DNA from: Pseudomonas entomophila
GTDB taxonomy: Bacteria > Pseudomonadota > Gammaproteobacteria > Pseudomonadales > Pseudomonadaceae
Direction of reading: 5' to 3'
Length of the DNA stretch: 64,000 bases
Assembly: GCF_023277925.1 (NCBI RefSeq)
Contig: NZ_CP063832.1
Location: forward strand, 248,001 to 312,000
Part shown: positions 1 to 64,000 of the stretch, one piece after another
Layout of the letters: each line of letters opens with the position of its first letter
How positions within the stretch are numbered: position 1 is the stretch's first letter
Translations under genes and position numbers: made by a program
The notes under the pieces: generated by a model
Told to the model about the DNA's origin: nothing
What the model saw: only the letters and a program-made list of their open reading frames with translations
Database searches by the model: none

Positions 1-153
1 ACCGTTGGTCACTTCTTCCAGGGTCTGCTCATAACCGCGGCAAAGGTACTTCATGGCCTTCGCAGCCCGTTTCGGCGTGTCGAGCAGGCCTTCGCGGGAG
101 ACGTCCTCGCCCAGCTGGCTGAGGATCTCGGTGTAGTTCTGTTCCAGGGACAT
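1..153 (-). CDS. folE: GTP cyclohydrolase I, N-terminal part (runs off the window)
   Basis: The first 51 codons on the minus strand give [19 protein letters not shown] followed by a [17 protein letters not shown] stretch, typical of the N-terminus of Pseudomonas FolE. FolE converts GTP to dihydroneopterin triphosphate, the first step of folate synthesis, in the cytoplasm. The active-site part lies beyond the left edge, so intactness cannot be judged. The start is the ATG at 151-153 on the complement. The upstream neighbour on the same strand is the Smr gene. Confidence 0.88.
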
Positions 154-222
154 GGATCTACCTGTGGAAAATTTCGCAAAGACGAAGGGTACGGCGCCGA
201 GCCCGGCGCTGCAAGCGCGATG

Positions 223-783
223 TCACTCGTCGCGGCCTTCGAGCATGGTTCGCTTGAGCATGACGTACAGCGCGCCGGTGCCACCGTGGCGGGCCTGGCA
301 GGAGGCGAAGCCGAGCACTTGCGGGTGCTGGCGCAGCCAGGTGTTGACGTGGCTCTTGATCATCGGGCGCTTGCCATCGATACGCGCGGCCTTGCCGTGA
401 GTCACACGCACGCAGCGGACTTCGAGCTTGGTGGCTTCGGCGATGAAGTCCCACAGGGTTTCGCGCGCTTTCTCGACGCTCATGCCGTGCAGGTCGAGGC
501 TGCCCTCGAAGGCGATCTGGCCGAGCTTGAGCTTGCGGATCTGGCTTTCCTGCACGCCATCACGGCGCCACATCAGTTCATCCTCGGCGCCGACGTCGAT
601 GACGAACTGGTCGGACAGGCCGTCGACGACCAATGGCTGGTCGCTACGGATGGTCGCCGCCTGGCGCAGGCCGGCCAGCTGCTTGCGGTCGGTCTTGGGT
701 TTGCCGACCTCGGCGCGATCGTGCTGGATCGGCTTGACCCCGCGCACTTCACTGCGGAAGAGGGAAAAATCGTCGTCTTGCAT
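223..783 (-). CDS. Smr domain protein (SmrA-like)
   Basis: A 186-residue protein with an acidic MQDDDFSLFRSEVRGV N-terminus and a C-terminal Smr (MutS2-related) domain. The domain is marked by the LDLHGMSVEKAR motif around residue 100 and by VTHGKAAR and HGGTGALYV near the end. Smr domains are associated with endonuclease or nicking activity in the cytoplasm; no target is known here. The ATG at 783 is chosen over an upstream in-frame extension because that extension would read through a REP palindrome. It lies upstream of folE on the same strand with a short gap, so the two may be co-transcribed. Confidence 0.85.
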   Translation of the reverse strand: MQDDDFSLFRSEVRGVKPIQHDRAEVGKPKTDRKQLAGLRQAATIRSDQPLVVDGLSDQFVIDVGAEDELMWRRDGVQESQIRKLKLGQIAFEGSLDLHGMSVEKARETLWDFIAEATKLEVRCVRVTHGKAARIDGKRPMIKSHVNTWLRQHPQVLGFASCQARHGGTGALYVMLKRTMLEGRDE

Positions 784-882
784 GGTGCCTCCACGTGGGC
801 GGCGTAGTTTACGCGACTGGGCGTCGGCGTGAAGCCTTGGGTTGTGCGTGTGAAGCCGGCGCTCATCGAACCCAGCACAACC

Positions 883-967
883 TGTAGGAGCGGCTTTAGC
901 CGCGATCACCCGCAGAGCGGGTGATAGGCACCGCGGTGTCTGCATCGCGGCTGAAGCCGCCCCTGCA
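883..967. repeat. REP/REPIN palindrome (GTAGGAGCGGCTTTAGCCGCG type)
   Basis: Two inverted copies of the Pseudomonas REP core (taggagcggctttagccgcg and its complement) flank a gcgggtgat spacer. It is intergenic, between the Smr gene and the next minus-strand gene. Confidence 0.85.
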
Positions 968-1001
968 GAGGACCCTGATCCCTGCGCGGCAGCTCATCAG
1001 G

Positions 1002-1322
1002 TCAGTCGTGTTTCTTCATCAGGTGCGGTGCCAGGTTGAGCCCGTGCCCGCGGCGCATGCGAATACGGTTGCGGCGCCAGCCACGCACACCGAAGTACAG
1101 CAGCAGGATACCGACCACCGCGAGCGTCGCCGCCAGTGGCTGGTTGGCGTTGAGTTCAGCGAGGGCGGGGTAGTTGCCCAGCAAGCCGGCGACGCCGGCC
1201 ATGGCGAGGAGGATGCCCAGCGTCGCGAGCAGCACCGAGAAGGCCGCGCCCAGGCGTGCCCCCCAGTTGCTCGGCTCACGCTGGCGCAGGCGCTTGGCGT
1301 CGAAACGGCCTTTGAGCTTCAT
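1002..1322 (-). CDS. Small two-helix membrane protein
   Basis: A 106-residue protein with a basic N-terminus (MKLKGRFDAKRLRQREPSNW), two hydrophobic segments at about residues 25-50 and 62-80, and a basic C-terminal tail (RRNRIRMRRGHG). It is probably an inner-membrane hairpin with both ends in the cytoplasm. I do not recognise a functional family. Its high-GC codon use matches the surrounding core genes. Confidence 0.7.
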   Translation of the reverse strand: MKLKGRFDAKRLRQREPSNWGARLGAAFSVLLATLGILLAMAGVAGLLGNYPALAELNANQPLAATLAVVGILLLYFGVRGWRRNRIRMRRGHGLNLAPHLMKKHD

Positions 1323-1410
1323 TCGAAGTCCTCTGGATCTGGTTACGCTGATCCGGATTTTGACCTGCGAGTCATCCTGGGGTTCCGCCCGTCCGCCGGG
1401 CGGTATCGAT

Positions 1411-2004
1411 TCAGACCAGGCTGGCGGTGGGGGCGACGCAGGCGAAGTTGTCGGCCATCACGGCCATTTCGCACTGGTGGATCTGCGCGGCGGGTATCAC
1501 CGTATCCTTGAGGGCAAGGTCACGGGTCGCCGAGGCATCTTCCACCAGGGTGCAGCGATAACCATAGTCCTTGGCGCGGCGCACAGTGGTGCTGACGCTC
1601 GAGTGGCTCATGAAACCGCAGACAATCAGGTCCAGCGGGCCGAACGCCTGCAGCGTCTCGTGCAGCTTGGTGTTCTTGAACGCATTGGGCATGCGTTTTT
1701 CGATGACGACTTCGCCATCCAGCGGCTCCAGGCCGGGGATGAACTCACCCCCCGGGCCCTGCGGGTCGAAGCGACCACCGACGGTACCGAGGTGGCGGAC
1801 GTGGATGATCGGACGGTTGGCCTTGCGGGCAGCGTCGAGCAACCTGGCGATGTTCGCCACGGCCTCGTCCATGCCCGACAGTGCCAGCGGACCGCTCAGG
1901 TACTCCTTTTGCGCATCGATGACGATCAGGCTGGCTTGGCCCAGCTTGGCCGGCGGGTAGTCGCGGCCAGTGAGGCGGAACATCGTGGTTGGAACGGAGG
2001 ACAT
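1411..2004 (-). CDS. Isochorismatase-like hydrolase, catalytic Cys replaced by Ser
   Basis: A 197-residue isochorismatase/cysteine-hydrolase fold protein. The catalytic Asp is in LIVIDAQKEY (about residue 25) and the Lys in VIEKRMPNAF. In the third motif the usual GxxTxxCV reads CGFMSHSSVSTT, so a Ser stands where the nucleophilic Cys normally is. Within this superfamily, true isochorismatases also lack that Cys while amidases and nicotinamidases need it. The substrate is therefore open. The ATG at 2004 follows a GGAGG site. It is divergent from prmB. Confidence 0.82.
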   Translation of the reverse strand: MSSVPTTMFRLTGRDYPPAKLGQASLIVIDAQKEYLSGPLALSGMDEAVANIARLLDAARKANRPIIHVRHLGTVGGRFDPQGPGGEFIPGLEPLDGEVVIEKRMPNAFKNTKLHETLQAFGPLDLIVCGFMSHSSVSTTVRRAKDYGYRCTLVEDASATRDLALKDTVIPAAQIHQCEMAVMADNFACVAPTASLV

Positions 2005-2183
2005 CAAGGGCTCCTTGGATAGGGCTTTTGTATACCTATTCTCCCTCGCCTCGGCGCCAATGTGAATGGTTGACATTGCAGGCGGCATGGTTACTGGCCT
2101 GGGGCTATCCATTCGGCCATCGGAGAAAACAAATGTGTGGTGTGGGCTGTTAGACTTTTATCCTGTCTGAAAAGGAGTACCCC

Positions 2184-3092
2184 GTGATCACATCCCGCCT
2201 GCGCACCCTGCGCGACCATATCCGCTGGGCGGTCAGCCGCTTCCATGAGCACGAGCTGTTCTTCGGCCACGGCGCCGACAATGCCTGGGACGAGGCCCGC
2301 CTGCTGGTGCTCGGTTCGGTGCACCTGCCGTGGGAGGTGGCCGACAGCTACCTGGACTGCCAGCTGGAGGACGATGAACGGGTACGCCTGCAGCACCTGC
2401 TCAAGCGCCGCATCGAAGAGCGCGTGCCCACCGCCTACCTGTTGGGCGAGGCGTGGTTCTGCGGCATGTCGTTCATCGTCGACGAACGCGTGCTGGTGCC
2501 TCGCTCACCCATTGGCGAGCTGATCGAAAAGCGTTTCGAGCCGTGGCTGGCGGCGGAGCCGGCGCGCATCCTCGACCTGTGCACCGGTTCCGGTTGTATC
2601 GGCATCGTCGCCGCCGATGTGTTCCAGGATGCAGAGGTCGTGCTGGCCGACCTGTCCTTCGACGCGTTGGAAGTGGCCAACCAGAACATCGAACGCCATG
2701 GCCTGGAGCAGCGGGTCTACACCGTCCAGGGCGATGGTTTCGGCGGCTTGCCGGGGCAGCGCTTCGACTTGATTCTGTCCAACCCGCCGTATGTCGATGC
2801 CGAGGATTTTGACGACATGCCGGCCGAGTACCACCATGAGCCCGAGCTGGGCCTGGCCTGCGGCAACGATGGCCTGGACCTGGTGCGGCGGATGCTGGCC
2901 GAGGCAGCCGATCATTTGACCGAGAAGGGCTTGCTGATCGTCGAGGTGGGCAACAGTCAGGTGCACGTCGAGGCGCTGTACCCTGAAGTGGACTTCGCCT
3001 GGCTCGAGTTCGAGCGCGGAGGGCACGGGGTATTCATGCTGACCGCCGAGCAGTGCCGGCAGCACCAGGCGTTGTTTGCTTCGCGGGTGTAA
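2184..3092 (+). CDS. prmB: Ribosomal protein L3 N5-glutamine methyltransferase
   Basis: A 302-residue class I SAM-dependent methyltransferase. The N-terminal helical region carries the [17 protein letters not shown] motif, a SAM-binding [11 protein letters not shown] lies near residue 130, and the catalytic NPPY ([12 protein letters not shown]) near residue 200 binds the substrate glutamine. The ERVPTAYL and [10 protein letters not shown] motifs fit PrmB (L3-specific) better than PrmC (release factor). It starts with GTG after an AAAGGAG site. In many Pseudomonas aroC lies close downstream, as it does here. Confidence 0.93.
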
Positions 3093-3125
3093 TGCGGATG
3101 GATTGAAGGGGGCTGCCTTGCAGCC

Positions 3126-3180
3126 CTTTCGCCGGCAAGCCGGCCCTTACGCCGTTTTTTCTGTAGGCGCCGGCTTGCCC
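3126..3180. repeat. REP-like inverted pair (CGCCGGCAAGCCGGC type)
   Basis: gccggcaagccggc and an inverted gtaggcgccggcttgcc copy lie in the convergent gap between prmB and the next minus-strand gene. They could double as a bidirectional terminator. Confidence 0.7.
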
Positions 3181-3189
3181 GCTGAAGGA

Positions 3190-3972
3190 TCAGCGGGTGG
3201 CGATCCAGATCAGCAGCCCGGCCTGGAAGACCGCGAAGGCCACCAGGCAGGTGATGGTGAAGCGCAGGCCGCTGTCCTCGCGACGGTACTTGGCCACGCG
3301 CTCGTCACGCTCCCGCAGCTGGGCTTCCTTCTCCATCAGGTTCTGCTCGGCCTGCTGCAGCATGCCGGCCGCCTCGATGATGTCGACGCGCTGGACCTTC
3401 TCGGTGTTCCAGCCGCCCTTGAGCTGGCCCACCGCGGTTTCCACCACGCGCCCCTTGAGCAACTGGCCATCGGTGTACTCCACCGCCAGGCCGACGCTGG
3501 CCAGCACGTGGTCGCGGCGCAGGCGAGTGTCCTCGTTGAGCGCATCCTTGTTCGGCAGGTTCATGCCTTCGACCCGATAGTGCGAGCAACGTTGCTGCAA
3601 CCACTGCACCGCCTGGGCCAGCAGGAATCGACCGAGACCGCGGTTCAGTGGTTCGAGTTGCAGGCCACTGTCGCTGCCGATGCGCACCAGCCGCTGCTCG
3701 TGGTCGACGCGGATGTCCAACTGGTTCTGTTCCTTGCGCACTTTCTGCCCGGGCAGGCGGATTTCCATGCGCAGCAGGCTGTGGGCCTTGTCGTGGCGCT
3801 CGGCGTAACCGAACTGGACGAAGCGCAGCGGCCGCGCGCCGCTGTTGCGGTCGGTGGGCAGCGGCGCCAGGCGCAGCAGCTGGAAGTGTTCGGCGGCAAG
3901 GTCCGCCCACGGCTGCGGGGCGCTGTCCGGGGCTTGTTCTTCTGTCGCCTCGGCGGCGGGGGCATCGGTCAT
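3190..3972 (-). CDS. Conserved protein with C-terminal coiled coil and membrane anchor
   Basis: A 260-residue protein. The N-terminus is acidic and Ala/Pro-rich. A central region contains LNRGLGRFLLAQAVQWLQ, loosely like the acyl-CoA-binding loop of GNAT folds. A predicted coiled coil (LQQAEQNLMEKEAQLRERDERVAKY, about residues 205-235) is followed by a single C-terminal transmembrane helix ending WIATR. That suggests a cytoplasmic domain tail-anchored in the inner membrane. No function is assigned. The ATG at 3972 has a GAGG site; an upstream ATG at 4041 is possible but lacks a good one. Confidence 0.65.
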   Translation of the reverse strand: MTDAPAAEATEEQAPDSAPQPWADLAAEHFQLLRLAPLPTDRNSGARPLRFVQFGYAERHDKAHSLLRMEIRLPGQKVRKEQNQLDIRVDHEQRLVRIGSDSGLQLEPLNRGLGRFLLAQAVQWLQQRCSHYRVEGMNLPNKDALNEDTRLRRDHVLASVGLAVEYTDGQLLKGRVVETAVGQLKGGWNTEKVQRVDIIEAAGMLQQAEQNLMEKEAQLRERDERVAKYRREDSGLRFTITCLVAFAVFQAGLLIWIATR

Positions 3973-4096
3973 CAGGGCAATCCTCAAGTGCACGGCGGCC
4001 AGGTGTTCAGCGGGCCTTGGCGCCGTGATCACGACCTTCATAGCTGCATTATCGGCAGCTCGGGCCAAGACCTGAGCATTGTCGGTGATCGAGCCC

Positions 4097-5056
4097 TCAG
4101 GTGGGTGGCAGCTGGTGGATGAAGGCGACGATCCGTTCACCCAGTTCACGCGCCAGGGGCAGTTCCGGGTTGAGGTAGCTGTCGCGTTGCTGGCGGATGT
4201 CCCGGGGGCTGATACGCAGCACATGGTTCATGCCGTCGATCAGCGCCAGCTCGGCGTCGGGCTTGGCGGCCTTGAGGCGTTCGGCGTCGGCCACCTCGAC
4301 CTGCACGTCGTTGCGCCCCTGGACGATCAGCGCGGGCACCTTGAGGTGGGCGAAGGCTGCCGCCGGGTCCTGGCGCAGCAGCGAGATCAGGTACGGCTGC
4401 ACGCTGGGGCGGAACACCTGGCGCAAGGGCGCCGGTACGTCCAGGCTGGTCTGCCCGGACTGCAACCTGTCGATCAGCGCCACGGCGGCGTTCAGTTGCG
4501 CAGGTGGCAGGCGTTGGGCCAACTGCTCGCGCAATACCTGTGCCACCGGGCGGCCGCTGCCGGCCAGGGTGATCACCGCGCTGGCGCCGGCCTGTTCGGC
4601 GGCCAGGCTGGCGATCAGCGCGCCTTCGCTATGGCCGACCAGGATCAGCGGGCCGAAGCGTGGGTCATGGCGCAATGCCTGGCCCCAGGCGATGACGTCA
4701 GCCACGTAGCGCTCCACGCTGAGGTCGCGTTCGTCGGGCGTGGCCGGTTGGCTGGCGGCCACGCCGCGCTTGTCGTAGCGCACGCTGGCGATGTGCTCGC
4801 CGGCCAGCAGCAGGGCCAGGCGCTTGAGGTTGTCGATGCGCCCGGAAGCCGGGTTGTTGCCATCGCGGTCAGTGGGGCCGGAACCGGCGATGATCAGCAC
4901 CACCGGAGGCGGGGTGTCCTGCTGCGGTAGCAGCAGGCTGCCGTGCAGCACGCCCTGGCCGGTGTCCAGGTCGATGGGGCGTTGCAGCACGGTGGGGGCG
5001 GCTTGGGCGAAACCAGCGCAGAACAGCAGGAGGAGGGCGGCCAGGCGCGACGTCAT
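4097..5056 (-). CDS. Exported alpha/beta hydrolase
   Basis: A 319-residue protein with a Sec signal peptide (MTSRLAALLLLFCAGFAQA, cleavage near residue 19). It then has an alpha/beta-hydrolase domain with an oxyanion-region VVLIIAGSGPTDRDGNN, a YDKRG turn, the nucleophile elbow VGHSEG (Ser near residue 145), an acidic residue in VQGRNDVQVE and the catalytic His in GMNHVLR. It resembles a periplasmic serine esterase. It is divergently oriented from aroC; the substrate is unknown. Confidence 0.85.
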   Translation of the reverse strand: MTSRLAALLLLFCAGFAQAAPTVLQRPIDLDTGQGVLHGSLLLPQQDTPPPVVLIIAGSGPTDRDGNNPASGRIDNLKRLALLLAGEHIASVRYDKRGVAASQPATPDERDLSVERYVADVIAWGQALRHDPRFGPLILVGHSEGALIASLAAEQAGASAVITLAGSGRPVAQVLREQLAQRLPPAQLNAAVALIDRLQSGQTSLDVPAPLRQVFRPSVQPYLISLLRQDPAAAFAHLKVPALIVQGRNDVQVEVADAERLKAAKPDAELALIDGMNHVLRISPRDIRQQRDSYLNPELPLARELGERIVAFIHQLPPT

Positions 5057-5246
5057 CAAGGGGCACTACATGAAGAGGTGTGAGTATGACCTTCAGGTTG
5101 GCAGAAGGTTCGCGACGCTCAATATCAGCGCTGCGCCTGGGCTGCCGGTTTTGCCGGCGAATGGGCCCGCACGGGCCACCATTGTTTCGGTGTTTTCCGT
5201 ATACTGGCCGCTTTCGTTCACTTCAGGCTGATCTCGCGGAGCGTCC

Positions 5247-6338
5247 ATGTCCGGCAATACCTACGGCAAGCTGTTCACTGTCACCACCGCAGGCGAAAGC
5301 CATGGGCCGGCGTTGGTCGCCATTGTCGATGGGTGCCCACCGGGCCTCGAGATCTCGCTCGCCGACCTGCAGCACGACCTCGACCGGCGCAAGCCTGGTA
5401 CCAGCCGGCATACGACTCAGCGCCAGGAACCGGACGAGGTGGAGATCCTCTCCGGGGTGTTCGAAGGCCGCACCACCGGCTGCTCGATCGGCCTGCTGAT
5501 CCGCAACACCGACCAGAAATCCAAGGACTACTCGGCGATCAAGGACCTGTTCCGCCCGGCCCATGCCGACTACACCTACCACCACAAGTACGGCCTGCGC
5601 GACTACCGTGGCGGTGGCCGCAGCTCGGCGCGCGAGACCGCCATGCGCGTGGCGGCCGGCGCTATCGCCAAGAAGTTTCTCGCCACCCAGGGCATCCGTG
5701 TGCGCGGCTACATGAGCCAGCTTGGCCCCATCGAGATCCCGTTCAAGACCTGGGATTCGGTGGAGCAGAACGCCTTCTTCAGCCCGGACCCGGAGAAGGT
5801 GCCGGAGCTGGAGGCGTACATGGACCAACTGCGTCGTGACCAGGATTCGGTGGGCGCAAAGATCACCGTAGTCGCCGAAGGCGTGATGCCGGGCCTGGGC
5901 GAGCCGATTTTCGACCGCCTCGACGCCGAGCTTGCCCACGCGCTGATGAGCATCAACGCGGTCAAGGGCGTGGAGATCGGCGCCGGTTTCGCCAGTGTCG
6001 CCCAGCGTGGTACCGAGCACCGTGACGAGCTGACCCCCGAAGGCTTTCTCAGCAACAATGCCGGCGGCATTCTCGGCGGCATCTCCTCGGGCCAGCCGAT
6101 CGTCGCCCACCTGGCGCTCAAGCCTACTTCGAGCATCACCACGCCGGGTCGTTCGATCGATGTCGATGGCAATCCGGTCGAGGTGATCACCAAGGGCCGT
6201 CACGACCCGTGCGTCGGCATCCGCGCCACGCCGATCGCCGAGGCGATGATGGCCATCGTGCTGATGGACCACCTGCTGCGTCATCGCGCGCAGAATGCCG
6301 AGGTGAAGGTGGATACCCCAGTTTTGGGGCAGCTCTGA
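5247..6338 (+). CDS. aroC: Chorismate synthase
   Basis: A 363-residue protein, the usual length. Chorismate synthase converts 5-enolpyruvylshikimate-3-phosphate to chorismate with reduced FMN, the last common step to aromatic amino acids. Signatures: [18 protein letters not shown] at residues 12-30, [26 protein letters not shown] around 115-140 and [14 protein letters not shown] residues near 315. Class II DAHP synthase, the first enzyme of the same pathway, is encoded at the other end of this window. Confidence 0.97.
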
Positions 6339-6350
6339 TATCAGGGTGAG

Positions 6351-6421
6351 CCCTTTCGCTGGCAAGCCGGCTCCTACAGGTACGACACAGCCTTTGTAGG
6401 AGCCGGCTTGCCGGCGAAGGG
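6351..6421. repeat. REP pair (GGCAAGCCGGCTCCTACA type)
   Basis: Two inverted REP cores (ggcaagccggctcctaca and tgtaggagccggcttgcc) are separated by about 15 bp between aroC and the MFS gene. Confidence 0.85.
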
Positions 6422-6455
6422 ACCGCAAGGCCAAACCGAGTTATCGATCAAGCCC

Positions 6456-7610
6456 ATGCCCCCCATCCCCTACTGGCGCCTGTCCAGCTTCTACCTCTTC
6501 TACTTCGCCCTGCTCGGTGCCACCGCGCCGTTCCTGGCCCTGTACTTCGATCACCTGGGCTTCTCCCCAGCACGCATCGGCGAGCTGGTGGCCATCCCCA
6601 TGCTGATGCGCTGCCTGGCCCCCAACCTCTGGGGCTGGCTGGGTGACCGCACGGGCCAGCGTCTGCTGATCGTGCGCCTGGGCGCATTGGCGACACTGGC
6701 GACCTTCTCGCTGATCTTCTTCGCCAAGAGTTACGCCTGGCTGGCGCTGGTCATGGCGCTGCATGCGTTTTTCTGGCACGCCGTGTTGCCACAGTTCGAG
6801 GTCATCACCCTGGCCCACCTGCACGGCCAGACGTCACGCTACAGCCAGGTGCGGCTGTGGGGGTCGATCGGCTTCATCCTTACCGTGGTCGGGCTGGGTC
6901 GCGTGTTCGAATGGTTGAGCCTGGACATCTACCCGGTGGCGCTGGTGACCATCATGGCGGGCATCGTCGTCGCCAGCCTGTGGGTGCCCAATGCCCAGCC
7001 AGTGGAGCAGGCCGAGCGGCGTGGGGCGGTGGGCTTCATCAGGCAGCTGACTGTACCCGGCGTGGTGGCCTTCTATGTTTGCGTCGCGCTGATGCAGCTC
7101 AGCCATGGCCCTTACTACACCTTCCTCACCCTGCATCTGGAACACTTGGGCTACAGCCGTGGCGCCATCGGCCTGCTGTGGGCGCTGGGGGTGGTGGCCG
7201 AAGTGCTGGTGTTCATGGTGATGAGCCGGATCTTCGCGCGGTTCTCGGTGCGCCGGGTGTTGCTGGCGAGCTTTCTGCTGGCCGCCGTGCGCTGGCTGGT
7301 GCTGGGCAATCTGGCCGAGATCCCAGCGGTGCTGGTGTTCGCCCAACTCCTGCACGCCGCCACGTTCGGTTGTTTTCACGCCGCCAGCATTGCCTTCGTC
7401 CAGGCCAGTTTCGGTGCGCGTCAACAGGGCCAGGGGCAGGCGCTGTACGCGGCGCTGTCCGGCACCGGTGGTGCGTTGGGCGCCCTGTATTCAGGCTACA
7501 GCTGGAAACTGCTGGGCCCGCACTTCACCTTTGGTATGGCCAGCGTCGCGGCACTGGCCGCAGCCGTTATCATTGCCCTCCGTCTGAAAGAAAGCAGGAA
7601 CGACCCCTGA
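6456..7610 (+). CDS. MFS transporter
   Basis: A 384-residue 12-helix permease beginning MPPIPYWRLSSFYLFYFALLG. It has the MFS loop motif WGWLGDRTGQR after TM2 and a second half starting near VPGVVAFYVCVAL (about residue 200). It resembles the phenylpropionate/nucleoside-type subfamily (MFS_1-like), with the substrate unknown. The start at 6456 avoids an N-terminal extension that would be read from the REP element. The next gene starts in its stop codon (TGATG), so the two are translationally coupled. Confidence 0.85.
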   Translation: MPPIPYWRLSSFYLFYFALLGATAPFLALYFDHLGFSPARIGELVAIPMLMRCLAPNLWGWLGDRTGQRLLIVRLGALATLATFSLIFFAKSYAWLALVMALHAFFWHAVLPQFEVITLAHLHGQTSRYSQVRLWGSIGFILTVVGLGRVFEWLSLDIYPVALVTIMAGIVVASLWVPNAQPVEQAERRGAVGFIRQLTVPGVVAFYVCVALMQLSHGPYYTFLTLHLEHLGYSRGAIGLLWALGVVAEVLVFMVMSRIFARFSVRRVLLASFLLAAVRWLVLGNLAEIPAVLVFAQLLHAATFGCFHAASIAFVQASFGARQQGQGQALYAALSGTGGALGALYSGYSWKLLGPHFTFGMASVAALAAAVIIALRLKESRNDP

Positions 7611-8146
7611 TGAGCATCCTCAGTGTTTTCGACCCGTCCAGCCCGGAACTGCCGAACAAGGTGCTGACCCACCACGACGATATCGTCGCGACCCTGGCTG
7701 AACAGGGCGTGCGCCTCGACCGCTGGCAATCGGGTGTGCGGCTTCGTCCCGGCTGCACCCAGGCCGAAGTGCTGGAGGCATGCCGCGAGCCCCTCGATCA
7801 ATTGATGACGGCCCATGGCTGTGCCGCGTTCGCGGTGCTCAGCCGCGAGGGTGTCGATCCAGCCTTGGACGACCTGCGCGGTGAGCATGTGCATGACAGC
7901 GAGGAAGTGTTCGCGGTGATCAGTGGGCGTGCCCAGGTCACGTTGCGCTTGGGTGGCTTCGTCCATGCCGTGTTGTGCGAGAAGGATGATGTACTGGTCA
8001 TCCCTGCTGCGGCGCGGCGCTGGCTGGACCTTGGGGATGCCCCGTTCTGCCTGGCTTTGCGGCTGTTCGGCAGCGCGCAGGGCATGCAGCCTCGTTTCAC
8101 CGGCGATGCCAGTGCCCGGCAGTTTCCGGGGCTCGACGAGCTCTGA
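7610..8146 (+). CDS. Acireductone-dioxygenase-like cupin missing one metal ligand
   Basis: A 178-residue protein. The N-terminus (SSPELPNKVLTHHDDIVATLAEQGV) and the AVLCEKDDVLVIPA segment match acireductone dioxygenase MtnD of the methionine salvage pathway. The first metal motif is kept as GEHVHDSEE (two His and one Glu). The fourth ligand, normally His in TRHWFD, is Arg in AARRWLDLG. Normal metal binding, and so dioxygenase activity, is doubtful. It overlaps the MFS stop by one base and may be a repurposed cupin sensor or regulator. The family call is solid; the function is open. Confidence 0.78.
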   Translation: MSILSVFDPSSPELPNKVLTHHDDIVATLAEQGVRLDRWQSGVRLRPGCTQAEVLEACREPLDQLMTAHGCAAFAVLSREGVDPALDDLRGEHVHDSEEVFAVISGRAQVTLRLGGFVHAVLCEKDDVLVIPAAARRWLDLGDAPFCLALRLFGSAQGMQPRFTGDASARQFPGLDEL

Positions 8147-8150
8147 GCGA

Positions 8151-8423
8151 TCAGCGATAGGTCGGCAGGGCGAAGCGCTGCTGACTCTGCAGCCGCGAGA
8201 TCACCGGCAGGTCGCAGGCCTGCTCGGCCAGGTCGCGGCGGATGGCACTGATGGCCCAGGAGAGCTGTTCGGCGCTGTGCAGTTGCGCGTACGACAGCAC
8301 GCGACGGGTTACCACGCCATCGGCGGCGCGCAGGGTCAGCAGGATACCGCCGTCCGGTCGTGACTGGGTGGCGACTTGGTAGGCAGAGAAGACCGACGCG
8401 AATTTTTCCTGAATGAGGTCCAT
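8151..8423 (-). CDS. DUF3509 family protein
   Basis: A 90-residue protein starting MDLIQEKFASVFSAYQV, with RPDGGILLTLRAADG, a pattern I recognise as the Pseudomonas-restricted DUF3509 family. Role unknown. It has no signal peptide or membrane segment. It is convergent with the cupin gene, with only 4 bp between the stops. Confidence 0.75.
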   Translation of the reverse strand: MDLIQEKFASVFSAYQVATQSRPDGGILLTLRAADGVVTRRVLSYAQLHSAEQLSWAISAIRRDLAEQACDLPVISRLQSQQRFALPTYR

Positions 8424-8690
8424 GGCAACTCCTGACTGTTGTGCTGGCAGACGTGAGTGGAGTTTTGCAGTGAGCGTGCCAGCCTTCGATATCCAGTAAA
8501 ACCTTTATAAATCAATTAGTTATATTTGTTCGTGATGCCGAGTTCGTTGCATTTTGCAATGTCGTGCATTTTGCACAGTGCAATTTGCACGGTAATAGGT
8601 TTGCTCTGTCTGCCCCATAGAATCTGACGCTTTGACCCCTGGAGGGTGCCTGGCCAACACTTGGCCCCACGAAATTGCCAGGAGGTTCCG
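8424..8690. other. Intergenic region, AT-rich in part
   Basis: A divergent promoter region between the DUF3509 gene and the ankyrin gene. An AT-rich stretch at about 8495-8530 and a run of direct tgca/ttgca repeats (attttgcaatgtcgtgcattttgcacagtgcaatttgcac, about 8550-8590) stand out. No gene is seen. Confidence 0.5.
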
Positions 8691-9203
8691 ATGTCCGATC
8701 TACAGCCCGCCACTGAAGCGACCGCCGCCTTCGCTGAAGAAGTCTTCGAGTGCGCCCGCCGCGGTGATGCGCCCATGCTTGAACGCCTGCTCACCCGTGG
8801 CCTTCCGGCCGACTTGCGCAATCACAAGGGAGATACCTTGCTGATGCTGGCCAGCTATCACGGTCATGAAGAGGCGGTTCGGCTGCTGCTGGCCCATGGT
8901 GCCGACCCGCTGATCGCCAATGACAACGGTCAGTTGCCCATTGCCGGTGCCGCGTTCAAGGGCGACATGGTGATGGTCCGCCTGCTGCTGGCGCAGGGCG
9001 TGCCGGTGGATGCCGCCGCCGCTGATGGCCGCACCGCGCTGATGCTGGCGGCCATGTTCAATCGCCTGGAGATCCTCGATCACCTGCTGGCTCATGGTGC
9101 CGATCCGGCGCACCGCGATGCCATGGGCACCACGGCGCTGATCGCGGCGCGGGCCATGGGCGCGAGGGATACCGCAGCGCGTCTCGAGGCGCTGCTCGGC
9201 TAA
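8691..9203 (+). CDS. Ankyrin repeat protein
   Basis: A 170-residue protein made almost entirely of ankyrin repeats, with units starting near residues 47 (HKGDTLLMLASYHGHEEAVRLLLAHGADP), 80, 113 (DGRTALMLAAMFNRLEILDHLLAHGADP) and 146. No signal peptide, so it is cytoplasmic and probably a protein-binding scaffold. The ATG at 8691 is preceded by a perfect AGGAGG. Small ankyrin proteins next to catalase genes are known in Pseudomonas, but no catalase is adjacent here. Confidence 0.88.
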   Translation: MSDLQPATEATAAFAEEVFECARRGDAPMLERLLTRGLPADLRNHKGDTLLMLASYHGHEEAVRLLLAHGADPLIANDNGQLPIAGAAFKGDMVMVRLLLAQGVPVDAAAADGRTALMLAAMFNRLEILDHLLAHGADPAHRDAMGTTALIAARAMGARDTAARLEALLG

Positions 9204-9263
9204 CCCCCTGGGGGCATTTGCGGCTATCCTTGGCGCCTTTTATGCCAATCCGCAGGGCCCCCA

Positions 9264-9794
9264 ATGAAAGACCAGTTGCTCGAATTCATCAGCCTCATCG
9301 GCGCAGGTTGCATGCCCGATGACGTCATCGAGCGCATCGCCGACGAGGCCGCCCAGGCCTACGCCGACCCCGCCGCCTTCCTCGCCGCCAACCCGGACAT
9401 CAACTACGACGACACCTTCCCGATCCCGCTGGGTGAATGGGTGGTGCTCGGCAGCCTGCCCGACACCGTAGTGTTCCAGGCCGACACTTACCAGGACCTG
9501 TTCCAGCAGATCAGCGACTCGTTCGACAAGAGCGTGCCGTTCACCCTCAAGCCCAAGCAGTTGGCGCGCACCGAGCCGCTGACCGCGCTCAACCGCATTC
9601 AGGTGCAGATGGGCGCGCTGAACAAAGAGGCCGGTGGTTATGTGCTGCTGAACTTCAGCCAGTTGCTCGATGACGAGTTGCAGATGGTGATGGTGGGGCA
9701 GAACGACCTGGCACGGGTGCTGGAGCTGGGTGCGGCGGTGGGGATCAAGGTGGAGCCGGCGCTGGAGGCGTTGCGCGTGGCTGTGCACGTGTAG
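9264..9794 (+). CDS. Conserved hypothetical protein
   Basis: A 176-residue soluble protein (MKDQLLEFISLIGAGCMPDDVIERIADEAAQAYADP) without signal peptide or membrane helix. Low-complexity features are absent and the codon use is that of core genes. I cannot place it in a family. Its TAG stop codon lies inside the first bases of a REP element. Confidence 0.72.
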   Translation: MKDQLLEFISLIGAGCMPDDVIERIADEAAQAYADPAAFLAANPDINYDDTFPIPLGEWVVLGSLPDTVVFQADTYQDLFQQISDSFDKSVPFTLKPKQLARTEPLTALNRIQVQMGALNKEAGGYVLLNFSQLLDDELQMVMVGQNDLARVLELGAAVGIKVEPALEALRVAVHV

Positions 9795-9880
9795 GAGCGG
9801 CTTCAGCCGCGATGCAGGCATCGCGGTGTCTGTGTCTGGCACCCGCTTCGCGGGTGATCGCGGCTGAAGCCGCTCCTACA
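9791..9880. repeat. REPIN (two inverted GTAGGAGCGGCTTCAGCCGCG copies)
   Basis: A near-perfect palindromic pair with a central cgcttcgcgggtgat spacer. The left copy supplies the stop codon of the preceding gene. The arrangement is the same as that following aprF. Confidence 0.9.
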
Positions 9881-9900
9881 GAGGTTGTGCCAGGGCCGCC

Positions 9901-10827
9901 TTACCCTAGCGCGGTATCAAGGAACATCATCACCGCGAACCCGCCCATCAAGCCCAGGGTCGCCGCCGTCTGGTGGCCGTTGCGGTGGGTTTCCGGGATC
10001 ACCTCGTGGGACACCACGAAGATCATCGCGCCTGCGGCCAGCCCCATGCTGATCGGGTAGGCCAGGGCGAAGCCGGTGGAAATCCCCAGGCCGATGACCG
10101 CCCCAAGGGGTTCCATCAGCCCTGAGCCGATCGCCACCAGCGCCGCTTTGAAGTTCGACAGCCCCGTGGCGCGCAAGGCCAGGGCCACGGCCAGCCCTTC
10201 GGGGATGTCCTGGATGGCGATGGCGCTGGTCAACGGCAGGCCGATGTTCAGGTCGCCGTTGGCGAAACTCACACCAATGGCCATGCCTTCAGGCAGGTTG
10301 TGCAGCGTGATGGCCATCACGAACAGCCATACCCGGCTGATTCGCTCGGCTTCCGGCCCGCAGGGCCCGGTGCTTTCGTGCTCGTGCGGGGTGAAACGGT
10401 CGAGCCCGAGCATCAGCAGTACGCCCAGCCCCATCCCCAGCACCACGGTAAAGGCGGCGGCCGGGCCGTTTCCGGTGATTTCCCGGGCGGCTTCCAGGCC
10501 CGGCAGGATCAGCGAGAACGAGCTGGCCGCCAGCATCATCCCGGCGGCGAAACCCAGCATCACATCCTGGCTACGCGCGCTGACATCACGCAGTACCACC
10601 GCCAGCACCGCGCCGAGGGCCGTGGCGCCGAAGCCAGACAGGCCACCGAGCAACGCCAGGTGCAGGTTGTCGGCGTGATCGCCGTTGATGGCGTTCCAGA
10701 CGCTTGCCATCAGCAAGGCGAGGATGGCGAGCAGGCTCAGCAGCAGGCCGGCGCTGAGCCAGGGGGTGTCGAGCGCCTGTTGCCGCCAGGCGCTGATCAT
10801 CGAGACTTGGGTGTTGGCTGGGGGCAT
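9901..10827 (-). CDS. ZIP-family divalent metal transporter
   Basis: A 308-residue, about eight-helix inner-membrane protein. TM4 carries the ZIP metal-binding motif HNLPEGMAIG and TM5 carries QDIPEGLAVA, with a further SHEVIPETHRNG near the C-terminus. A His/Glu-containing loop (FTPHEHES) follows TM3. This is the GufA/ZupT-like branch, moving Zn or related divalent cations into the cytoplasm. It stands alone. Confidence 0.9.
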   Translation of the reverse strand: MPPANTQVSMISAWRQQALDTPWLSAGLLLSLLAILALLMASVWNAINGDHADNLHLALLGGLSGFGATALGAVLAVVLRDVSARSQDVMLGFAAGMMLAASSFSLILPGLEAAREITGNGPAAAFTVVLGMGLGVLLMLGLDRFTPHEHESTGPCGPEAERISRVWLFVMAITLHNLPEGMAIGVSFANGDLNIGLPLTSAIAIQDIPEGLAVALALRATGLSNFKAALVAIGSGLMEPLGAVIGLGISTGFALAYPISMGLAAGAMIFVVSHEVIPETHRNGHQTAATLGLMGGFAVMMFLDTALG

Positions 10828-10953
10828 GCGGACCTCGGAACGGTGGATAACGGCAGTCTATCCAGTGACCGGCGTGGTCGGCCAAGGATTCCCTTCTATC
10901 GGCGTCATAGCCAGCTATGCTCTGCAACACTGTCAATGAGTGGGGGCGGCACA

Positions 10954-11145
10954 ATGGGTTCGACCTTCAATGGCCTGGTTGGCCTGATCATCCTGGCCCT
11001 GGACATCTGGGCGATTCTCAATGTCATCAAGAGCAGCGCCGAGGTGGGGATCAAGGTGCTGTGGATCCTGTTGATCGTGCTGCTGCCAGTGGTGGGGCTG
11101 ATCATCTGGGCGATCGCCGGGCCGCGGGGCAACATTCGGATATAG
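10954..11145 (+). CDS. PLDc_N (cardiolipin synthase N-terminal-like) small membrane protein
   Basis: A 63-residue protein with two transmembrane helices (GLVGLIILALDIWAILNVI and VLWILLIVLLPVVGLIIWAIAG) and the terminal GPRG, typical of stand-alone PLDc_N domains. An in-frame ATG 18 bp upstream is also possible. Role unknown. Confidence 0.8.
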   Translation: MGSTFNGLVGLIILALDIWAILNVIKSSAEVGIKVLWILLIVLLPVVGLIIWAIAGPRGNIRI

Positions 11146-11313
11146 ATGCGCTGGCGGCCATGGCCGGCGCTTCGACAAAATTTTCACACTCGATTTTTGA
11201 GAATTCGCGCCGCACAATGCGGCCTTGGTCCGTGGCCACGGTAATGGTCGGACCGTCTGGCTGTCGGCGATTGTCGCCTTCCCGCAAACCGCAATCCTAG
11301 GACCTCTCCATTC

Positions 11314-13392
11314 ATGGCTAACACGGACGCCTTGAAGCAACAGGGCGTGCGAGGCTCGTTCTCGCCAACCCTGAAATCCCACCTGGCCTACACGCTGCTC
11401 AGCGGTCTGGTGATCATGCTGATGCTCAGCCTGGTGCGCCTGGCGTTGTTGGTCTACAACAGCGACATGATCGGCGACACCCCTTACTCGACCGTCGCCG
11501 AAGGCTTCTTCAACGGCCTGCGTTTCGACCTGCGGGTGGTGGTGTACATCAGCATCCCGCTGCTGCTGGCCTTGCTCAGCCCATGGCTGATGGCCCGGCG
11601 CGGGCTGTTCCGCTTCTGGCTGACCATCGCCTCGAGCGTGGTGATGTTCCTCGGCCTGATGGAGATGGACTTCTACCGCGAGTTCCACCAGCGTCTCAAC
11701 GGCCTGGTGTTCCAGTACATTCAGGAAGACCCCAAGACCGTCCTGAGCATGCTTTGGTACGGCTTCCCGGTGGTTCGCTACCTGCTGGCCTGGCTGTTCG
11801 GCACTTGGCTGCTGAGCCTGCTGTTCAAGGGCATCGACCGCCTGACCCGTGGCGCTGGTGATTCCATCCAGGCCTCTGGCCGTCGTTCGGTCGCCCCTTG
11901 GTACGGCCGCCTGGCCGTGTTCATGGTGATCCTCCTGGTGGCCGTGATCGCCGCCCGCGGCACCCTGCGGCAGGGCCCACCGATGCGTTGGGGCGATGCC
12001 TTCACCACTGACTCGAACTTCGTCAACCAGTTGGGCCTGAACGGCACGTTGACGCTGATCGACGCCGCCAAGAGCCGCTATGGCGAAGACCGCTCCAATA
12101 TCTGGAAACCGGTGCTCAAGCAGGATGAGGCCACCCAGAGTGTGCGCGAGCAGTTGCTGACTGCCCACGACACCCTGGTTGACGCGGACGAAGCCGCGAT
12201 CCGCCGTGACTTCGTACCGCCGCAGGACCGCGCGCTACCGATCAAGAACGTCGTGGTGATCCTCATGGAGAGCTTCGCCGGCCACTCGGTGGGCGCCCTG
12301 GGCAGCCCGAACAACATCACCCCGTACTTCGATAAGCTGGCCAAAGAGGGTTTGCTGTTCGACCGTTTCTTCTCCAACGGCACCCACACGCACCAGGGTA
12401 TGTTCGCCACCATGGCCTGCTTCCCCAACCTGCCGGGCTTCGAGTACCTGATGCAGACCCCGGAGGGTGGCCACAAGCTGTCCGGCCTGCCGGCCCTGCT
12501 CAGCGCCCGCGACTATGACGATGTCTACGTCTACAATGGCGACTTCGCCTGGGACAACCAGTCCGGGTTCTTCGGCAACCAGGGCATGACCACCTTCATT
12601 GGCCGCAATGATTTCGTCAACCCGGTATTCTCCGACCCGACCTGGGGCGTGTCCGACCAGGACATGTTCGACCGCGGCAACGAAGAGCTGGCCAAGCACG
12701 ATGGCAAGAAGCCGATCTACGCCCTGCTGCAGACGCTGTCCAACCACACGCCGTACGCGCTGCCGAGCAACTTGCCGGTCGAGAAGGTCACCGGCCAGGG
12801 GCGCCTGGACGAGCACCTGACCGCCATGCGCTACTCCGACTGGGCCTTGGGCCAGTTCTTCGAGAAGGCGCGCAAGGAGCCTTACTTCAAGGAGACCCTG
12901 TTCGTCATCGTCGGCGACCATGGCTTTGGCAACCACCAGCAGGTCACCGAGCTGGACCTGGGCCGCTTCAACGTGCCGCTGCTGCTGATCGCTCCCGGCA
13001 TCCAGGAGAAGTTCGGCGCGGTGAACCACACCGTGGGCACTCAGGTCGACATCGTGCCGACCATCATGGGCCGCCTGGGTGGCCAGGCCCGTCACCAGTG
13101 CTGGGGCCGCGACCTGCTCAACTTGCCTGAGGGCGACGAGGGCGTGGGCATGATCAAACCGTCGGGCAGCGAGCAGATCGTCGGCCTGGTGCAGGGTGAC
13201 CGCATCCTGATCGAGTCCAAGGACATGTCCCCGCGCATGTACCGTTACCAGTTGGGCCGCGAGTTCAAGGCCGAGCTGATCGAAAGCCCAGACCAGCCGC
13301 AGATGCTCAAGCGTCTCGAGGCGTACATCCAGACGGCGACCAAGAGCCTGCTGGACAACACCGCCGGTGTGGTGCACGGCACACCGAAGTAA
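11314..13392 (+). CDS. LTA-synthase/phosphoglycerol-transferase family protein (sulfatase fold)
   Basis: A 692-residue inner-membrane protein. About five transmembrane helices occupy residues 25-220, followed by a periplasmic alkaline-phosphatase/sulfatase-fold domain from about residue 305. Metal and catalytic motifs are VVVILMESFAGHS (Glu), NGTHTHQGMFATM (nucleophilic Thr region) and VIVGDHGFGNHQ (Asp-His). Members transfer phosphoglycerol to glycan acceptors such as periplasmic glucans; the Pseudomonas acceptor is not certain. A strong terminator follows. Confidence 0.88.
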   Translation: MANTDALKQQGVRGSFSPTLKSHLAYTLLSGLVIMLMLSLVRLALLVYNSDMIGDTPYSTVAEGFFNGLRFDLRVVVYISIPLLLALLSPWLMARRGLFRFWLTIASSVVMFLGLMEMDFYREFHQRLNGLVFQYIQEDPKTVLSMLWYGFPVVRYLLAWLFGTWLLSLLFKGIDRLTRGAGDSIQASGRRSVAPWYGRLAVFMVILLVAVIAARGTLRQGPPMRWGDAFTTDSNFVNQLGLNGTLTLIDAAKSRYGEDRSNIWKPVLKQDEATQSVREQLLTAHDTLVDADEAAIRRDFVPPQDRALPIKNVVVILMESFAGHSVGALGSPNNITPYFDKLAKEGLLFDRFFSNGTHTHQGMFATMACFPNLPGFEYLMQTPEGGHKLSGLPALLSARDYDDVYVYNGDFAWDNQSGFFGNQGMTTFIGRNDFVNPVFSDPTWGVSDQDMFDRGNEELAKHDGKKPIYALLQTLSNHTPYALPSNLPVEKVTGQGRLDEHLTAMRYSDWALGQFFEKARKEPYFKETLFVIVGDHGFGNHQQVTELDLGRFNVPLLLIAPGIQEKFGAVNHTVGTQVDIVPTIMGRLGGQARHQCWGRDLLNLPEGDEGVGMIKPSGSEQIVGLVQGDRILIESKDMSPRMYRYQLGREFKAELIESPDQPQMLKRLEAYIQTATKSLLDNTAGVVHGTPK

Positions 13393-13408
13393 GTGATGCG
13401 CTCCAGGG

Positions 13409-13438
13409 AAGCCCGCCGTCATCGGCGGGCTTTTTTTT
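13409..13438 (+). terminator. Rho-independent terminator after the LTA-synthase-like gene
   Basis: GCCCGCC-gtcat-GGCGGGC is followed by eight T. Confidence 0.9.
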
Positions 13439-13532
13439 GCGTTGCCGGTCTGCCCCCCTGAACGACGAGCGTGTATGGCGGTCAGCTACTACGGGTATCA
13501 CTCAACGTTGCGCGTTTAGCGAGGGTTTATCG

Positions 13533-13769
13533 ATGAAAGAGTGGGAAGTCATCTTTGCCGACCAGAAAGGCGAGCCGACGTCGCTGCTTCTCAATGCCGA
13601 GCAGTGCCCCAGCGAGGAAGACGCCGCGCGCGCGATACGTTCGCATCTGTTTCCGGTCATGGACGAGCTGGACCTCAACGACTTCCAGGACCGTACCCCT
13701 TCACCCACGGCGCGTTGGCTTAAGGAGCAGAACGGCGTCGTCATCACCGATATCCGCGAAGTCCCCTGA
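13533..13769 (+). CDS. Small conserved hypothetical protein
   Basis: A 78-residue protein starting MKEWEVIFADQKGEPTSLLL, acidic, with no membrane segment. The ATG at 13533 has a GAGGG site. Family not recognised. An RraB-like gene follows on the same strand. Confidence 0.6.
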   Translation: MKEWEVIFADQKGEPTSLLLNAEQCPSEEDAARAIRSHLFPVMDELDLNDFQDRTPSPTARWLKEQNGVVITDIREVP

Positions 13770-13953
13770 AAGCAGGCTTCTGGCGTGGTGCCTGTGCAGG
13801 CACTACGCTGGAGTGAGGCACCGGCCTAATCTGCGGGCTTGTGTCGATTCGATTCGCGTCTTGCATCAGCTCTAATTGCCAGGCATGGCACCGTTGCCAG
13901 GCAGGTGCGTCGTGCACTGAAAGTCTATCCATTGCTTTGCAGGAGGACGTTTC

Positions 13954-14286
13954 ATGAGCAGCCAGAACGAAGACATCAGCAGCAGTGTCCTGCGCCAGAT
14001 GAAAGCTGGCGGTTTCGATTTCACCCGCATCCACCCCATCGAGTTCTATGCCGTCTTCCCTGATGAAGCGGGTGCCCGGCGCGCGGCCGGGGCGTTTCGC
14101 GGCGAGTCCATCAATGCGCAGGTTCGCGAGCGTGACGATGGCGCCTGGCATCTGGAACTGAGCAAGGTCATGTACGCCACCCATGGCGGTATCGGCGCCT
14201 TCGAACAATCCTTCGAGCGTGCCATCTCGCCGTTCGGCGGCGAAGTCGAAGGCTGGGGCGTCAAGCAGGAGCGGCCAATCGCCTAG
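13954..14286 (+). CDS. RraB-like protein (RNase E inhibitor fold)
   Basis: A 110-residue acidic protein. The pattern IHPIEFYAVFPDEAGARRAAGAF, then an ATHGGIGAFEQSFERAISPFGGEVEGWGV C-terminal half, matches the RraB/DUF695-like ferredoxin-fold family. In E. coli RraB binds RNase E and changes its activity; equivalence here is inference. A good AGGAGG precedes the ATG. Confidence 0.78.
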   Translation: MSSQNEDISSSVLRQMKAGGFDFTRIHPIEFYAVFPDEAGARRAAGAFRGESINAQVRERDDGAWHLELSKVMYATHGGIGAFEQSFERAISPFGGEVEGWGVKQERPIA

Positions 14287-14303
14287 CGCGAGTACACATC
14301 TAC

Positions 14304-14331
14304 CTGTAGGGGCCGGCTTTGCCGGCGAACA
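14304..14331. repeat. Single REP unit
   Basis: ctgtaggggccggctttgccggcg, a single palindromic REP core between convergent genes. Confidence 0.75.
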
Positions 14332-14337
14332 GGGCCA

Positions 14338-15144
14338 CTAGTCGGCGGTCTTGCGCCCAGCCATATGCTTTAGATAAGCCAGTACCGCATCGAGCTCCCG
14401 CTCGCTGAGCACCTGGGTCGAGAAGCCCGGCATCTTCGCCTGTGGCCAGCGCCGAAGGCTCTGGGGGTCACGAATGTACTGGCGCAGGAACGCCGACTGG
14501 AAATACTCAGTGGGATTGTGCGGCAGGTTCAGGTCGGGGCCCAGTTGCGCGTCGCCAGCGCCATTGAAGCGATGGCAGGCGAGGCAGTTTTGCTGGAACA
14601 GGGCAAAGCCCTGGCGCACGGGGTCATCCAGGGGCAGGGCCGGATCGGGAAGCAAGGCGGGAAATCGTGCCTCGACCGCTGCCAGGCGGCGAATCGTAGT
14701 GATCTGGAACGGCCACTGCTCCGGGCGTATACCACTGGCCTGAGGTTGGGTCCAGACCAGGTAGAAAGGCCCTGCGCTCGGTTTTCCAGCGCCGATCGAA
14801 GGCCAGGGGTGAGCCGGATCCTCGATGGCCAGCCAGGCCTGCGCCGGGCCTGGCTGCAGCAACGTGGCGGCCGGCATCTCGGCGGCGAAACCGTCCAGCG
14901 CGACGGCCTGCAGGTGATCGCCCGGTTCTACCCCCTCAAGCAGCGCGGCCAGCGGTATGGCGCGGTAATGCAGGGTGCGCTTGTAGGTGACGTCCTGCTC
15001 GATGGTGATATCCCGGGCCTGGGGGTGGCCGAGCAATTGTTCGCTTTGCCAGTGGCGGCTGGTGGCCCCCAGTTCCAGGGTCAGCTGCGCGGCCCACGAA
15101 GGCAGGGCAAGCAACAGGCAGATCAGGGTGAGGCACGCGCGCAT
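14338..15144 (-). CDS. Periplasmic c-type cytochrome with N-terminal oxidoreductase-like domain
   Basis: A 268-residue protein with a signal peptide (MRACLTLICLLLALPSWAA). The N-terminal about 150 residues recall a molybdopterin-oxidoreductase-like sandwich (AIPLAALLEGVEPGDHLQAVALDGF). The C-terminal mono-heme domain has CLACH near residue 190 and a distal Met candidate in KMPGF. It is probably an electron carrier in the periplasm with an unknown partner. The ATG at 15144 has GGAG upstream. Confidence 0.82.
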   Translation of the reverse strand: MRACLTLICLLLALPSWAAQLTLELGATSRHWQSEQLLGHPQARDITIEQDVTYKRTLHYRAIPLAALLEGVEPGDHLQAVALDGFAAEMPAATLLQPGPAQAWLAIEDPAHPWPSIGAGKPSAGPFYLVWTQPQASGIRPEQWPFQITTIRRLAAVEARFPALLPDPALPLDDPVRQGFALFQQNCLACHRFNGAGDAQLGPDLNLPHNPTEYFQSAFLRQYIRDPQSLRRWPQAKMPGFSTQVLSERELDAVLAYLKHMAGRKTAD

Positions 15145-15210
15145 GGGCAATCTCCAACCATCAAGGTCGGCAGGTTACCTGTGCATTGCCATTAATGGCC
15201 ACAGCGCTGT

Positions 15211-15306
15211 TCAACCGAACAGCCGGGTGAGGTTCGGCAAAATCAGCAGCAGCGTGGTGGCGAAGAGAATGAGCCCTGCTTGGCGTACTTTCGATTGTCT
15301 GAACAT
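15211..15306 (-). CDS. Candidate 31-residue membrane peptide
   Basis: The complement encodes MFRQSKVRQAGLILFATTLL and then LILPNLTRLFG before TGA: a basic N-terminus plus one hydrophobic helix. An AAGGCGG site lies about 8 bp before the ATG. The sense codons and amphipathic layout look like a real small membrane protein, but no family is assigned. Confidence 0.5.
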   Translation of the reverse strand: MFRQSKVRQAGLILFATTLLLILPNLTRLFG

Positions 15307-15672
15307 GGCGGACCGCCTTCTTGTTGTTATTCCTGAATAACCCTTGGCTTCCCTGTCGCGCGTCGGGTCGATCGCAGTGGCGCGATGAAGCGCCGTGCCT
15401 GCTTGCCTCTTGTGTCTGGGTATACAACCAACAGTAGGGCCCGCGTCATCCCTATTTCAGAACGCTTTGTTCTAACTGGACTTTCGATAATTTCAACGGG
15501 TTTTAAGGCCACTGGCCACACCGCTGCCACGCTGGGGCTAGACGAGTGCGCGGGCAGGGTTACCAAGGGTTACAGGGTCTACCGTTCGTCCGGATATCCT
15601 ACTTGCTTGTAAGAGCCTTTCGCGTCAGTCTTTACAGCATTTCCCACACACATGTCGTTCAGGACTATCCCT
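15307..15672. other. 366-bp intergenic region
   Basis: It lies between the small membrane peptide and the glutamine amidotransferase gene, which are divergent. A dyad agaac-gctttg-ttct sits at 15459-15473. No gene is seen. Confidence 0.4.
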
Positions 15673-16407
15673 ATGTCGTTACGCATCTGCATCCTTGAAA
15701 CCGATGTCCTGCGACCTGAGCTGGTTGCGCAGTACCAGGGCTACGGAAGGATGTTCGAGCAGCTGTTCTCGCGTCAGCCGGTCGCCGCCGAGTTCGACGT
15801 GTACAACGTGATGAACGGCGACTACCCCGAGGACGGCAAAGCTTTCGACGCCTACCTGGTGACCGGCAGCAAGGCCGATTCGTTCGGCAGTGACCCCTGG
15901 ATCCAGACGCTGAAAGCCTACCTGCTCAAGCTGTATGAGCGTGGCGAGAAACTGTTGGGCGTGTGTTTTGGTCACCAACTGCTGGCGCTGACCCTCGGTG
16001 GCAAGGCCGAGCGTGCCGACAAGGGCTGGGGAGTGGGAATCCACCGCTACAGCCTGGCGGCCCATGCGCCGTGGATGGACCCGGAAGTGACCGAGCTGAC
16101 GCTGTTGATCAGCCACCAGGACCAGGTTACCGAAGTGCCTGAGGGCGCCACGGTAATCGCCTCCAGCGACTTCTGCCCGAACGCCGCCTATCACATCCGT
16201 GACCAGGTGCTGTGTTTCCAGGGGCATCCGGAGTTTGTCCACGACTATTCGCGCGCGTTGCTCGATGCGCGTCAGGACTTCCTGGGCGAGGAGGTTTACC
16301 AGAAAGCCGTGGCCAGCCTGGCGAGCGAGCACCAGGGTGATCTCGTGGGTGAATGGATGTTGCGCTTCATTCAGCAGCCGGCCAAGGCGGGCGATAGCGC
16401 GGTGTGA
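15673..16407 (+). CDS. Class I glutamine amidotransferase (GMP-synthase-like)
   Basis: A 244-residue stand-alone GATase1 domain. The nucleophile Cys is in LLGVCFGHQLLA (about residue 99) and the catalytic His/Glu pair in FQGHPEF (about residue 185). Without a synthetase partner it may act on gamma-glutamyl compounds, like PuuD-type or YfeJ-type relatives. The start at 15673 is chosen because the family begins MxLRICILETD. Confidence 0.85.
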   Translation: MSLRICILETDVLRPELVAQYQGYGRMFEQLFSRQPVAAEFDVYNVMNGDYPEDGKAFDAYLVTGSKADSFGSDPWIQTLKAYLLKLYERGEKLLGVCFGHQLLALTLGGKAERADKGWGVGIHRYSLAAHAPWMDPEVTELTLLISHQDQVTEVPEGATVIASSDFCPNAAYHIRDQVLCFQGHPEFVHDYSRALLDARQDFLGEEVYQKAVASLASEHQGDLVGEWMLRFIQQPAKAGDSAV

Positions 16408-16497
16408 TCGTCGGGCCAGCGGTGTGTTTTGGCCTGGCCATGCTGAGCATCGCGAGCAAGGCTGGCGCCTACGGGTTGCCCAAGATCGGCGCGATAC

Positions 16498-16527
16498 CTG
16501 TAGGAGCCAGCTTTGCTGGCGAATGGG
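16498..16527. repeat. Single REP unit
   Basis: ctgtaggagccagctttgctggcg, a single palindromic REP core between convergent genes. Confidence 0.75.
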
Positions 16528-17499
16528 CTAGAGCCAACCAGATCGCTTGAAGCTGTAGTACAACCCCGAACACCCCAACCCGATCACCCCAAGCACGGCG
16601 AAGTAGCCGTAATGCCAGCCCAGCTCTGGCATGTTCTGGAAGTTCATCCCGTAGATCCCGGCAATCGCCGTGGGGAACGCCAGGATCGCCGCCCAGGCGG
16701 CGAACTTGCGTTGAGTGATGCTCTGGCGTGACGACTCCAGCAGCATGCCGATCTCGATGGTCTGGCTGGCGATATCGCGGATGCCGGCCAGGTCTTCCAT
16801 CTGTCGCGTGACGTGGATCTGCACGTCGCGAAAATACGGGCGCATGTTCTTGTCGATGAACGGGAAGCTCAGGCGCTGCAGCTCCTCGCTGACCTCCACC
16901 ATCGGCGCCACGTAGCGGCGCAGGCGCAGGATATCCCGGCGCAGGCTGTGCAAGCGCTGGACGTCCTCTTCCTTCAACGAGTTGCTGAGCACGCTCTGCT
17001 CCAACTCCTCGATCTCGCCATGGATCGCCTCGCTGACCGGTTGGTAGTTTTCGGTGACAAAGTCGAGCAGGGCGTAGAGCACGAAGTCTTCGCCGTGTTC
17101 CAGCAGCAGCGGGCGCGCCTCGCAACGCTGGCGCACCAGGGCGTAGGACTTCGAGTGGCCGTTGCGGCAGGTGATGATGTAACCGTTGCCGGCGAAGATA
17201 TGGGTTTCGATGAACTCGAGCTTTCCTTCATGGCGCACCGGCGAGTAGGTGACGATGAACAGCGCGTCACCGAAGGTCTCGAGCTTGGGCCGGCTGTGTT
17301 TTTCCAGGGCATCCTCGATGGCCAGTTCGTGCAGGCCGAACTGGCGTTGCAGGTTGGCCAGCTCCTCGGCGTTGGGCGCTTCCAGGCCGATCCAGACGAA
17401 GTGCCCGGGCTTGCGGGCCCACTCGGCGCCTTCGTCGAGGCTGATGTTGGTGACCTTCCTGCCGGCGCTGTACACCGCCGACGCGACGACTCGACCCAT
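16528..17499 (-). CDS. CorA-family magnesium/divalent cation transporter
   Basis: A 323-residue protein with a long cytoplasmic N-terminal domain, two C-terminal transmembrane helices and the diagnostic YGMNF motif (about residue 275) after TM1, followed by MPEL. A helical stalk is formed by the HGEIEELEQSVLSN to RRYVAPMVEV region. CorA channels form pentamers for Mg2+ or Co2+; some members (ZntB) move zinc, and sequence alone does not separate them here. Confidence 0.9.
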   Translation of the reverse strand: MGRVVASAVYSAGRKVTNISLDEGAEWARKPGHFVWIGLEAPNAEELANLQRQFGLHELAIEDALEKHSRPKLETFGDALFIVTYSPVRHEGKLEFIETHIFAGNGYIITCRNGHSKSYALVRQRCEARPLLLEHGEDFVLYALLDFVTENYQPVSEAIHGEIEELEQSVLSNSLKEEDVQRLHSLRRDILRLRRYVAPMVEVSEELQRLSFPFIDKNMRPYFRDVQIHVTRQMEDLAGIRDIASQTIEIGMLLESSRQSITQRKFAAWAAILAFPTAIAGIYGMNFQNMPELGWHYGYFAVLGVIGLGCSGLYYSFKRSGWL

Positions 17500-17586
17500 G
17501 GTTGTCCGCTTATTCGATTGAACACCGTGACAGCTTGGGCTGTAAGGCGGCCCGGGGCAACCTGTGGGGCGTGAAGAATTGCGTAC

Positions 17587-18303
17587 CTACACGGAGAGTT
17601 CGTGTTCCATGTGGTCGATGCAGTGCTGCATCTGGGTGCGGCATTGTTCGATCAGTGCGGGGATGTCCTGCGAGGTGAGGCCGGCGGTGGCTATGGGGGC
17701 CAACGAGCGGATGATCACCGTGCGTTGCCGCCAGCTGTTCAGGCCCAGGCGCTTAGTGTAGCGGCTGACGCACACCGGCACGATCGGCACGCCGGCTTCG
17801 ATGGCCATGTGGAACGCGCCTTTCTTGAACGCCAGCAATTGCTCGCCGGGGTTGCGCGTGCCTTCCGGGAAGATCCAGATCGAGGTGTCGTCGCGCAAGG
17901 TGCGCGTGGTCGCCTGCAGGGCTTTGCGCGCCTGGTAGGCGTTCTTGCGATCGACCAGTACATTGCCACCGAGCCAGAACAACTGGCCGAACAGCGGGAT
18001 CCAGCCCAGGCTCTTCTTGCCGATGGCGACGGTACGCCGAGGCACCACGTGGCCCAGGATGAACAGGTCGTAGTTGGATTGGTGGTTGGCGATGATCACG
18101 CAACCAGGCGGCTGGTCCCACAGCGGGCCGACTTCGGCCTTTACCCGAATACGCATGAACCAGGCGGCCGGCACACTATAAAGGCGGGCGAACACGCGGC
18201 TGTTATCGGGGTTGAAGGGGCGTAGCAGGCCGATCAGCAGGCCCAGCACGCCAACCAGCAGGAAATGCAGCGCCAGCAGGAGCATGCGCAAGATATAAAG
18301 CAT
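17587..18303 (-). CDS. 1-acylglycerol-3-phosphate acyltransferase-like protein
   Basis: A 238-residue membrane-associated PlsC-family protein. It has an N-terminal transmembrane segment (ILRMLLLALHFLLVGVLGLLIGL), the acyltransferase HX4D motif NHQSNYD near residue 77 and the glycerol-phosphate-binding FPEGTRNPGE near residue 150. It acylates lysophosphatidate in phospholipid synthesis. The ATG at 18303 is used; a GTG four codons upstream is possible. Confidence 0.9.
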   Translation of the reverse strand: MLYILRMLLLALHFLLVGVLGLLIGLLRPFNPDNSRVFARLYSVPAAWFMRIRVKAEVGPLWDQPPGCVIIANHQSNYDLFILGHVVPRRTVAIGKKSLGWIPLFGQLFWLGGNVLVDRKNAYQARKALQATTRTLRDDTSIWIFPEGTRNPGEQLLAFKKGAFHMAIEAGVPIVPVCVSRYTKRLGLNSWRQRTVIIRSLAPIATAGLTSQDIPALIEQCRTQMQHCIDHMEHELSV

Positions 18304-18390
18304 GGGACGGCTCACACCAGACAGTCGCGGCGCAGTGTACGGGTGTGCACTGTCCGGGGCAAATACTCGGTGAGCGTCTGGCGGGTCTTT

Positions 18391-18470
18391 GTAGCGGCTT
18401 TAGCCGCGATGCAGGCGCCGTGTCCCCGGCACCCGCTGCGCGGGTGATCGCGGCTGAAGCCGCTCCTACA
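18391..18470. repeat. REPIN
   Basis: Inverted GTAGCGGCTTTAGCCGCG and CGCGGCTGAAGCCGCTCCTAC copies with a gcgcgggtgat spacer. Confidence 0.85.
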
Positions 18471-18488
18471 GAGGCATAGGCTCGGCGA

Positions 18489-19178
18489 TCAGCCCATGTG
18501 GTTCTGGTCCTGCAGGATCGCCTCGTCCAGCGCCTCCAGCAGTGCCTTGCGCACCTTCAGCTTGGTGTTCTTGTGCGCCAGCATGTTCAGCTTCTTCAGC
18601 TCACGGGCAGCCGCCAGAGCGGTCGCGTGCAGTTGTTCGGCCGGCACCACCTTGTCGAGGAAGCCGGCTTCACGCGCGCCCTGCGGGTCGAAGGTCTCGG
18701 CATTGTTCACCGCCCGCTGGAAGGCGGCGCGGCTCAGGCGGTCGCGGGCCAGTTCGATGCCGGCGTGGTGCATGGTCATGCCGATCTGCACTTCGTTCAG
18801 GCAGATCGTGTAGAGGCCTTCGACACCGATGCGGTAGTCGCCCGACAGCAGCAGGAAGGCGCCCTTGGCCACGGCATGGCCGGGGCAGGCGACGATCACC
18901 GGGAAGGGGTGCGACAGCAGGCGGCGGGCCAGGGTGGAGCCAGCAGTGACCAGGCCGACGGCCTCCTTGGGGCCGGCGGTCATCACCTTGAGGTCGTAGC
19001 CGCCGGAGAGAATGCCCGGCTGGCCGGTGATGATCACAATGGCGCGTTCTTCCACGGCGCGGTCGAGGGCGGCATTGAAGGCGACGATGAGATCCGGCGA
19101 GATGGCGTTGACCTTGCCGTTGTTCAGGGTCAGGGTGGCGATGCCGTCTTCGGCGTGGTAGGTAATCAGCTCGCTCAT
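18489..19178 (-). CDS. Crotonase/enoyl-CoA hydratase family protein
   Basis: A 229-residue protein. The oxyanion-hole segments are GILSGGYDLKVM (about residues 60-72) and GHAVAKGAFLLLSGDYRIG (about 95-113). The two catalytic Glu of classical crotonases are not obvious, so the reaction could be hydration, isomerisation or hydrolysis of an acyl-CoA. It stands alone, just before the tRNA. Confidence 0.85.
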   Translation of the reverse strand: MSELITYHAEDGIATLTLNNGKVNAISPDLIVAFNAALDRAVEERAIVIITGQPGILSGGYDLKVMTAGPKEAVGLVTAGSTLARRLLSHPFPVIVACPGHAVAKGAFLLLSGDYRIGVEGLYTICLNEVQIGMTMHHAGIELARDRLSRAAFQRAVNNAETFDPQGAREAGFLDKVVPAEQLHATALAAARELKKLNMLAHKNTKLKVRKALLEALDEAILQDQNHMG

Positions 19179-19401
19179 GGCAGAGTCCTTTGGATGGCGT
19201 GGCGACGACGTTACCCAGCGGCGCCGGCCAGGTAAAGCGCCAAGGCTGACCGGCCAGTCAGTGCCAGGCCGGCCGCCCTTGGTTAGTCGGGGCAGGGCGT
19301 TGGCGACGGGTAAAAGCGCTGGGCACAATGGCAGCATTGCCTTGATAAGCCAGCGTTTTCGGGGAATTGGCTTAAGCGCATGAAAATTCTGAAAAAAATG
19401 C

Positions 19402-19430
19402 TTGCCAAAGAAAAGCTCTTCTACTAAATT
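19402..19430 (+). promoter_or_regulatory. Promoter of tRNA-Ser
   Basis: TTGCCA (19402-19407), a 17-bp spacer and TAAATT (19425-19430), followed by a GC-rich discriminator agcgcgcc as in stable-RNA promoters. It lies 38 bp before the tRNA. Confidence 0.65.
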
Positions 19431-19467
19431 AGCGCGCCTCGACAGGCTGAATAGCTTGAAGAGAAAC

Positions 19468-19557
19468 GGTGAAGTGTCCGAGTGGTCGAAGGAGCACGCC
19501 TGGAAAGTGTGTATACGAGAAATCGTATCAAGGGTTCAAATCCCTTCTTCACCGCCA
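19468..19557 (+). tRNA. tRNA-Ser (anticodon GGA)
   Basis: The 90-nt class II tRNA has acceptor stem GGTGAAG/CTTCACC, encoded CCA, anticodon stem CACGC/GTGTG with loop CTGGAAA giving anticodon GGA, and a long variable arm (tatacgagaaatcgtat). The T-loop ggttcaaatccc is conserved. The 3' part, from 19524, is the prophage-supplied copy of the attachment core. Confidence 0.95.
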
Positions 19558-19562
19558 CATTC
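19524..19562 (+). repeat. Prophage attachment site, tRNA side (attL)
   Basis: A 39-bp core beginning cgtatcaagggttcaaatcc and ending gccacattc, identical to 38383-38421. It spans the T-arm and acceptor of tRNA-Ser, the usual target of tyrosine integrases. Confidence 0.92.
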
Positions 19563-19565
19563 GAA

Positions 19566-19600
19566 AGCCCTTGATTCCATTAGGTTTCAGGGGCTTTTTC
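19566..19600 (+). terminator. Terminator after tRNA-Ser (phage-supplied side)
   Basis: An imperfect hairpin, agccctTGAttcc...gtttcaggggct, followed by TTTTTC. It lies inside the element, so it replaces the original chromosomal terminator that now sits beyond attR at 38429-38464. Confidence 0.6.
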
Positions 19601-19629
19601 AATTCTAGGACCTGAAAACCCACTCACAT

Positions 19630-19650
19630 TGGTACATTTGAGTGGTACAT
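19630..19650 (+). promoter_or_regulatory. Candidate integrase arm-type site, left
   Basis: tggtacat-ttgag-tggtacat, two direct tggtacat units, sits just before the integrase start. A 19/21 match occurs at 38304-38324, at similar distance from the other attachment core. Confidence 0.6.
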
Positions 19651-19651
19651 C

Positions 19652-21319
19652 ATGGGCACTATGGCAAATCCCTGGAAGCATCCGACCTCGGGTTACTACT
19701 ACATCAGAAGGGCAGTCCCGAAGGACCTTAAGCCCCTCTTGGGTGGTATCTACAAGAAAACCCTAGGGACCAAAGAGCTCGGGTCGGCCAAGGCCCTCTT
19801 CGCGGCTGCTTGGGTCGAGTCTGAGGCCAAGTTTGCCCTAGCAAGGTCTCAGCGAGACGGCGGGGAGCTCCTCACGGCGAGGGATGTGCAGCAATTAGCG
19901 GCGCGCTGGTTTACTCAAGAGCTCAATTCGGTAGAAGCCTCTGGGGACTTTGAGGCGTTCCTTATCCCTATCCCTGGAGAAGGTCCCGCGAGTCTTCGGT
20001 ATTGCTTCGATGACAGCGGGAAGGTCTCTGCGCTGGTGCGCCCCTACATCGCCCAAGCACTGACCGCCTACAACTTACCTCCTGTACCTCCAGGGGCTCT
20101 CTACGATTCTCTTGTAGAGGCGTTCTCTCAACACCTTTTTAAGCTTTCGGACTTGGCACTGGCTCGCCACAGTGGTGACTGGACGGCTCAGCCTGACGTG
20201 CTCCCCGAAGAGCCCCTCAAGGTGGAGCGCAAGGTCAAGCGCCATAAGTTGTCAGAGGTCTTTGCCCAGCTCAAAGCCGATAAGCTCGCCACTGAAGGTC
20301 ACACCCGGACAGCCCTGAAGACCTGCGACGAGTACGAAGCCGTGGTCCTCAAGTTCATCGAGCTTTTTGGTGACTTGCCAGTAGATCAGATTGATCGACA
20401 GACCATTCAGGACTATCGGATGCTCCTCCAGGAGCTCCCTTCGAAAGGAGAGGGTATCCGTGGCTTGAGTGCTAGGCAGCAGATAGAGAGGGCGAAGGCT
20501 GAAGGTCTTCCAACGCTTCAGGCTACGACCATCAAAACTCGCTTGAGGATACTTTCGGCAATCTTGGGCTTTGCTATTCAGCTCGGATTCATCAAGGAAA
20601 ACCCGGTGAGCACCTCTGGGGTTGCCACCAGGCTTGCCAAGAGCATTGCCAAGTCCAGCTCCGCCCAGCGCCGTAAGGACTACACGAGAGAAGAGCTGAA
20701 GAAGATTTTCTCCAGTCCGCTCTATACCAGCGCGGGATGGTCGCCACCTCGGAAGGATCTCGGAAAGGCTCTTTACTGGATCCCATTGTTGGCTCTGTAC
20801 ACTGGTGCTCGCCGTGAGGAGCTTGCTCAGCTCTTTGTGCGAGACGTTCGCAGGGGCTCAGAAGGGATCGCCTACCTGAGCATCCTTGAGACGGGCGATG
20901 ATGAAGAGCGCACGGTTAAGACTGCTGGCTCAAGGCGTGCCGTTCCAATCCACCCAGACCTTATCTCTTTGGGCTTCCTTGAATATGTCGAGGGGCTACC
21001 GGCCAATGGTCAGGTCTTCCCTCAACTGGCTCCTACAGAGGATGGCTGGTATGGCAAAGCGTTTGGTAAGCATTGGACCAAGTACCTAAGGGGTGTGGCT
21101 AAGCTCGAAAGCTCGGCCCCTCCATCCCACGGATTCCGACACACCTTCAAGACCCTATGTCGTGAGGTAGGGATCCCAGAGGATGTCCACGATGCACTCA
21201 CGGGACACTCAGACGGATCGGTCAGTCGGGACTATGGCTCGATGCCCCTGGAGAGGCTCTCAAGGGAACTCCAGCGCTTGCCCTCGATTGCGCATGAGGT
21301 CGGCCTTCTGGTGGGTTAA
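19652..21319 (+). CDS. Tyrosine recombinase (phage integrase)
   Basis: A 555-residue integrase. The N-terminal DNA-binding part opens with a YYYIRRAVPKDLKPLLGG segment typical of DUF6538-type integrases, a core-binding domain covers about residues 200-320, and the catalytic domain has Arg in TGARREELAQL (about 385) and H-x-x-R in HGFRHTFK (about 490). A later His lies in TGHSDGS and the nucleophilic Tyr in SRDYGS (about 530). It inserts the element into tRNA-Ser. The start overlaps the arm-type repeat, so self-regulation is plausible. It appears intact. Confidence 0.93.
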   Translation: MGTMANPWKHPTSGYYYIRRAVPKDLKPLLGGIYKKTLGTKELGSAKALFAAAWVESEAKFALARSQRDGGELLTARDVQQLAARWFTQELNSVEASGDFEAFLIPIPGEGPASLRYCFDDSGKVSALVRPYIAQALTAYNLPPVPPGALYDSLVEAFSQHLFKLSDLALARHSGDWTAQPDVLPEEPLKVERKVKRHKLSEVFAQLKADKLATEGHTRTALKTCDEYEAVVLKFIELFGDLPVDQIDRQTIQDYRMLLQELPSKGEGIRGLSARQQIERAKAEGLPTLQATTIKTRLRILSAILGFAIQLGFIKENPVSTSGVATRLAKSIAKSSSAQRRKDYTREELKKIFSSPLYTSAGWSPPRKDLGKALYWIPLLALYTGARREELAQLFVRDVRRGSEGIAYLSILETGDDEERTVKTAGSRRAVPIHPDLISLGFLEYVEGLPANGQVFPQLAPTEDGWYGKAFGKHWTKYLRGVAKLESSAPPSHGFRHTFKTLCREVGIPEDVHDALTGHSDGSVSRDYGSMPLERLSRELQRLPSIAHEVGLLVG

Positions 21320-21504
21320 GTCGCCGAAGCCTGGAGGGCCCCTAGGAGGACACCAAACGCCGCAGCGACATCAGGAGAAACGCTGTAGCCAGTAGCAGCC
21401 GCAACAGCGACCACAAAAGCCCATGTCCGCTTGTCCCGAGCCAGGACCAAGAGAGCCTTGCGGACCTTTTGAGCCTTGTCCTCATTTGCTTTCACTTCAG
21501 TCAT
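21316..21504 (-). CDS. Small holin-like membrane protein
   Basis: A 62-residue protein with a charged N-terminus (MTEVKANEDKAQKVRKALLV) and one hydrophobic segment (TWAFVVAVAAATGYSV). AAGGAGT lies upstream of the ATG. Size and topology fit T7-like class II holins (gp17.5, about 67 residues), and it is the last leftward gene of the late block. Holin function is inference. It converges with the integrase. Confidence 0.55.
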   Translation of the reverse strand: MTEVKANEDKAQKVRKALLVLARDKRTWAFVVAVAAATGYSVSPDVAAAFGVLLGALQASAT

Positions 21505-21700
21505 GGAAGACTCCTTGTGAAGGGTTACTGTAGATGGTTGATCATTAATTGATCCCATCCCAGGAAGGACTCATCAGGTTTGCTCAGGACCTCCCGAGAC
21601 TAACTCCTCGGTTACTCCTGAGTACACTCCTACTGTCTATACATAAGCATGCCCCTGAGTGCGTGAGGGTCTCCCTAATGTATGTGCTCTCGGGGGGGAT

Positions 21701-21717
21701 CTAAGGTGGGGAGGAAC
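21701..21717 (-). promoter_or_regulatory. 17-bp repeat, candidate T7-type promoter (copy 4)
   Basis: Minus strand GTTCCTCCCCACCTTAG. It is one of five related copies in the element and lies upstream of the holin-like gene. Confidence 0.45.
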
Positions 21718-21726
21718 ATTTTTCTT

Positions 21727-21743
21727 TATAGGTGGGGAGAAAC
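21727..21743 (-). promoter_or_regulatory. 17-bp repeat, candidate T7-type promoter (copy 5)
   Basis: Minus strand GTTTCTCCCCACCTATA followed by AAGAAA. The CCCCACCTATAAAG core recalls the CCCTCACTAAAG of T3-type promoters. It is in tandem with the copy at 21701. Confidence 0.45.
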
Positions 21744-21774
21744 AAAAGTGCATAGATATCAATTAATCAACGTT

Positions 21775-22374
21775 TCACGATAAGAGCCCTTCCTTACCCA
21801 GTTGCCGCTTCTGTTGTGCGCTCAGAGTTTTCAGGAATGGGCGCTTTAATGAGACCCCTGCGACCTGTCTGATCGCCTGCAAGGCGGGAACTCCTTCAGT
21901 CAGCAGGGTCAGCAGCTTCGGTTCACTGAAGCAACGGAACTGCGCCTCGAATTTGAAGGGGGCGAGTAGCTCCCGCTTTCTTTCTAAGGTGAGAGTCTCT
22001 TTGTTGCTCACCATTGACTCAAAATGGTTTTTGGGAAAGGCCCACTCTAGATTGTCCTTCTGGCAATTCCTTCCGTTTCCATCAATGTGTTTAACCTTGT
22101 AGCGACCTTCAGGCATCACAATGAATGCACGCCCCACAAAAAGGCTCACTGGCGAATAGTGGTTGAGCCCGTCTCGCACTAGGCAGACGTATAGGTGCCC
22201 GTTGTTTAACGCGGCTTTGAGGTAACGCGGCTGCCTTCGCTTGAAACTGAGGATAAGGCCGCTTTCCGTCACCGCGTAGTGGGGAAAATCAACAATAAGT
22301 TTTGCCAAGGTGTCTTCATAGGGGAACGAGGGGGCCTCGAATTGTTTTTGAGCAAGTTCCTTTAAGCATTCCAC
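21775..22374 (-). CDS. HNH homing-type endonuclease
   Basis: A 199-residue protein with a central HNH_3 motif VKHIDGNGRNCQKDNLEWAFPKNH (about residues 95-120), typical of free-standing phage homing endonucleases. The GTG start follows AGGAAG. It lies between the gp16-like gene and the holin-like gene, the region where T7 carries tail fibre and terminase genes. An endonuclease-driven exchange may have shaped this gap. Confidence 0.8.
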   Translation of the reverse strand: MECLKELAQKQFEAPSFPYEDTLAKLIVDFPHYAVTESGLILSFKRRQPRYLKAALNNGHLYVCLVRDGLNHYSPVSLFVGRAFIVMPEGRYKVKHIDGNGRNCQKDNLEWAFPKNHFESMVSNKETLTLERKRELLAPFKFEAQFRCFSEPKLLTLLTEGVPALQAIRQVAGVSLKRPFLKTLSAQQKRQLGKEGLLS

Positions 22375-22413
22375 GATTGTCTTCCTATAGAGGCCGTCCT
22401 TGGCCGTTTCTCG

Positions 22414-25400
22414 TTAAGGCTCGTACATTCCGTGTTCCATCAGCCAGCCCAGCGCACCCTGTGTAGCGGGGTCATTTGGCATGGTGCCTTTAAGGTTTCT
22501 GAGTAGAGCTTCTTTCTGGCGGCGAATTTGATCTTCGTCTAGATCGTTTCGGAGGAGGTTGGCAGCGTTAATCGGAATAGATGCAAACTGGGTTGCCCAT
22601 TTCATGGCTGGGAAGTTGCCGACTTTTTCTGCAAGGCTAAGTGATGACCATGCCTTCGGGCGCTCTCCTGTATCTAGCTCTGTATCACGGGTAGTGCGTC
22701 CGAGGCCCGCGTAGGGCAGTCCTAGGGGACTACCGATGGTGTCCCAAGCAAGAGAGGGCCCCGCCATATAACTGGAACGCTTCAGAGCCCCAATAGCTAG
22801 AGTTGAGATATCCATCTCACCTGTATCGGGGTCGTAACCCATGGTGTTCTTGTAGAACTCCGTGCGCCTATCATCGTCCTGGATCGTTTGAGCGCGGACA
22901 GCTGCGAATGCAGCGACTCCGAGCGCGGATAGGCCCATCGACAATACGAGCTGAAGGGCCTCATCAGCATCTTTGTTGCGGATCCTGTTAGCCCCCTTCA
23001 GGAACTTCTTCTCCACGGACCTCATGGAGAATGTCTGGTATTGAGTAACGGCACCAATAAAGGGGTTTGCAGAGTCAGCCCAAATGAAGGTGTCCCCTAT
23101 GGACGGCCTCTGGATCACGTCCGTGGCTGCAATATCACCCATACGCCGAATCTCCGAGAGAGCCTCACGACCTTCAAGAAGCTTGCCAGAGTCCAGGGTG
23201 AAGCGGCCTTTGGAGTCAACGGTAGAGCTCTTCTTGACGTGCTCTAGGATCAGCTTGAGCTTCGTGCGATCCACATTCATGTACTTGAGCTTCGCCGCTG
23301 AAAAGACCTTTGACGGCTCTCCGTGAGCATGCCGAACGAGTACAGCCAGAAACTCCTCCTGAGCCGCCTTGACGATCCGGTTTGTGGTCGACCCTAGTAG
23401 CTGCGCCGAAGGAGCCCACCTTGCTAACCATGCGGTGCCTGCCTTAAACGCGGCGAAAGGGGCGGGGGAGCTTTGTAAGGCTACTTGGTAGACGCTGTTC
23501 AAGTGCGAGGGGTAGACGACATTATGAATCTCCTCACCCCAGAGGCGATTCTGGAGCATGGCCAAATCGTCCGCCGTAGCCTTTCCTTTGGCTACCCGCT
23601 GGAACATCTGGCCGACTTCTGGGAGGGCCTTGAAGAAAAACCCTAGTCCGTAGTTGTGAAGACCCGAAGCTATCTCGGTGTAATTCATCGGACCCATGTA
23701 GGCCGATTTGGCCACAAACGAGAGGTTCGTCAGGCTTTGAGTCAGGTGGTGGAGCCAAGACTCGTCGTGATTACCAAGGCTCATTCCATAGAGTTTCTTT
23801 GCGGCTATCTTCAGTGCGTTGAGGTCTCCGTCCAGTTGGCGTTTAAGTACAGCGTCACCAGAGCGCCCCGCTTTCGCGTTCTGCTGTTCAATCCGGGAGA
23901 GCCTCTCAGCGAACCCCGCATAGCCAGAGTCACCCAGCCCCACGGACATCGCCAAGTCTCCAGCGGTGCGCTTGTGGTAGCTGTGCATGATCGACCGAAC
24001 GTCACCGCTCCGAAGATCCTTGTTGATGCTGAACTCTGAGCCGTCCGCTAGGGTGATCTTCGCGTCAGTCGTGAAGAGTCCCCGAGACTTCATGAAATCA
24101 GGAAGCTCTGCCGGGTCCATGGTCTTGTAGAGATGGGCCTTGATGCGGCTCATATCTTGGTCCACGTAGCCCAAAGCCTGATTGCGAGCTCTCTGCTGAG
24201 CCCACTTCTGGAACTCCTCAGTGAGCTTCCCGTCAGGAGTCTCCGCTTTCACAGGCTCCAGGAGAGTCCACGTGGGGTTCTTCCGGGCTTCCTGCTCGGC
24301 CAGAGCCTTCATCTCCGCCTCAAACGCCTGGATGGCCTTGGTGCGAACCTCAGGGTTCTTCAGGGAGGCATAAAGAGCCTTCCCTGTGGTCTCAAGGAGC
24401 GCTTGGTCACCACCAGCCTTGGCCGAAGCTCTGGCGATCTTGGCGGTGTCCATGATGACCGGGGAGTAGTTCCTGACGCCTTGCCACTGGAGAGGGTTCT
24501 CAATGATGTCCGCACCAGACCCAAAGCGTCCTGCTGGAGTCAGTACGTCACCAATGCGCTGGTCATAGAAGTTACCCATCAGGTCAGCCGCTTCGGAGAC
24601 AGCCTGAGGAAGCCCCTCACGGTTGCCGGATTCACGGGCGAGGGTTACCAGATAGCCGAACTCTTCCTCCAGCTCAGCCTTCGAGAGGCCTGCATGACGC
24701 TGGGAGCGGATGTAGCTTTCTGCATGCCGGGAGTAGGTGGAATCAACATCAAACCACTCGTTGTCCAGGTTCCGCTTCACCTCTTCGCCAGTCATCCGAC
24801 CGAGCCCCGAGGTGCCATCCTTGTAACCCTTATCGTTCCTGAAGAGTCCCAGAGCGGCCTTGCGGATCTCTGAGTTCTGACTGGAGCGCATCCGTTCACC
24901 GATGGTCGAGATACGAGCCACGGGATTCAGGGTGTCCTCCATATCGAGGATCCCATTGAGCCGGTCGTACTCTTCAGACGCTTGCTCTTTGGAGACCGCT
25001 GGGGAGCCTTCCTTCTTGGCTGTACGCTGCTTGATATAGGAGGACTTGGAGAGTCTCTTCTCGGATCCCTCACGGAAGAACCCGAGATCCTGAGCCTGTT
25101 TCCTTGCAGCGTCTGAAGCCAAGATCCGTTCAGTCAGGGGACCGGGGCGGTAGGGTTGCTCAGAGATCACCCCAGCTTCCTCAAGGACCTTGGAGGTCTC
25201 AGCGTCCTCGACATACCGGAAGGAGTCCATGGGGTTGTTCCTACCGAAGGCCTGCTTGACCCCTACGGCGATCCCATGAAGCGCCGCTCCACCAACAGCT
25301 CCAGCGAGGATTGCAGACTGGTAGTCGGCATCGACACCTGTGGAGGACTCCCGGAGGGACTCCGTGAGGGCGCCATAGGCCGCTCCTTCGACGCCTGACC

Positions 25401-26385
25401 CAGCGGCTCCAGCGAGGACTCTGGCTGTGCCTGGATTGAACAAGCGCCCAACTTGTCCGAGGCCGGGGAGGAGCATTGCTCCGTAGGTGACTGGATCACC
25501 GAGCATCTCGCCTAACCCCCCCATCAGGCTTGTGAGTAGACCGCCTCTTGCGTCAGCCGCCGCACTCTCTCTGTTCTCTTTCGCAATCTCAATGAGGCCA
25601 TCCAAGTCATCTCCCGAGTGAGCGTGATCGAAAACAAAAGTGGCACCTGCTTCCCCGATGCCAGCCGTTGCGACCCTTTCCACATCCTCAGCGGTAGGTG
25701 ACCAATCTGGTCGAGCCTTCCAGCCGGTGACGTTATGAGCTCTGTGGTCGCTCGTGAAGGTTGACCGCCAGAGGCCTCCCATTAGGGCCTCCCAGGACGA
25801 GCGCTCGGAGTCCGTACCGAGCTCTACAGGGGTTGCTGTGGAGATCCGATCAAGGGCACTTTCTGCGGGAGCCGATGGGGTCCCAAAGTTGATGCGGCTG
25901 AGCGGTCTAGTGCCGTCTGGTGCCCAGCCTGATTGCTTTCCCTCAAGGATCTTCTGTAGATACCCACGGGTTTCCTCAGGGATCTCTGCGTTCTCGATGA
26001 TGCCCCCGGCCTTATCCAGCTTCCGCTGAAGAGCTGTAGGGCCCATGTTGTAAGCCGCCAGGGCCAGCTCATCGGAGCCCCCAAAGCGTTTCTTCAGGTC
26101 TGCCATGTAGCGCGCCTGAGCGGGAATCGCTTTCTGAGGATCGTGGAAGTCTGAATCGGTGAGGAGACCATAGGCCTTGCCAGTACCGGGGATGAACTGA
26201 GCGAGGCCCCGAGCCTGACCGTACTTGGTCATCGGCCCGAGTGCCTCAGGGTTCCAACTGGACTCAGCGAAGCCTTGACGCTCAAGGAGGTCAGGACTCA
26301 CGCCATGTGCTTCCCCAGCGGCCACATAGAGGGCCCGGTAGGGGGATTCTTTAGGCAAGCCGGTAGCGTCTGCGTCATTGCGCAT
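22414..26385 (-). CDS. T7 gp16-like internal virion (ejection) protein with transglycosylase domain
   Basis: A 1323-residue protein (T7 gp16 has 1318). The N-terminal lytic transglycosylase (SLT) domain has its catalytic Glu at residue 41 in GFAESSWNP, with GLAQFIPGTGKAYGL and LALAAYNMGP motifs. The long helical remainder keeps gp16 landmarks such as HSGDDLDGLIEIAKENRES and DYQSAILAGAVGGAA. In T7 it is ejected into the host, opens peptidoglycan and forms the inner-membrane part of the DNA conduit. The ATG is preceded by AAAGGA. No internal stop is seen, which is unusual in an element lacking a capsid. Confidence 0.93.
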   Translation of the reverse strand: MRNDADATGLPKESPYRALYVAAGEAHGVSPDLLERQGFAESSWNPEALGPMTKYGQARGLAQFIPGTGKAYGLLTDSDFHDPQKAIPAQARYMADLKKRFGGSDELALAAYNMGPTALQRKLDKAGGIIENAEIPEETRGYLQKILEGKQSGWAPDGTRPLSRINFGTPSAPAESALDRISTATPVELGTDSERSSWEALMGGLWRSTFTSDHRAHNVTGWKARPDWSPTAEDVERVATAGIGEAGATFVFDHAHSGDDLDGLIEIAKENRESAAADARGGLLTSLMGGLGEMLGDPVTYGAMLLPGLGQVGRLFNPGTARVLAGAAGSGVEGAAYGALTESLRESSTGVDADYQSAILAGAVGGAALHGIAVGVKQAFGRNNPMDSFRYVEDAETSKVLEEAGVISEQPYRPGPLTERILASDAARKQAQDLGFFREGSEKRLSKSSYIKQRTAKKEGSPAVSKEQASEEYDRLNGILDMEDTLNPVARISTIGERMRSSQNSEIRKAALGLFRNDKGYKDGTSGLGRMTGEEVKRNLDNEWFDVDSTYSRHAESYIRSQRHAGLSKAELEEEFGYLVTLARESGNREGLPQAVSEAADLMGNFYDQRIGDVLTPAGRFGSGADIIENPLQWQGVRNYSPVIMDTAKIARASAKAGGDQALLETTGKALYASLKNPEVRTKAIQAFEAEMKALAEQEARKNPTWTLLEPVKAETPDGKLTEEFQKWAQQRARNQALGYVDQDMSRIKAHLYKTMDPAELPDFMKSRGLFTTDAKITLADGSEFSINKDLRSGDVRSIMHSYHKRTAGDLAMSVGLGDSGYAGFAERLSRIEQQNAKAGRSGDAVLKRQLDGDLNALKIAAKKLYGMSLGNHDESWLHHLTQSLTNLSFVAKSAYMGPMNYTEIASGLHNYGLGFFFKALPEVGQMFQRVAKGKATADDLAMLQNRLWGEEIHNVVYPSHLNSVYQVALQSSPAPFAAFKAGTAWLARWAPSAQLLGSTTNRIVKAAQEEFLAVLVRHAHGEPSKVFSAAKLKYMNVDRTKLKLILEHVKKSSTVDSKGRFTLDSGKLLEGREALSEIRRMGDIAATDVIQRPSIGDTFIWADSANPFIGAVTQYQTFSMRSVEKKFLKGANRIRNKDADEALQLVLSMGLSALGVAAFAAVRAQTIQDDDRRTEFYKNTMGYDPDTGEMDISTLAIGALKRSSYMAGPSLAWDTIGSPLGLPYAGLGRTTRDTELDTGERPKAWSSLSLAEKVGNFPAMKWATQFASIPINAANLLRNDLDEDQIRRQKEALLRNLKGTMPNDPATQGALGWLMEHGMYEP

Positions 26386-26540
26386 GGTGTGGATTCCTTT
26401 TAATGCTGCCGCCTGGTTCCCTTCTGCCCTGAGTCTCCAGCGCCCACAAGGGCAACTCAGGCAGACTCAGGCGACAGGAATAAACGGGCTGGAGATTTTG
26501 AGAAAGCTGCTGGGATGCAGCGGAGAGGCGGGGCTAGTAA

Positions 26541-27149
26541 CTACTGTCCGGAGGTGTTACCTGTCTGTCCCTTATTTGAAGGGTTATTGGCTTTGTAGGT
26601 GCTGTAAGCATTACCCGCTTGTTGTCCGAGGGAGAGAAGCTGGGCCCACTTCGAGGGCTGAGAGTTGACCACTTGGCGGCGCAGCTCGTTGAGACGCTGC
26701 TGGGTGCCAATCTGATTGGTCTGCTTGATGAGGAGGGATTGTGCGACTGTCCGCTTGAAGTTGTCCCTGATGCTGTCCTCTGCGCGGAGGTCCGAGCCTT
26801 TGGCGGCGCGCATGACCCGATCCATCGAATTCCCCTCCATACCTGTCTCAGATACAGCGGCCCGAAGGGCGGCGATGTTCATAATGGAGTTCGTCTGGGT
26901 GCTGGAAAGGTCTGCGGCGGCTTGCTCTGCGGCGGCTTGCACCTCTAAGTCAGTAGATTGATTGGCGAAGTTATACGTCTGACTTAGTGCCGCAACTTGA
27001 GCTTTGTAGTCCTCCTCAATCCTGGCGCGGTTTTCCTTGTCCGCCTTTCCGCCGACGAAGAGGCCAATCACTGCGCCGATTGCTGCTCCCCAAGGACCTG
27101 CGGCAGACCCTGCCTGAGCGCCTGCAACGGCACCGTTAAGTGCTGACAT
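26541..27149 (-). CDS. T7 gp14-like internal virion protein
   Basis: A 202-residue protein (T7 gp14 has 196). A Gly/Ala-rich hydrophobic N-terminus (GAAIGAVIGLFVGG) is followed by a helical body containing ALRAAVSETGMEGNSMDRVMRA, matching gp14's IRAAIGESMLEGSSMDRI. In T7, gp14 enters the outer membrane during ejection and starts the channel. Start ATG with a GAGGAAA site. It is immediately upstream of the gp16-like gene. Confidence 0.88.
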   Translation of the reverse strand: MSALNGAVAGAQAGSAAGPWGAAIGAVIGLFVGGKADKENRARIEEDYKAQVAALSQTYNFANQSTDLEVQAAAEQAAADLSSTQTNSIMNIAALRAAVSETGMEGNSMDRVMRAAKGSDLRAEDSIRDNFKRTVAQSLLIKQTNQIGTQQRLNELRRQVVNSQPSKWAQLLSLGQQAGNAYSTYKANNPSNKGQTGNTSGQ

Positions 27150-27160
27150 GATGGTTTCCT

Positions 27161-27478
27161 CTAGTGTGGACCATAGACATGGGTGTTAAAGCCCACTGGC
27201 GCTTCGCGGGATTTAAGGGGACCCACTTGGTGGCTCAAACAGGAGAGCAACTCGTCATAGGCTTCTTCCGCTTCCACCATCGTGTTCTTGACCTGCTCGG
27301 TCATGAAGTCACTTCTTGAAGAGTTCACTGGGGCTGATTGGACTGAGTATCTACAGCCGTCAGTGAAGCGGTGTTCGAATAGAACTACTCCCACTGTACC
27401 GGCTGCATCGTTAGCGACTCGAAGCATCCGAGCAGAGATCATCCTGGGAGTGCTCGGGGATTCTTTAGGGATAGCCAT
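27161..27478 (-). CDS. Small phage protein, position of T7 gene 13
   Basis: A 105-residue protein starting MAIPKESPSTPRMISARML with AGGAGG upstream. I see no convincing sequence match; T7 gp13 lies just before gene 14 and is of similar size, so the suggestion rests on position only. Confidence 0.5.
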   Translation of the reverse strand: MAIPKESPSTPRMISARMLRVANDAAGTVGVVLFEHRFTDGCRYSVQSAPVNSSRSDFMTEQVKNTMVEAEEAYDELLSCLSHQVGPLKSREAPVGFNTHVYGPH

Positions 27479-27493
27479 CCTGGCCTCCTGAAG

Positions 27494-29821
27494 TTATTGG
27501 GTTGATTTGAGGGCGTTCAGAGCCTTCTCAGCGTCATCCACGTCCGCTTGTTTCTTGGCGTTGAGATGGCTGTAGGGGTTAGCTTTCTGAGCCCGCTGGG
27601 CATTGAATAGGGCCTCTTCGGCACGGCTAATGGCCGCGTCACGAGTCTCCTTAGCGTTCTGTGCAACTGCGGATGCTTGGCGCTCCTCTGCGAGAGCTTG
27701 GGCACTCTTTTGGAGAATTTCTGCTTGAAGTTCCAGAGGGACCTTACCTGGAGCTCTGAGCAGTAGCGAACTTGCCGCCTGGTTGTAATCAGGGATCACA
27801 TCCTCTTCACGAACCCCCTGAGATCGAGCGTATTCCGTCAGGGCCTCCGCAAGGAGATCCATACCGACATTCACTTGATCGTCAGCCTTGATGGGGGAGA
27901 AGAAGGAGGCCGGGATGGGGAACCCGTTGAGCCCCACATGGGACTGAGCGAAGGCGCTGTCAGCTTTCTTGAGGGCTTCGTCTTTAGGGATTCCCACGGA
28001 GAGCAGGCCGTTGACCATCGTCCGCATGTAGGTTTGGGCGTATTCGCTCCCTGCAAGGTTCTTGAGACCTTCAGTCTTCCCGACATGCTTTGGAGCAATG
28101 GCCTCATCGAGCAAGGCGCCCCTAACGTCTTGGTCTTGAGCTTTCTTCTCCTTATCGCTCATCTTGTGCCAACGAGCCTGACTGACGACCATATCCTTGT
28201 ACCCGAGCCCCATCCCCGAGAGGACATCCAGGGTATCCAGCTTGGCGAGACCTTCGGTGTCCCCGCCGATCACCTTGCGGAAGGCCAGAGGGTCTGCCGA
28301 CTTCAGGAGATTCACTGAGGCTAGGGCTTTAGGTTCCTTGATGTCTTCAGGGCGCATGAGTCCTTGGGAGACTCGTGAGGCGTCAATCGCCATTGCTCCC
28401 GAGGTGTCCTTCCAGTAGTCCTGAATGGTGCTGGAGATGTAGCCGCTGGGCATGTACTCAGCCAGTTTCAGGAGCTTCGCGGGCTGTCCTTGGTATCGTT
28501 CCAAGAGTCCGCGCTCCATCAATAGGGCGTCATCCTTGCTGTACTTCCCGAGCTCAGGATCCTTCGGCATGGTGTCGTAGCGCTGAGCATCCCGGTTGCC
28601 AGCCAGGAATCTCCCAGCTTCCTCCGTGAGGACAGCCACACGAGCGGCCTGAAGAGTTGCCTTGGCGTTCTCCGTCTGGAGCTTCGCGGCCTGAGTGGCG
28701 AGGGAGTGTTTCTTGGAGGCGATCTCCTGTTGAAGCTGGAGAGTTCTCTTCGAGGCAACCCCTCCGCTCCTGTTGAGCTCCTCCTGGTGCATCTGGAAGA
28801 GCCCAGTGAGACCGTTGGGGTCGTCCTGGAAATCCTGCACCTTCACTTGCCAGTCAAGGTCAGCCTGAGCATCCATCTTGACTTGAGTGTTAAGAGCCTT
28901 CTGGCGGAAGCCTTCCAGTTCATCCGGGTCATAAAACTCACGAACAGTCTGGGTCGTACCGGGGACCTTGGCATCCAACAGCTTGTCGACCACCGAGAGG
29001 CCACCCACCTGCGCGGACACCTGTGAGAGTGTCTGGCCGATGTCCTTGAGGGCATCCGGGAGGTCCCGATAGACGCCTGTCTCGTAACCAGTTTGCCAAG
29101 AGTCAGTGGCTACCTCAGAGGCTTCCTCAGGAGATCTCTTCACGGCCTCCGAGAGGAGGGCATTCCGAGTAGACGTGTGGAGAATGTTTGCCTGAGCCCG
29201 GTTGCGCTTGTCAGTGACTTGCGACTGGAGCCCCATGAGGGACACTTGGGCTTGGTCGGAGTTGCGGAACATCCCGTTGGTGAGCGCTTCGTCCTCTTCG
29301 GAAAAGCCGAGCTCCTTGGTGATGTCAGATCGCATTGCCTTCATCCGCGAGAAATAGTCCTCGACAGCAATGTCAGAACCCCTGCGGACCACCTTGCCGG
29401 TTGCATCCAGCTCGTCCTTATAGGCACCTCCACGGATGTTCTCCGCGACTTGCTCTTGGACTGCCGCCGATGCGTGGAACCCGTGGAGATACCGAAGCCG
29501 CGCCATGGCTATCGGGTCATCCTGGAACGGGAGGTTTCCTTCCTGAGCTGCCTTGCGGTACTCCTCAGGAGACACCGACTTCATCCAGGTCTCAGCCTTG
29601 GCCTCGGACACTTGGTCTTCTTGGCGCTTCGTGGTCACTCCGTAGCGGTGCCCTGCTTGAACAGCAGCACTAAGAAGTCCATCGAACGCAGCATTGAGAC
29701 CCCCATCGGATGAGCGCCCAGCTTGGACATTGAGAGATGCCCCTTGAAGCTGTAAAGGGGATTTCTCTTGGGGAGCGAATTGCCGCCAGGTTTGATAAGC
29801 GTTGTTGATTGGGGCGCTCAT
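27494..29821 (-). CDS. T7 gp15-like internal virion (ejection) protein
   Basis: A 775-residue largely helical protein (T7 gp15 has 747). The segment SPEEYRKAAQEGNLPFQDDPIAMARLRYLHG (about residues 82-112) matches gp15's TPEQRREALNNGTLLYQDDPYAMEALR. In T7, gp15 forms the periplasmic tube of the ejectosome. It overlaps the preceding stop codon by 4 bp (ATGA), with AAGGAGG. It precedes the gp14-like gene here, whereas T7 has 14-15-16. The reading frame is intact. Confidence 0.9.
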   Translation of the reverse strand: MSAPINNAYQTWRQFAPQEKSPLQLQGASLNVQAGRSSDGGLNAAFDGLLSAAVQAGHRYGVTTKRQEDQVSEAKAETWMKSVSPEEYRKAAQEGNLPFQDDPIAMARLRYLHGFHASAAVQEQVAENIRGGAYKDELDATGKVVRRGSDIAVEDYFSRMKAMRSDITKELGFSEEDEALTNGMFRNSDQAQVSLMGLQSQVTDKRNRAQANILHTSTRNALLSEAVKRSPEEASEVATDSWQTGYETGVYRDLPDALKDIGQTLSQVSAQVGGLSVVDKLLDAKVPGTTQTVREFYDPDELEGFRQKALNTQVKMDAQADLDWQVKVQDFQDDPNGLTGLFQMHQEELNRSGGVASKRTLQLQQEIASKKHSLATQAAKLQTENAKATLQAARVAVLTEEAGRFLAGNRDAQRYDTMPKDPELGKYSKDDALLMERGLLERYQGQPAKLLKLAEYMPSGYISSTIQDYWKDTSGAMAIDASRVSQGLMRPEDIKEPKALASVNLLKSADPLAFRKVIGGDTEGLAKLDTLDVLSGMGLGYKDMVVSQARWHKMSDKEKKAQDQDVRGALLDEAIAPKHVGKTEGLKNLAGSEYAQTYMRTMVNGLLSVGIPKDEALKKADSAFAQSHVGLNGFPIPASFFSPIKADDQVNVGMDLLAEALTEYARSQGVREEDVIPDYNQAASSLLLRAPGKVPLELQAEILQKSAQALAEERQASAVAQNAKETRDAAISRAEEALFNAQRAQKANPYSHLNAKKQADVDDAEKALNALKSTQ

Positions 29822-30198
29822 ACAGGTTCCTCCTTGATGTCCCGCCGAGGCTCATCAAGGGCAAGCTCTATTACTGTATTTTGATACCAGCCGGGAAAGT
29901 CGGGGTGAATCTCAAGGAATGCACCGATGTGGTTGAATACCTTCAGCGGCATCCATAGGGAGCCGTTCGCACAGTCGCATGTGGTGCTCCCCTCCTGAAT
30001 TGCGAGATGCCACTTAGGGTCCTCCACGATCATGGAGGTGAATGCCCTGAGAGCATCGACTACGAGGTCTGGCGTAATCCCGAAGGCGCGCATCAAAGAC
30101 TTGAATTCAATGTAACCGTCTTGCCGAAAGGTAATGGGCCTCCCTTGGAATGTCCTGTGAATGGTGATCGAGAGCTGCTCGGTGTGCTCCGTGCTCAT
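29818..30198 (-). CDS. Short phage protein with partial KilA-N-like N-terminus
   Basis: A 126-residue protein. Its N-terminus, FQGRPITFRQDGYIEFKSLMRAFG, parallels WQGKTFTFREDGYFNMTKAAQHFD of the KilA-N protein at 34729-35574, so the two look paralogous. The rest of the KilA-N domain (the WGHPKIAVFYAWWLDP part) is absent. It may be a truncated regulator or a virion-associated small protein. It is translationally coupled to the gp15-like gene. Confidence 0.6.
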   Translation of the reverse strand: MSTEHTEQLSITIHRTFQGRPITFRQDGYIEFKSLMRAFGITPDLVVDALRAFTSMIVEDPKWHLAIQEGSTTCDCANGSLWMPLKVFNHIGAFLEIHPDFPGWYQNTVIELALDEPRRDIKEEPV

Positions 30199-30230
30199 GG
30201 ATGGAATCTCCTTGGTTTTCTCGCAGGCAA

Positions 30231-30255
30231 CAAAAAGCCCGCAATGACAGCGGGC
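30231..30255 (-). terminator. Leftward terminator before the ejection-gene operon
   Basis: On the minus strand GCCCGC-tgtcatt-GCGGGC is followed by TTTTTG. It sits between the candidate promoter at 30287 and the start of the 126-residue gene, recalling the leaky T7 late terminator that lies ahead of the tail and ejection genes. Confidence 0.7.
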
Positions 30256-30286
30256 CTTGTGATTTCTATATGTGAAACGCTTAGCT

Positions 30287-30303
30287 CTAAGGTGGGGAGA
30301 AAC
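30287..30303 (-). promoter_or_regulatory. 17-bp repeat, candidate T7-type promoter (copy 3)
   Basis: Minus strand GTTTCTCCCCACCTTAG, a perfect match to the copy at 34686-34702. It is 89 bp upstream of the ejection-gene operon. Confidence 0.5.
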
Positions 30304-30305
30304 TC

Positions 30306-30647
30306 TCAGTGCATCGTGAGACGTTTGGGATTTGCTAGGACCACTTCATAGGCATGCTTCAAGGCAGTGGCGCTGTAGCCTTTCACGAGGATTCCCCCGT
30401 GGGTCCTCGGGCTGATCTTCAAACCCGTCCGTATCGAGTAGCTTTCGGCCACCTCTTGCAGGCGTTCCCACTGACTCGGCACAGGCAGTAGCACCCGTGC
30501 GTTAGGACCGTCTTCGTGAAGGAGCGTCAGAACTGTCTGAATTATTGTGAAGGCGCTTTGCAGGGCCGCGCCCATCTCCAGGGTTTGCCCTGCTTCGTCC
30601 TCTTGAGCGCCGCTCGGGAGGAGTGCATCAAGAAATTGAGTCGTCAT
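30306..30647 (-). CDS. Hypothetical phage protein
   Basis: A 113-residue protein starting MTTQFLDALLPSGAQEDEAG, with no membrane segment and no recognised family. The ATG at 30647 is preferred over an upstream GTG at 30734, because the upstream part would be read through a perfect inverted repeat. Confidence 0.55.
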   Translation of the reverse strand: MTTQFLDALLPSGAQEDEAGQTLEMGAALQSAFTIIQTVLTLLHEDGPNARVLLPVPSQWERLQEVAESYSIRTGLKISPRTHGGILVKGYSATALKHAYEVVLANPKRLTMH

Positions 30648-30688
30648 AGATAGTCCAGATAGTTGCGCTGCTGTGAAGGGAGCTCCTG

Positions 30689-30735
30689 TGTGAAATCTGC
30701 AATAGCTCAGGTCTGCTAGCCCCTCAGATTTCACA
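30689..30735. promoter_or_regulatory. Perfect 11-bp inverted repeat
   Basis: TGTGAAATCTG (30689-30699) and its exact complement CAGATTTCACA (30725-30735), with a 25-bp spacer, lie between two leftward phage genes. It could be an operator pair or an RNA hairpin. Confidence 0.6.
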
Positions 30736-30756
30736 GAGCAGCGCCCTCAGATTCCT

Positions 30757-31218
30757 TCAAAGGGCGTCACCGCGATCTTTTGCGTGGGAGATGTCCAGGA
30801 GACCCCGAAGGGCGCGCGGAAGAAGCGATTGGAGAGGGATAGGGTTTGTCCCGAACTGAAGCCCCTTGAGGGCGCGCCAAGTCCACGCCGGTTCATTGAA
30901 AGCTCCGACCTCCAACCACTCTTGGAAGCTATGCCGCGCCCACTGGCATCCCGTAGATGCGTTGAAGGCTCCGAAGGGGAACCTCCAGGAGTCCAGGTAA
31001 ATGAAGTTCATTGCCTTGGGGCTGTGGTCCGATTCAAGGGCCACCTCAAGCGCCTTCATTTGAGCTCGGGTGGTTTGCTCATCTGCCCAGGTAAGAAGGG
31101 CCTGAGTGTCCTCATTCAGGTTCCCAGAGTCGGGCCATGCTGAGTGAAAGAGGTCGGCAAGGAATGGTAGAGCTTCTTTAGGAGCATCCAACGGCAGCTG
31201 CTTGATAAGGTCGGTCAT
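30757..31218 (-). CDS. Hypothetical phage protein
   Basis: A 153-residue acidic, Trp-rich protein (MTDLIKQLPLDAPKEALPFLADLFH). AAAGGA precedes the ATG. A run of 12 G on the plus strand lies 17-28 bp upstream of the start. Family not recognised. Confidence 0.6.
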   Translation of the reverse strand: MTDLIKQLPLDAPKEALPFLADLFHSAWPDSGNLNEDTQALLTWADEQTTRAQMKALEVALESDHSPKAMNFIYLDSWRFPFGAFNASTGCQWARHSFQEWLEVGAFNEPAWTWRALKGLQFGTNPIPLQSLLPRALRGLLDISHAKDRGDAL

Positions 31219-31234
31219 GAGGTTGTCCTTTGGT

Positions 31235-31246
31235 GGGGGGGGGGGG
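31235..31246. repeat. Poly-G(12) tract
   Basis: Twelve consecutive G between two leftward genes, just upstream of the ribosome-binding site of the 153-residue gene. A tract this long is prone to slippage. Confidence 0.8.
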
Positions 31247-31253
31247 CGTTTGC

Positions 31254-31469
31254 TTATGAATGGTTCGCTTCGGATGGCACTTCTCGGGTTTCCACAAGGA
31301 AACTCTCTCGTCCCGAGGCACAGTCACAAAGGGCAATTCCCACCACTTGCCCGCTCAGACCGTCCGTAACGGTGAAGCTGTGGAAGCTCCCGCGCCTACG
31401 GTGGTTGAGGGTGGTGCCAGGGGTCATGGCTGCTTGCGTCCACTCGCTGGCTGTGGTCTTAGAAATCAT
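31254..31469 (-). CDS. Small hypothetical phage protein
   Basis: A 71-residue protein starting MISKTTASEWTQAAMTPGTT, with AAAAGGA upstream of the ATG. It is divergent from the regulator gene at 31609, so the intervening 139 bp are a likely control region. Function unknown. Confidence 0.55.
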   Translation of the reverse strand: MISKTTASEWTQAAMTPGTTLNHRRRGSFHSFTVTDGLSGQVVGIALCDCASGRESFLVETREVPSEANHS

Positions 31470-31568
31470 CTGATGATTCCTTTTCTAGGCATGAAGGGCT
31501 CCCGTGAGGCGTTCCTGAGGAAGCCCTGGCTATGCGGAATGTTGGGTAGCTGCTAATGTGCTGGAGTA

Positions 31569-31605
31569 AATAGTAAACCACTGTTGAGCGGAGTCAATAG
31601 TAAAC
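31569..31605. promoter_or_regulatory. Direct repeats AATAGTAAAC, candidate operator
   Basis: Identical 10-mers at 31569-31578 and 31596-31605, 27 bp apart, end 3 bp before the start of the repressor-like gene. This is a plausible autoregulatory operator. Confidence 0.5.
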
Positions 31606-31608
31606 TTC

Positions 31609-31899
31609 ATGCCTATTAACTATATGAAAAGTGATTTTGATTTATCAGGACTATTGGGTAGGTCGCTATTGTTGATGCGGATGGCTGGCCCTAAGGCTTT
31701 GTCGGAGAATGGCGAGACCCCAGTATCTCGCTGGAAGAACATCGGACAGGGTAGGGCTCGCTTAGGCACCGAGGAGCTAGAAACGCTTGCCCGTATGTTT
31801 CCTGCTTACCAGCAATGGCTGTTGACTGGTGTGGCTGAAGCCTCTGTTGCGCAGACAACACCGCATGATTCAGGGGAGGTGCTTGAGATCGACGCTTGA
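31609..31899 (+). CDS. Repressor-like DNA-binding protein
   Basis: A 96-residue protein. LLGRSLLLMRMAGPKALSENGETPVSRWKNIGQGRARLGTEELETLARMFP is a helix-turn-helix arrangement like the small XRE-related regulators of Pseudomonas prophages. It is transcribed against the lytic-type genes and heads a three-gene rightward cluster, the expected place of a lysogeny regulator. No LexA-like protease domain is present. Confidence 0.65.
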   Translation: MPINYMKSDFDLSGLLGRSLLLMRMAGPKALSENGETPVSRWKNIGQGRARLGTEELETLARMFPAYQQWLLTGVAEASVAQTTPHDSGEVLEIDA

Positions 31900-31974
31900 G
31901 TATGTCCTCTTGCCACCCTACATTGAGGCGTGAGGATCAGTTCAGTCGAACTCCTCAAGCCAAGGAGGGGAGAG

Positions 31975-32193
31975 ATGGTAAGCACATTAATCGTCGTGTG
32001 GGTCGGCTATTTGGTTTCACGCCTGAGTTCTGGTCTAGCGTTCACGGGTGTTATGGTTTATGCGGTCTATGACAGTGAGTCATGGTCCAAAGGGCTTCTT
32101 GAGGGGCTCCTGATGTGTCTAGCGGTCTTTGCGCTTGGGCTCTCTGTGGCGTTTCTGACTGGCGCGATCCGAAGGAGTCAAACCACAGAGTGA
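31975..32193 (+). CDS. Small two-helix membrane protein
   Basis: A 72-residue protein with two hydrophobic segments (LIVVWVGYLVSRLSSGLAFTGVMVYAVY and GLLMCLAVFALGLSVAFLTGAI). AAGGAGGGG precedes the ATG at 31975. It lies in the prophage lysogeny cluster; superinfection exclusion is a common job for such proteins but is not shown. Confidence 0.6.
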   Translation: MVSTLIVVWVGYLVSRLSSGLAFTGVMVYAVYDSESWSKGLLEGLLMCLAVFALGLSVAFLTGAIRRSQTTE

Positions 32194-32209
32194 GCGGAGA
32201 GTGACGACC

Positions 32210-32401
32210 ATGCTTAACCCAGTCATTGCAGTCATCCAGGCGAGGGCAAAGCTCCTGGATATCCAGCAGAGCCCTCAGAACTTGGATGATGCCTCCGTGA
32301 CTCTTGCTGGATGGATCGAGATGAATCAGGAGGAGCTCCCAGAGGATGACCTTGCGATCCTCTGGGGGGGGGATACTGACGGGCAACCTTGTATGCGCTA
32401 G
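32210..32401 (+). CDS. Small hypothetical protein with G9 tract in the coding region
   Basis: A 63-residue protein (MLNPVIAVIQARAKLLDIQ). Nine consecutive G at 32364-32372 encode part of AILWGGDTD near the C-terminus, so a one-base slip would change the tail. It is third in the rightward regulator cluster. Confidence 0.5.
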   Translation: MLNPVIAVIQARAKLLDIQQSPQNLDDASVTLAGWIEMNQEELPEDDLAILWGGDTDGQPCMR

Positions 32402-32422
32402 GGCCGATGACCCCAATTAGAG

Positions 32423-33418
32423 CTAAGGCGCTATACGAAGCCCAGCAGCTTTGTATTTTTCCCGGATCGATTGGTCAATTGAATCTACAACCCGGCTCGA
32501 CGACCCTGTTAGTTGTTCGCCCGCAAGTAGATGGATTGCATCTACGATCTCGGCGCGGAGCTCTCTGTTTGCGAACAACTGTACCGTTATGAGCAAATTT
32601 GGCATTGCACAGAAATCGCTAATCAAGCCGCGCTGAAGCTTTACTTCTCGCTCCAGGACGCTCAGTCCCTTAAGTTCGTTGAGTACAGCTTCAGCCATCA
32701 CCAATTCATCATTGGTCAGCCGTTTTTTCGTAGGGATGCTCTGAAGCTTGTGTAAGAAGGCGTAGGCTTGCTTAGTGTAATTGAGTTTCTCTAGCTCTAA
32801 CCATGGCCCAAGACCTTTCAATGTTCCGCAGTCATGAGGATACCATGAGTTTTCAGTTATCATCTTGCCGCTGTCATCCTTGCCCTTTTTAACAATCAGG
32901 TATTCACAGCTAACTTTAGGGGTGTTGCGCTTCCAGCGATCAGCGAGGGCGATAATCAATTTTAAGGGCAGTGTCACGAATACCCGGCCAGCATCCGCTT
33001 GTAAAGACCTTACCTCTTGGAGGATGGCCTTAACGTTACTCACCAGCTCATCTTTCGTAGAGAGTAGATTTTCAATTTTGGCGCGCCTGATAGCATCCCG
33101 CTCGCTGGCGGACAGCCGTCTGAAGTCGTTTTTAACTTTGTCGTCATCTAAACCTAGATGGTTAAGAGCGCAACAGTGCCCAATGAGGACTTGCTTGTCA
33201 TCGCATGTTTCGACTACGAAGCCATGTTGATGTGCCTGTCCGCAGTTCTTATTCTTCTTCAAGAACTGGCATTTAGCGTCGGCGTTGATCAGCTCGTAAG
33301 AGCGCAGGGGGCGGCGGTAAGCCTGCTTGGTGAGTACGTAATCGCGCGTGATGTTGAACATCTGGTCGATTTCTTCAAGGGTTTTTATTTCATGAATGGA
33401 GGAATTCACTGAGAGCAT
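32423..33418 (-). CDS. Unrecognised accessory protein with putative zinc-binding N-terminus
   Basis: A 331-residue protein. The N-terminal region has Cys50, Cys59, His63, His65, Cys72, His81, Cys82 and Cys83 with GFVVET and VLIGHCCALNHLG, a pattern like phage treble-clef zinc modules. The rest is helical and Lys/Leu-rich. AGGG lies upstream of the ATG. It occupies the place where the catalytic two thirds of the T7-like RNA polymerase should be and is more AT-rich in style, so it is probably a later insertion (a moron). A role in host or phage defence is possible but unsupported. Confidence 0.6.
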   Translation of the reverse strand: MLSVNSSIHEIKTLEEIDQMFNITRDYVLTKQAYRRPLRSYELINADAKCQFLKKNKNCGQAHQHGFVVETCDDKQVLIGHCCALNHLGLDDDKVKNDFRRLSASERDAIRRAKIENLLSTKDELVSNVKAILQEVRSLQADAGRVFVTLPLKLIIALADRWKRNTPKVSCEYLIVKKGKDDSGKMITENSWYPHDCGTLKGLGPWLELEKLNYTKQAYAFLHKLQSIPTKKRLTNDELVMAEAVLNELKGLSVLEREVKLQRGLISDFCAMPNLLITVQLFANRELRAEIVDAIHLLAGEQLTGSSSRVVDSIDQSIREKYKAAGLRIAP

Positions 33419-33557
33419 AGTAATTACCCTGATAGCAGAATGCCGCGCTGGTCACAAATTGGATCCTAAGCGCTTTGGTGTGGATATGCAACCAGGCTGT
33501 TTGCACATACAGCTAACCTGAAGGCGAGCCTCTGGGTTCGTGACGATGTCGTACGGC

Positions 33558-34580
33558 TTATCTGGGGGCCTCCCCGAGGATGCACGGGTAAGAGGAGATC
33601 ACGTTGCGCTTCCATGAGAGGACCTCACGGGCCACGTCAAGGACAGGCGTGTTGATTGCCCAGCAGGCGGTCTCCTGGATGGCGTTCACGGCCGCATAGA
33701 CAGGGGTGAGGTCGAGCTCGTTATAGACGCTCTTCACGACCTGCATGGGAGCCCGCACGAAGAGGATAGGGCGGGTGTGCTCAGTGTAGTAGCCACCTCC
33801 CATCCAATGGGTCCATGGATTCGGAGGGACCACGGTAGGAAGGTGCACTGTGGCCATCTCGGCCAGCTTGAGGTTGATCCTGTTGGCCCTCTCAGCGAAC
33901 TCAGGGGACATCGAGAGGACCAGTGAGGTGTCCTTCACCGAGGCGGAGCCCGAGGAGACCCTCTGGAGGTGCCCAAGGCCGGTTGCCTGAAGCGCGATAG
34001 ACAACAGGTGCATGCCGACCTTCACAAGGTCAGCCTCATTGCGACCATCTTCTTCGACCTCAAGCCTCCTCTCCCAGGCTTGCAGATAGGCGCGCTTAAC
34101 GTGGTCCCCGTGGCGCTGTTTGAGACCCTGCTCAATAGCGCCCTGATAAGCCCTGCCATATTCAGCTTTCAGCTTCTCAGCCTTGAACTGAGTATCCAAG
34201 TCCAAGCCGATCTTCCTGGCCACGACAGTGTTAGTCATAGGCTTACCCATGAAGGCGGTCATAGTGGCCCTCAAGGTGATGTAAGCAACCACCTTCGAGT
34301 CCATCTTCTCGATGTACTTGAGTAGTGTGGACTTGCGACCACCTTTAGGGCCACTGGCCTCTTCCCTCCAGTCATCAATTGCCTTGGCAACTAAAGGAAC
34401 GCCCTCGCGGAAGATCCATGAGTAAGCCTGGACGCCATTCACGTCCCCTTCCTGCATCGACTTCTCAAGTTCCTTTGTGAAGTTCAGAGTCCCAAGCTCC
34501 GATCCCTCGATTTCTAATTGTAATTGTCGTTCAGCCAACGCTGCCCCGAACTTCTCTATCAGGTGCTCATGCGGTGTCAT
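33558..34580 (-). pseudogene. T7-type single-subunit RNA polymerase, N-terminal domain only
   Basis: A 340-residue ORF matching roughly residues 20-335 of T7 RNA polymerase (883 residues). It starts EKFGAALAERQLQLEIEGSELG and includes VVAYITLRATMTAFMG, VVPPNPWTHWMGGGYYTEHTRP and a WKRN segment. The promoter-binding N-terminal fold is present; palm, fingers and catalytic Asp residues are gone. The frame breaks at a G5 tract (33564-33568); removing one base restores PDKPYDIVTNPEA, like T7 MKPEDIDMNPEA, before homology stops. GGAGGG precedes the ATG at 34580. A surviving function as a decoy cannot be excluded. Confidence 0.88.
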
Positions 34581-34685
34581 TTGATCCCTCCAAGGATCAG
34601 CAGGCAATGGGGTGCCAACATAGAAACTTGGGAGTCATTCACACGGACACTCTTATAGAGTATCTGTATGTAATCCTAGAAGGAT

Positions 34686-34702
34686 CTAAGGTGGGGAGAA
34701 AC
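34686..34702 (-). promoter_or_regulatory. 17-bp repeat, candidate T7-type promoter (copy 1)
   Basis: Minus strand GTTTCTCCCCACCTTAG followed by ATCC, 106 bp upstream of the RNA polymerase remnant. Confidence 0.5.
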
Positions 34703-34712
34703 TAGGTGAGTT

Positions 34713-34727
34713 ACTGTGGGGGGAAAC
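34713..34727 (-). promoter_or_regulatory. Degenerate copy of the 17-bp repeat (copy 2)
   Basis: Minus strand GTTTCCCCCCACAGT keeps GTTTC-CCCCA of the repeat. It abuts the stop codon of the KilA-N gene and lies 10 bp upstream of copy 1. Confidence 0.35.
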
Positions 34728-34728
34728 T

Positions 34729-35574
34729 TTAGGCGTAGTGGTTCTTCTGCCACACGGTTTCGAGGGCTTCAAGAGGCCACACTCGGGCCCCGGCCTCTTT
34801 ACCTGGCCAGATAGTCAGCCCATAGAACTTGCAGTGAACGCTAACCATGTACCCGAAGTTGCTGAGCTCGCTTCCAAAGAGCTTATGCCCCTTCATGATG
34901 CTGAAATCTTGAGCCTTCATGAACTCAGAACGCTTCTGTGGTGGCACAGGGCGTTTGGTATTGGTGAAGGGGTGAGACACCATGCCATACAGGTCCTGTT
35001 GAACCGGGCGGGATGTTGGGGCTGCGCTTATTGCGCACTCTGCAAGAGCAGGTCTCAGGTCTTGTAGGATTTCCTTACGGAGCTCCTCTTTGAAAACACC
35101 GAACATCTGAGCAACTAGCCCAGCGAGTTTCTGTGTGGTGTCCTGTTGAAGGACCTGAGGGGCGGCTACGGGAGTGGTTTTTTGAGCAGCCACTACGGAC
35201 GATTCAGCAGGCTTCTCGATGGTGACTGTGGAGACCCCTCTGAGGATGTCATCAATCATCAGGGAGCAATGCACAGCGAAGCGCGGATCAAGCCACCATG
35301 CGTAGAAGACAGCGATTTTTGGATGACCCCAGGTGCCACTGTTGTAGCGCCCACGGGTGGCGATGGTTAATTCCCTGAAATCTAGGGTTTTAGAAAACTC
35401 ATCCATGGCCTCCTTGGTGTTGGGACTGTCCCAGAAATTGGAAAGCTTCTTGTCAAAGTGTTGGGCGGCCTTCGTCATATTGAAGTAGCCGTCCTCCCTG
35501 AAGGTGAACGTCTTCCCCTGCCAATCCTTAGTGATTAGCGCTGGTTTACTCACGGTAATGCTTTTCGTAGACAT
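34729..35574 (-). CDS. KilA-N domain phage regulator
   Basis: A 281-residue protein. A KilA-N domain covers about residues 14-115: TFREDGYFNMTKAAQHFDKK, then RGRYNSGTWGHPKIAVFYAWWLDPRFAVHCSLMIDDIL. A Gln/Ala-rich linker leads to a distinct C-terminal domain (SIMKGHKLFGSELSNFGYMVS). KilA-N proteins are phage DNA-binding regulators or antirepressors. AGGAGC precedes the ATG. It sits between the SSB/amidase fusion and the polymerase remnant in one leftward unit. Confidence 0.85.
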   Translation of the reverse strand: MSTKSITVSKPALITKDWQGKTFTFREDGYFNMTKAAQHFDKKLSNFWDSPNTKEAMDEFSKTLDFRELTIATRGRYNSGTWGHPKIAVFYAWWLDPRFAVHCSLMIDDILRGVSTVTIEKPAESSVVAAQKTTPVAAPQVLQQDTTQKLAGLVAQMFGVFKEELRKEILQDLRPALAECAISAAPTSRPVQQDLYGMVSHPFTNTKRPVPPQKRSEFMKAQDFSIMKGHKLFGSELSNFGYMVSVHCKFYGLTIWPGKEAGARVWPLEALETVWQKNHYA

Positions 35575-35608
35575 GCGGGTGCTCCTAGGGTCCTCATGAA
35601 GAGGCCCA

Positions 35609-36676
35609 TCAGTGCTCCTCGATCACGCTCACATCAAAGCTCGGACAGGCCAAATGGCCACAGTGATGATCTGCGAAAAGGTCCCGGTGACCGAGGATCT
35701 TGGCGCGTTCATAGCGAGACTTGAGCTGGGCCAGGAGGACCCTCAAGGTGTCGTATTGGGCTTGGGTGAAGTTGTCTGCGGGTTTCCCGTGGGCATCCAC
35801 ACCACCGACCATACAGACCCCAATGGAGTTGCTGTTGTGGCCGGATACATGGGCGCCGATCTCGGATTCTCGCCGGCCATTCTCGATGGTCCCGTCACGA
35901 CGAATCACATAGTGGTAACCGATGGTCACGAAGCCGCGCTTGAGGTGCCATTGAGTGATCTCACGGCGCCCAATGTCAGCCTTCGGGCCAGTTGCGGAGC
36001 AATGCACAACAATCAGGTCTGTGCGGTCTCGGTCCTTGCTGGCGGAGTAGGACTGTGGCTGTTCCGAGTCTTGTAACGAGCCATACCCACCAGGATCGGG
36101 CGCTTCCTCTTCAAGGCTGAAACCAAAGGAGGATGCCTCAGGGAGGGGCGGCTCCACTAGTTTCAGGATCTTCACGGCGCGGATAAACAGGGTGACACCT
36201 GCACCCAGCAGGGCGTTGTAAAAAGGGGAGATGAATACCGAGATTCGGGCTACGGTGCCGGTGCCAATCTTCAGGTCATGGGTCAGGGCTTTGCCCTTGC
36301 CATCGAACAGAGCGATCTTGCGCTCAACGGTCTGACCGGTTTTCCGGTCGGTGTAGCTTGCCTTCGACTTGAAGTTGAAGACCAGATAGTCCTCACCGTT
36401 CTCGTCGGTCTCCTCCACTGGGAGGTCCGCCAGCATCACCTTCTTGCCGGAGCCTTTCTTCTTGGACTCCGCTTCCTGCACTTGGCGGTCGTGCTCTTCC
36501 TGCTGGACCTTCTCCAAGAGCTCCAGAAACTTCGCCGCTTGAGGGTCGGAGGCCTTGGCCTTCAAATTGGTCTTGTAGACGCCCGCCTCATCGAACTTGG
36601 TGTCAGGTTCCACCAGGCAAGGCCCTATGAGGGCTCCTATGGGAGTTACTGCTTCGAACTTCGCCTGACTTATCAC
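35609..36676 (-). CDS. Fusion of T7 gp2.5-like ssDNA-binding protein and gp3.5-like amidase/lysozyme
   Basis: A 355-residue single frame. Residues 1-180 follow T7 gp2.5 (GVYKTNLKAKASDPQAAKF, DYLVFNFKSKASYTDRKTGQ, YNALLGAGVTLF) and end in an acidic tail EEEAPDPG. Residues 215-355 follow T7 lysozyme gp3.5: His225 in VVHCSAT, Tyr254 in GYHYVIRRDG, NSIGVCMVGG, His330 in LGHRD and Cys344 in ACPSFD. The position of catalytic Lys128 of T7 lysozyme is Leu342. In T7 these are separate genes with gene 3 between them. T7 lysozyme also binds and inhibits T7 RNA polymerase. Start GTG, with a weak site. Confidence 0.85.
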   Translation of the reverse strand: MISQAKFEAVTPIGALIGPCLVEPDTKFDEAGVYKTNLKAKASDPQAAKFLELLEKVQQEEHDRQVQEAESKKKGSGKKVMLADLPVEETDENGEDYLVFNFKSKASYTDRKTGQTVERKIALFDGKGKALTHDLKIGTGTVARISVFISPFYNALLGAGVTLFIRAVKILKLVEPPLPEASSFGFSLEEEAPDPGGYGSLQDSEQPQSYSASKDRDRTDLIVVHCSATGPKADIGRREITQWHLKRGFVTIGYHYVIRRDGTIENGRRESEIGAHVSGHNSNSIGVCMVGGVDAHGKPADNFTQAQYDTLRVLLAQLKSRYERAKILGHRDLFADHHCGHLACPSFDVSVIEEH

Positions 36677-36835
36677 ACATGGTTTCCGCTATAGGCCTCA
36701 GGAAGCCCATAACGCTCCGTAGGTGTCCCTCAGTCAAGCCTTGTCCTCTGCAAGGGATCTAGAAGGGATCTCATCAGGAGGCCCTCAAAGGAGCTCTTAA
36801 AGCTAAAACAGATAGGCACAGGGATTTAGGCTATG

Positions 36836-36864
36836 AGTATTAAATTCCTAATAGTTTTAGTCAA
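36836..36864 (-). promoter_or_regulatory. Candidate sigma-70 promoter of the leftward early unit
   Basis: On the minus strand TTGACT (36859-36864), a 17-bp spacer and AATACT (36836-36841). It overlaps the end of the recombinase gene and faces the SSB/amidase gene. Confidence 0.5.
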
Positions 36865-37420
36865 TTATAGGTTGTCCGGCTTTCCGGGTTCTATAAACCG
36901 TGGTGCGGTCCAATCCGAGCTCCTTGCCGATGGCTGTATCTCCCAGACCCTGCGCTTTGAGGGCCAAGATACGCTCTAGTAGAGGTTCCCCTTTGGGCTT
37001 CCGGCCCTTGTACTTCCCATCAGCCTTGGCCTTCGCTATACCCTCCCGCTGACGCTCTAGCATCATCTCCCGCTCAAACTGCGCCACAGAGCCCAGTACG
37101 TTAAGCATCAAGCGCCCGCCCGCAGTAGTCGAGTCGATCCCCATGCCCAAGATATTCAGGCCTGCCCCTATCTCATCGAGTCTCTTCAGGATCTCCCCCA
37201 GGTGATGAACGCTCCGGGCCAGGCGGTCCAGCTTGGTAACCACCAGAAGGTCTCCCTTGCGGAGATCCTGAAGCATGCGCTCAAGCTCTGGGCGCTCAGC
37301 TACGGATGACACCTGCTCCTTGTAGAGCTTTTCTACTCCAGCGGCTATGAGCTCCCGTTCCTGAGCCTCAAAGCCTGCGACCTGTTCAAGGGTAGAAGTC
37401 CGAGCGTACCCGATGCGCAT
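36857..37420 (-). CDS. Serine recombinase (resolvase/invertase family)
   Basis: A 187-residue protein. The catalytic domain starts MRIGYARTSTLEQ (nucleophilic Ser9), with KLDRLARS near residue 65 and GSVAQFEREMMLERQREGIAKA as the long E helix. A C-terminal helix-turn-helix (GDTAIGKELGLDRTTVYRTRKAG) follows. Full length for a resolvase. GGAG precedes the ATG. It may resolve multimers or invert a segment; the repeat cluster just upstream could be its site. Confidence 0.9.
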   Translation of the reverse strand: MRIGYARTSTLEQVAGFEAQERELIAAGVEKLYKEQVSSVAERPELERMLQDLRKGDLLVVTKLDRLARSVHHLGEILKRLDEIGAGLNILGMGIDSTTAGGRLMLNVLGSVAQFEREMMLERQREGIAKAKADGKYKGRKPKGEPLLERILALKAQGLGDTAIGKELGLDRTTVYRTRKAGQPIID

Positions 37421-37785
37421 GATGAGATCTCCGTGAAGTGTTGCATTAGGGTCTTAAGATGTCCATAAGGTAGTGTTGCAAAATTGAATAGTCAACTCCA
37501 ATGCAACGCTTTCAGATGCTTGCTGCAACGTTGCGTTAGGGCAAGGTCTACTGCAACGGTGGGTGTTGAGAGGTTGCTCCAGAGAACGCCCATGAGGTGC
37601 CCCTTGGTCCACTTACAGAGGCGCCCACACGCAGGCGCGCATGAGTAACCGGGTGTGCGCCCACGCGCGGGGCCCCCACGGGGGTAAACCAAAGCGCGTT
37701 CACCTTAATGAGAGGTCTCACAAATTTTCCTGAAATTCCATCAGGCACTCTGCTAAAAGCAGGAGACACAACCTAGGGAAGGCCC
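37421..37785. other. Intergenic region with TGCAACG repeats and a GC-rich palindromic stretch
   Basis: TGCAACG occurs at 37502, 37524 and 37552, and GTTGC(A/G)TTAGGG at 37440-37451 and 37530-37541, a cluster suited to a recombinase or replication-protein site. Then 37615-37690 is strikingly GC-rich, with gcgcccacacgcaggcgcgc, gtgcgcccacgcgcgggg and cccccacggggg motifs, unlike the AT-rich surroundings. No gene is supported. Confidence 0.5.
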
Positions 37786-38301
37786 ATGGAAATTTTGATC
37801 AAAGTCACCTTGCCAATTATCACTGCGATAGTGCTCTGGTTCCTAAAAGCGTCGAAAGAACGAAGCACGATTGGCCTAGCGATCTTCGCAGAGATCAACG
37901 CCATCTGTGAGATTGCAGAAGAACGTTCATATTTGAAGGGTCTGAAGGACCAAGCGGAGGTGCTTAGGAATCGAGAGGAGGGAGATGACTCTAGCTATGC
38001 CCTTCAAGTCAAAGTGCCTGACCACTACTGTCGGCTCTACATCAACAACCTTGACGCCATAGGAAAGCTGGATGCGGACGAGGCCGCTCTGGTTGTCCGT
38101 TTCTATCAGTTCGTTGATAGCGTCGTTCAAGACATAACAGAAGGCGGCTGCTTGGCTGCTGGTGTCGATGAGCCTGATTCGTTCGATGAGACCATCACGA
38201 TTTTCGAGAAGGCTCTCGCGGCTGCTGACCAGTTGAGAGCGGTTAGGGCCGCGAAGGCGGAGCAACCCTGGTACAGAAAACTACTGCGCATGATCGCTTG
38301 A
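37786..38301 (+). CDS. Unrecognised membrane-anchored protein next to attR
   Basis: A 171-residue protein with one N-terminal transmembrane helix (ILIKVTLPIITAIVLWFL) followed by a cytoplasmic helical domain rich in Asp/Glu and ending in a basic WYRKLLRMIA. GGAAGG precedes the ATG. Last gene before the attachment site, a typical location for a cargo gene expressed from the prophage. Function unknown. Confidence 0.65.
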   Translation: MEILIKVTLPIITAIVLWFLKASKERSTIGLAIFAEINAICEIAEERSYLKGLKDQAEVLRNREEGDDSSYALQVKVPDHYCRLYINNLDAIGKLDADEAALVVRFYQFVDSVVQDITEGGCLAAGVDEPDSFDETITIFEKALAAADQLRAVRAAKAEQPWYRKLLRMIA

Positions 38302-38303
38302 GC

Positions 38304-38324
38304 TGGTACATGTCAGTGGTACAT
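38304..38324 (+). promoter_or_regulatory. Candidate integrase arm-type site, right
   Basis: tggtacat-gtcag-tggtacat, 19 of 21 bases identical to 19630-19650, 58 bp from the attR core. Confidence 0.6.
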
Positions 38325-38382
38325 TTTTCTTCGTCTGTGGTCTAGAATGCCCAGCAAACATTGGGCTTTACAGGTCTGGCAG

Positions 38383-38421
38383 CGTATCAAGGGTTCAAAT
38401 CCCTTCTTCACCGCCACATTC
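38383..38421 (+). repeat. Prophage attachment site, distal side (attR)
   Basis: A 39-bp copy of the tRNA-Ser 3' end, identical to 19524-19562. The 5' part of a tRNA is not present here, so it is a fragment and not a second tRNA. Confidence 0.92.
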
Positions 38422-38428
38422 TACGAGA

Positions 38429-38464
38429 AGCCCCCGAATCGAAAGGTTCGGGGGCTTTTTGTTT
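38429..38464 (+). terminator. Original terminator of tRNA-Ser, displaced by the prophage
   Basis: AGCCCCCGAA-tcgaaagg-TTCGGGGGCT followed by TTTTTG. Strong hairpin immediately after attR. Confidence 0.85.
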
Positions 38465-38510
38465 TGTGGCTTGAAGCATTGTGCTCAGGCAAGGTTTGCT
38501 GCTGTCTTCA

Positions 38511-38611
38511 CCGGCCCTTTCGCCGGCAAAGCCGGCTCCTACAGGATTTGCGCCGATCTTGAGGCTGGCGCCGCACCTGTAGGAGCCGGCTTTGCCGGCG
38601 AAAGGGCCGGC
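38511..38611. repeat. REP pair
   Basis: cgccggcaaagccggctcctaca and the inverted tgtaggagccggctttgccggcg, about 30 bp apart, downstream of the TonB receptor gene. Confidence 0.85.
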
Positions 38612-38634
38612 GCAGCCAACCCACACGGCCTTTG

Positions 38635-40782
38635 TCAGAAACTGACGGAAGCCGATAGCCGAGCGGTACGCGGCGCGCCCTGGAACAGGTAGTTGTCGCC
38701 CAGGTAGTCCCCCACGTCGCGCCAGTAGCGCTTGTCGAAGACGTTGTCCACGGTCAGCCGCAACACGGTGTCGTAACCACCGATACGGGTACGGTAGCGG
38801 CTGCCGATATCGAACACGGTGTAGCCGCCGACTTCGACATTACCTGCCTGGCTGGCGTACTTGCTGGCGCTGTAGCGTGCGCCACCCAGCAGGGCCAGGC
38901 CGGGCACGGGTAGGGCGTAGTCGGCGTGCAGGGCGGCGCGCAGGCGGGGGACGTTGATTGCCTGGTGGCCCTCGTAGGCGTCGGTGCCGCTGTTCTGCAC
39001 GCGCGCGCGGATCGCCGCGGCACTGGCCTGGATCTGCAAGTTCGAGGTCACCTGGCCACTGGCGCCCAGTTCCAGGCCGGTGTTCTTTTGCTGACCCTGT
39101 TGCACAAACCTCGGGTCGGCGTTTTCTTCCGGGCGGGAATATTGGTAGGCCTGGCGAATCTGGAACAGCGCCGCACTGAAGCTCATGCCCTGCCAGTCCC
39201 GCTTGATGCCGACTTCCAGCTGTCGAGACAGCGTGGGTGCCAGGATCTCGAACTTGTTGCTGGCGAACCAGGGCGCGGTGCCGCCTGCGGACAGGCCTTT
39301 CGAATAGCTGGCATAGAGGGTGGTGTCCGGTTGTGGCTTGTAGATCAACGCGGCATTGGGCAGCAGCTGGTACTGCTGGGTGTGGCGGGTGGCAGCGCCG
39401 GTCTGGTCCCAGGTCTTTTCGTCCAGACGCACTTCGCGGGCGCCGAGCACGGTTTGCCAGTTTTCGTTGAAGGTGATGCGGTCACTGAGGAACAGACCGT
39501 ACTGGCGGCTGTCCAGGCGCCGTTCGCTGTGGCCCAGTGGCTTGTCGGACGGAGCCAGCGCAGGTGCGCCGGTGTAGATATTGCCGGGATGGAGCGCATC
39601 GAGCAGCTCGTTATAGGTCGGGCGCTGATCGAGCGTGCGCCGCTGGGCGCTGGTACCCACGGTCAGTTCGTGACCGACGCCGAGCGCGTCGATGCGTCCA
39701 TCGAGCATGGCCTGGGCCTCGTCGATACGGCGGGTGTCATCGGGGCTGCGGAAATCGTAGACATCGTAGTCGCCGTTCGGGCTGAAATGCGAGGCCCATC
39801 CGCCGTTGCTTCCCCAGGCAAACGCACTGTAGTCATCGATCACCACCTTACTGCGCGAAGCGCTGAGGGTGCCGTTCCAGGTGTCGTTGAACCGGTACTT
39901 GAAGCGACCGCCCAGGTTCAGCGAATCGTTCTGCACCGGCTTTGCCCATGACTGCCAGGCCAGGTGGTCCTTGGGGGCGACGCCATGGGGCACTTGGTTG
40001 CCGCCGAGCAACTGGTAGCCCGGCACCGAATACTGCTCGCGGTGCTGGTACTCGGCGTCCAGTTCAAGCACGGCATCCGGGCTGACCTGCCAGTCGAAGG
40101 CCAGCGAGGCGAAGTCGCGCTTGCCGTCGGCGTGGTCGACGTACGAACGGAGATCTTCATGGGCCAGGTTGGCGCGCAGGCCGAACTGGCGCTCGGCGCC
40201 GAACCAGCCGCCCAGGTCTGTGGCCAGGTAGCGTTCGCCCTGCTCGTTGCTCGAGACGCTGACGCTGCGCACGTCTTCCGGGCGTTTGGTCACGTAATTG
40301 ACCAGGCCGCCGGGCTCCGACATGCCGCTCTGCAGCCCAGAGAGCCCCTTGAGCAGTTCGACCTGCTGCTTGTTCTCCAGCGCCACATTCTGTTCACCGG
40401 CGATGGTCTGGCCGTTGATCCGGTAGCTGCTGGCGGCGTTGAGCTCGAAGCCGCGCACATTGAAGTTCTCGTAGTAACCGACCGGGGCGTAGCTTTCGCC
40501 CACCGAGGCGTCGCTTTGCAGCACTTCGCTCAACTTGCGCACCTGGCGGTCGTCGAGCAGTTGGCGGTTGAACACGCTGACCGAGGCGGGTGTGTCCAGC
40601 AGCGGGGCGTTGTGCAGGCCGCCGACCTGGGCCTCGCGTGCCTTGTAGCCCTCGTTGCCGTAAACCTCCGAGACGCGCACGGGGGCCAGGGTCACGCTGT
40701 CGGCGGCAAGGCCCTGGCCACTGTGCAGGGCAAGGCCGAGGCTGAGCAGGCCGAGGGGCAGGCGGGGGCGAAGCGGGGTCAT
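38635..40782 (-). CDS. TonB-dependent siderophore receptor
   Basis: A 715-residue outer-membrane protein with a signal peptide (MTPLRPRLPLGLLSLGLALHSGQGLAA). A plug domain runs about residues 30-180 (TPASVSVFNRQLLDDRQ, NVRGFELNAASSYRINGQTI, EPGGLVNYVTKRP), followed by a 22-strand barrel ending in the terminal Phe of RLSASVSF. It imports a ferric siderophore, energised by TonB. No extra N-terminal signalling domain is present, so it is unlikely to be part of a sigma/anti-sigma cascade. AAGGAG precedes the ATG. The ligand is unknown. Confidence 0.92.
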   Translation of the reverse strand: MTPLRPRLPLGLLSLGLALHSGQGLAADSVTLAPVRVSEVYGNEGYKAREAQVGGLHNAPLLDTPASVSVFNRQLLDDRQVRKLSEVLQSDASVGESYAPVGYYENFNVRGFELNAASSYRINGQTIAGEQNVALENKQQVELLKGLSGLQSGMSEPGGLVNYVTKRPEDVRSVSVSSNEQGERYLATDLGGWFGAERQFGLRANLAHEDLRSYVDHADGKRDFASLAFDWQVSPDAVLELDAEYQHREQYSVPGYQLLGGNQVPHGVAPKDHLAWQSWAKPVQNDSLNLGGRFKYRFNDTWNGTLSASRSKVVIDDYSAFAWGSNGGWASHFSPNGDYDVYDFRSPDDTRRIDEAQAMLDGRIDALGVGHELTVGTSAQRRTLDQRPTYNELLDALHPGNIYTGAPALAPSDKPLGHSERRLDSRQYGLFLSDRITFNENWQTVLGAREVRLDEKTWDQTGAATRHTQQYQLLPNAALIYKPQPDTTLYASYSKGLSAGGTAPWFASNKFEILAPTLSRQLEVGIKRDWQGMSFSAALFQIRQAYQYSRPEENADPRFVQQGQQKNTGLELGASGQVTSNLQIQASAAAIRARVQNSGTDAYEGHQAINVPRLRAALHADYALPVPGLALLGGARYSASKYASQAGNVEVGGYTVFDIGSRYRTRIGGYDTVLRLTVDNVFDKRYWRDVGDYLGDNYLFQGAPRTARLSASVSF

Positions 40783-40917
40783 GCAAGGCTCCTTGGGAGG
40801 CGGACGCGCCGTTATCGGTCGGCGGCTGTCGGGCAGGCAAAAGGGCGCCATGGTAGCAGGCTGCCAAGCACGGGTTTCGATGTTTCAGGGGAACGACCGT
40901 ATGCCTGAGACGAATTC

Positions 40918-40999
40918 TGTAGGGGCGGCTTTAGCCGCGATGCAGGCAATACGGTGCCTGGCACCCGTTTGCGGGTGATCGCGGCTAAAGCTCCTACAG
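40918..40999. repeat. REPIN
   Basis: tgtaggggcggctttagccgcga and the inverted gatcgcggctaaagctcctaca, with a gtttgcgggtgat spacer. The right copy has lost three bases of the core. Confidence 0.8.
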
Positions 41000-41021
41000 A
41001 ACGAACGAAGCGGTTGCGGAT

Positions 41022-41399
41022 TCAGGCCGCGGCCGGACGCTGATGCTTGCGCCAGTTGTCGTCGATCTTCGACCAGGTCTTGCCATCGGTGATAGCCATC
41101 AGCTTGCGTCCATCCTTGAACGTGGCGACGAAGGTGACTTCATCTTCCTTGCCGCCGAGCAGCAGCCCGGCGAGCAGGCCGACCGGGCCGGCCACCAGCG
41201 CACCGGCCACCCCCCAACCCAGGGCGCTACCCAGGCTGCGGGTCGATTCGAGGTTGGCCAACCTCAGGTCTTTGATGCGGGTAAGTGAAATGCGCTCGCC
41301 TGGCGAAGGGCTGCGGGGGGTCTTGAGTGTGAGCGCTCCATTGCGATACTCGCCTTCACCTTGCAAGAAATCGCCGGATTGCACCGTGAGTCTTGTCAT
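41022..41399 (-). CDS. Conserved protein with glycine-rich hydrophobic hairpin
   Basis: A 125-residue protein. An N-terminal DFLQGEGEYRNGALTLKTPRS segment precedes a central GWGVAGALVAGPVGLLAGLLLGGKEDEV glycine-zipper-like hydrophobic stretch and a C-terminal VATFKDGRKLMAITDGKTWSKI. Family unnamed to me. Divergent from aprA. Confidence 0.7.
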   Translation of the reverse strand: MTRLTVQSGDFLQGEGEYRNGALTLKTPRSPSPGERISLTRIKDLRLANLESTRSLGSALGWGVAGALVAGPVGLLAGLLLGGKEDEVTFVATFKDGRKLMAITDGKTWSKIDDNWRKHQRPAAA

Positions 41400-41842
41400 T
41401 GTGTCGTCCTGTCAGGGAGGGGCTGTGACCAACACCTACTGAGCGCCAGGGGCGTTGACAAGTCAACGCTCAGGCGACGGAGGGTCGTGCGGCGGGTTGT
41501 CACGCAGTAAAGCGCCTAGAACGAAGCAGCGATTGAAATGTTCAACCGAAAGTCGCGTTTTCGAAAATAAACTTCGATTCGGTGACCAATTAGTCATCGA
41601 TTCATTAATAGAACTAATGGTTGTATCAGCGGGGGCCGGTAGAGCGCAGTCTGGAGGAAAAAGTACGGATCAGTGATCGTGTTCGAAAACGAAAAAATGA
41701 CGCCAAAAAAGGCTGGACAGGTAGTTTCAATATGTGTCAGTTTTTTTGCGCCGCATAAAGGCGAGTGACAGGATGCTCTCGCCAACTTGGGAAACTCCTG
41801 TCTGACATCAACTGCTTTTTTGTAAACAAGGAAGTAATCTGC
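41400..41842. other. 443-bp AT-rich control region upstream of aprA
   Basis: Low-GC stretch with attcattaatagaactaatgg near 41600 and several T and A runs. The ribosome-binding region acaaggaagt-N6-ATG contains an ANGGA core, as recognised by RsmA-type regulators; Gac/Rsm control of aprA is known in other Pseudomonas, so it is plausible here. No gene is seen. Confidence 0.5.
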
Positions 41843-43300
41843 ATGTCGAAAGTCAAAGAAAGCGCTATTGTTTCGGCCACCTCCGCACTGCAACCACAGG
41901 GGCCGAGTTCTTCTTACGGTCTGATCAATAGCTTCGCCCACCAGTACGACCGCGGTGGCGCGAACGTCAATGGCAAACCTTCGTACACGGTCGACCAGGC
42001 TGCCAACTACCTACTGCGTGACGGCGCCGCCTGGAAAGACCTGAACAAGGACGGCACCATCAGCCTCTCCTACACCTTCCTGAATAAGGCACCTTCTGAC
42101 TTCTACAGCCGTGGACTAGGCACGTTCAGCCAGTTCAGCGACCAGCAGAAAGGCCAGGCCAAGCTCGCCATGCAGTCCTGGGCGGACGTGGCCAAGGTGA
42201 CCTTTACGGAAGCTGCATCAGGCGGCGACGGTCACATGACCTTCGGTAACTTCAGCGCCAGCAACGGCGGGGCGGCGTTCGCCTACCTGCCGTTCGACAT
42301 GCCGGGTTCGCACAAGGGTGAATCCTGGTACCTGATCAACAGCAGCTACCAGGTCAACAAGACTCCGGACACCGGCAACTACGGGCGCCAGACCCTGACC
42401 CACGAGATCGGCCATGTACTCGGTCTGTCCCACCCCGGCGACTACAACGCCGGCGAGGGCAACCCGACCTACAGGGATGCCACGTACGCTCAGGACACCC
42501 GTGGCTACAGCGTGATGAGCTACTGGAGCGAGAGCAACACCGGCCAGAACTTCGTCAAGGCCGGTGGCCAGTACTACGCTTCGGCGCCGCTCATGGACGA
42601 TATCGCGGCCATCCAGAAGCTGTACGGTGCCAACTACGCGACGCGCTCCGGTGACACCGTGTATGGCTTCAACTCCAACGCGGACCGTGACTTCTACTCG
42701 GCCACTTCGTCTTCGTCGAAGCTGGTCTTCTCGGTGTGGGACGGTGGCGGCAACGACACCTTCGACTTCTCTGGGTTCACCCAGAACCAGAAGATCAACC
42801 TCAACGAGACCTCGTTCTCCGATGTTGGCGGCATGATCGGTAACGTGTCCATCGCCAAGGGCGTGACCATCGAAAACGCCTTCGGCGGCTCGGGCAACGA
42901 CCTGCTGATCGGCAACGCGCTGGCCAACGTGCTCAAGGGGGGGGCCGGCAACGACATCATCTACGGTGGTGGCGGTGCTGATCAGCTGTGGGGCGGCACT
43001 GGCGCGGACACCTTCGTGTTTGGCGCTATCAGCGATTCCACCAAGGCCGCGCCGGACCGGATCATGGACTTCACCTCGGGTCAGGACAAGATAGACCTGT
43101 CGGCGATTTCCGCGTTCGCCGTGAACAAGCTGCCGCTGCAGTTCGTCAACGCTTTCACCGGCCATGCCGGCGAAGCTGTGCTGAGCTACGACCAGGGTAA
43201 CAACCTGGGCAGCCTGTCCATCGACTTCACCGGGAACAGCTCGGCTGACTTCCTGGTGACCACGGTTGGCCAGGCCGCTGTCACCGACATCGTGGTCTGA
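41843..43300 (+). CDS. aprA: Serralysin-type alkaline metalloprotease
   Basis: A 485-residue secreted protease. The zinc site [12 protein letters not shown] has His187, Glu188, His191 and His197; the Met-turn SVMSYW has Met225 and Tyr227. RTX calcium-binding nonapeptides [33 protein letters not shown] cover about residues 350-390. The C-terminus ends in DIVV, a type I secretion signal, and there is no Sec signal peptide. Start ATG after AAGGAAG. It is followed by its inhibitor and exporter. A secreted virulence and immune-evasion protease in insect- and animal-associated Pseudomonas. Confidence 0.96.
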
Positions 43301-43353
43301 TGCGGGTGGGGGCGGCGCGCAAGCGTCGCCCCTTCTGCCGACGAGGTCGACGG

Positions 43354-43731
43354 ATGCGAACGATCGAACGAATCATCGCGCTGGCCGCGATTCCATTGAT
43401 GTTGATGACCGAGGTAGGTATGGCGAGCAGCCTGCTACTCCCCAACGCCGCGCAACTGGCCGGGCGTTGGCAGCTTTACCCCGAACAACAAGAGAAACAG
43501 GCCTGCGACCTGCGCCTGGTCGCCAGCGAAGGCAAGCTGGAGGGCGACCTGGAGTGTGCCGAGCGCCTGCTGGGCCTGCGCCCCGGCAGCTGGCTGGTGA
43601 CCCCCGATACGCTTGCCCTGGTGGGGGGGGACGGCAGCACCGTGGTGCACTTCAGCCGCGAGGGCGCAAATCGCTACGGCTGGACCACGCCAAAAGGGAC
43701 TCCACTGGTGCTTGAGCGTCTGGACAAATAA
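43354..43731 (+). CDS. aprI: Periplasmic inhibitor of AprA
   Basis: A 125-residue protein of the I38 inhibitor family, with a signal peptide (MRTIERIIALAAIPLMLMTEVGMA) and a mature N-terminus SSLLLPNAAQLAGRWQL. The N-terminal Ser-Ser-Leu trunk of this family enters the protease active cleft. Two Cys (QACDLRL and LECAERL) form the conserved disulfide. It protects the periplasm from misplaced AprA. GAGG lies 8 bp before the ATG. Confidence 0.92.
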   Translation: MRTIERIIALAAIPLMLMTEVGMASSLLLPNAAQLAGRWQLYPEQQEKQACDLRLVASEGKLEGDLECAERLLGLRPGSWLVTPDTLALVGGDGSTVVHFSREGANRYGWTTPKGTPLVLERLDK

Positions 43732-43775
43732 ACCCAGCCCGGCACTTTCAGGTGGCCGGGTTAAAAGGGCGAAAC

Positions 43776-45497
43776 ATGAAACTACCGAGCAGGAAGCCCG
43801 GGGCGCCTTTGTGGGCAGCGCTCGGCGAACATAAGTCGACGTTGATCAGCGTTGGCTGTTTCACGGCCTTGATCAATATCCTGATGCTGGTGCCGTCCAT
43901 TTATATGCTTCAAGTGTACGACCGTGTACTGAGCTCGCAGAACACTACAACTTTGTGGGTACTCACCCTGATGGTCGTTGGCTTCTTCGTATATATCGGC
44001 GGGCTTGAAGCCGTGCGCAGTTTCATTGTTATCCGGGTGGGTAACCAGCTGGAAAAAAGTTTCAACCTGAATGTCTACCGCGCCGCCTTCGAGCGCAACT
44101 TGCGCCATCGCGATGGCGCGGCCGGTCAGGCCTTGGGCGACCTCACGCAACTGCGCCAGTTCGTCACCGGCCCTGCGTTGTTCGCCTTCTTCGACGCCCC
44201 GTGGTTCCCCATCTACCTGGCGGTGATCTTCGCCTTTAACGTCTGGCTGGGGGTCATGGCCACGGTCGGTGCGCTGCTGCTGATCGCCCTGGCCGTACTC
44301 AACGAACGCCTCACCCACAAGACCCTGGTCGAAGCCAGTGGTATCCAGCAGCAATCGACGCTGTTGGCCGGCAGCCAGCTGCAGAGCGCCGAGAGCATCC
44401 AGGCCATGGGCATGCTCGCGGCCCTGCGTCGGCGTTGGTTCGACCTGCACGGGCGCTTCCTCGACCTGCAGAACAAGGCCAGCGACACCTCGGCGGTGAT
44501 CACCGCCACCAGCAAGGGCCTGCGCCTGTGCCTGCAATCGCTGGTGCTGGGCTTGGGCGCCCTGCTGGTGATCGAGGGGCAGATGACCCCGGGCATGATG
44601 ATCGCCGGTTCCATCCTGATGGGCCGGGTGCTCGCCCCAATCGACCAATTGATCGCCGTGTGGAAGCAGTGGAGCGGCGCCCAGCTGGCTTACCAGCGCC
44701 TGGACAGCCTGCTGCGCGACCACCCCGAAGCACCTGTGCCGATGCCGCTGCCGACACCGACCGGGCAGCTGACCGTGGAGCAGATGAGCGCCGCGCCTCC
44801 TGGGCGCACCCAGGCCACGTTGCAGCAAGTGCATTTCCAGCTTGAGCCCGGCGAGTTGTTGGGCGTGCTCGGTGCCTCGGGCTCTGGTAAGTCGACCCTG
44901 GCCAAGGTCCTGGTGGGCGTCTGGCCCACCTTGGGTGGGCATGTGCGCCTGGATGGCGCCGAGCTCGACCAATGGGACCGCGAGGCCCTTGGCCCGCACA
45001 TCGGTTACCTGCCGCAGAACATCGAACTGCTGCGGGGCAGCATCGCCGAAAACATCGCCCGCTTTGGTGAGCTGGACGGCCACAAGGTGGTGGAGGCGGC
45101 GCGCCTGGCGGGGGTGCACGAGTTGATCCTGCGTCTGCCCAAGGGCTACGACACACGCCTGGGTGAAGATGGCGGCGACCTTTCCGGTGGCCAGAAGCAG
45201 CGCATTGCCTTGGCCCGGGCGTTGTACGGCAACCCGTGCCTGATCGTGCTCGACGAACCCAACTCCAACCTCGACAGCCCCGGCGAGGCGGCCCTGGCCA
45301 ACGCCATCCTCCAGCTCAAGGCCCTGGGCCGCACCGTGGTGCTGGTGACCCACCGCAGCTCGGCACTGGGCCAGGCCGACAAGCTGCTGGTGATGAACGA
45401 AGGGCGCATGCAGGGCTTCGGCCCGGCGCGCGACATTCTCCATGCGCTCGGCCAGGGGCCGGCGCAACGACCGCTGCAGGCCGGAGGTGGCGCATGA
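43776..45497 (+). CDS. aprD: Type I secretion ABC transporter/permease of the AprA system
   Basis: A 573-residue inner-membrane ABC exporter. The transmembrane domain has about six helices (residues 20-290, no peptidase domain) and the nucleotide-binding domain has Walker A GASGSGKST near residue 370, Q-loop YLPQN, signature LSGGQKQR and Walker B LIVLDEPNSNLD. It drives AprA export with AprE and AprF. ATG after AAAAGGG. Its stop overlaps the aprE start (ATGA). Confidence 0.95.
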   Translation: MKLPSRKPGAPLWAALGEHKSTLISVGCFTALINILMLVPSIYMLQVYDRVLSSQNTTTLWVLTLMVVGFFVYIGGLEAVRSFIVIRVGNQLEKSFNLNVYRAAFERNLRHRDGAAGQALGDLTQLRQFVTGPALFAFFDAPWFPIYLAVIFAFNVWLGVMATVGALLLIALAVLNERLTHKTLVEASGIQQQSTLLAGSQLQSAESIQAMGMLAALRRRWFDLHGRFLDLQNKASDTSAVITATSKGLRLCLQSLVLGLGALLVIEGQMTPGMMIAGSILMGRVLAPIDQLIAVWKQWSGAQLAYQRLDSLLRDHPEAPVPMPLPTPTGQLTVEQMSAAPPGRTQATLQQVHFQLEPGELLGVLGASGSGKSTLAKVLVGVWPTLGGHVRLDGAELDQWDREALGPHIGYLPQNIELLRGSIAENIARFGELDGHKVVEAARLAGVHELILRLPKGYDTRLGEDGGDLSGGQKQRIALARALYGNPCLIVLDEPNSNLDSPGEAALANAILQLKALGRTVVLVTHRSSALGQADKLLVMNEGRMQGFGPARDILHALGQGPAQRPLQAGGGA

Positions 45498-46786
45498 GCC
45501 GGCATGAACGTGACGCGCGCTTCCATGTGCGCCTGGGCTGGGTGCTGACGCTGGTCGGCTTCGGTGGCTTCATGGCCTGGGCCAGCTTGGCCCCGCTCGA
45601 CCAAGGGGTGCCGGTGCAAGGCACCGTGGTGGTCTCGGGCAAGCGCAAGGCGGTGCAGTCCATGGCCGGTGGCGTGGTCAGCCGGATCCTGGTCAGCGAA
45701 GGCCAGCAGGTGCGCCAGGGCGAGCCGCTGTTTCGCCTCGACCGCACCCAGGTGCAGGCCGATGTCGACGCGCTGCAGGCCCAGTACCGCATGACCCGTG
45801 CCAGCCTGGCGCGTTGGCAGAGCGAACGCGACAACCTCGGGCAGGTGCAGTTTCCCGCCGACCTGGTCGAGGATGCCGATGCCAAGCTCGGTTTGGTCCT
45901 CGAAGGCCAGCGCCAGCTGTTCGACAGCCGCCGCCAGGCCCAGGCCCGCGAGCAGGGCGCCCTGGCCGCCAGCATCGACGGCTCCCAGGCTCAGCTGACC
46001 GGCATGCGCCGGGCGCGCGGCGACTTGCAGGCCCAGGCCGACTCGTTGCGCGAGCAGCTCGACAGCCTGCGCCCGCTGGCCGGCGACGGCTACATCCCGC
46101 GCAACCGAGTGCTGGAGTATCAGCGCCAGCTGTCCCAGGTGCAGCGCGACCTGGCGCAGAACGCCGGCGAAAGCGCACGGCTGGAGCAGGTGATCGTCGA
46201 GTCGCGGCTGAACCTTGCACAGCGTCGCGAGGAATACCAGAAAGAGGTGCGTACGCAACTGGCCGAGGCCCAGGTCAAGGCCGCCACCCTGGAGCAACAG
46301 CTCAACTCGGCACGCTTCGAGCTGCAGCACAGCGAAATCCAGGCGCCGGCCGACGGCATTGCGGTCAACCTCGGTGTGCATACCGAAGGCGCCGTCGTGC
46401 GCCCCGGCGACACGTTGCTCGAGATCGTGCCCCAAGGTACCGCGCTGGAAGTGGAAGGGCGCCTGCCGGTCAACCTGGTGGACAAGGTCGCGCCGCAACT
46501 GCCGGTGGACATCCTGTTCACCGCCTTCAACCAGAACCGCACGCCGCGGGTCACGGGGGAGGTGGCGCTGGTGTCGGCCGACCAGTTGATCGACGAGCGC
46601 AGCGGCCAGCCGTACTACGTGTTGCGCAGCACCGTCAGCGAAGAAGCATTGGCGCGCCTGCAAGGGCTGGCGATCCGCCCGGGCATGCCGGCCGAGCTGT
46701 TCGTGCGCACCGGCGAGCGCTCGCTGCTCAACTACCTGTTCAAACCCCTGCTCGACCGTGCAGGCACTGCTTTGACCGAACAATAA
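45494..46786 (+). CDS. aprE: Type I secretion membrane fusion protein
   Basis: A 430-residue HlyD-family adaptor: one N-terminal transmembrane helix (LGWVLTLVGFGGFMAWASLAPL), a lipoyl-like domain starting VQGTVVVSGKRKAVQSMAGG, a long Gln/Arg/Leu-rich coiled-coil hairpin (about 90-280) and a beta-barrel domain. It bridges AprD and AprF across the periplasm. Start codon inside the aprD stop. Confidence 0.94.
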   Translation: MSRHERDARFHVRLGWVLTLVGFGGFMAWASLAPLDQGVPVQGTVVVSGKRKAVQSMAGGVVSRILVSEGQQVRQGEPLFRLDRTQVQADVDALQAQYRMTRASLARWQSERDNLGQVQFPADLVEDADAKLGLVLEGQRQLFDSRRQAQAREQGALAASIDGSQAQLTGMRRARGDLQAQADSLREQLDSLRPLAGDGYIPRNRVLEYQRQLSQVQRDLAQNAGESARLEQVIVESRLNLAQRREEYQKEVRTQLAEAQVKAATLEQQLNSARFELQHSEIQAPADGIAVNLGVHTEGAVVRPGDTLLEIVPQGTALEVEGRLPVNLVDKVAPQLPVDILFTAFNQNRTPRVTGEVALVSADQLIDERSGQPYYVLRSTVSEEALARLQGLAIRPGMPAELFVRTGERSLLNYLFKPLLDRAGTALTEQ

Positions 46787-46796
46787 GGACCGCCCA

Positions 46797-48140
46797 GTGA
46801 AGAAGTTCCCACTGATCGGGCTGCTGGCAGCCTGTGCCTGGCTGCCGGTGGCCGCCCAGGCGGCCATGGGGCCGTTCCAGATCTACGAGCAGGCGCTGCG
46901 CCGCGACCCCACCTACCTGGCCGCGTTCAAGGCCCAGCAGGCCGGCCAGGAGTACCGCGCCATCGGCCGCGCCGGCCTTCTGCCAACCCTGAACTACAAC
47001 TACAACAAGGGCCGCAACGACTCCAAGGTGAAGTACCTGGGGGACTCGCGGCGCCAAGAAGAAGATCGCAACTACAACAGCATGGGCTCCAGCTTCATCC
47101 TCCAGCAGCCGCTGTTCGACTATGAGGCCTACTCGGCCTACCGCAAGGGCGTGGCCCAGGCGCTGTTCGCCGACGAAACCTTCCGCGACCAGAGCCAGCA
47201 GTTGCTGGTGCGGGTGATGACCAGCTACACCCAGGCGCTGTTCGCCGAGGACCAGATCGGTATCAGCGTGGCCAGCAAGCAAGCCTACCGCCAGCAGTTC
47301 CAGCAGAACCAGCGGCTGTTCGACGCCGGCGAGGGGACCCGCACCGACATCCTCGAAGCCCAGGCCCGCTACGAGCTGGCAGACGCCGAGGAAATCCAGG
47401 CGCGCAACAACCAGGATGCCGCCCTGCGCGAGCTGGGCGCGTTGATCGGCGAGCCGGCCGTGCGGGTCGAGGACCTGGCGCCGTTGCGTGTCGGCTTCGC
47501 CCTGCCGATGGTCGACCCTACAGGCTATGGCGCCTGGCAGGAGCGTGCCCTGGCCAACAACCCGCAACTGGCTTCGTCGCGCCAGGCCCTGGATGTGGCG
47601 CGCTACGAAGTGCAGCGCAACCGTGCCGGGCACCTGCCCAGGGTCACGGCCTTCGCCACCTCGCGGCGCCAGGAGTCGGACAGCGGCAACACCTACAACC
47701 AGCGCTACGACACCAACACCGTGGGGATCGAGGTCAGCGTGCCGATCTTCGCCGGTGGCGGGGTGTCGGCCTCGACGCGCCAGGCCAGCCGCCACCTGGA
47801 GCAGGCCGAGTACGAGCTGGACGGGCAGACCCGCAGCACCCTGATCGAGCTGCGCAAGCAGTACAACGCCTGCGAGTCGGGCGCGAGCCGCCTGCGCGCG
47901 TATGAACGGGCGCTGGTGGCGGCCGAGGCACTGGTGGTGTCCACCCGCAAGAGTGTGCAGGGCGGCGAGCGGGTCAACCTGGACGTGCTCAATGCCGAGC
48001 AGCAGCTGGCCACCACCCGGCGCGACCTGGCGCAGGCGCGGTATGACTACCTGCTGGCGTGGATCAAGCTGCACTACGAGGCGGGGGTGTTGAGCGAGAC
48101 GCAGCTGGCACGGGTGGATGAGGCGTTTCTGGGCGTGTAG
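46797..48140 (+). CDS. aprF: TolC-like outer membrane secretion protein
   Basis: A 447-residue outer-membrane factor with a signal peptide (MKKFPLIGLLAACAWLPVAAQA) and two repeats of the OEP fold (QIYEQALRRDPTYLAAF; SSRQALDVARYEVQRNRAGHLPRV). It forms the outer-membrane channel of the AprDEF type I system. It starts with GTG after AAGGA, 10 bp after aprE. Its TAG stop lies in the first bases of a REPIN. Confidence 0.93.
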   Translation: MKKFPLIGLLAACAWLPVAAQAAMGPFQIYEQALRRDPTYLAAFKAQQAGQEYRAIGRAGLLPTLNYNYNKGRNDSKVKYLGDSRRQEEDRNYNSMGSSFILQQPLFDYEAYSAYRKGVAQALFADETFRDQSQQLLVRVMTSYTQALFAEDQIGISVASKQAYRQQFQQNQRLFDAGEGTRTDILEAQARYELADAEEIQARNNQDAALRELGALIGEPAVRVEDLAPLRVGFALPMVDPTGYGAWQERALANNPQLASSRQALDVARYEVQRNRAGHLPRVTAFATSRRQESDSGNTYNQRYDTNTVGIEVSVPIFAGGGVSASTRQASRHLEQAEYELDGQTRSTLIELRKQYNACESGASRLRAYERALVAAEALVVSTRKSVQGGERVNLDVLNAEQQLATTRRDLAQARYDYLLAWIKLHYEAGVLSETQLARVDEAFLGV

Positions 48141-48220
48141 GAGCGGCTTCAGCCGCGATGCACGCAACGCGGTATCTGGCACCCGCTTTGCGGGTGATCG
48201 CGGCTGAAGCCGCTCCTACG
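48137..48220. repeat. REPIN closing the apr operon
   Basis: gtaggagcggcttcagccgcga and its inverted copy around gctttgcgggtgat. It supplies the aprF stop codon and may act as a 3' stabiliser or terminator. Confidence 0.9.
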
Positions 48221-48250
48221 GGGACTGTCTCGGATCAATGGGCTTGTGAC

Positions 48251-49441
48251 TCAGGCTGCGCTGGCCGCCACCTTCACCCGCCTGTGCTCCGCCAGCCCCC
48301 ACACCAGCAGCGCCAGGGCACCGATCACCAGCCCGGCGACGACGATCCCCATCCAGCCATGCACCTCGAACAGTTGCGTCCCCAGCAACGAGCCCAGTGC
48401 GCCACCGATGAAGTAGCAGGTGATGTACCCGGCGTTGAGTCGCGTCCGCGCTTCGGGCCGTAGCGCGATCACCGCATTCTGGTTGCTCACGTGGATCAGT
48501 TGTACCGCCAGGTCCAGCACCAGCACGCCCACCAGCAGCGCCACCAGCGAGCTTTGCGCGAAGCCCAGCGGCACCCACGACAGCAACAGCGCCACCAGCC
48601 CCACCGTGGTCCCCAGCGCGCCCTGGCCACGGTCGGCCAGGCGCCCGGCCCAGTTGGCCGCCAGCGCGCCCACCGCGCCGGCCAGGCCGAACAGGCCTAT
48701 CACCGCATCGGCGTAGTGGTAGGGCTCGTTGCTCAGCAGGAACGCCAGCGGCGTCCAGAACAGGGCGAACAGGCTGAACGCCAATAGCCCCAGTAGCGAG
48801 CGCAGGCGCAGCACCGGTTCTTCGATGAACAGCCGGAACACCGAGCCGATCAGTGCCGGGTACTTCAGGCCGGCATGGCTGCGGTGCTGCGGCAGGCTGC
48901 GGTACAGCGCCAGGGCGGTGATCGCCATCAGCACTGCGGCCAGTACGTAGATGCTGCGCCAGCCGCCTAGCTCGGCCATGAAACCGGCGGCGGTGCGCGC
49001 CAGCAGGATGCCCAGCAACAGGCCGCTCATCAGCGTACCCACCGCGCGGCCGCGTTGTGCCGGGGCGCTAAGGGCGGCGGCCAGCGGTACCAGCACCTGC
49101 GCCACCACGGAGAACAGCCCGGTCAGTGCCGTGCCGAGGAGCAGCCATGGCAGGCTCGGCGCGCAGGCGCTGATCACCAGGCCCACGGTGGCGATCAGCA
49201 CCATGGTCACGATCAGCCGGCGTTGTTCGAACAGGTCGCCCAGCGGCGCCAGCAACAGCAGGCCGGCGCCGTAGCTCAGCTGTGCGGCGATGACGATGGT
49301 GCCGGCGCTGGCGGTGCTCAGGCCGAACTGCTCGGCGATGCTGTGCAGCAAGGGTTGGGCATAGTAGTTGCTGGCCACGGCCAGGCCGGTGGCGGTGGCC
49401 ATCAGTAGGATCAGGGCACGACTCAATGTCGGGGTGTTCAT
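48251..49441 (-). CDS. MFS transporter (DHA1-like exporter)
   Basis: A 396-residue 12-helix permease starting MNTPTLSRALILLMATATGLAVASNYYAQPLL, with the loop motif LLAPLGDLFEQRRLI after TM2 and a GLLLGILLARTAAGF motif C in TM5, typical of antiporters. Divergent from a LysR gene, its probable regulator. Substrate unknown. Confidence 0.87.
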   Translation of the reverse strand: MNTPTLSRALILLMATATGLAVASNYYAQPLLHSIAEQFGLSTASAGTIVIAAQLSYGAGLLLLAPLGDLFEQRRLIVTMVLIATVGLVISACAPSLPWLLLGTALTGLFSVVAQVLVPLAAALSAPAQRGRAVGTLMSGLLLGILLARTAAGFMAELGGWRSIYVLAAVLMAITALALYRSLPQHRSHAGLKYPALIGSVFRLFIEEPVLRLRSLLGLLAFSLFALFWTPLAFLLSNEPYHYADAVIGLFGLAGAVGALAANWAGRLADRGQGALGTTVGLVALLLSWVPLGFAQSSLVALLVGVLVLDLAVQLIHVSNQNAVIALRPEARTRLNAGYITCYFIGGALGSLLGTQLFEVHGWMGIVVAGLVIGALALLVWGLAEHRRVKVAASAA

Positions 49442-49548
49442 GGGCAGTCTCGTTGCAGGCAAGGTGGAAGGTGGCAAGTATCAGGATGTGTTAGGTATGA
49501 CGCCAATGTATAGTTTTCACGCTATCCATCTCGAAAGCAGATAGAACG

Positions 49549-50430
49549 ATGAACCTCAAGCAGCTCGAGTACGCCCTGGCCGTGGCCGACACCGGCAGTT
49601 TCACCCGCGCCGCCGAGCGCTGCCATGTGGTGCAGTCGGCGCTCAGCCATCAGGTGGCCCGCCTGGAGGCGCAGTTGAATGTCAGTTTGTTCGAGCGCAG
49701 CTCGCGCCGGGTAAGGCTGACACCCGCCGGAGAAGCCTTCGTGCTCAGTGCCCGGCCGGCGGTAGAGGCCGCACGGCGTATCGCCGACGATGTGGCTGCG
49801 GCGTGCGGGCAGGTACGCGGGCGCTTGTCGATCGGCGAGATCAGTTCGTTGACCGCGTTGGACCCGGTCGACCTGCTGGCGGTGTTCCATCGCCGCTATC
49901 CGGATGTGGACGTGCGCTGGCTCACGGCCAAGAGTGAACTGCTGATGGCCGACGTCTGCGAGCGGCGGCTGGATGTGGGCTTCGTTGGCCTGTGGCAAGG
50001 CGAGGTGTTGCACGGCGTGCAGCATCGCCTGCTGGCGCGGGAGGAACTGGTGGCGGTGTTGCCGGCGGCGCATCGGCTGGCTGGCGCTGCGCAATTGACC
50101 CTGGCCGACCTGGTCGACGAAGTGCTGGTGGACTTTCCCGAGGGTACAGGCGCACGGCGGCAGACTGACGAAGCGTTTCAGGCGGCGGGGCTGAGGCATC
50201 GGGTGCAGTTCGAGATCGGCCATATTCGCCTGGTGGAAAAGTTCGTCCAGCGCGGCATGGCCGTTGGGCTGGTACCGGAGCGGATCGCCCGGGGGTTCGA
50301 AGGGGTGGCCATGGCGCGCTTGGTGGATGCGCCGGTGCGGCATTTGTATGCCGTGTGGTCGCCCAGCCCGACACCGGCGGCGCGGGCGTTTCTCGAGGTG
50401 ATGGAGCAGAGCCTCGTGGCCAGCCATTGA
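49549..50430 (+). CDS. LysR-type regulator
   Basis: A 293-residue protein with an N-terminal helix-turn-helix (MNLKQLEYALAVADTGSFTRAAERCHVVQSALSHQVARLEAQLNVSLFERS) and a C-terminal periplasmic-binding-like effector domain. It is divergent from the MFS gene, with 107 bp between starts. Confidence 0.9.
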   Translation: MNLKQLEYALAVADTGSFTRAAERCHVVQSALSHQVARLEAQLNVSLFERSSRRVRLTPAGEAFVLSARPAVEAARRIADDVAAACGQVRGRLSIGEISSLTALDPVDLLAVFHRRYPDVDVRWLTAKSELLMADVCERRLDVGFVGLWQGEVLHGVQHRLLAREELVAVLPAAHRLAGAAQLTLADLVDEVLVDFPEGTGARRQTDEAFQAAGLRHRVQFEIGHIRLVEKFVQRGMAVGLVPERIARGFEGVAMARLVDAPVRHLYAVWSPSPTPAARAFLEVMEQSLVASH

Positions 50431-50433
50431 GTG

Positions 50434-50494
50434 GCTTCGCCGGCAAGCTGGCTCCTACGGGGTGGGCTGGAGGAGCCGGCCTGCCGGCGAACAG
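50434..50494. repeat. REP pair between convergent genes
   Basis: ttcgccggcaagctggctcctac and the inverted gaggagccggcctgccggcga. Confidence 0.8.
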
Positions 50495-50500
50495 GCACTG

Positions 50501-51250
50501 TCAGGCGGCGAAACCACCGTCCGCCGTCAGGCTGGCACCCGTGATGTATCCCGCCTCAGGCCCGGCCAGGTAGGCGACGAAACTGGCAATCTCCTCGACC
50601 TTGCCATAACGCCCGATGGCCATCAGCGGGATCAGGCTGTCGGCGAACTCGCCCTTGGCCGGGTTCATGTCGGTATCGACCGGCCCGGGCTGGACGTTGT
50701 TCACGGTGATGCCCTGTGGCCCCAGGTCGCGCGCCAGGCCTCGGGTCAGGCCGACCAGTGCCGACTTGCTCATGGCATACGGCGCGCCACCAGAGAAGGG
50801 CATGCGCTCGGCGTTGGTGCTGCCGATGTTGATGATCCGCCCACCCTGGCCCATGTGCTTCACCGCCGCCTGGGTGGCGACGAACACGCTGCGCACGTTG
50901 ACCGCCAGCAGGCGATCGAAGTCGTCCAGGTCGAACTCAGCCACAGGCGCCACGGCCAGCACGCCGGCGTTGTTGACCAGGATATCGAGGCCGCCGAAGG
51001 CCTTGACGGTATCGGCCACTGCCTGCTGCACCGCACTGGTGTTGGCGCTGTCGGCGCGCAGGGCCAGGGCCTGGCCGCCTGCGTCGACGATCTCGCCGGC
51101 CAGGGCTTCGGCGGTTTGGGCGGAGCTTACGTAGGTGAAGGCGACTTTGGCGCCATCCTGGGCCAGGCGGCGGACGATGGCCGCGCCGATACCACGGGAA
51201 CCGCCCTGGACGAGGGCCACTTTGCCGCTGAGGGGAAGTTGCTGGGACAT
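50501..51250 (-). CDS. SDR-family oxidoreductase
   Basis: A 249-residue classical short-chain dehydrogenase: NAD(P)-binding VQGGSRGIGAAIVRRL at residues 13-28, NNAGVLAV near 90, catalytic Ser in NIGSTNAER and YxxxK in YAMSKSALVGL. It ends ASLTADGGFAA. Cytoplasmic; substrate unknown, resembling 3-ketoacyl-ACP reductase-like enzymes. AGGAG precedes the ATG. Divergent from the next LysR gene. Confidence 0.9.
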   Translation of the reverse strand: MSQQLPLSGKVALVQGGSRGIGAAIVRRLAQDGAKVAFTYVSSAQTAEALAGEIVDAGGQALALRADSANTSAVQQAVADTVKAFGGLDILVNNAGVLAVAPVAEFDLDDFDRLLAVNVRSVFVATQAAVKHMGQGGRIINIGSTNAERMPFSGGAPYAMSKSALVGLTRGLARDLGPQGITVNNVQPGPVDTDMNPAKGEFADSLIPLMAIGRYGKVEEIASFVAYLAGPEAGYITGASLTADGGFAA

Positions 51251-51365
51251 GCTGATCTCCTGCATTCAAGCAAGGCCGGATGCCTTGGATGGGCGCAGTA
51301 TCCGCCCAGGATTACCTGCTGATAAGATCGCAATCACTATTGGCAGAGTAAACCTTTGGTTGTTA

Positions 51366-52307
51366 ATGAGTGCCATGGAATCCTTCAGCAGCCTTGAATG
51401 CTTCATCCGCAGCGCCGAAGTCGGCAGTTTCGCCGAGGCCGCCCGGCGCCTGTCACTGACGCCGGCCGCGGTGGGCAAGAACGTCGCGCAACTGGAGGCG
51501 CGCCTGGGGGTGCGCCTGTTCCAGCGCAGCACCCGCAAACTCACCCTGACCGAAGCGGGGCAGCGTTTTCTGGGGGAGGTGAGCGACAGTTTCCGCACCA
51601 TCCAGTACGCCGTCGCCAACCTGGCCAGCGCTGAAGGCCAGCCGGCCGGGCTGCTGCGGGTGAGCATGGGCACGGTGTTCGGGCGGCTGTATGTGTTGCC
51701 GCTGCTGGGCGAGTTCCTGCGTCGTTACCCGGCGATCACCCCGGACTGGCACTTCGACAACCGCCAGGTCGACCTGATCGGCCAGGGTTTCGATGCCGCC
51801 ATCGGCGGTGGATTCGAGCTGCCCTTGGGGGTGGTCGCGCGCAAGCTGACCCCGGCTCACCGGGTGTTGGTGGCGGCGCCGGGCTATTTGCAGCGGCACG
51901 CCCAGATCGATCATCCACAGGCATTGCAGGCTCATCAAGGCATCCTCATCCGCTCGCCGCAGACCGGGCGAGTGCGCGCCTGGCCGCTGACCAGCCGCTG
52001 GCAGGAGCAGTGCCCGCTGCAATTGCCGCAGACCATGACCATGAGCGACTCCGACGCCGCCTGTGCGGTGGCCGAGCAGGGGTTGGGCATCGCGCTGGTG
52101 AGCCTGCCGTTTGCCGTCCCTTACCTCAGCGCCGGGCGGCTGAGCCGGGTGTTGCCCGACTGGTACGTGGACGATGGCAACATCAGCCTGTACTACGCCG
52201 AGCACAAGCTGCTGCCGGGCAAGACCCGGGCGTTCATCGATTTCGTGGCGCAGCGGTTCGCCGAGCAGGGGCTGGCGGAGCGTTTCAACGCTTTACACGC
52301 CCAGTGA
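51366..52307 (+). CDS. LysR-type regulator
   Basis: A 313-residue protein of the CrgA/DmlR-like branch (SSLECFIRSAEVGSFAEAARRLSLTPAAVGKNVAQLEARLGVRLFQRSTRK), with an effector domain starting LLRVSMGTVFG. It probably controls the divergent SDR gene. A start three codons later (MESFSS) is equally possible. Confidence 0.9.
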   Translation: MSAMESFSSLECFIRSAEVGSFAEAARRLSLTPAAVGKNVAQLEARLGVRLFQRSTRKLTLTEAGQRFLGEVSDSFRTIQYAVANLASAEGQPAGLLRVSMGTVFGRLYVLPLLGEFLRRYPAITPDWHFDNRQVDLIGQGFDAAIGGGFELPLGVVARKLTPAHRVLVAAPGYLQRHAQIDHPQALQAHQGILIRSPQTGRVRAWPLTSRWQEQCPLQLPQTMTMSDSDAACAVAEQGLGIALVSLPFAVPYLSAGRLSRVLPDWYVDDGNISLYYAEHKLLPGKTRAFIDFVAQRFAEQGLAERFNALHAQ

Positions 52308-52311
52308 CCCT

Positions 52312-52396
52312 TGTAGGAGCCAGCCTTGCTGGCGATGCAAGGCGCAGCCTTGCCAGATGCCATCGAGCGGTTCGCCAGCAAGGCTGGCTCCTACAG
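52312..52396. repeat. REP pair
   Basis: tgtaggagccagccttgctggcga and the inverted tcgccagcaaggctggctcctaca between convergent genes. Confidence 0.85.
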
Positions 52397-52409
52397 AGGG
52401 GCGCGGTGT

Positions 52410-52892
52410 TCAGGTGACTTCGATGATGACCTGGACCTGGGTGATGCCGTTCACCACCAGGCTTACCTCGTCATCTATCCGCTTGCCAACCAACTGCTGG
52501 CCAAGCGGCGCCCGTGGCGTGATCACCGTCACCAGCGCGTCGGCCTCGCCAATCTTCAGCCCGGCACCTTCCGGTCCGAGGAACAGCAGGCGTTGTTGGC
52601 CATCCTCGTCTTCGAGCGTCACCAGGCAGCCGACCTGGATCCCCCGCGCCGGGTCGTAATCGCGCAAGACCATTTGCTGGTAGGTCAGCAGCGCCTGGCG
52701 GATCTCGGCGGTGCGCCGAGCCTGCCCGGTGGCCAGGTACGACGCCTCCAGCCCCAGGGTGTCGTACTTGTTTTCGGCGATGTTCTCTTCGGCGGTGGCC
52801 GCCTCGTAGGCGGTCTGGGCGGCGCGACGCAGCACCTCCATGTCGTGTTCGAGGGTGGCGATGATGCGCGGGAGCAGGCTGGCCTTGTCCAT
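52410..52892 (-). CDS. GreA/GreB-family transcription factor
   Basis: A 160-residue protein: an N-terminal antiparallel coiled coil (MDKASLLPRIIATLEHDMEVLRRAAQTAYEAATAEENIAENKYDTLGLEAS) and a C-terminal FKBP-like GreA/B domain (VGCLVTLEDEDGQ, VTVITPRAPLGQQLVGKRIDDEV). The coiled-coil tip retains acidic residues. It resembles the stand-alone Gre-like factors of Pseudomonas, acting on RNA polymerase through the secondary channel. Only 2 bp separate it from the upstream gene, so the two form an operon. Confidence 0.82.
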   Translation of the reverse strand: MDKASLLPRIIATLEHDMEVLRRAAQTAYEAATAEENIAENKYDTLGLEASYLATGQARRTAEIRQALLTYQQMVLRDYDPARGIQVGCLVTLEDEDGQQRLLFLGPEGAGLKIGEADALVTVITPRAPLGQQLVGKRIDDEVSLVVNGITQVQVIIEVT

Positions 52893-52894
52893 GG

Positions 52895-53293
52895 TCAGTA
52901 GCAGAACTCCAGCACGTTGGCCTGGCTCTTGTCGGTTGGCGCGGTGCGGTTCTGTTGCAGCCAGAACTGGCACTTGGGGTTGTTCAGGTTGCGCGGGCTG
53001 CCTTGGGCTGCGTCGGCGGCCTGTTGCAGTTCCTGCTTGTGCAGGATGTCCTTGTAGCGTTCGAACATTTCGGCCTGGGTGTCCGTAGGTTGGGCTGGTG
53101 CCAGGGCGGGCGCGGGCTGGATGAAGGCCGGTGCGACGGCCTGGGCCACCGGATGCACCTGCTCCGGCCACAGGCGCAGGGCAAGCCACAGGCTCAGGAC
53201 GATGGCCACGCCCCCCAGCCACAGGCCGAAGGCGACGCACAGGATCAGTTGCGCGGGTTTCAGGGTGATCTTCAGTTCGCGGGGGCGGGGCAT
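52895..53293 (-). CDS. Hypothetical single-pass membrane protein
   Basis: A 132-residue protein with one N-terminal transmembrane helix (LILCVAFGLWLGGVAIVLSLWLALRLW), a Pro/Ala-rich linker and a C-terminal FERYKDILHKQELQ to CQFWLQQNR to VLEFCY region with two Cys, probably periplasmic. Co-transcribed with the Gre-like gene and divergent from earP. Confidence 0.65.
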   Translation of the reverse strand: MPRPRELKITLKPAQLILCVAFGLWLGGVAIVLSLWLALRLWPEQVHPVAQAVAPAFIQPAPALAPAQPTDTQAEMFERYKDILHKQELQQAADAAQGSPRNLNNPKCQFWLQQNRTAPTDKSQANVLEFCY

Positions 53294-53417
53294 GACAGCC
53301 TCCTGGCAGGCAGTTCGGTGGCGGCATTGTCGCATGGGTGCGAGGATATTTTGCTTTTGTCCGCGCGTAATTATCCGCAGAATCCGCGGTCCTTTTCGCA
53401 GGTAACGGAACGTGGCC

Positions 53418-54551
53418 ATGAAAACCACCTGGGACATCTTCTGCACCGTCGTCGACAATTTCGGCGATATCGGCGTGACCTGGCGCCTGGCCCGGCAGTT
53501 GGTGGCCGAGCATGACCTTGCCGTGCGCCTGTGGGTGGACGACTTGGCGGCCTTCGCGCGGCTGTGCCCCGAGGCCGACAGGGTGGCTGGCCGGCAATGG
53601 CAGCAAGGTGTCGAAGTTTGCCATTGGCCAACCGAATGGCAGCACGCCACGCCGGCCCAGGTGGTGGTGGGGGCGTTTGCCTGCCAGTTGCCCGAGGGGT
53701 ACGTCGAGGCGATGGCCAGGCAGTCCAAGCCGCCTTTGTGGCTGAACCTGGATTATCTCAGCGCCGAAGACTGGGTGCAGGGCTGTCACGGGTTACCGTC
53801 GCCCCAGGCCAATGGGCTGCGCAAGATCTTCTTCTTCCCAGGCTTTACCGAGCAGACCGGCGGTTTGCTGCGCGAGGCATCGTTGCTACCGCGGTGCGAG
53901 GCATTCCAGCAGGGGCCGGGCGAGCGGGTGAGATTCCTGGCAGGGTTGGGGGTCCAGCCCCAGGACGGTAGCCGGCTAATGTCGCTTTTTGCTTACGAAA
54001 ACCCGCAATTGGGCAACTGGCTCGACGTACTGGCGGCCGATCCGCACCCCACCCATCTACTGGTGCCCCAGGGGCGCATCCTGGGTGATCTTGGCCAATG
54101 GCTGGGCGAGCCGGACCTGCCCGTCGGCGCGGTACATCGGCGTGGCGCGTTGACCGTACAGGTGCTGCCGTTTGTCAGCCAGGACGACTACGACCGGCTG
54201 CTCTGGAGCTGTGATTTCAACGCCGTGCGCGGCGAGGATTCGTTCGTGCGCGCGCAATGGGCCGGCGCGCCGATGCTGTGGCACATCTATATCCAGGAAG
54301 AAAATGCCCACTGGGAAAAGCTCGAGGCGTTCATGGCCCTGTATTGCAGCGGATTGTCCGAGGCCGCCGGCCTGGCCCTGGCCGAATTGTGGCGGGCCTG
54401 GAACATGGATCGGCCGATGGGGCAGGCCTGGCAAGCCTTGCAGCCGCACTGGCAAGAACTGCGCCAGCATGCCCGTCAGTGGTGCGCGGCGCAGGCCGCT
54501 CAGCCGGACCTTGCCACGAGGCTGGTGCAGTTTTACCGAAATTCGCTATGA
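53418..54551 (+). CDS. earP: EF-P arginine rhamnosyltransferase
   Basis: A 377-residue GT-B enzyme beginning MKTTWDIFCTVVDNFGDIGVTWRLARQL (Asp13 and Asp17 region of EarP) and carrying the C-terminal donor-binding motif RGEDSFVRAQWAGAPMLWHIYIQEENAHW. EarP transfers rhamnose from dTDP-rhamnose to Arg32 of EF-P, allowing rescue of ribosomes at polyproline. The ATG at 53418 is used; a GTG two codons upstream exists. The next gene is efp, its substrate. Confidence 0.95.
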   Translation: MKTTWDIFCTVVDNFGDIGVTWRLARQLVAEHDLAVRLWVDDLAAFARLCPEADRVAGRQWQQGVEVCHWPTEWQHATPAQVVVGAFACQLPEGYVEAMARQSKPPLWLNLDYLSAEDWVQGCHGLPSPQANGLRKIFFFPGFTEQTGGLLREASLLPRCEAFQQGPGERVRFLAGLGVQPQDGSRLMSLFAYENPQLGNWLDVLAADPHPTHLLVPQGRILGDLGQWLGEPDLPVGAVHRRGALTVQVLPFVSQDDYDRLLWSCDFNAVRGEDSFVRAQWAGAPMLWHIYIQEENAHWEKLEAFMALYCSGLSEAAGLALAELWRAWNMDRPMGQAWQALQPHWQELRQHARQWCAAQAAQPDLATRLVQFYRNSL

Positions 54552-54552
54552 T
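54547..54552 (+). promoter_or_regulatory. Candidate -10 element of efp
   Basis: TATGAT at the very end of earP, 48 bp before the efp start, followed by a GC-rich acgcggcc. No clear -35. Confidence 0.35.
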
Positions 54553-54599
54553 ACGCGGCCTCGATTTTTATAAATCCATCCAGATTCGGATACTTCGTA

Positions 54600-55169
54600 A
54601 TGAAAACTGGTAAAGAACTGAAACCCGGTACCGTTCTGCGCATCGACAACGATCCGTGGCTGGTTCAGAAAGCTGAATTCACCAAGTCGGGCCGTAACAG
54701 CGCGATCATGAAGACCAAGCTGAAGAACCTGCTGACCGGCTACAAGACCGAAACCGTATACGGTGCGGACGACAAGCTGGACGACGTGATCCTGGATCGC
54801 AAAGAAGCGACCCTGTCGTTCATCAGCGGTGACTCGTACACCTTCATGGACACCACCGACTACACCATGTACGAACTGAACGCCGAAGACATCGACGCCG
54901 TTCTGCCGTACATCGAAGAAGGCATGGAAGACATCTGCGAAGCTGTCTTCTTCGAAGGCCGCCTGGTATCGGTAGAACTGCCGACCACCATCAGCCGTCA
55001 GGTGGTCTACACCGAGAACGCCGCCCGTGGCGACACCTCCGGCAAGGTCATGAAGCCTGCCAAGCTGAAGAACGGCACCGAGATCCAGGTTGCCGACTTC
55101 ATCCAGATCGACGAGTGGATCGACATCGACACTCGCGACAACAGCTTCAAAGGCCGTTCCAAGAAGTAA
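54600..55169 (+). CDS. efp: Elongation factor P
   Basis: A 189-residue protein of three beta-barrel domains. The modified loop reads TKSGRNSA with Arg32, the residue rhamnosylated by EarP; this matches the EarP neighbour and excludes the EpmA lysine pathway. It stimulates peptide-bond formation at proline runs. A strong terminator follows. Confidence 0.97.
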
Positions 55170-55189
55170 TTGCTTCTTGCGATGCGCAC

Positions 55190-55218
55190 GAAAAACCCGG
55201 CCTTGGCCGGGTTTTTTT
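55190..55218 (+). terminator. Rho-independent terminator of efp
   Basis: AAACCCGGCC-tt-GGCCGGGTTT with a T run. Confidence 0.9.
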
Positions 55219-55243
55219 GTGCCTGTGAAATCGCGCTGGCTGA

Positions 55244-55329
55244 TTCGCGGGTAAACCCGCTCCTACAGGGATGATGGCAACCTCAAGACCCGTGCTGCAC
55301 CTGTAGGAGCCGGCTTTGCCGGCGAACAG
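55244..55329. repeat. REP-like cluster
   Basis: ttcgcgggtaaacccgctcctacag and tgtaggagccggctttgccggcga, two different REP subtypes side by side between efp and ohr. Confidence 0.7.
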
Positions 55330-55332
55330 CCG

Positions 55333-55761
55333 TTACACGGTCACATGCAAGCGCACATCCACATTGCCGCGGGTGGCATTGGAATAAGGGCAGACCGTGT
55401 GCGCCTTTTCCACCAGCCCTTCGGCGTCTGCCTGGGCCAGCCCCGGCAGGTTGATGTGCAGGTCGATGTCCAGCCCGAAGCCGCCCGGAATCTGCCCGAT
55501 ACCCACATTGGCGGTGATCGAGGCATCGGCCGGCAGAGCCTTCTTCTCCTGGCCAGCCACAAACTTCAGCGCGCCGATGAAGCAGGCCGAGTAACCGGCG
55601 GCGAACATCTGCTCAGGGTTGGTGCCTTCACCGCCCGCGCCGCCGAGTTCCTTGGGCGTGCTCAGCTTGACTTCCAGCTTGCCGTCGCTGGAGCGGGATT
55701 TACCGTCGCGACCGCCAGTGGAGGTGGCTTCTGCGATGTACAGCGGAGTGACCTTTTGCAT
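55333..55761 (-). CDS. ohr: Organic hydroperoxide resistance protein
   Basis: A 142-residue OsmC/Ohr-family peroxidase. The redox Cys are in GYSACFIGAL (about residue 60) and HTVCPYSNATRGN (about residue 124), and the catalytic Arg lies near residue 18 in STGGRDGKSRS. It reduces organic hydroperoxides using lipoylated partners, in the cytoplasm. Its MarR-type regulator OhrR is encoded just upstream on the same strand. Confidence 0.95.
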   Translation of the reverse strand: MQKVTPLYIAEATSTGGRDGKSRSSDGKLEVKLSTPKELGGAGGEGTNPEQMFAAGYSACFIGALKFVAGQEKKALPADASITANVGIGQIPGGFGLDIDLHINLPGLAQADAEGLVEKAHTVCPYSNATRGNVDVRLHVTV

Positions 55762-55892
55762 CTTGAGCCTCGCTTATGTGCTGTGCGCCTGGGGCGCTGA
55801 GTGGGTATGGAAATTAAATTAGCGCGCAATTGTTTAGTGCGCAAGATAATTATTCGACCATTTGTCGCAACGGCCAGTTCACAGCATAGCCG
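55762..55892 (-). promoter_or_regulatory. ohr promoter region with candidate OhrR operator
   Basis: An AT-rich stretch aaattaaattagcgcgcaatt, then a related tagtgcgcaa repeat, at about 55812-55846. AATT arms around GCGCGC suggest an operator; assignment is inference. Confidence 0.45.
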
Positions 55893-56348
55893 TCAGAGGT
55901 TTTCTTGGAGGTGCGCGCGCAGGGCCAGCAGGTCGGCCTGGAGTTTTCGCAGCTGTTCAGCGCTGTGGCCACTGGCCTGCAGAATGCAATGGGGCACGCG
56001 ACGGGCTTCGGCCTGCAAGGCCCGGCCTTTGTCGGTCAGTTGCACCAGTACCACGCGTTCGTCCTCGCGGCTGCGGCTGCGCTTGAGCAGGCCTTCGCCT
56101 TCCAGGCGCTTGAGCAGTGGGGTCAGCGAGCCTGGGTCGGTGAGCAGGCGCTGGCTGATCTCGCCCACGGTCAGCCCGTCCTGTTCCCACAGCACAAGCA
56201 TGGCCAGGTACTGCGGGTAGGTCAGGCCCAGAGCTTGCAGCAGGGGCTTGTAGACCTTGGTCATCAGCAGCGACGTGGAGTGCAGGGCAAAGCAGACCTG
56301 GTTGTCCAGCAGCAGCTCGGCGCAGGGGGCTTGGGTGTCGGCGTTCAT
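55893..56348 (-). CDS. ohrR: MarR-family peroxide sensor
   Basis: A 151-residue winged-helix protein: LLLDNQVCFALHSTSLLMTKVYKPLL with the reactive N-terminal Cys (residue 19) of OhrR, a recognition region TVGEISQRLLTDPGSLTPLLKRLE and a wing RSREDERVVLVQLT. It represses ohr until oxidised by organic peroxide. The ATG at 56348 is used because further upstream sequence lacks homology. Confidence 0.9.
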   Translation of the reverse strand: MNADTQAPCAELLLDNQVCFALHSTSLLMTKVYKPLLQALGLTYPQYLAMLVLWEQDGLTVGEISQRLLTDPGSLTPLLKRLEGEGLLKRSRSREDERVVLVQLTDKGRALQAEARRVPHCILQASGHSAEQLRKLQADLLALRAHLQENL

Positions 56349-56403
56349 GCAGGTCCTTGAGTCGTCTGAGTTGTAAAATCTAGCACGCCAATGTCTTGCG
56401 CGC

Positions 56404-57360
56404 TCATTGCCAGCGCAGCTCGCTGCGCAGGGCCAGGTCCCAGGGGGGCACCGGGCTGAATCGGCTCTTGAGGAATTCGAGCAGCAAGCGGCTGCGAGAG
56501 TTCGTTTCATGTTCAAGGCGCAGGGCGTAGATGCCACTGGTTTCCGGTTCGGGCAAACCGTTGTCGCAGAACAGCGGGATCAGCTCGCCACGCAGCAGGT
56601 AGTCACTGATCAACCAGGTGGGCAGGTGGGCGATGCCCAGCCCGGCCAGGGCGCCGAACAGCAAGGTCTCGGCATTGTTGGCGGCCATGCGCATGCGTGC
56701 CGGGCGGTACAGGCGCACCTGGCCGTCGACGCTGAAGCGCCAGGCAAAGGGCGGGGCCAGCCCGTCCCAGTCGAGACCGTCATGCCCAGGCAGTTCGCTG
56801 GGGCAAGCCGGCACCCCCCGGCTGGCCAGATAGGTGGGGCTGGCGCAGGCGATGCGCACCATGTAGGCCAGCGGTGTGGCGACCAGGCGGGTGTCGGCCA
56901 GGGGGCCGGCGCGCAGCACCAGGTCGACCTCGCCCAGGTGACTGCCCTGCAGGTCGACGAAGCTGTCGATCAGGCGCAGTTGCACGTCGAGCCCGGGGTA
57001 GGCCACCAGAAAGTCGGCAATGGCCGGGGCCAGGTGGCGGCGGCCAAAGGCGGCGGGGGCGTCGATACGGATAAGCCCCTCGGGGGCGTTGCTCAGCGAC
57101 ACCGCCTCGGCACGGGCCAGGCGCAACTCTTCGATGATGCGCCGGGCCCGTTCGGCGAATGCATTGCCCGCCGGGGTCGCGCGCACGGCATGGGTGCTGC
57201 GCGAGAACAGCCGGCTGCCCACGGCGCTTTCCAGGTTATCGATGCGCCGGGCCACGGCGGAGGGGGTCAACGGATGACGCCGGGCCGCAGCGGAGAAGCT
57301 GCCGGTCTCCAGTACGTCGAGAAACAGGCTCAGTTGTTCGGTGAGGATATCGGGGCTCAT
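56404..57360 (-). CDS. LysR-type regulator
   Basis: A 318-residue protein, helix-turn-helix FLDVLETGSFSAAARRHPLTPSAVARRIDNLESAVGSRLFSRSTH, effector domain from LIRIDAPAAFGRRHLAPA. Divergent from the TauE/SafE permease, with 111 bp between starts. Confidence 0.9.
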   Translation of the reverse strand: MSPDILTEQLSLFLDVLETGSFSAAARRHPLTPSAVARRIDNLESAVGSRLFSRSTHAVRATPAGNAFAERARRIIEELRLARAEAVSLSNAPEGLIRIDAPAAFGRRHLAPAIADFLVAYPGLDVQLRLIDSFVDLQGSHLGEVDLVLRAGPLADTRLVATPLAYMVRIACASPTYLASRGVPACPSELPGHDGLDWDGLAPPFAWRFSVDGQVRLYRPARMRMAANNAETLLFGALAGLGIAHLPTWLISDYLLRGELIPLFCDNGLPEPETSGIYALRLEHETNSRSRLLLEFLKSRFSPVPPWDLALRSELRWQ

Positions 57361-57471
57361 GGCTATGCCTTTGCGTAGTTCGCAAAGCCATTGTGCGCTG
57401 CTGTGCGTTTCCCCGCCAGCCGTCGCTGGTTAGCATGCCTGCCTCTTTGAACGCGGGTGATCGAGGCACTG

Positions 57472-58221
57472 ATGATCGAGTGGTTGATGTATATCGTGTT
57501 GGGTGCCGCGCTGGGCACCTTGGGTGGGCTGTTCGGTATTGGCGGTGGGCTGATCGCCATCCCGGCGCTGGGTGTGCTGTTTGGCCTTGACCAGCAACTG
57601 GCCCAGGGCACCGCGCTGGTGATGGTGGTGCCCAACGTACTGTTGGCGTTGTGGCGTTACCACCAGCGCAACCGTATCGAGTTGCGCCATGCAGTGCCGT
57701 TGTCGCTGTGCAGTTTCCTGTTTGCGTGGCTGGGTTCGATCTGGGCGGTGGGCATCGACGCCCAGTCGATGCGCCTGTACTTCGTCGGGTTCCTGGTGGC
57801 CTTGGCGCTGTGGAACGTGGCGCGGATGTTCCTGCCGGTCAGGCCAGCGAGCAACGAGCTGCGCTACCCGTGGCCTTGGCTCGGTGTGCTGGGCAGCTTC
57901 GCCGGGACCATGGGCGGGCTGTTCGGCGTGGGCGGCGCGGTGGTGGCCACGCCGATCCTGACTAGCGTGTTCGGCACCACCCAGGTGGTGGCCCAGGGGC
58001 TGTCGCTGGCGCTGGCGGCGCCGAGCACCATGGTGACACTGCTGACCTACGGGTTGCACCAGAGTGTCGACTGGAGCGTCGGGCTGCCGTTGGCGGTGGG
58101 TGGTTTGCTCAGTATCAGTTGGGGGGTGAAGTTGGCCCATGCGTTGCCGGAGAAGGCGTTGCGCACGCTGTTCTGTGTGTTTCTCGTGCTGTGTGCAGTG
58201 ATGCTCGGGGTCGAGCTCTAG
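57472..58221 (+). CDS. TauE/SafE-family sulfite/organosulfonate exporter
   Basis: A 249-residue inner-membrane protein of about eight helices with the duplicated motif GGLFGIGGGLIAIPAL (about residue 20) and GGLFGVGGAVVATPIL (about residue 150). Members export sulfite or sulfoacetate, or move other organic anions. The ATG at 57472 follows GAGG; a GTG five codons upstream is weaker. Confidence 0.88.
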   Translation: MIEWLMYIVLGAALGTLGGLFGIGGGLIAIPALGVLFGLDQQLAQGTALVMVVPNVLLALWRYHQRNRIELRHAVPLSLCSFLFAWLGSIWAVGIDAQSMRLYFVGFLVALALWNVARMFLPVRPASNELRYPWPWLGVLGSFAGTMGGLFGVGGAVVATPILTSVFGTTQVVAQGLSLALAAPSTMVTLLTYGLHQSVDWSVGLPLAVGGLLSISWGVKLAHALPEKALRTLFCVFLVLCAVMLGVEL

Positions 58222-58251
58222 ATGGCCGGGGGCCGCTCTGCGACCCTTCGC

Positions 58252-59103
58252 CTACTTGAACCCTTCGACGATGTACTCGGCCATGCAGTCGGTGATTGGC
58301 GACTGGCTCTGCGTATTGCGCAACAGCATCACATTGGCCATGTGCAGCTGCGGCAAGCCTTCCTCCTCCCCAAGCATGCGCAGGTCGTCGCCCACCAGGC
58401 TGCGCAACTGCGCGGTCACCGCCAGCCCGGCGCTGACGATGGCGAAGATCGCCGCCAGGCTTGGGCTGGTATAGGCGATGCGGTACTCGATGCCGCGTTG
58501 CTCCAGCGCGTTGCAGGTCCAGGCGCGGCAGAAGCAATCGGTGTTGAACAGCGCCAGGGGCATCGGCCGTTGCTCTTCGGGGCAGAAACCGTGCGCCGCG
58601 GCCCAGACCAGGCGTTCCTGGCGTAGCATTTGGCCCACTTCGTTGCCCGGTTCGCGGGTGACGATGGTCAGGTCCAGGTCCTGGCGCAGCATCAACTGCT
58701 TGGAGGAGTCACAGTGCACTTCGACGTGGATCAGCGGGTAGTCCTGGGCAAAGCTGGAAAGAATGGTCGGCAGGTAGCGCATGGCATAGTCGTCCGGCGT
58801 GCCGATGCGCACCACCCCGACCATGTGCGGCATGCGCAGGGTGTTGAACACCTCGCCGTGCAGCTTGAGGATGCGCCGGGCATAGCCCAGCAGGACCTGG
58901 CCTTCGGCGGTCAGGCGCACCTGGCGGCCATCGCGCTCGAACAGCTGACGCTGCAGGATGTCCTCTTCCAGGCGCTTCATCTGCATGCTGACGGCGGATT
59001 GCGTGCGGTTGACCACCTCGCCGGCGCGGGTGAAGCCGCCTTGCTCGGCGATGGCGACGAAGGTGCGCAGCACGTCGGCGTCGAGACTCTGATACTGGGA
59101 CAT
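58252..59103 (-). CDS. LysR-type regulator (LrhA/PecT-like)
   Basis: A 283-residue protein: LDADVLRTFVAIAEQGGFTRAGEVVNRTQSAVSMQMKRLEEDILQRQLFERD and an effector domain with VVRIGTPDDYAMRYLPTIL, the pattern of the LrhA/HexA/PecT branch. Those regulators often control motility, exoenzymes or attachment. Divergent from the DUF1127 gene. Confidence 0.88.
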   Translation of the reverse strand: MSQYQSLDADVLRTFVAIAEQGGFTRAGEVVNRTQSAVSMQMKRLEEDILQRQLFERDGRQVRLTAEGQVLLGYARRILKLHGEVFNTLRMPHMVGVVRIGTPDDYAMRYLPTILSSFAQDYPLIHVEVHCDSSKQLMLRQDLDLTIVTREPGNEVGQMLRQERLVWAAAHGFCPEEQRPMPLALFNTDCFCRAWTCNALEQRGIEYRIAYTSPSLAAIFAIVSAGLAVTAQLRSLVGDDLRMLGEEEGLPQLHMANVMLLRNTQSQSPITDCMAEYIVEGFK

Positions 59104-59199
59104 TGCATCAATCTCCGAGATGCATGGCATCAGAAACATTCGTTGGATTGATCTTAGGCCTGGGAAGAGACTGGAGCCATCCACAAGGAGGGCGTCAAG

Positions 59200-59418
59200 A
59201 TGAAAGGTCATTTCAACGTTGCTCACCAGCCTGTGTCCGCACTCAACCACTGGCTGCACGATGCGGGCGGGTTGCTGGTGCGCTGGTACGAACTGCATCG
59301 CCAGCGTGATGAACTGGCGCGCCTGAGCGATGCCACGCTGCACGACCTGGGATTGTCGCGGGCCGATATCCAGCAGGAGGCCGAGCGGCATTTCTGGGAG
59401 GACCCGCTGCGTAAATGA
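59200..59418 (+). CDS. DUF1127 protein
   Basis: A 72-residue protein ending in the DUF1127 motif WYELHRQRDELARLSDATLHDLGLSRADIQQEAERHFW. Arg-rich DUF1127 proteins can bind RNA or assist post-transcriptional regulation in other proteobacteria. AAGGAGGG precedes the ATG. Confidence 0.9.
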   Translation: MKGHFNVAHQPVSALNHWLHDAGGLLVRWYELHRQRDELARLSDATLHDLGLSRADIQQEAERHFWEDPLRK

Positions 59419-59435
59419 GAAGACCATGAGGGCCT

Positions 59436-59500
59436 CTTCGCGGCTGAAGCCGCTCCTACAGGTTCACCGTTGTTTGTAGGCGCGACTTCAGCCGCGAATG
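59436..59500. repeat. REP pair
   Basis: ttcgcggctgaagccgctcctaca followed by tttgtaggcgcgacttcagccgcga between the DUF1127 gene and the next gene. Confidence 0.8.
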
Positions 59501-59549
59501 CTCTGGTGCAGACACCAGAAGGGTTGCAGATCAACCGGAGGTACATCCA

Positions 59550-60770
59550 TTGCCCCTCGAACTGTCCATCCAGCAGGTCCGCCGCCTGGCCTTGTCCGCC
59601 CAGGGGTTCGGCAAAACGCCCGACACGCCGGCCACCCTGGCCAATCTCAAACGCATGCTCCGGCGCCTGGGCGTGGTGCAGATCGACTCGGTCAATGCCT
59701 TGGTGCGTTCCCATTACCTGCCGCTGTTCTCCCGCCTGGGCGACTATTCGCCAGCCTTGCTCGACCAGCTCGCCTGGGGCCAGAGGCGCCAGCGCCGACT
59801 GTTCGAATATTGGGGGCACGAAGCCTCGCTGTTGCCGCTGGAGCTGTATCCGGCCATGCGCTGGCGCATGGCGCACGCCCGCGAAGGCAAAGGCATCTAT
59901 CGGCAACTGGCAGCCTTCGGTCGTGAGCGTCGCGATGTGATCGAGCGGGTAATGGCCGCCGTGCGCGACCAGGGCGCGCTGGGCGCGGGCAGCCTTTCGA
60001 CCCGTGAGGAGCGGGCCGGCCCCTGGTGGGACTGGAGCGAAGAGAAGCACGCATTGGAATGGCTGTTCGCCGCAGGCGAGGTCACCGTGGCCGGGCGCCG
60101 CGGCTTTGAACGCCTCTACGACCTGCCGGAACGGGTTCTGCCCCCAGCCATCCTCGACCAGTCGCCCCCGGATGAGCGCGAGGCGCACCGGAGCCTGTTG
60201 TTGCACGCAGCCACTGCGCTGGGCGTGGCCACCGAACAGGACTTGCGCGATTACTTCCGCCTGTCACCGCAACAGAGCAAGGCCGCCGTCGCCGACCTGC
60301 TGGAAGAGGGGCATCTGCAGGCCTGCACGGTACAAGGCTGGAAACAGCCCGGCTACCTGGCGGGGATACCCCGAATACCCAGGCGCATCGCGGCCAGCGC
60401 CTTGCTCTCGCCGTTCGACTCGCTGGTCTGGGAGCGCAGCCGCACCGAGCGCCTGTTCGACTTCCGCTATCGCCTCGAAATCTACACCCCGGCGCACAAA
60501 CGGGTGTATGGCTACTACGTGTTGCCATTTCTCTACGACGAGCACATCGCCGCACGCCTGGACCTGCGCGCCGAACGCGCCCACGGGCGCCTGGCGGTGC
60601 ATGCGGTGCACGAGGAACCATCGGGGCTGGATGAGGAGGGCTACCAGGCGTTGGCCACGGAGCTGTGGCGCCTGGCGGGGTGGCTGGGCCTGGAGCAGGT
60701 GCAACTGAACTGCCCCCGCGAGGAGGGCAGACGGCTGCGTCAGGCGTTGCTCAGCGGCGTACCTGCTTGA
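59550..60770 (+). CDS. YcaQ-like winged-helix protein (DNA crosslink glycosylase family)
   Basis: A 406-residue protein of the HTH_42 family: [20 protein letters not shown] at the start, [25 protein letters not shown] near residue 40 and [44 protein letters not shown] near residue 300. E. coli YcaQ opens DNA interstrand crosslinks using a QxQ-type active region; the corresponding segment here is VVQIDS. TTG start after GGAGG, with no ATG in range. Its 3' end overlaps the convergent DAHP synthase gene by 20 bp. Confidence 0.83.
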
Positions 60771-62097
60771 GGGTTTCGGCGATCAGGAAGGCCAGCTCCA
60801 GCGACTGGTCGGCGTTCATGCGCGGGTCGCAGTGAGTGTGGTAACGGTCGGACAGGGCGTCCTCGGTGATCGGGCGGGCACCGCCGATGCATTCGGTGAC
60901 GTTCTGCCCGGTCATTTCGATATGGATGCCGCCGGCATGGCTGCCCTCGGCCTGGTGCACCTGGAAGAACTGCTTCACCTCGTCGAGAATTTGCGCGAAG
61001 TCGCGGGTCTTGTAGCCGCTGCTGGCCTTGATGGTGTTGCCGTGCATCGGGTCGGAGCTCCACAACACCTGGCGCCCCTCGCGCTGGACGGTGCGGATCA
61101 GCCCCGGCAGGTGGTCGCCGACCTTGCCGGCGCCCATGCGCACGATCAGGTTGAGGCGGCCCGGGTCGTTGTCCGGGTTGAGTACGTCAATCAGGCGGAT
61201 CAAGTCTTCGGTGTTCATGCTCGGGCCGACCTTGACCCCGATCGGGTTGTGCACGCCGCGCAGGAACTCGACATGGGCGCCGTCGAGCTGGCGGGTGCGG
61301 TCGCCGATCCACAGCATGTGCGCCGAGCAGTCGTAGTAGTCGCCGGTCAGGCTGTCGCGGCGCACGAAGGCTTCTTCATAGTTGAGCAGCAGCGCTTCGT
61401 GGGCGGTGAAGAAACTGGTCTCGCGCAGCTGCGGCGCAGTGTCCAGGCCGCAGGCGCGCATGAACGCCAGGGTTTCGTCGATACGGTTGGCCAATTGGTG
61501 GTACTTGTCGGCCAGCGCCGAGTTGGCGATGAAGTCCAGGTTCCACTTGTGCACCTGGTGCAGGTCGGCGAAACCGCCCTGGGCGAAGGCGCGCAGCAGG
61601 TTGAGGCTGGCAGTGGCCTGGTGGTAGGCCTGCAGCAGGCGTTCGGGGTCGGGGATGCGGCTGGCGGCGTCGAAACCGATACCGTTGACGATGTCGCCAC
61701 GGTAGGCCGGCAGGGTGATGTCGCCGATGGTTTCATCGCCCGAGGAGCGCGGCTTGGCGAACTGGCCGGCCATGCGCCCGACCTTGACCACCGGGCAGCC
61801 GGCGGCGAAGGTCATGACAATCGCCATCTGCAGCAGCACCTTGAAGGTGTCGCGGATCTTCGCCGCCGAGAATTCGGCGAAGCTTTCGGCGCAGTCGCCA
61901 CCCTGGAGGAGGAAGGCCCGGCCCTGGGTAACCTCGGCGAACTGCCGGCGCAGCTCACGGGCCTCGCCGGCGAACACCAGCGGCGGGTAGCTGGCCAGCG
62001 TCTGCTCCACCTTCAGTAGATGGGCGGCGTCGGGGTAGCTCGGTTGCTGCTGGATCGGCAAGGCGCGCCAGCTGTCGGGGGTCCAGGGTTGGGTCAT
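60751..62097 (-). CDS. DAHP synthase, class II
   Basis: A 448-residue plant-type 3-deoxy-7-phosphoheptulonate synthase: [26 protein letters not shown] (metal-binding Cys near residue 80), [15 protein letters not shown], the [10 protein letters not shown] metal site and a [11 protein letters not shown] near the C-terminus. It condenses PEP and erythrose-4-phosphate as the first shikimate step; class II enzymes often feed secondary metabolism. ATG at 62097. Confidence 0.95.
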
Positions 62098-62216
62098 CGA
62101 ATGCTCTATCCATAAGTGTCGGTTCAGTCGTACCTGCCATGGTACCGCTGGCAGTGCGCTTGTTGCACCACCGGCATTGGCGGACAATACGCGTTTTGCG
62201 CGGGTAGGTGGTAGGG

Positions 62217-62972
62217 ATGGCGATGGAGCGGGAAGAGCGGCTGCTGGCCCGAGTCGAAGATGCCTTTGGCGTGATCAGCGTGTACGAGGTGGAGGATTAC
62301 CGCTTCCTCGAGTTCGGTGATGCCATCGAGCAAAGCTGCACCTTCGTCGCCGACCCCAGCTGGCTGGAGTACGACTACACCCGCGCGATGCTGGTCGGCG
62401 CGTTGTGCCATGAGCAGCCGGAGAGTGCGCTGTTCCTGGGCCTGGGCGCCGGCACTCTCACCCAAGCCTGCCTGAAGTATCTACCGCTGGAGGATGTCGA
62501 GGCCATCGAACTGCGCCCGGACGTGCCGCGCCTGGCCATGGAGTACATGGGGCTGGACGACGACCCGCGCCTTTATGTGCGGGTGGGGGATGCCATTGAG
62601 CTGCTGCCCACGGCGGAAAAGGCCGACCTGCTGTTCGTCGACCTGTATACCGACACCGGGCCTGGGGTCGGGCACCTGGCTTGGGGCTTCCTGGAGAATT
62701 GCCAGAAGCAGCTCAACCCCGGTGGCTGGCTGGTGATCAACCAGTGGGCGGGGGATGATGGCCGACCATTGGGGGCGGCGTTGCTGCGTGGCCTGTACCA
62801 CCGGCACTACTGGGAGCTGCCGGTGAAGGAGGGCAACGTGATCCTGCTGGTGCCGGCCGATCTCGAGCAAACGCTGGATATCGACGGGCTGCGGGTTCGG
62901 GCCGAAGTGCTGGCGCCGCAGTTGGGGTATTCGCTGGAGTACCTGATCAAAGAGGTTCGCCCGGCGACCTGA
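62217..62972 (+). CDS. Spermidine-synthase-like protein
   Basis: A 251-residue protein with a Rossmann SAM-type fold: [20 protein letters not shown] (glycine loop near residue 70), [22 protein letters not shown] and [13 protein letters not shown]. It lacks the full polyamine-binding set of SpeE, so it may be a methyltransferase-like relative. The ATG at 62217 follows TAGGTGGTAGGG. Confidence 0.8.
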
Positions 62973-62978
62973 GCCGCC

Positions 62979-63048
62979 AGGTTCGCCGGCAAACCGGCTC
63001 CTGCGAACCGTGCGTTCTCCCCCAAATGGCCGGCTTGCCGGCGAACAG
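62979..63048. repeat. REP pair
   Basis: ttcgccggcaaaccggctcctg and ccggcttgccggcgaa separated by about 30 bp. Confidence 0.75.
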
Positions 63049-63137
63049 TGATGGAAACGATTCAGCGCCTCGGCAAGGGTGGCCACCTGATGGCCCTTTT
63101 GCTCGAAATATTTCTCACGGTTTTCGCCAGATTCGGG

Positions 63138-63143
63138 TATAGT
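63138..63143 (+). promoter_or_regulatory. Candidate -10 element of the deaD transcript
   Basis: TATAGT followed by acgcgcc; transcription would begin near 63150 and give a leader of about 210 nt. Confidence 0.45.
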
Positions 63144-63157
63144 ACGCGCCGGTCTTT

Positions 63158-63363
63158 TAGCGGACCTCAAATCAGGTGGTGCAAATCCTCCGAACCCAGC
63201 TTCGGCTGCGCGTCCGCTAGGCGGACCTTCCCAAGACGTTCCTATTTCAATCGTTTTCGCAAATCCCCGCCGCCAAAGCTGCCTGGGTGACCGTTTGGTC
63301 TTTCAAGGCATGTGCAGCTTTGGAGCATGGGTCTTTGCGGATGCACCTAGAGGCAGACCCATG
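63158..63363 (+). promoter_or_regulatory. Structured 5' leader of the helicase gene
   Basis: Four nested or adjacent perfect inverted repeats. TAGCGGAC (63158-63165) pairs with GTCCGCTA (63212-63219), enclosing CAGC-TTCG-GCTG (63197-63208). GTCCGC (63212-63217) can alternatively pair with GCGGAC (63221-63226). CCAAAGCTGC (63273-63282) pairs with GCAGCTTTGG (63314-63323). CATGGGTCT (63326-63334) pairs with AGACCCATG (63355-63363), enclosing the start codon. This suggests RNA-level control of translation. Confidence 0.7.
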
Positions 63364-64000
63364 ACCCAGGAAACCGGCGGATTCGCCGCTCTCGAACTCA
63401 ATCCGAACATCGTTGCTGCCGTCCTGGCCACCGGCTATGAAGAGCCGTCGGCCATCCAGCAACAGTCGATCCCGATCATCCTCGCCGGTCACGACATGAT
63501 CGGCCAGGCGCAGACTGGCACCGGCAAGACCGCTGCCTTCGCCCTGCCGATCCTCAACAAGATCGACGTGAGCAAGCGCGAACCGCAAGCCCTGATCCTG
63601 GCGCCAACCCGTGAGTTGGCGCTGCAAGTAGCCACCGCTTTCGAAACCTACGCCAAGCAGATGCCGGGCGTTAACGTGGTGGCTGTGTACGGTGGTGCCC
63701 CGATGGGCCCACAACTGCGTGCCATTCGCAATGGCGCACAGATCGTCGTCGCCACCCCGGGCCGCCTGTGCGACCACCTGCGTCGCGACGAGAAAGTCCT
63801 GTCCACCGTGCAGTACCTGGTACTGGACGAAGCCGACGAAATGCTCAAGCTGGGCTTCATGGACGACCTCGAAGTGATCTTCGATGCCATCCCTGCCTCG
63901 CGCCAGACCGTGCTGTTCTCCGCCACCCTGCCGTCGTCGATCCGTTCGATCGCCGAGCGTCACCTGCGCGAGCCCAAGCACGTCAAGATCCAGAGCAAGA
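63361..64000 (+). CDS. deaD: DEAD-box ATP-dependent RNA helicase, N-terminal part (runs off the window)
   Basis: 213 codons are visible: MTQETGGFAALELNPNIVAAV, Q motif GYEEPSAIQQQSIP, Walker A GQAQTGTGKTAAF, motif Ia APTRELALQ, motif Ib TPGRL, Walker B VLDEADEML and SAT in LFSATLP, in the order of RecA domain 1 of DEAD-box helicases. The style fits DeaD/CsdA, a cold-shock and ribosome-assembly helicase; the C-terminal domain that would confirm this is outside. SD GAGG lies in the loop of the start-codon hairpin. Confidence 0.85.
   Translation, partial: MTQETGGFAALELNPNIVAAVLATGYEEPSAIQQQSIPIILAGHDMIGQAQTGTGKTAAFALPILNKIDVSKREPQALILAPTRELALQVATAFETYAKQMPGVNVVAVYGGAPMGPQLRAIRNGAQIVVATPGRLCDHLRRDEKVLSTVQYLVLDEADEMLKLGFMDDLEVIFDAIPASRQTVLFSATLPSSIRSIAERHLREPKHVKIQSK

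Follow-up and report, generated by a model that had tools for sequence, protein, structure and literature searches.

Organization of the island

The window, i.e., the whole stretch of 64,000 nucleotides analysed here, includes an 18.9-kb Pseudomonas chromosomal island inserted at a tRNA-Ser gene and flanked by exact 39-bp direct repeats. The target tRNA gene (anticodon gga) lies on the plus strand at positions 19468-19557, and its 3′ end overlaps the integrase-side attachment (att) repeat at 19524-19562; the distal repeat is located at 38383-38421. Throughout, we compare the island with a second island from another Pseudomonas species (G129), with two T7-like phages, phage A (IMG/VR 3300012832_000015, 41.6 kb, loci L012 and L018) and L011 (IMG/VR 3300034196_000039, a 21-kb part), and with a prophage of Pseudomonas sp. 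HMWF032 (G154). The tyrosine integrase (19652-21319, plus strand) matches PHROG_1 and is 75% identical to that of the two phages. Being integrated, with its own integrase and att sites, the island is organized as a mobile element, a common trait of satellites that stands outside their definition in PMC11389934.

The virion genes are encoded on the minus strand in the order gp15, ORF105, gp14 and gp16; in T7, the order is 14-15-16. The internal virion protein gp15 (27494-29821, 775 aa) spans positions 1-739 of the 752 of PHROG_1339, the internal virion protein gp14 (26541-27149, 202 aa) spans positions 13-180 of the 189 of PHROG_805, and the ejection protein gp16 (22414-26385, 1323 aa), which includes an SLT transglycosylase domain, spans positions 11-1220 of the 1235 of PHROG_342; thus, all three are full length. 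This profile coverage and the exact repeat bear out an earlier sequence-only reading, which described complete gp14-gp16 genes, an integrase and matched att sites. The gp15 gene, which is missing from the G129 island, was probably acquired later from a phage, as it is trailed by 35 bp of the gp15/gp16 junction found in phages. The gp14-gp16 spacer (26386-26540, minus strand), without gp15 in its usual place, is common to G129 and can be folded into a hairpin, with modest support.

Other minus-strand genes of this block are an HNH endonuclease (21775-22374), whose G129 orthologue (42%) occupies the corresponding position; ORF105 (27161-27478), a core gene of both islands weakly similar to a G154 gene lying upstream of the polymerase; ORF126 (29818-30198), without an orthologue in G129; and the core genes ORF142 (30306-30734), ORF153 (30757-31218, 81% to G129) and ORF71 (31254-31469). 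Divergent from the ORF71-gp16 block, a gene for an HTH regulator (31609-31899, plus strand; 83% in G129) precedes a 66-aa early ORF (32201-32401, plus strand, PHROG_21839) common to both islands and phage A. Further to the left end lie, on the minus strand, ORF331 of unknown function (32423-33418, PHROG_7003) in a variable region, a KilA-N domain protein (34729-35574), which in G129 is split by an inserted ATPase gene, and a serine recombinase (36857-37420), a core gene 96% identical in G129. The accessory positions include a 171-aa plus-strand ORF at the left end (37786-38301), with a hydrophobic N-terminal stretch as judged by eye. At the right end, an 80-aa minus-strand ORF (21316-21558) is 66-68% identical to a small right-end ORF of L011 and phage A and was not found in G129.

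Family scans of the orphan ORFs were not informative, and the island-specific 1.6 kb had no match when compared with plasmids and phages. Relatives of the orphan ORF153 were found in 12 protein clusters; none was found in viral contigs, and among 194 relatives of G129 only G129 itself carries the gene. Its AlphaFold model had a mean pLDDT of 52 and was thus too poor for a fold search. No KilA-N relatives were found in viral contigs.

Capsid, portal, tail, terminase, helicase and DNA polymerase genes were found neither in family scans of 20 window proteins nor among 134 element ORFs of at least 40 aa compared with the full relative (E-value of 1e-4), in agreement with the absences listed in the sequence-only reading. 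The island is therefore not a complete T7-like (Autographiviridae) prophage, a full RNA polymerase, capsid, portal, tail and terminase being present in phage A, and it lacks the genes to build a particle alone.

Promoter-like repeats, polymerase fragment and SSB-lysozyme fusion

The repeat TTTCTCCCCACCTTAG occurs in three copies in the window with at most two mismatches, compared with 0.04 expected, which upholds the repeated T7-type promoter candidates proposed previously. On the minus strand, a pair of promoter-like repeats (21730-21742 and 21701-21716) lies within a region with about 200 bp of non-coding DNA (21529-21748), and single repeats are located at 30287-30302, with a counterpart after ORF142 in G129 at the same position, and at 34686-34701, upstream of the polymerase fragment. 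In both islands, repeats come after ORF142 and HNH. All of the copies in phage A (8/8) are intergenic and on the late-gene strand, and a reading of the repeats as plus-strand promoters was therefore rejected. The right-end non-coding DNA with its repeats is common to both islands, L011 and phage A, and we regard 21529-21748 as a candidate promoter/packaging region; searching viral contigs for the right-end motif returned only the two phages already compared. The left-end non-coding DNA (37647-37738, minus strand) is common to phage A and G129.

The minus-strand ORF at 33558-34607 encodes the N-terminal part of a T7-like RNA polymerase without the catalytic part, as noted earlier; its similarity to an 884-aa phage RNA polymerase (87%) covers residues 5-342 and ends there. 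A role as a core decoy was discarded, given that the fragment is absent from the G129 island and omega = 1 was not rejected for it. Only two relatives of similar length were found: P0049, a 460-aa protein in which the polymerase N-terminus is joined to the gp16 C-terminus, and P0048, a stand-alone N-terminal fragment of 321 aa (89%). The fragment is probably incidental, but the stand-alone P0048 speaks against calling it purely so.

Upstream of this fragment, the ORF at 35609-36676 (minus strand, 355 aa) encodes a fusion of a T7 gp2.5-type single-stranded DNA-binding protein (SSB; PF21265) and a T7 gp3.5-type lysozyme (PF01510, T7-type amidase). The zinc ligands are kept in all eight fusions examined, and those of the window, together with the catalytic Tyr, are as in a T7 gp3.5-type amidase. 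Of 23 unfused lysozymes, 22 have the catalytic Lys (K128 of T7); in 8/8 fusions, R, L or T stands in its place (Leu in the window), and the window protein has also lost the acidic tail of the SSB. The table of lysozymes included 12 usable ORFs from 16 prophage loci (L057, L058, L060 and L061 were dropped) and six hand-picked clusters of the 26 amidase-only clusters. The mean identity of the fused lysozymes to the phage A lysozyme is 91% over T7 residues 13-52 and 47% over residues 118-151; the polymerase-facing part, judged by conservation of the contact region, is thus well kept. The N-terminal tail, which matters for polymerase inhibition, has diverged in the window. The T7-type lysozyme domain of the sequence-only reading is present and may bind the phage RNA polymerase. 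Fused lysozymes form one branch of the tree (support 87/85), and the fusions are not resolved as one clade in the SSB-half tree. Relatives of the fusion were found in viral contigs, where three loci matching both halves (L018-L020) have them as separate ORFs; an alignment search of genome contigs with the fusion gave no confirmed case.

According to PMC5732464, T7 lysozyme K128Y (LysY) has no amidase activity and fully retains polymerase inhibition. The fusion is similar in having lost the catalytic lysine while largely keeping the polymerase-contacting region; it differs in being natural, in its position behind an SSB and in the residues (R, L or T) that replace lysine. The fusion protein would be a natural counterpart of LysY, the inhibitor made in the laboratory.

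Full phage relatives and a second island

Besides the integrase, the island resembles phage A and L011 in gp15 (80-81%), gp14 (74-76%), gp16 (65-69%) and the right-end repeats and DNA, and it shares SSB, lysozyme and polymerase sequences with phage A; its gp14-gp16 are 57-60% identical to those of G154. The full phages of this group integrate at a tRNA-Ser site of the same kind: tRNA-Ser(gga) adjoins the integrase of L011, and the edge of phage A carries a matching att. Unlike the island, phage A encodes a portal, capsid, tail, terminase, helicase, DNA polymerase and full RNA polymerase, and its large structural and replication genes have matches in G154. In both, SSB and lysozyme are separate genes and the order is 14-15-16, whereas the island differs on both counts. 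The orphan genes of the island were not found in phage A or G154, except for the weak ORF105 similarity in G154. An alignment search of genome contigs with gp15 returned only the HMWF032 prophage. In the genome of the window, the phage A capsid was unmatched in a search for a helper, made without a positive control, and the only polymerase found was the fragment.

In G129, the core is arranged in the same order, with protein identities of about 40-96%; it comprises the serine recombinase, SSB-lysozyme fusion, KilA-N, HTH regulator, ORF71-ORF153-ORF142-ORF105, gp14, gp16 and HNH. The two islands that were read end to end, each from a different Pseudomonas species, have this core bounded by att repeats and differ in insertion site and integrase (28% identical); neither has detectable virion-building or replication enzymes. 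The site of the G129 island is the SRP RNA gene. The reduced set recurs, though not at tRNA-Ser, the site about which the sequence-only reading had asked. The cargo of G129 includes a defence-like NsnA-type gene adjoining an ATPase gene. Two of 398 Pseudomonas genomes carry ORF153, and these are also the two with the fusion in a single frame. The fusion also occurs in six further protein clusters, and the longest-contig values 9870, 4274 and 18851 recur between fusion and ORF153 clusters, which suggests that both lie on shared contigs.

The DNA identity of G129 to L011 is 92% in gp16 and 84% in gp14, pointing to exchange of genes between such islands and full phages. In the gp16 tree, G129 groups with the full phages; a single clade of island gp16 was thus not found, which we read as exchange, and the gp14 tree is not resolved. 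Part of the constraint on gp14 and gp16 may accordingly date from phage life.

Selection on island genes

Using a custom GY94-type codon model (F3x4, 2 to 5 taxa), omega between the islands ranged from 0.014 to 0.33, and omega = 1 was rejected in 9/9 shared genes tested pairwise, with synonymous sites near saturation for several genes; KilA-N was omitted because it is split in G129. On the window branch, the dN/dS of gp15 and gp16 was about 0.11, with omega = 1 rejected; that of gp14 between the two islands was 0.017, near synonymous saturation, and the G129 branch was uninformative for gp14. None of these values is near 1, the outcome named earlier as refuting a phage-parasitic island. On island branches, the fusion had omega values of 0.136 (SSB part) and 0.222 (lysozyme part).

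Interpretation

We consider it likely that the window island belongs to a family of integrated satellites that arose from temperate T7-like phages; in the best reading, these are satellites of T7-like phages and form an undescribed family. With the same core in a second species, the island looks like an evolved parasite of T7-like viruses rather than a dying virus. A recent deletion of an ordinary prophage, the alternative raised earlier, is contradicted by the architecture of G129. Nor are the junctions peculiar to one strain: both islands have the fusion and the gp14-gp16 junction, and they share orphan genes that had no match in phage A. The earlier idea of a phage-parasitic island is partly supported, by recurrence and purifying selection; the site, gp15 and polymerase fragment are not common to the second island. 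Inert leftovers of a T7-like prophage that lost its middle by deletion would account for the polymerase cut to its first 340 residues and evolving with omega = 1 not rejected, for the KilA-N split in G129 and for broken relatives such as P0049 and G184, in which gp15 is truncated to 161 aa and the profile match of gp16 is limited to positions 403-1224; nevertheless, intact frames shared across species at such divergence, omega far below 1 in every shared gene tested and the orphan core genes make decay very improbable.

In uninfected cells, the island would be silenced by the HTH repressor. Upon infection by a T7-like helper, or upon induction of one, the single-subunit RNA polymerase of the helper would read the repeats as its own promoters and drive the ejection-protein block; island DNA would be replicated by the helper and packaged via the retained right-end region. 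The gp14 and gp16 proteins (plus gp15 in the window island) would enter the particles as an ejection machine or alter that of the helper, and the fusion, with its polymerase-facing lysozyme part but neither catalytic lysine nor acidic tail, would tune or inhibit helper transcription and replication. Mobilisation by a helper is inferred. The complete proposal is put forward tentatively, as a possibility rather than the expected outcome: members of a new satellite family would equip helper-made particles with their own ejection machine (gp14/gp16, optionally gp15), rely on the single-subunit RNA polymerase of the helper for their activation, and take over both this polymerase and helper replication by means of one fusion of an SSB without docking tail and a naturally amidase-dead lysozyme.

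The same candidate inhibitors, the NsnA-type cargo of G129 and the polymerase fragment of the window would also suit a resident island that blocks T7-like phages with decoy ejection proteins, a lysozyme-SSB inhibitor and defence cargo, moving only by its integrase and occasional transduction and not as a packaging parasite. We find this unlikely, since the phage right-end and left-end non-coding DNA and a whole 1323-codon ejection protein, kept by both islands, are better explained by packaging and transfer. Extremely improbable is the use of the ejection proteins as another cell-to-cell or particle-borne weapon or transfer device, for example in foreign particles, without T7-like parasitism: gp16 does keep its transglycosylase domain, but no capsid or tail genes were found in the island, and its promoter-like repeats and terminal DNA are of the T7-like phage type.

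Comparison with known satellites

A phage satellite has been defined as an element that is not a phage and encodes mechanisms or DNA signals favouring its packaging in phage-made particles (PMC11389934); terminal DNA and ejection proteins common to the island and full phages are candidates for the latter. No satellites of T7-like phages appeared in the open-licence PMC literature among the matches listed. Like P4-like elements, PICI, PLE and PICMI, the putative satellite is integrated, is about half the size of a phage, lacks capsid and tail genes and has a repressor-type regulator and, in one of the two islands, defence-like cargo. Unlike them, it shows no AlpA-type or other satellite hallmark in Pfam scans, is made of pieces of the presumed helper type, which would be T7-like, and keeps ejection proteins. 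PICMI integrate next to fis and have core proteins including AlpA (PMC10803314), whereas the islands described here sit at tRNA-Ser and SRP RNA genes, with no AlpA family among 20 window proteins (Pfam).

Since single-subunit phage polymerases are very well understood, the proposed control circuit could be quickly tested. The carrying of own virion components is shared with capsid-forming PICI and the Streptomyces satellites Mulch and Flayer; these encode a capsid or encapsidation machinery, whereas the island, with no capsid of its own, keeps ejection proteins only. If the proposal holds, a satellite that exchanges genes with full phages has discarded capsid and terminase and kept the ejection proteins, which raises the question of whether these proteins determine which DNA is delivered to the next cell.

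Limits and gene content of the island

The island spans positions 19524-38421, both of its ends are formed by an exact 39-bp repeat over the 3′ part of a tRNA-Ser gene, and its G+C content is below that of most of the flanking DNA. Based on family scans, gp14, gp15 and gp16 are all full-length and are accompanied by a tyrosine integrase, an SSB (gp2.5)-lysozyme (gp3.5) fusion ORF, a polymerase N-terminal fragment, KilA-N, a serine recombinase, an HTH regulator and an HNH nuclease. Together with the exact repeat, these scans bear out the complete-length gp14, gp15 and gp16, the integrase and the matched attachment sites of the sequence-only reading, whose observation is real. The gene order (gp15, ORF105, gp14, gp16, with the fusion ahead of the polymerase fragment) differs from that of T7.

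A second island in G129

The fusion profile matched 19 of 398 Pseudomonas genomes, and both halves were found in one frame in two of them: the window's own genome and G129, a second Pseudomonas species. In a family-wide draw of 398 genomes, which overlaps with the Pseudomonas draw, only the window's own genome carried the fusion. In G129, the core genes from the serine recombinase through HNH are arranged in identical order, with identities to the window of 96% for the serine recombinase, 72% for the fusion, 61-71% for KilA-N (split), 83% for HTH, 63% for ORF71, approximately 82% for ORF153, 49% for ORF142, 51% for ORF105, 79% for gp14, 69% for gp16 and 42% for HNH. The integrases of the two islands share only 28% identity, and gp15 and the polymerase fragment are absent from G129. 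The reduced set, whose recurrence at tRNA-Ser was suggested as a check, was found again in the same order but at another site: the G129 island adjoins the SRP RNA gene at its 3′ end and is bounded by 53-bp repeats.

The KilA-N gene of G129 is broken by an AAA ATPase gene. The cargo between KilA-N and HTH (positions 1475-4056 of the G129 locus L066) includes an NsnA-type defence gene (E 7e-37) adjoining another ATPase gene, which matches other defence ATPases best and has NsnB among its weaker matches. At the left end, both islands carry an ORF in the same position and orientation with hydrophobic stretches visible by eye (window 37786-38301; G129 locus L065 14511-15242); no relationship between the two ORFs was detected, and they are possibly exclusion or defence genes.

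The gp14-gp16 spacer and an N-terminal extension of gp16 are common to both islands. With this shared spacer, and with the fusion present in G129 and in six additional clusters of the protein databases, the junctions are not unique to this strain. Both fusion domains are covered in these six clusters, one of them from Pseudomonas chlororaphis, with a query coverage of 96-100% in five and 74% in one; ORF153 is represented by 12 clusters. The conserved spacer (window 26386-26540; L066 6943-7104) can fold into a long hairpin that includes two compensatory pairs, with a z of about -1.5 in each island, a value based on two sequences only.

Full T7-like relatives

Relatives of gp15 were identified in five of 398 Pseudomonas genomes: the window's own, Pseudomonas sp. 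HMWF032 (60%) and three others (23-27%). A 33-kb stretch of the HMWF032 prophage gave matches to the large genes for structure and replication in phage A (IMG/VR 3300012832_000015) and none to the phage A integrase, and a full polymerase sits upstream. Terminase, capsid and portal are present in the stretches read from two further genomes (G096 and G262). Closer relatives are encoded on two IMG/VR contigs, phage A and L011 (3300034196_000039). Phage A (41.6 kb) encodes portal, capsid, tail, terminase, polymerases and helicase, and at its edge has a 37-bp match to the att of the window; a complete tRNA-Ser(gga) adjoins the L011 integrase. In phage A, SSB and lysozyme are two separate genes, in contrast to the fused ORF of the island. 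A short early ORF that runs opposite to the late genes (window 32201-32401; L066 1134-1343) is common to both islands and phage A, with identities to the latter of 69% and 91%.

Other rearranged or fragmentary relatives were also observed. A distantly related T7-like element in the Pseudomonas genome G184 (L010 4299-16146) has an integrase and a full polymerase near a truncated gp15, a partial gp16 (profile positions 403-1224 only) and gp14, and represents either true decay or independent reduction. Protein cluster P0049 is a 460-aa protein joining a polymerase N-terminus to a gp16 C-terminus (longest contig 7.7 kb), while P0048 is a stand-alone 321-aa polymerase N-terminal fragment, 89% identical to that of the window, whose contig reaches 48.8 kb at most in the case of P0048.

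The SSB-lysozyme fusion

Zinc ligands and the catalytic tyrosine are kept in all eight fusions compared. The lysine equivalent to T7 lysozyme K128 is missing in all eight (R in six, L in one and T in one) and is kept in 22 of 23 unfused lysozymes, the exception being the divergent L020. Because some distant amidases are active with a different residue at this position, we can only infer that the fusions have lost amidase activity. The fused lysozymes lie on one branch; with a support of 87/85, this grouping is suggestive but not firm. T7, phage A and HMWF032 have an acidic tail ending in Phe at the SSB C-terminus, which the two fusions aligned with them lack; T7 gp2.5 is impaired when this tail is lost.

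The mean identity of the fusions to the phage A lysozyme is 70% over T7 residues 2-12, 91% over 13-52 and 47% over 118-151. According to the available part of PMC5445346, residues 2-52 of T7 lysozyme contact the polymerase, and the K128Y lysozyme is described in an excerpt of PMC5732464 as fully inhibitory without amidase activity. Pseudomonas T7-like phage lysozymes are able to inhibit a related phage's polymerase, and their N-terminal tail matters (PMC10138996, in part); this tail has diverged in the window's copy.

Selection and gene exchange

Between the window and G129, ω = 1 was rejected in all nine shared genes tested (ω 0.014-0.33). On the island branches, ω was 0.136 for the SSB part of the fusion and 0.222 for its lysozyme part, the latter against a background of 0.083. 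The dN/dS of the ejection genes, proposed as a check on decay, is not near 1 for gp15 and gp16: on the window branch, ω was 0.105 for gp15 and 0.107 for gp16, with ω = 1 rejected for both, and on the G129 branch gp16 gave 0.107 (p = 0.004), the gp14 estimate there being uninformative. For the polymerase fragment, neutrality was not rejected.

The ejection genes have undergone exchange with full phages, as indicated by the DNA identity of G129 to L011 (92% for gp16 versus 84% for gp14), and the constraint on them may date in part from phage life. In the gp16 tree, G129 groups with full phages; the gp14 tree is without resolution. After the window gp15 come 35 bp of the gp15/gp16 junction of the phage, which would be expected if gp15 was acquired. 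A one-off decay product is rejected by the same reduced set and spacer in G129 and by the purifying selection between the two islands, and there is good support for a family of conserved, mobile islands derived from phages.

Promoter-like repeats and proposed mechanism

Phage A contains eight copies of the promoter-like repeat (up to three mismatches), all intergenic and on the late-gene strand. Part of the repeat, CACCTTAG, is similar to the T7 promoter core, CACTATAG. Both islands carry a phage-type repeat after ORF142 and a repeat pair after HNH, and in both the HTH gene is divergent from the ORF71-gp16 block. Approximately 200 bp beyond the repeat pair are conserved across both islands and both phages, and this conservation stops where G129 diverges; in T7, the right-end promoter and concatemer junction occupy the corresponding place.

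We propose that a helper phage would transcribe the island genes and replicate the island DNA, which may be packaged through the conserved right-end region, with ejection proteins coming from the island. Considering the island sizes (18.9 and 19.8 kb, versus 41.5 kb or more in phage A), a head could conceivably hold two island copies. The ejection proteins and the fusion have putative roles only.

Comparison with known systems

Among the matches listed from open-licence PMC papers, none was found to describe satellites of T7-like phages. cfPICIs have their own capsid, which the island lacks, and the island does not belong to the PICMIs as described in the available part of PMC10803314. Streptomyces satellites encode encapsidation machinery, according to an excerpt of PMC10690885, whereas the window island has none. 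The island is likely a helper-dependent satellite and shows the structural, though not yet the functional, features of a phage satellite as defined in the accessible portion of PMC11389934.
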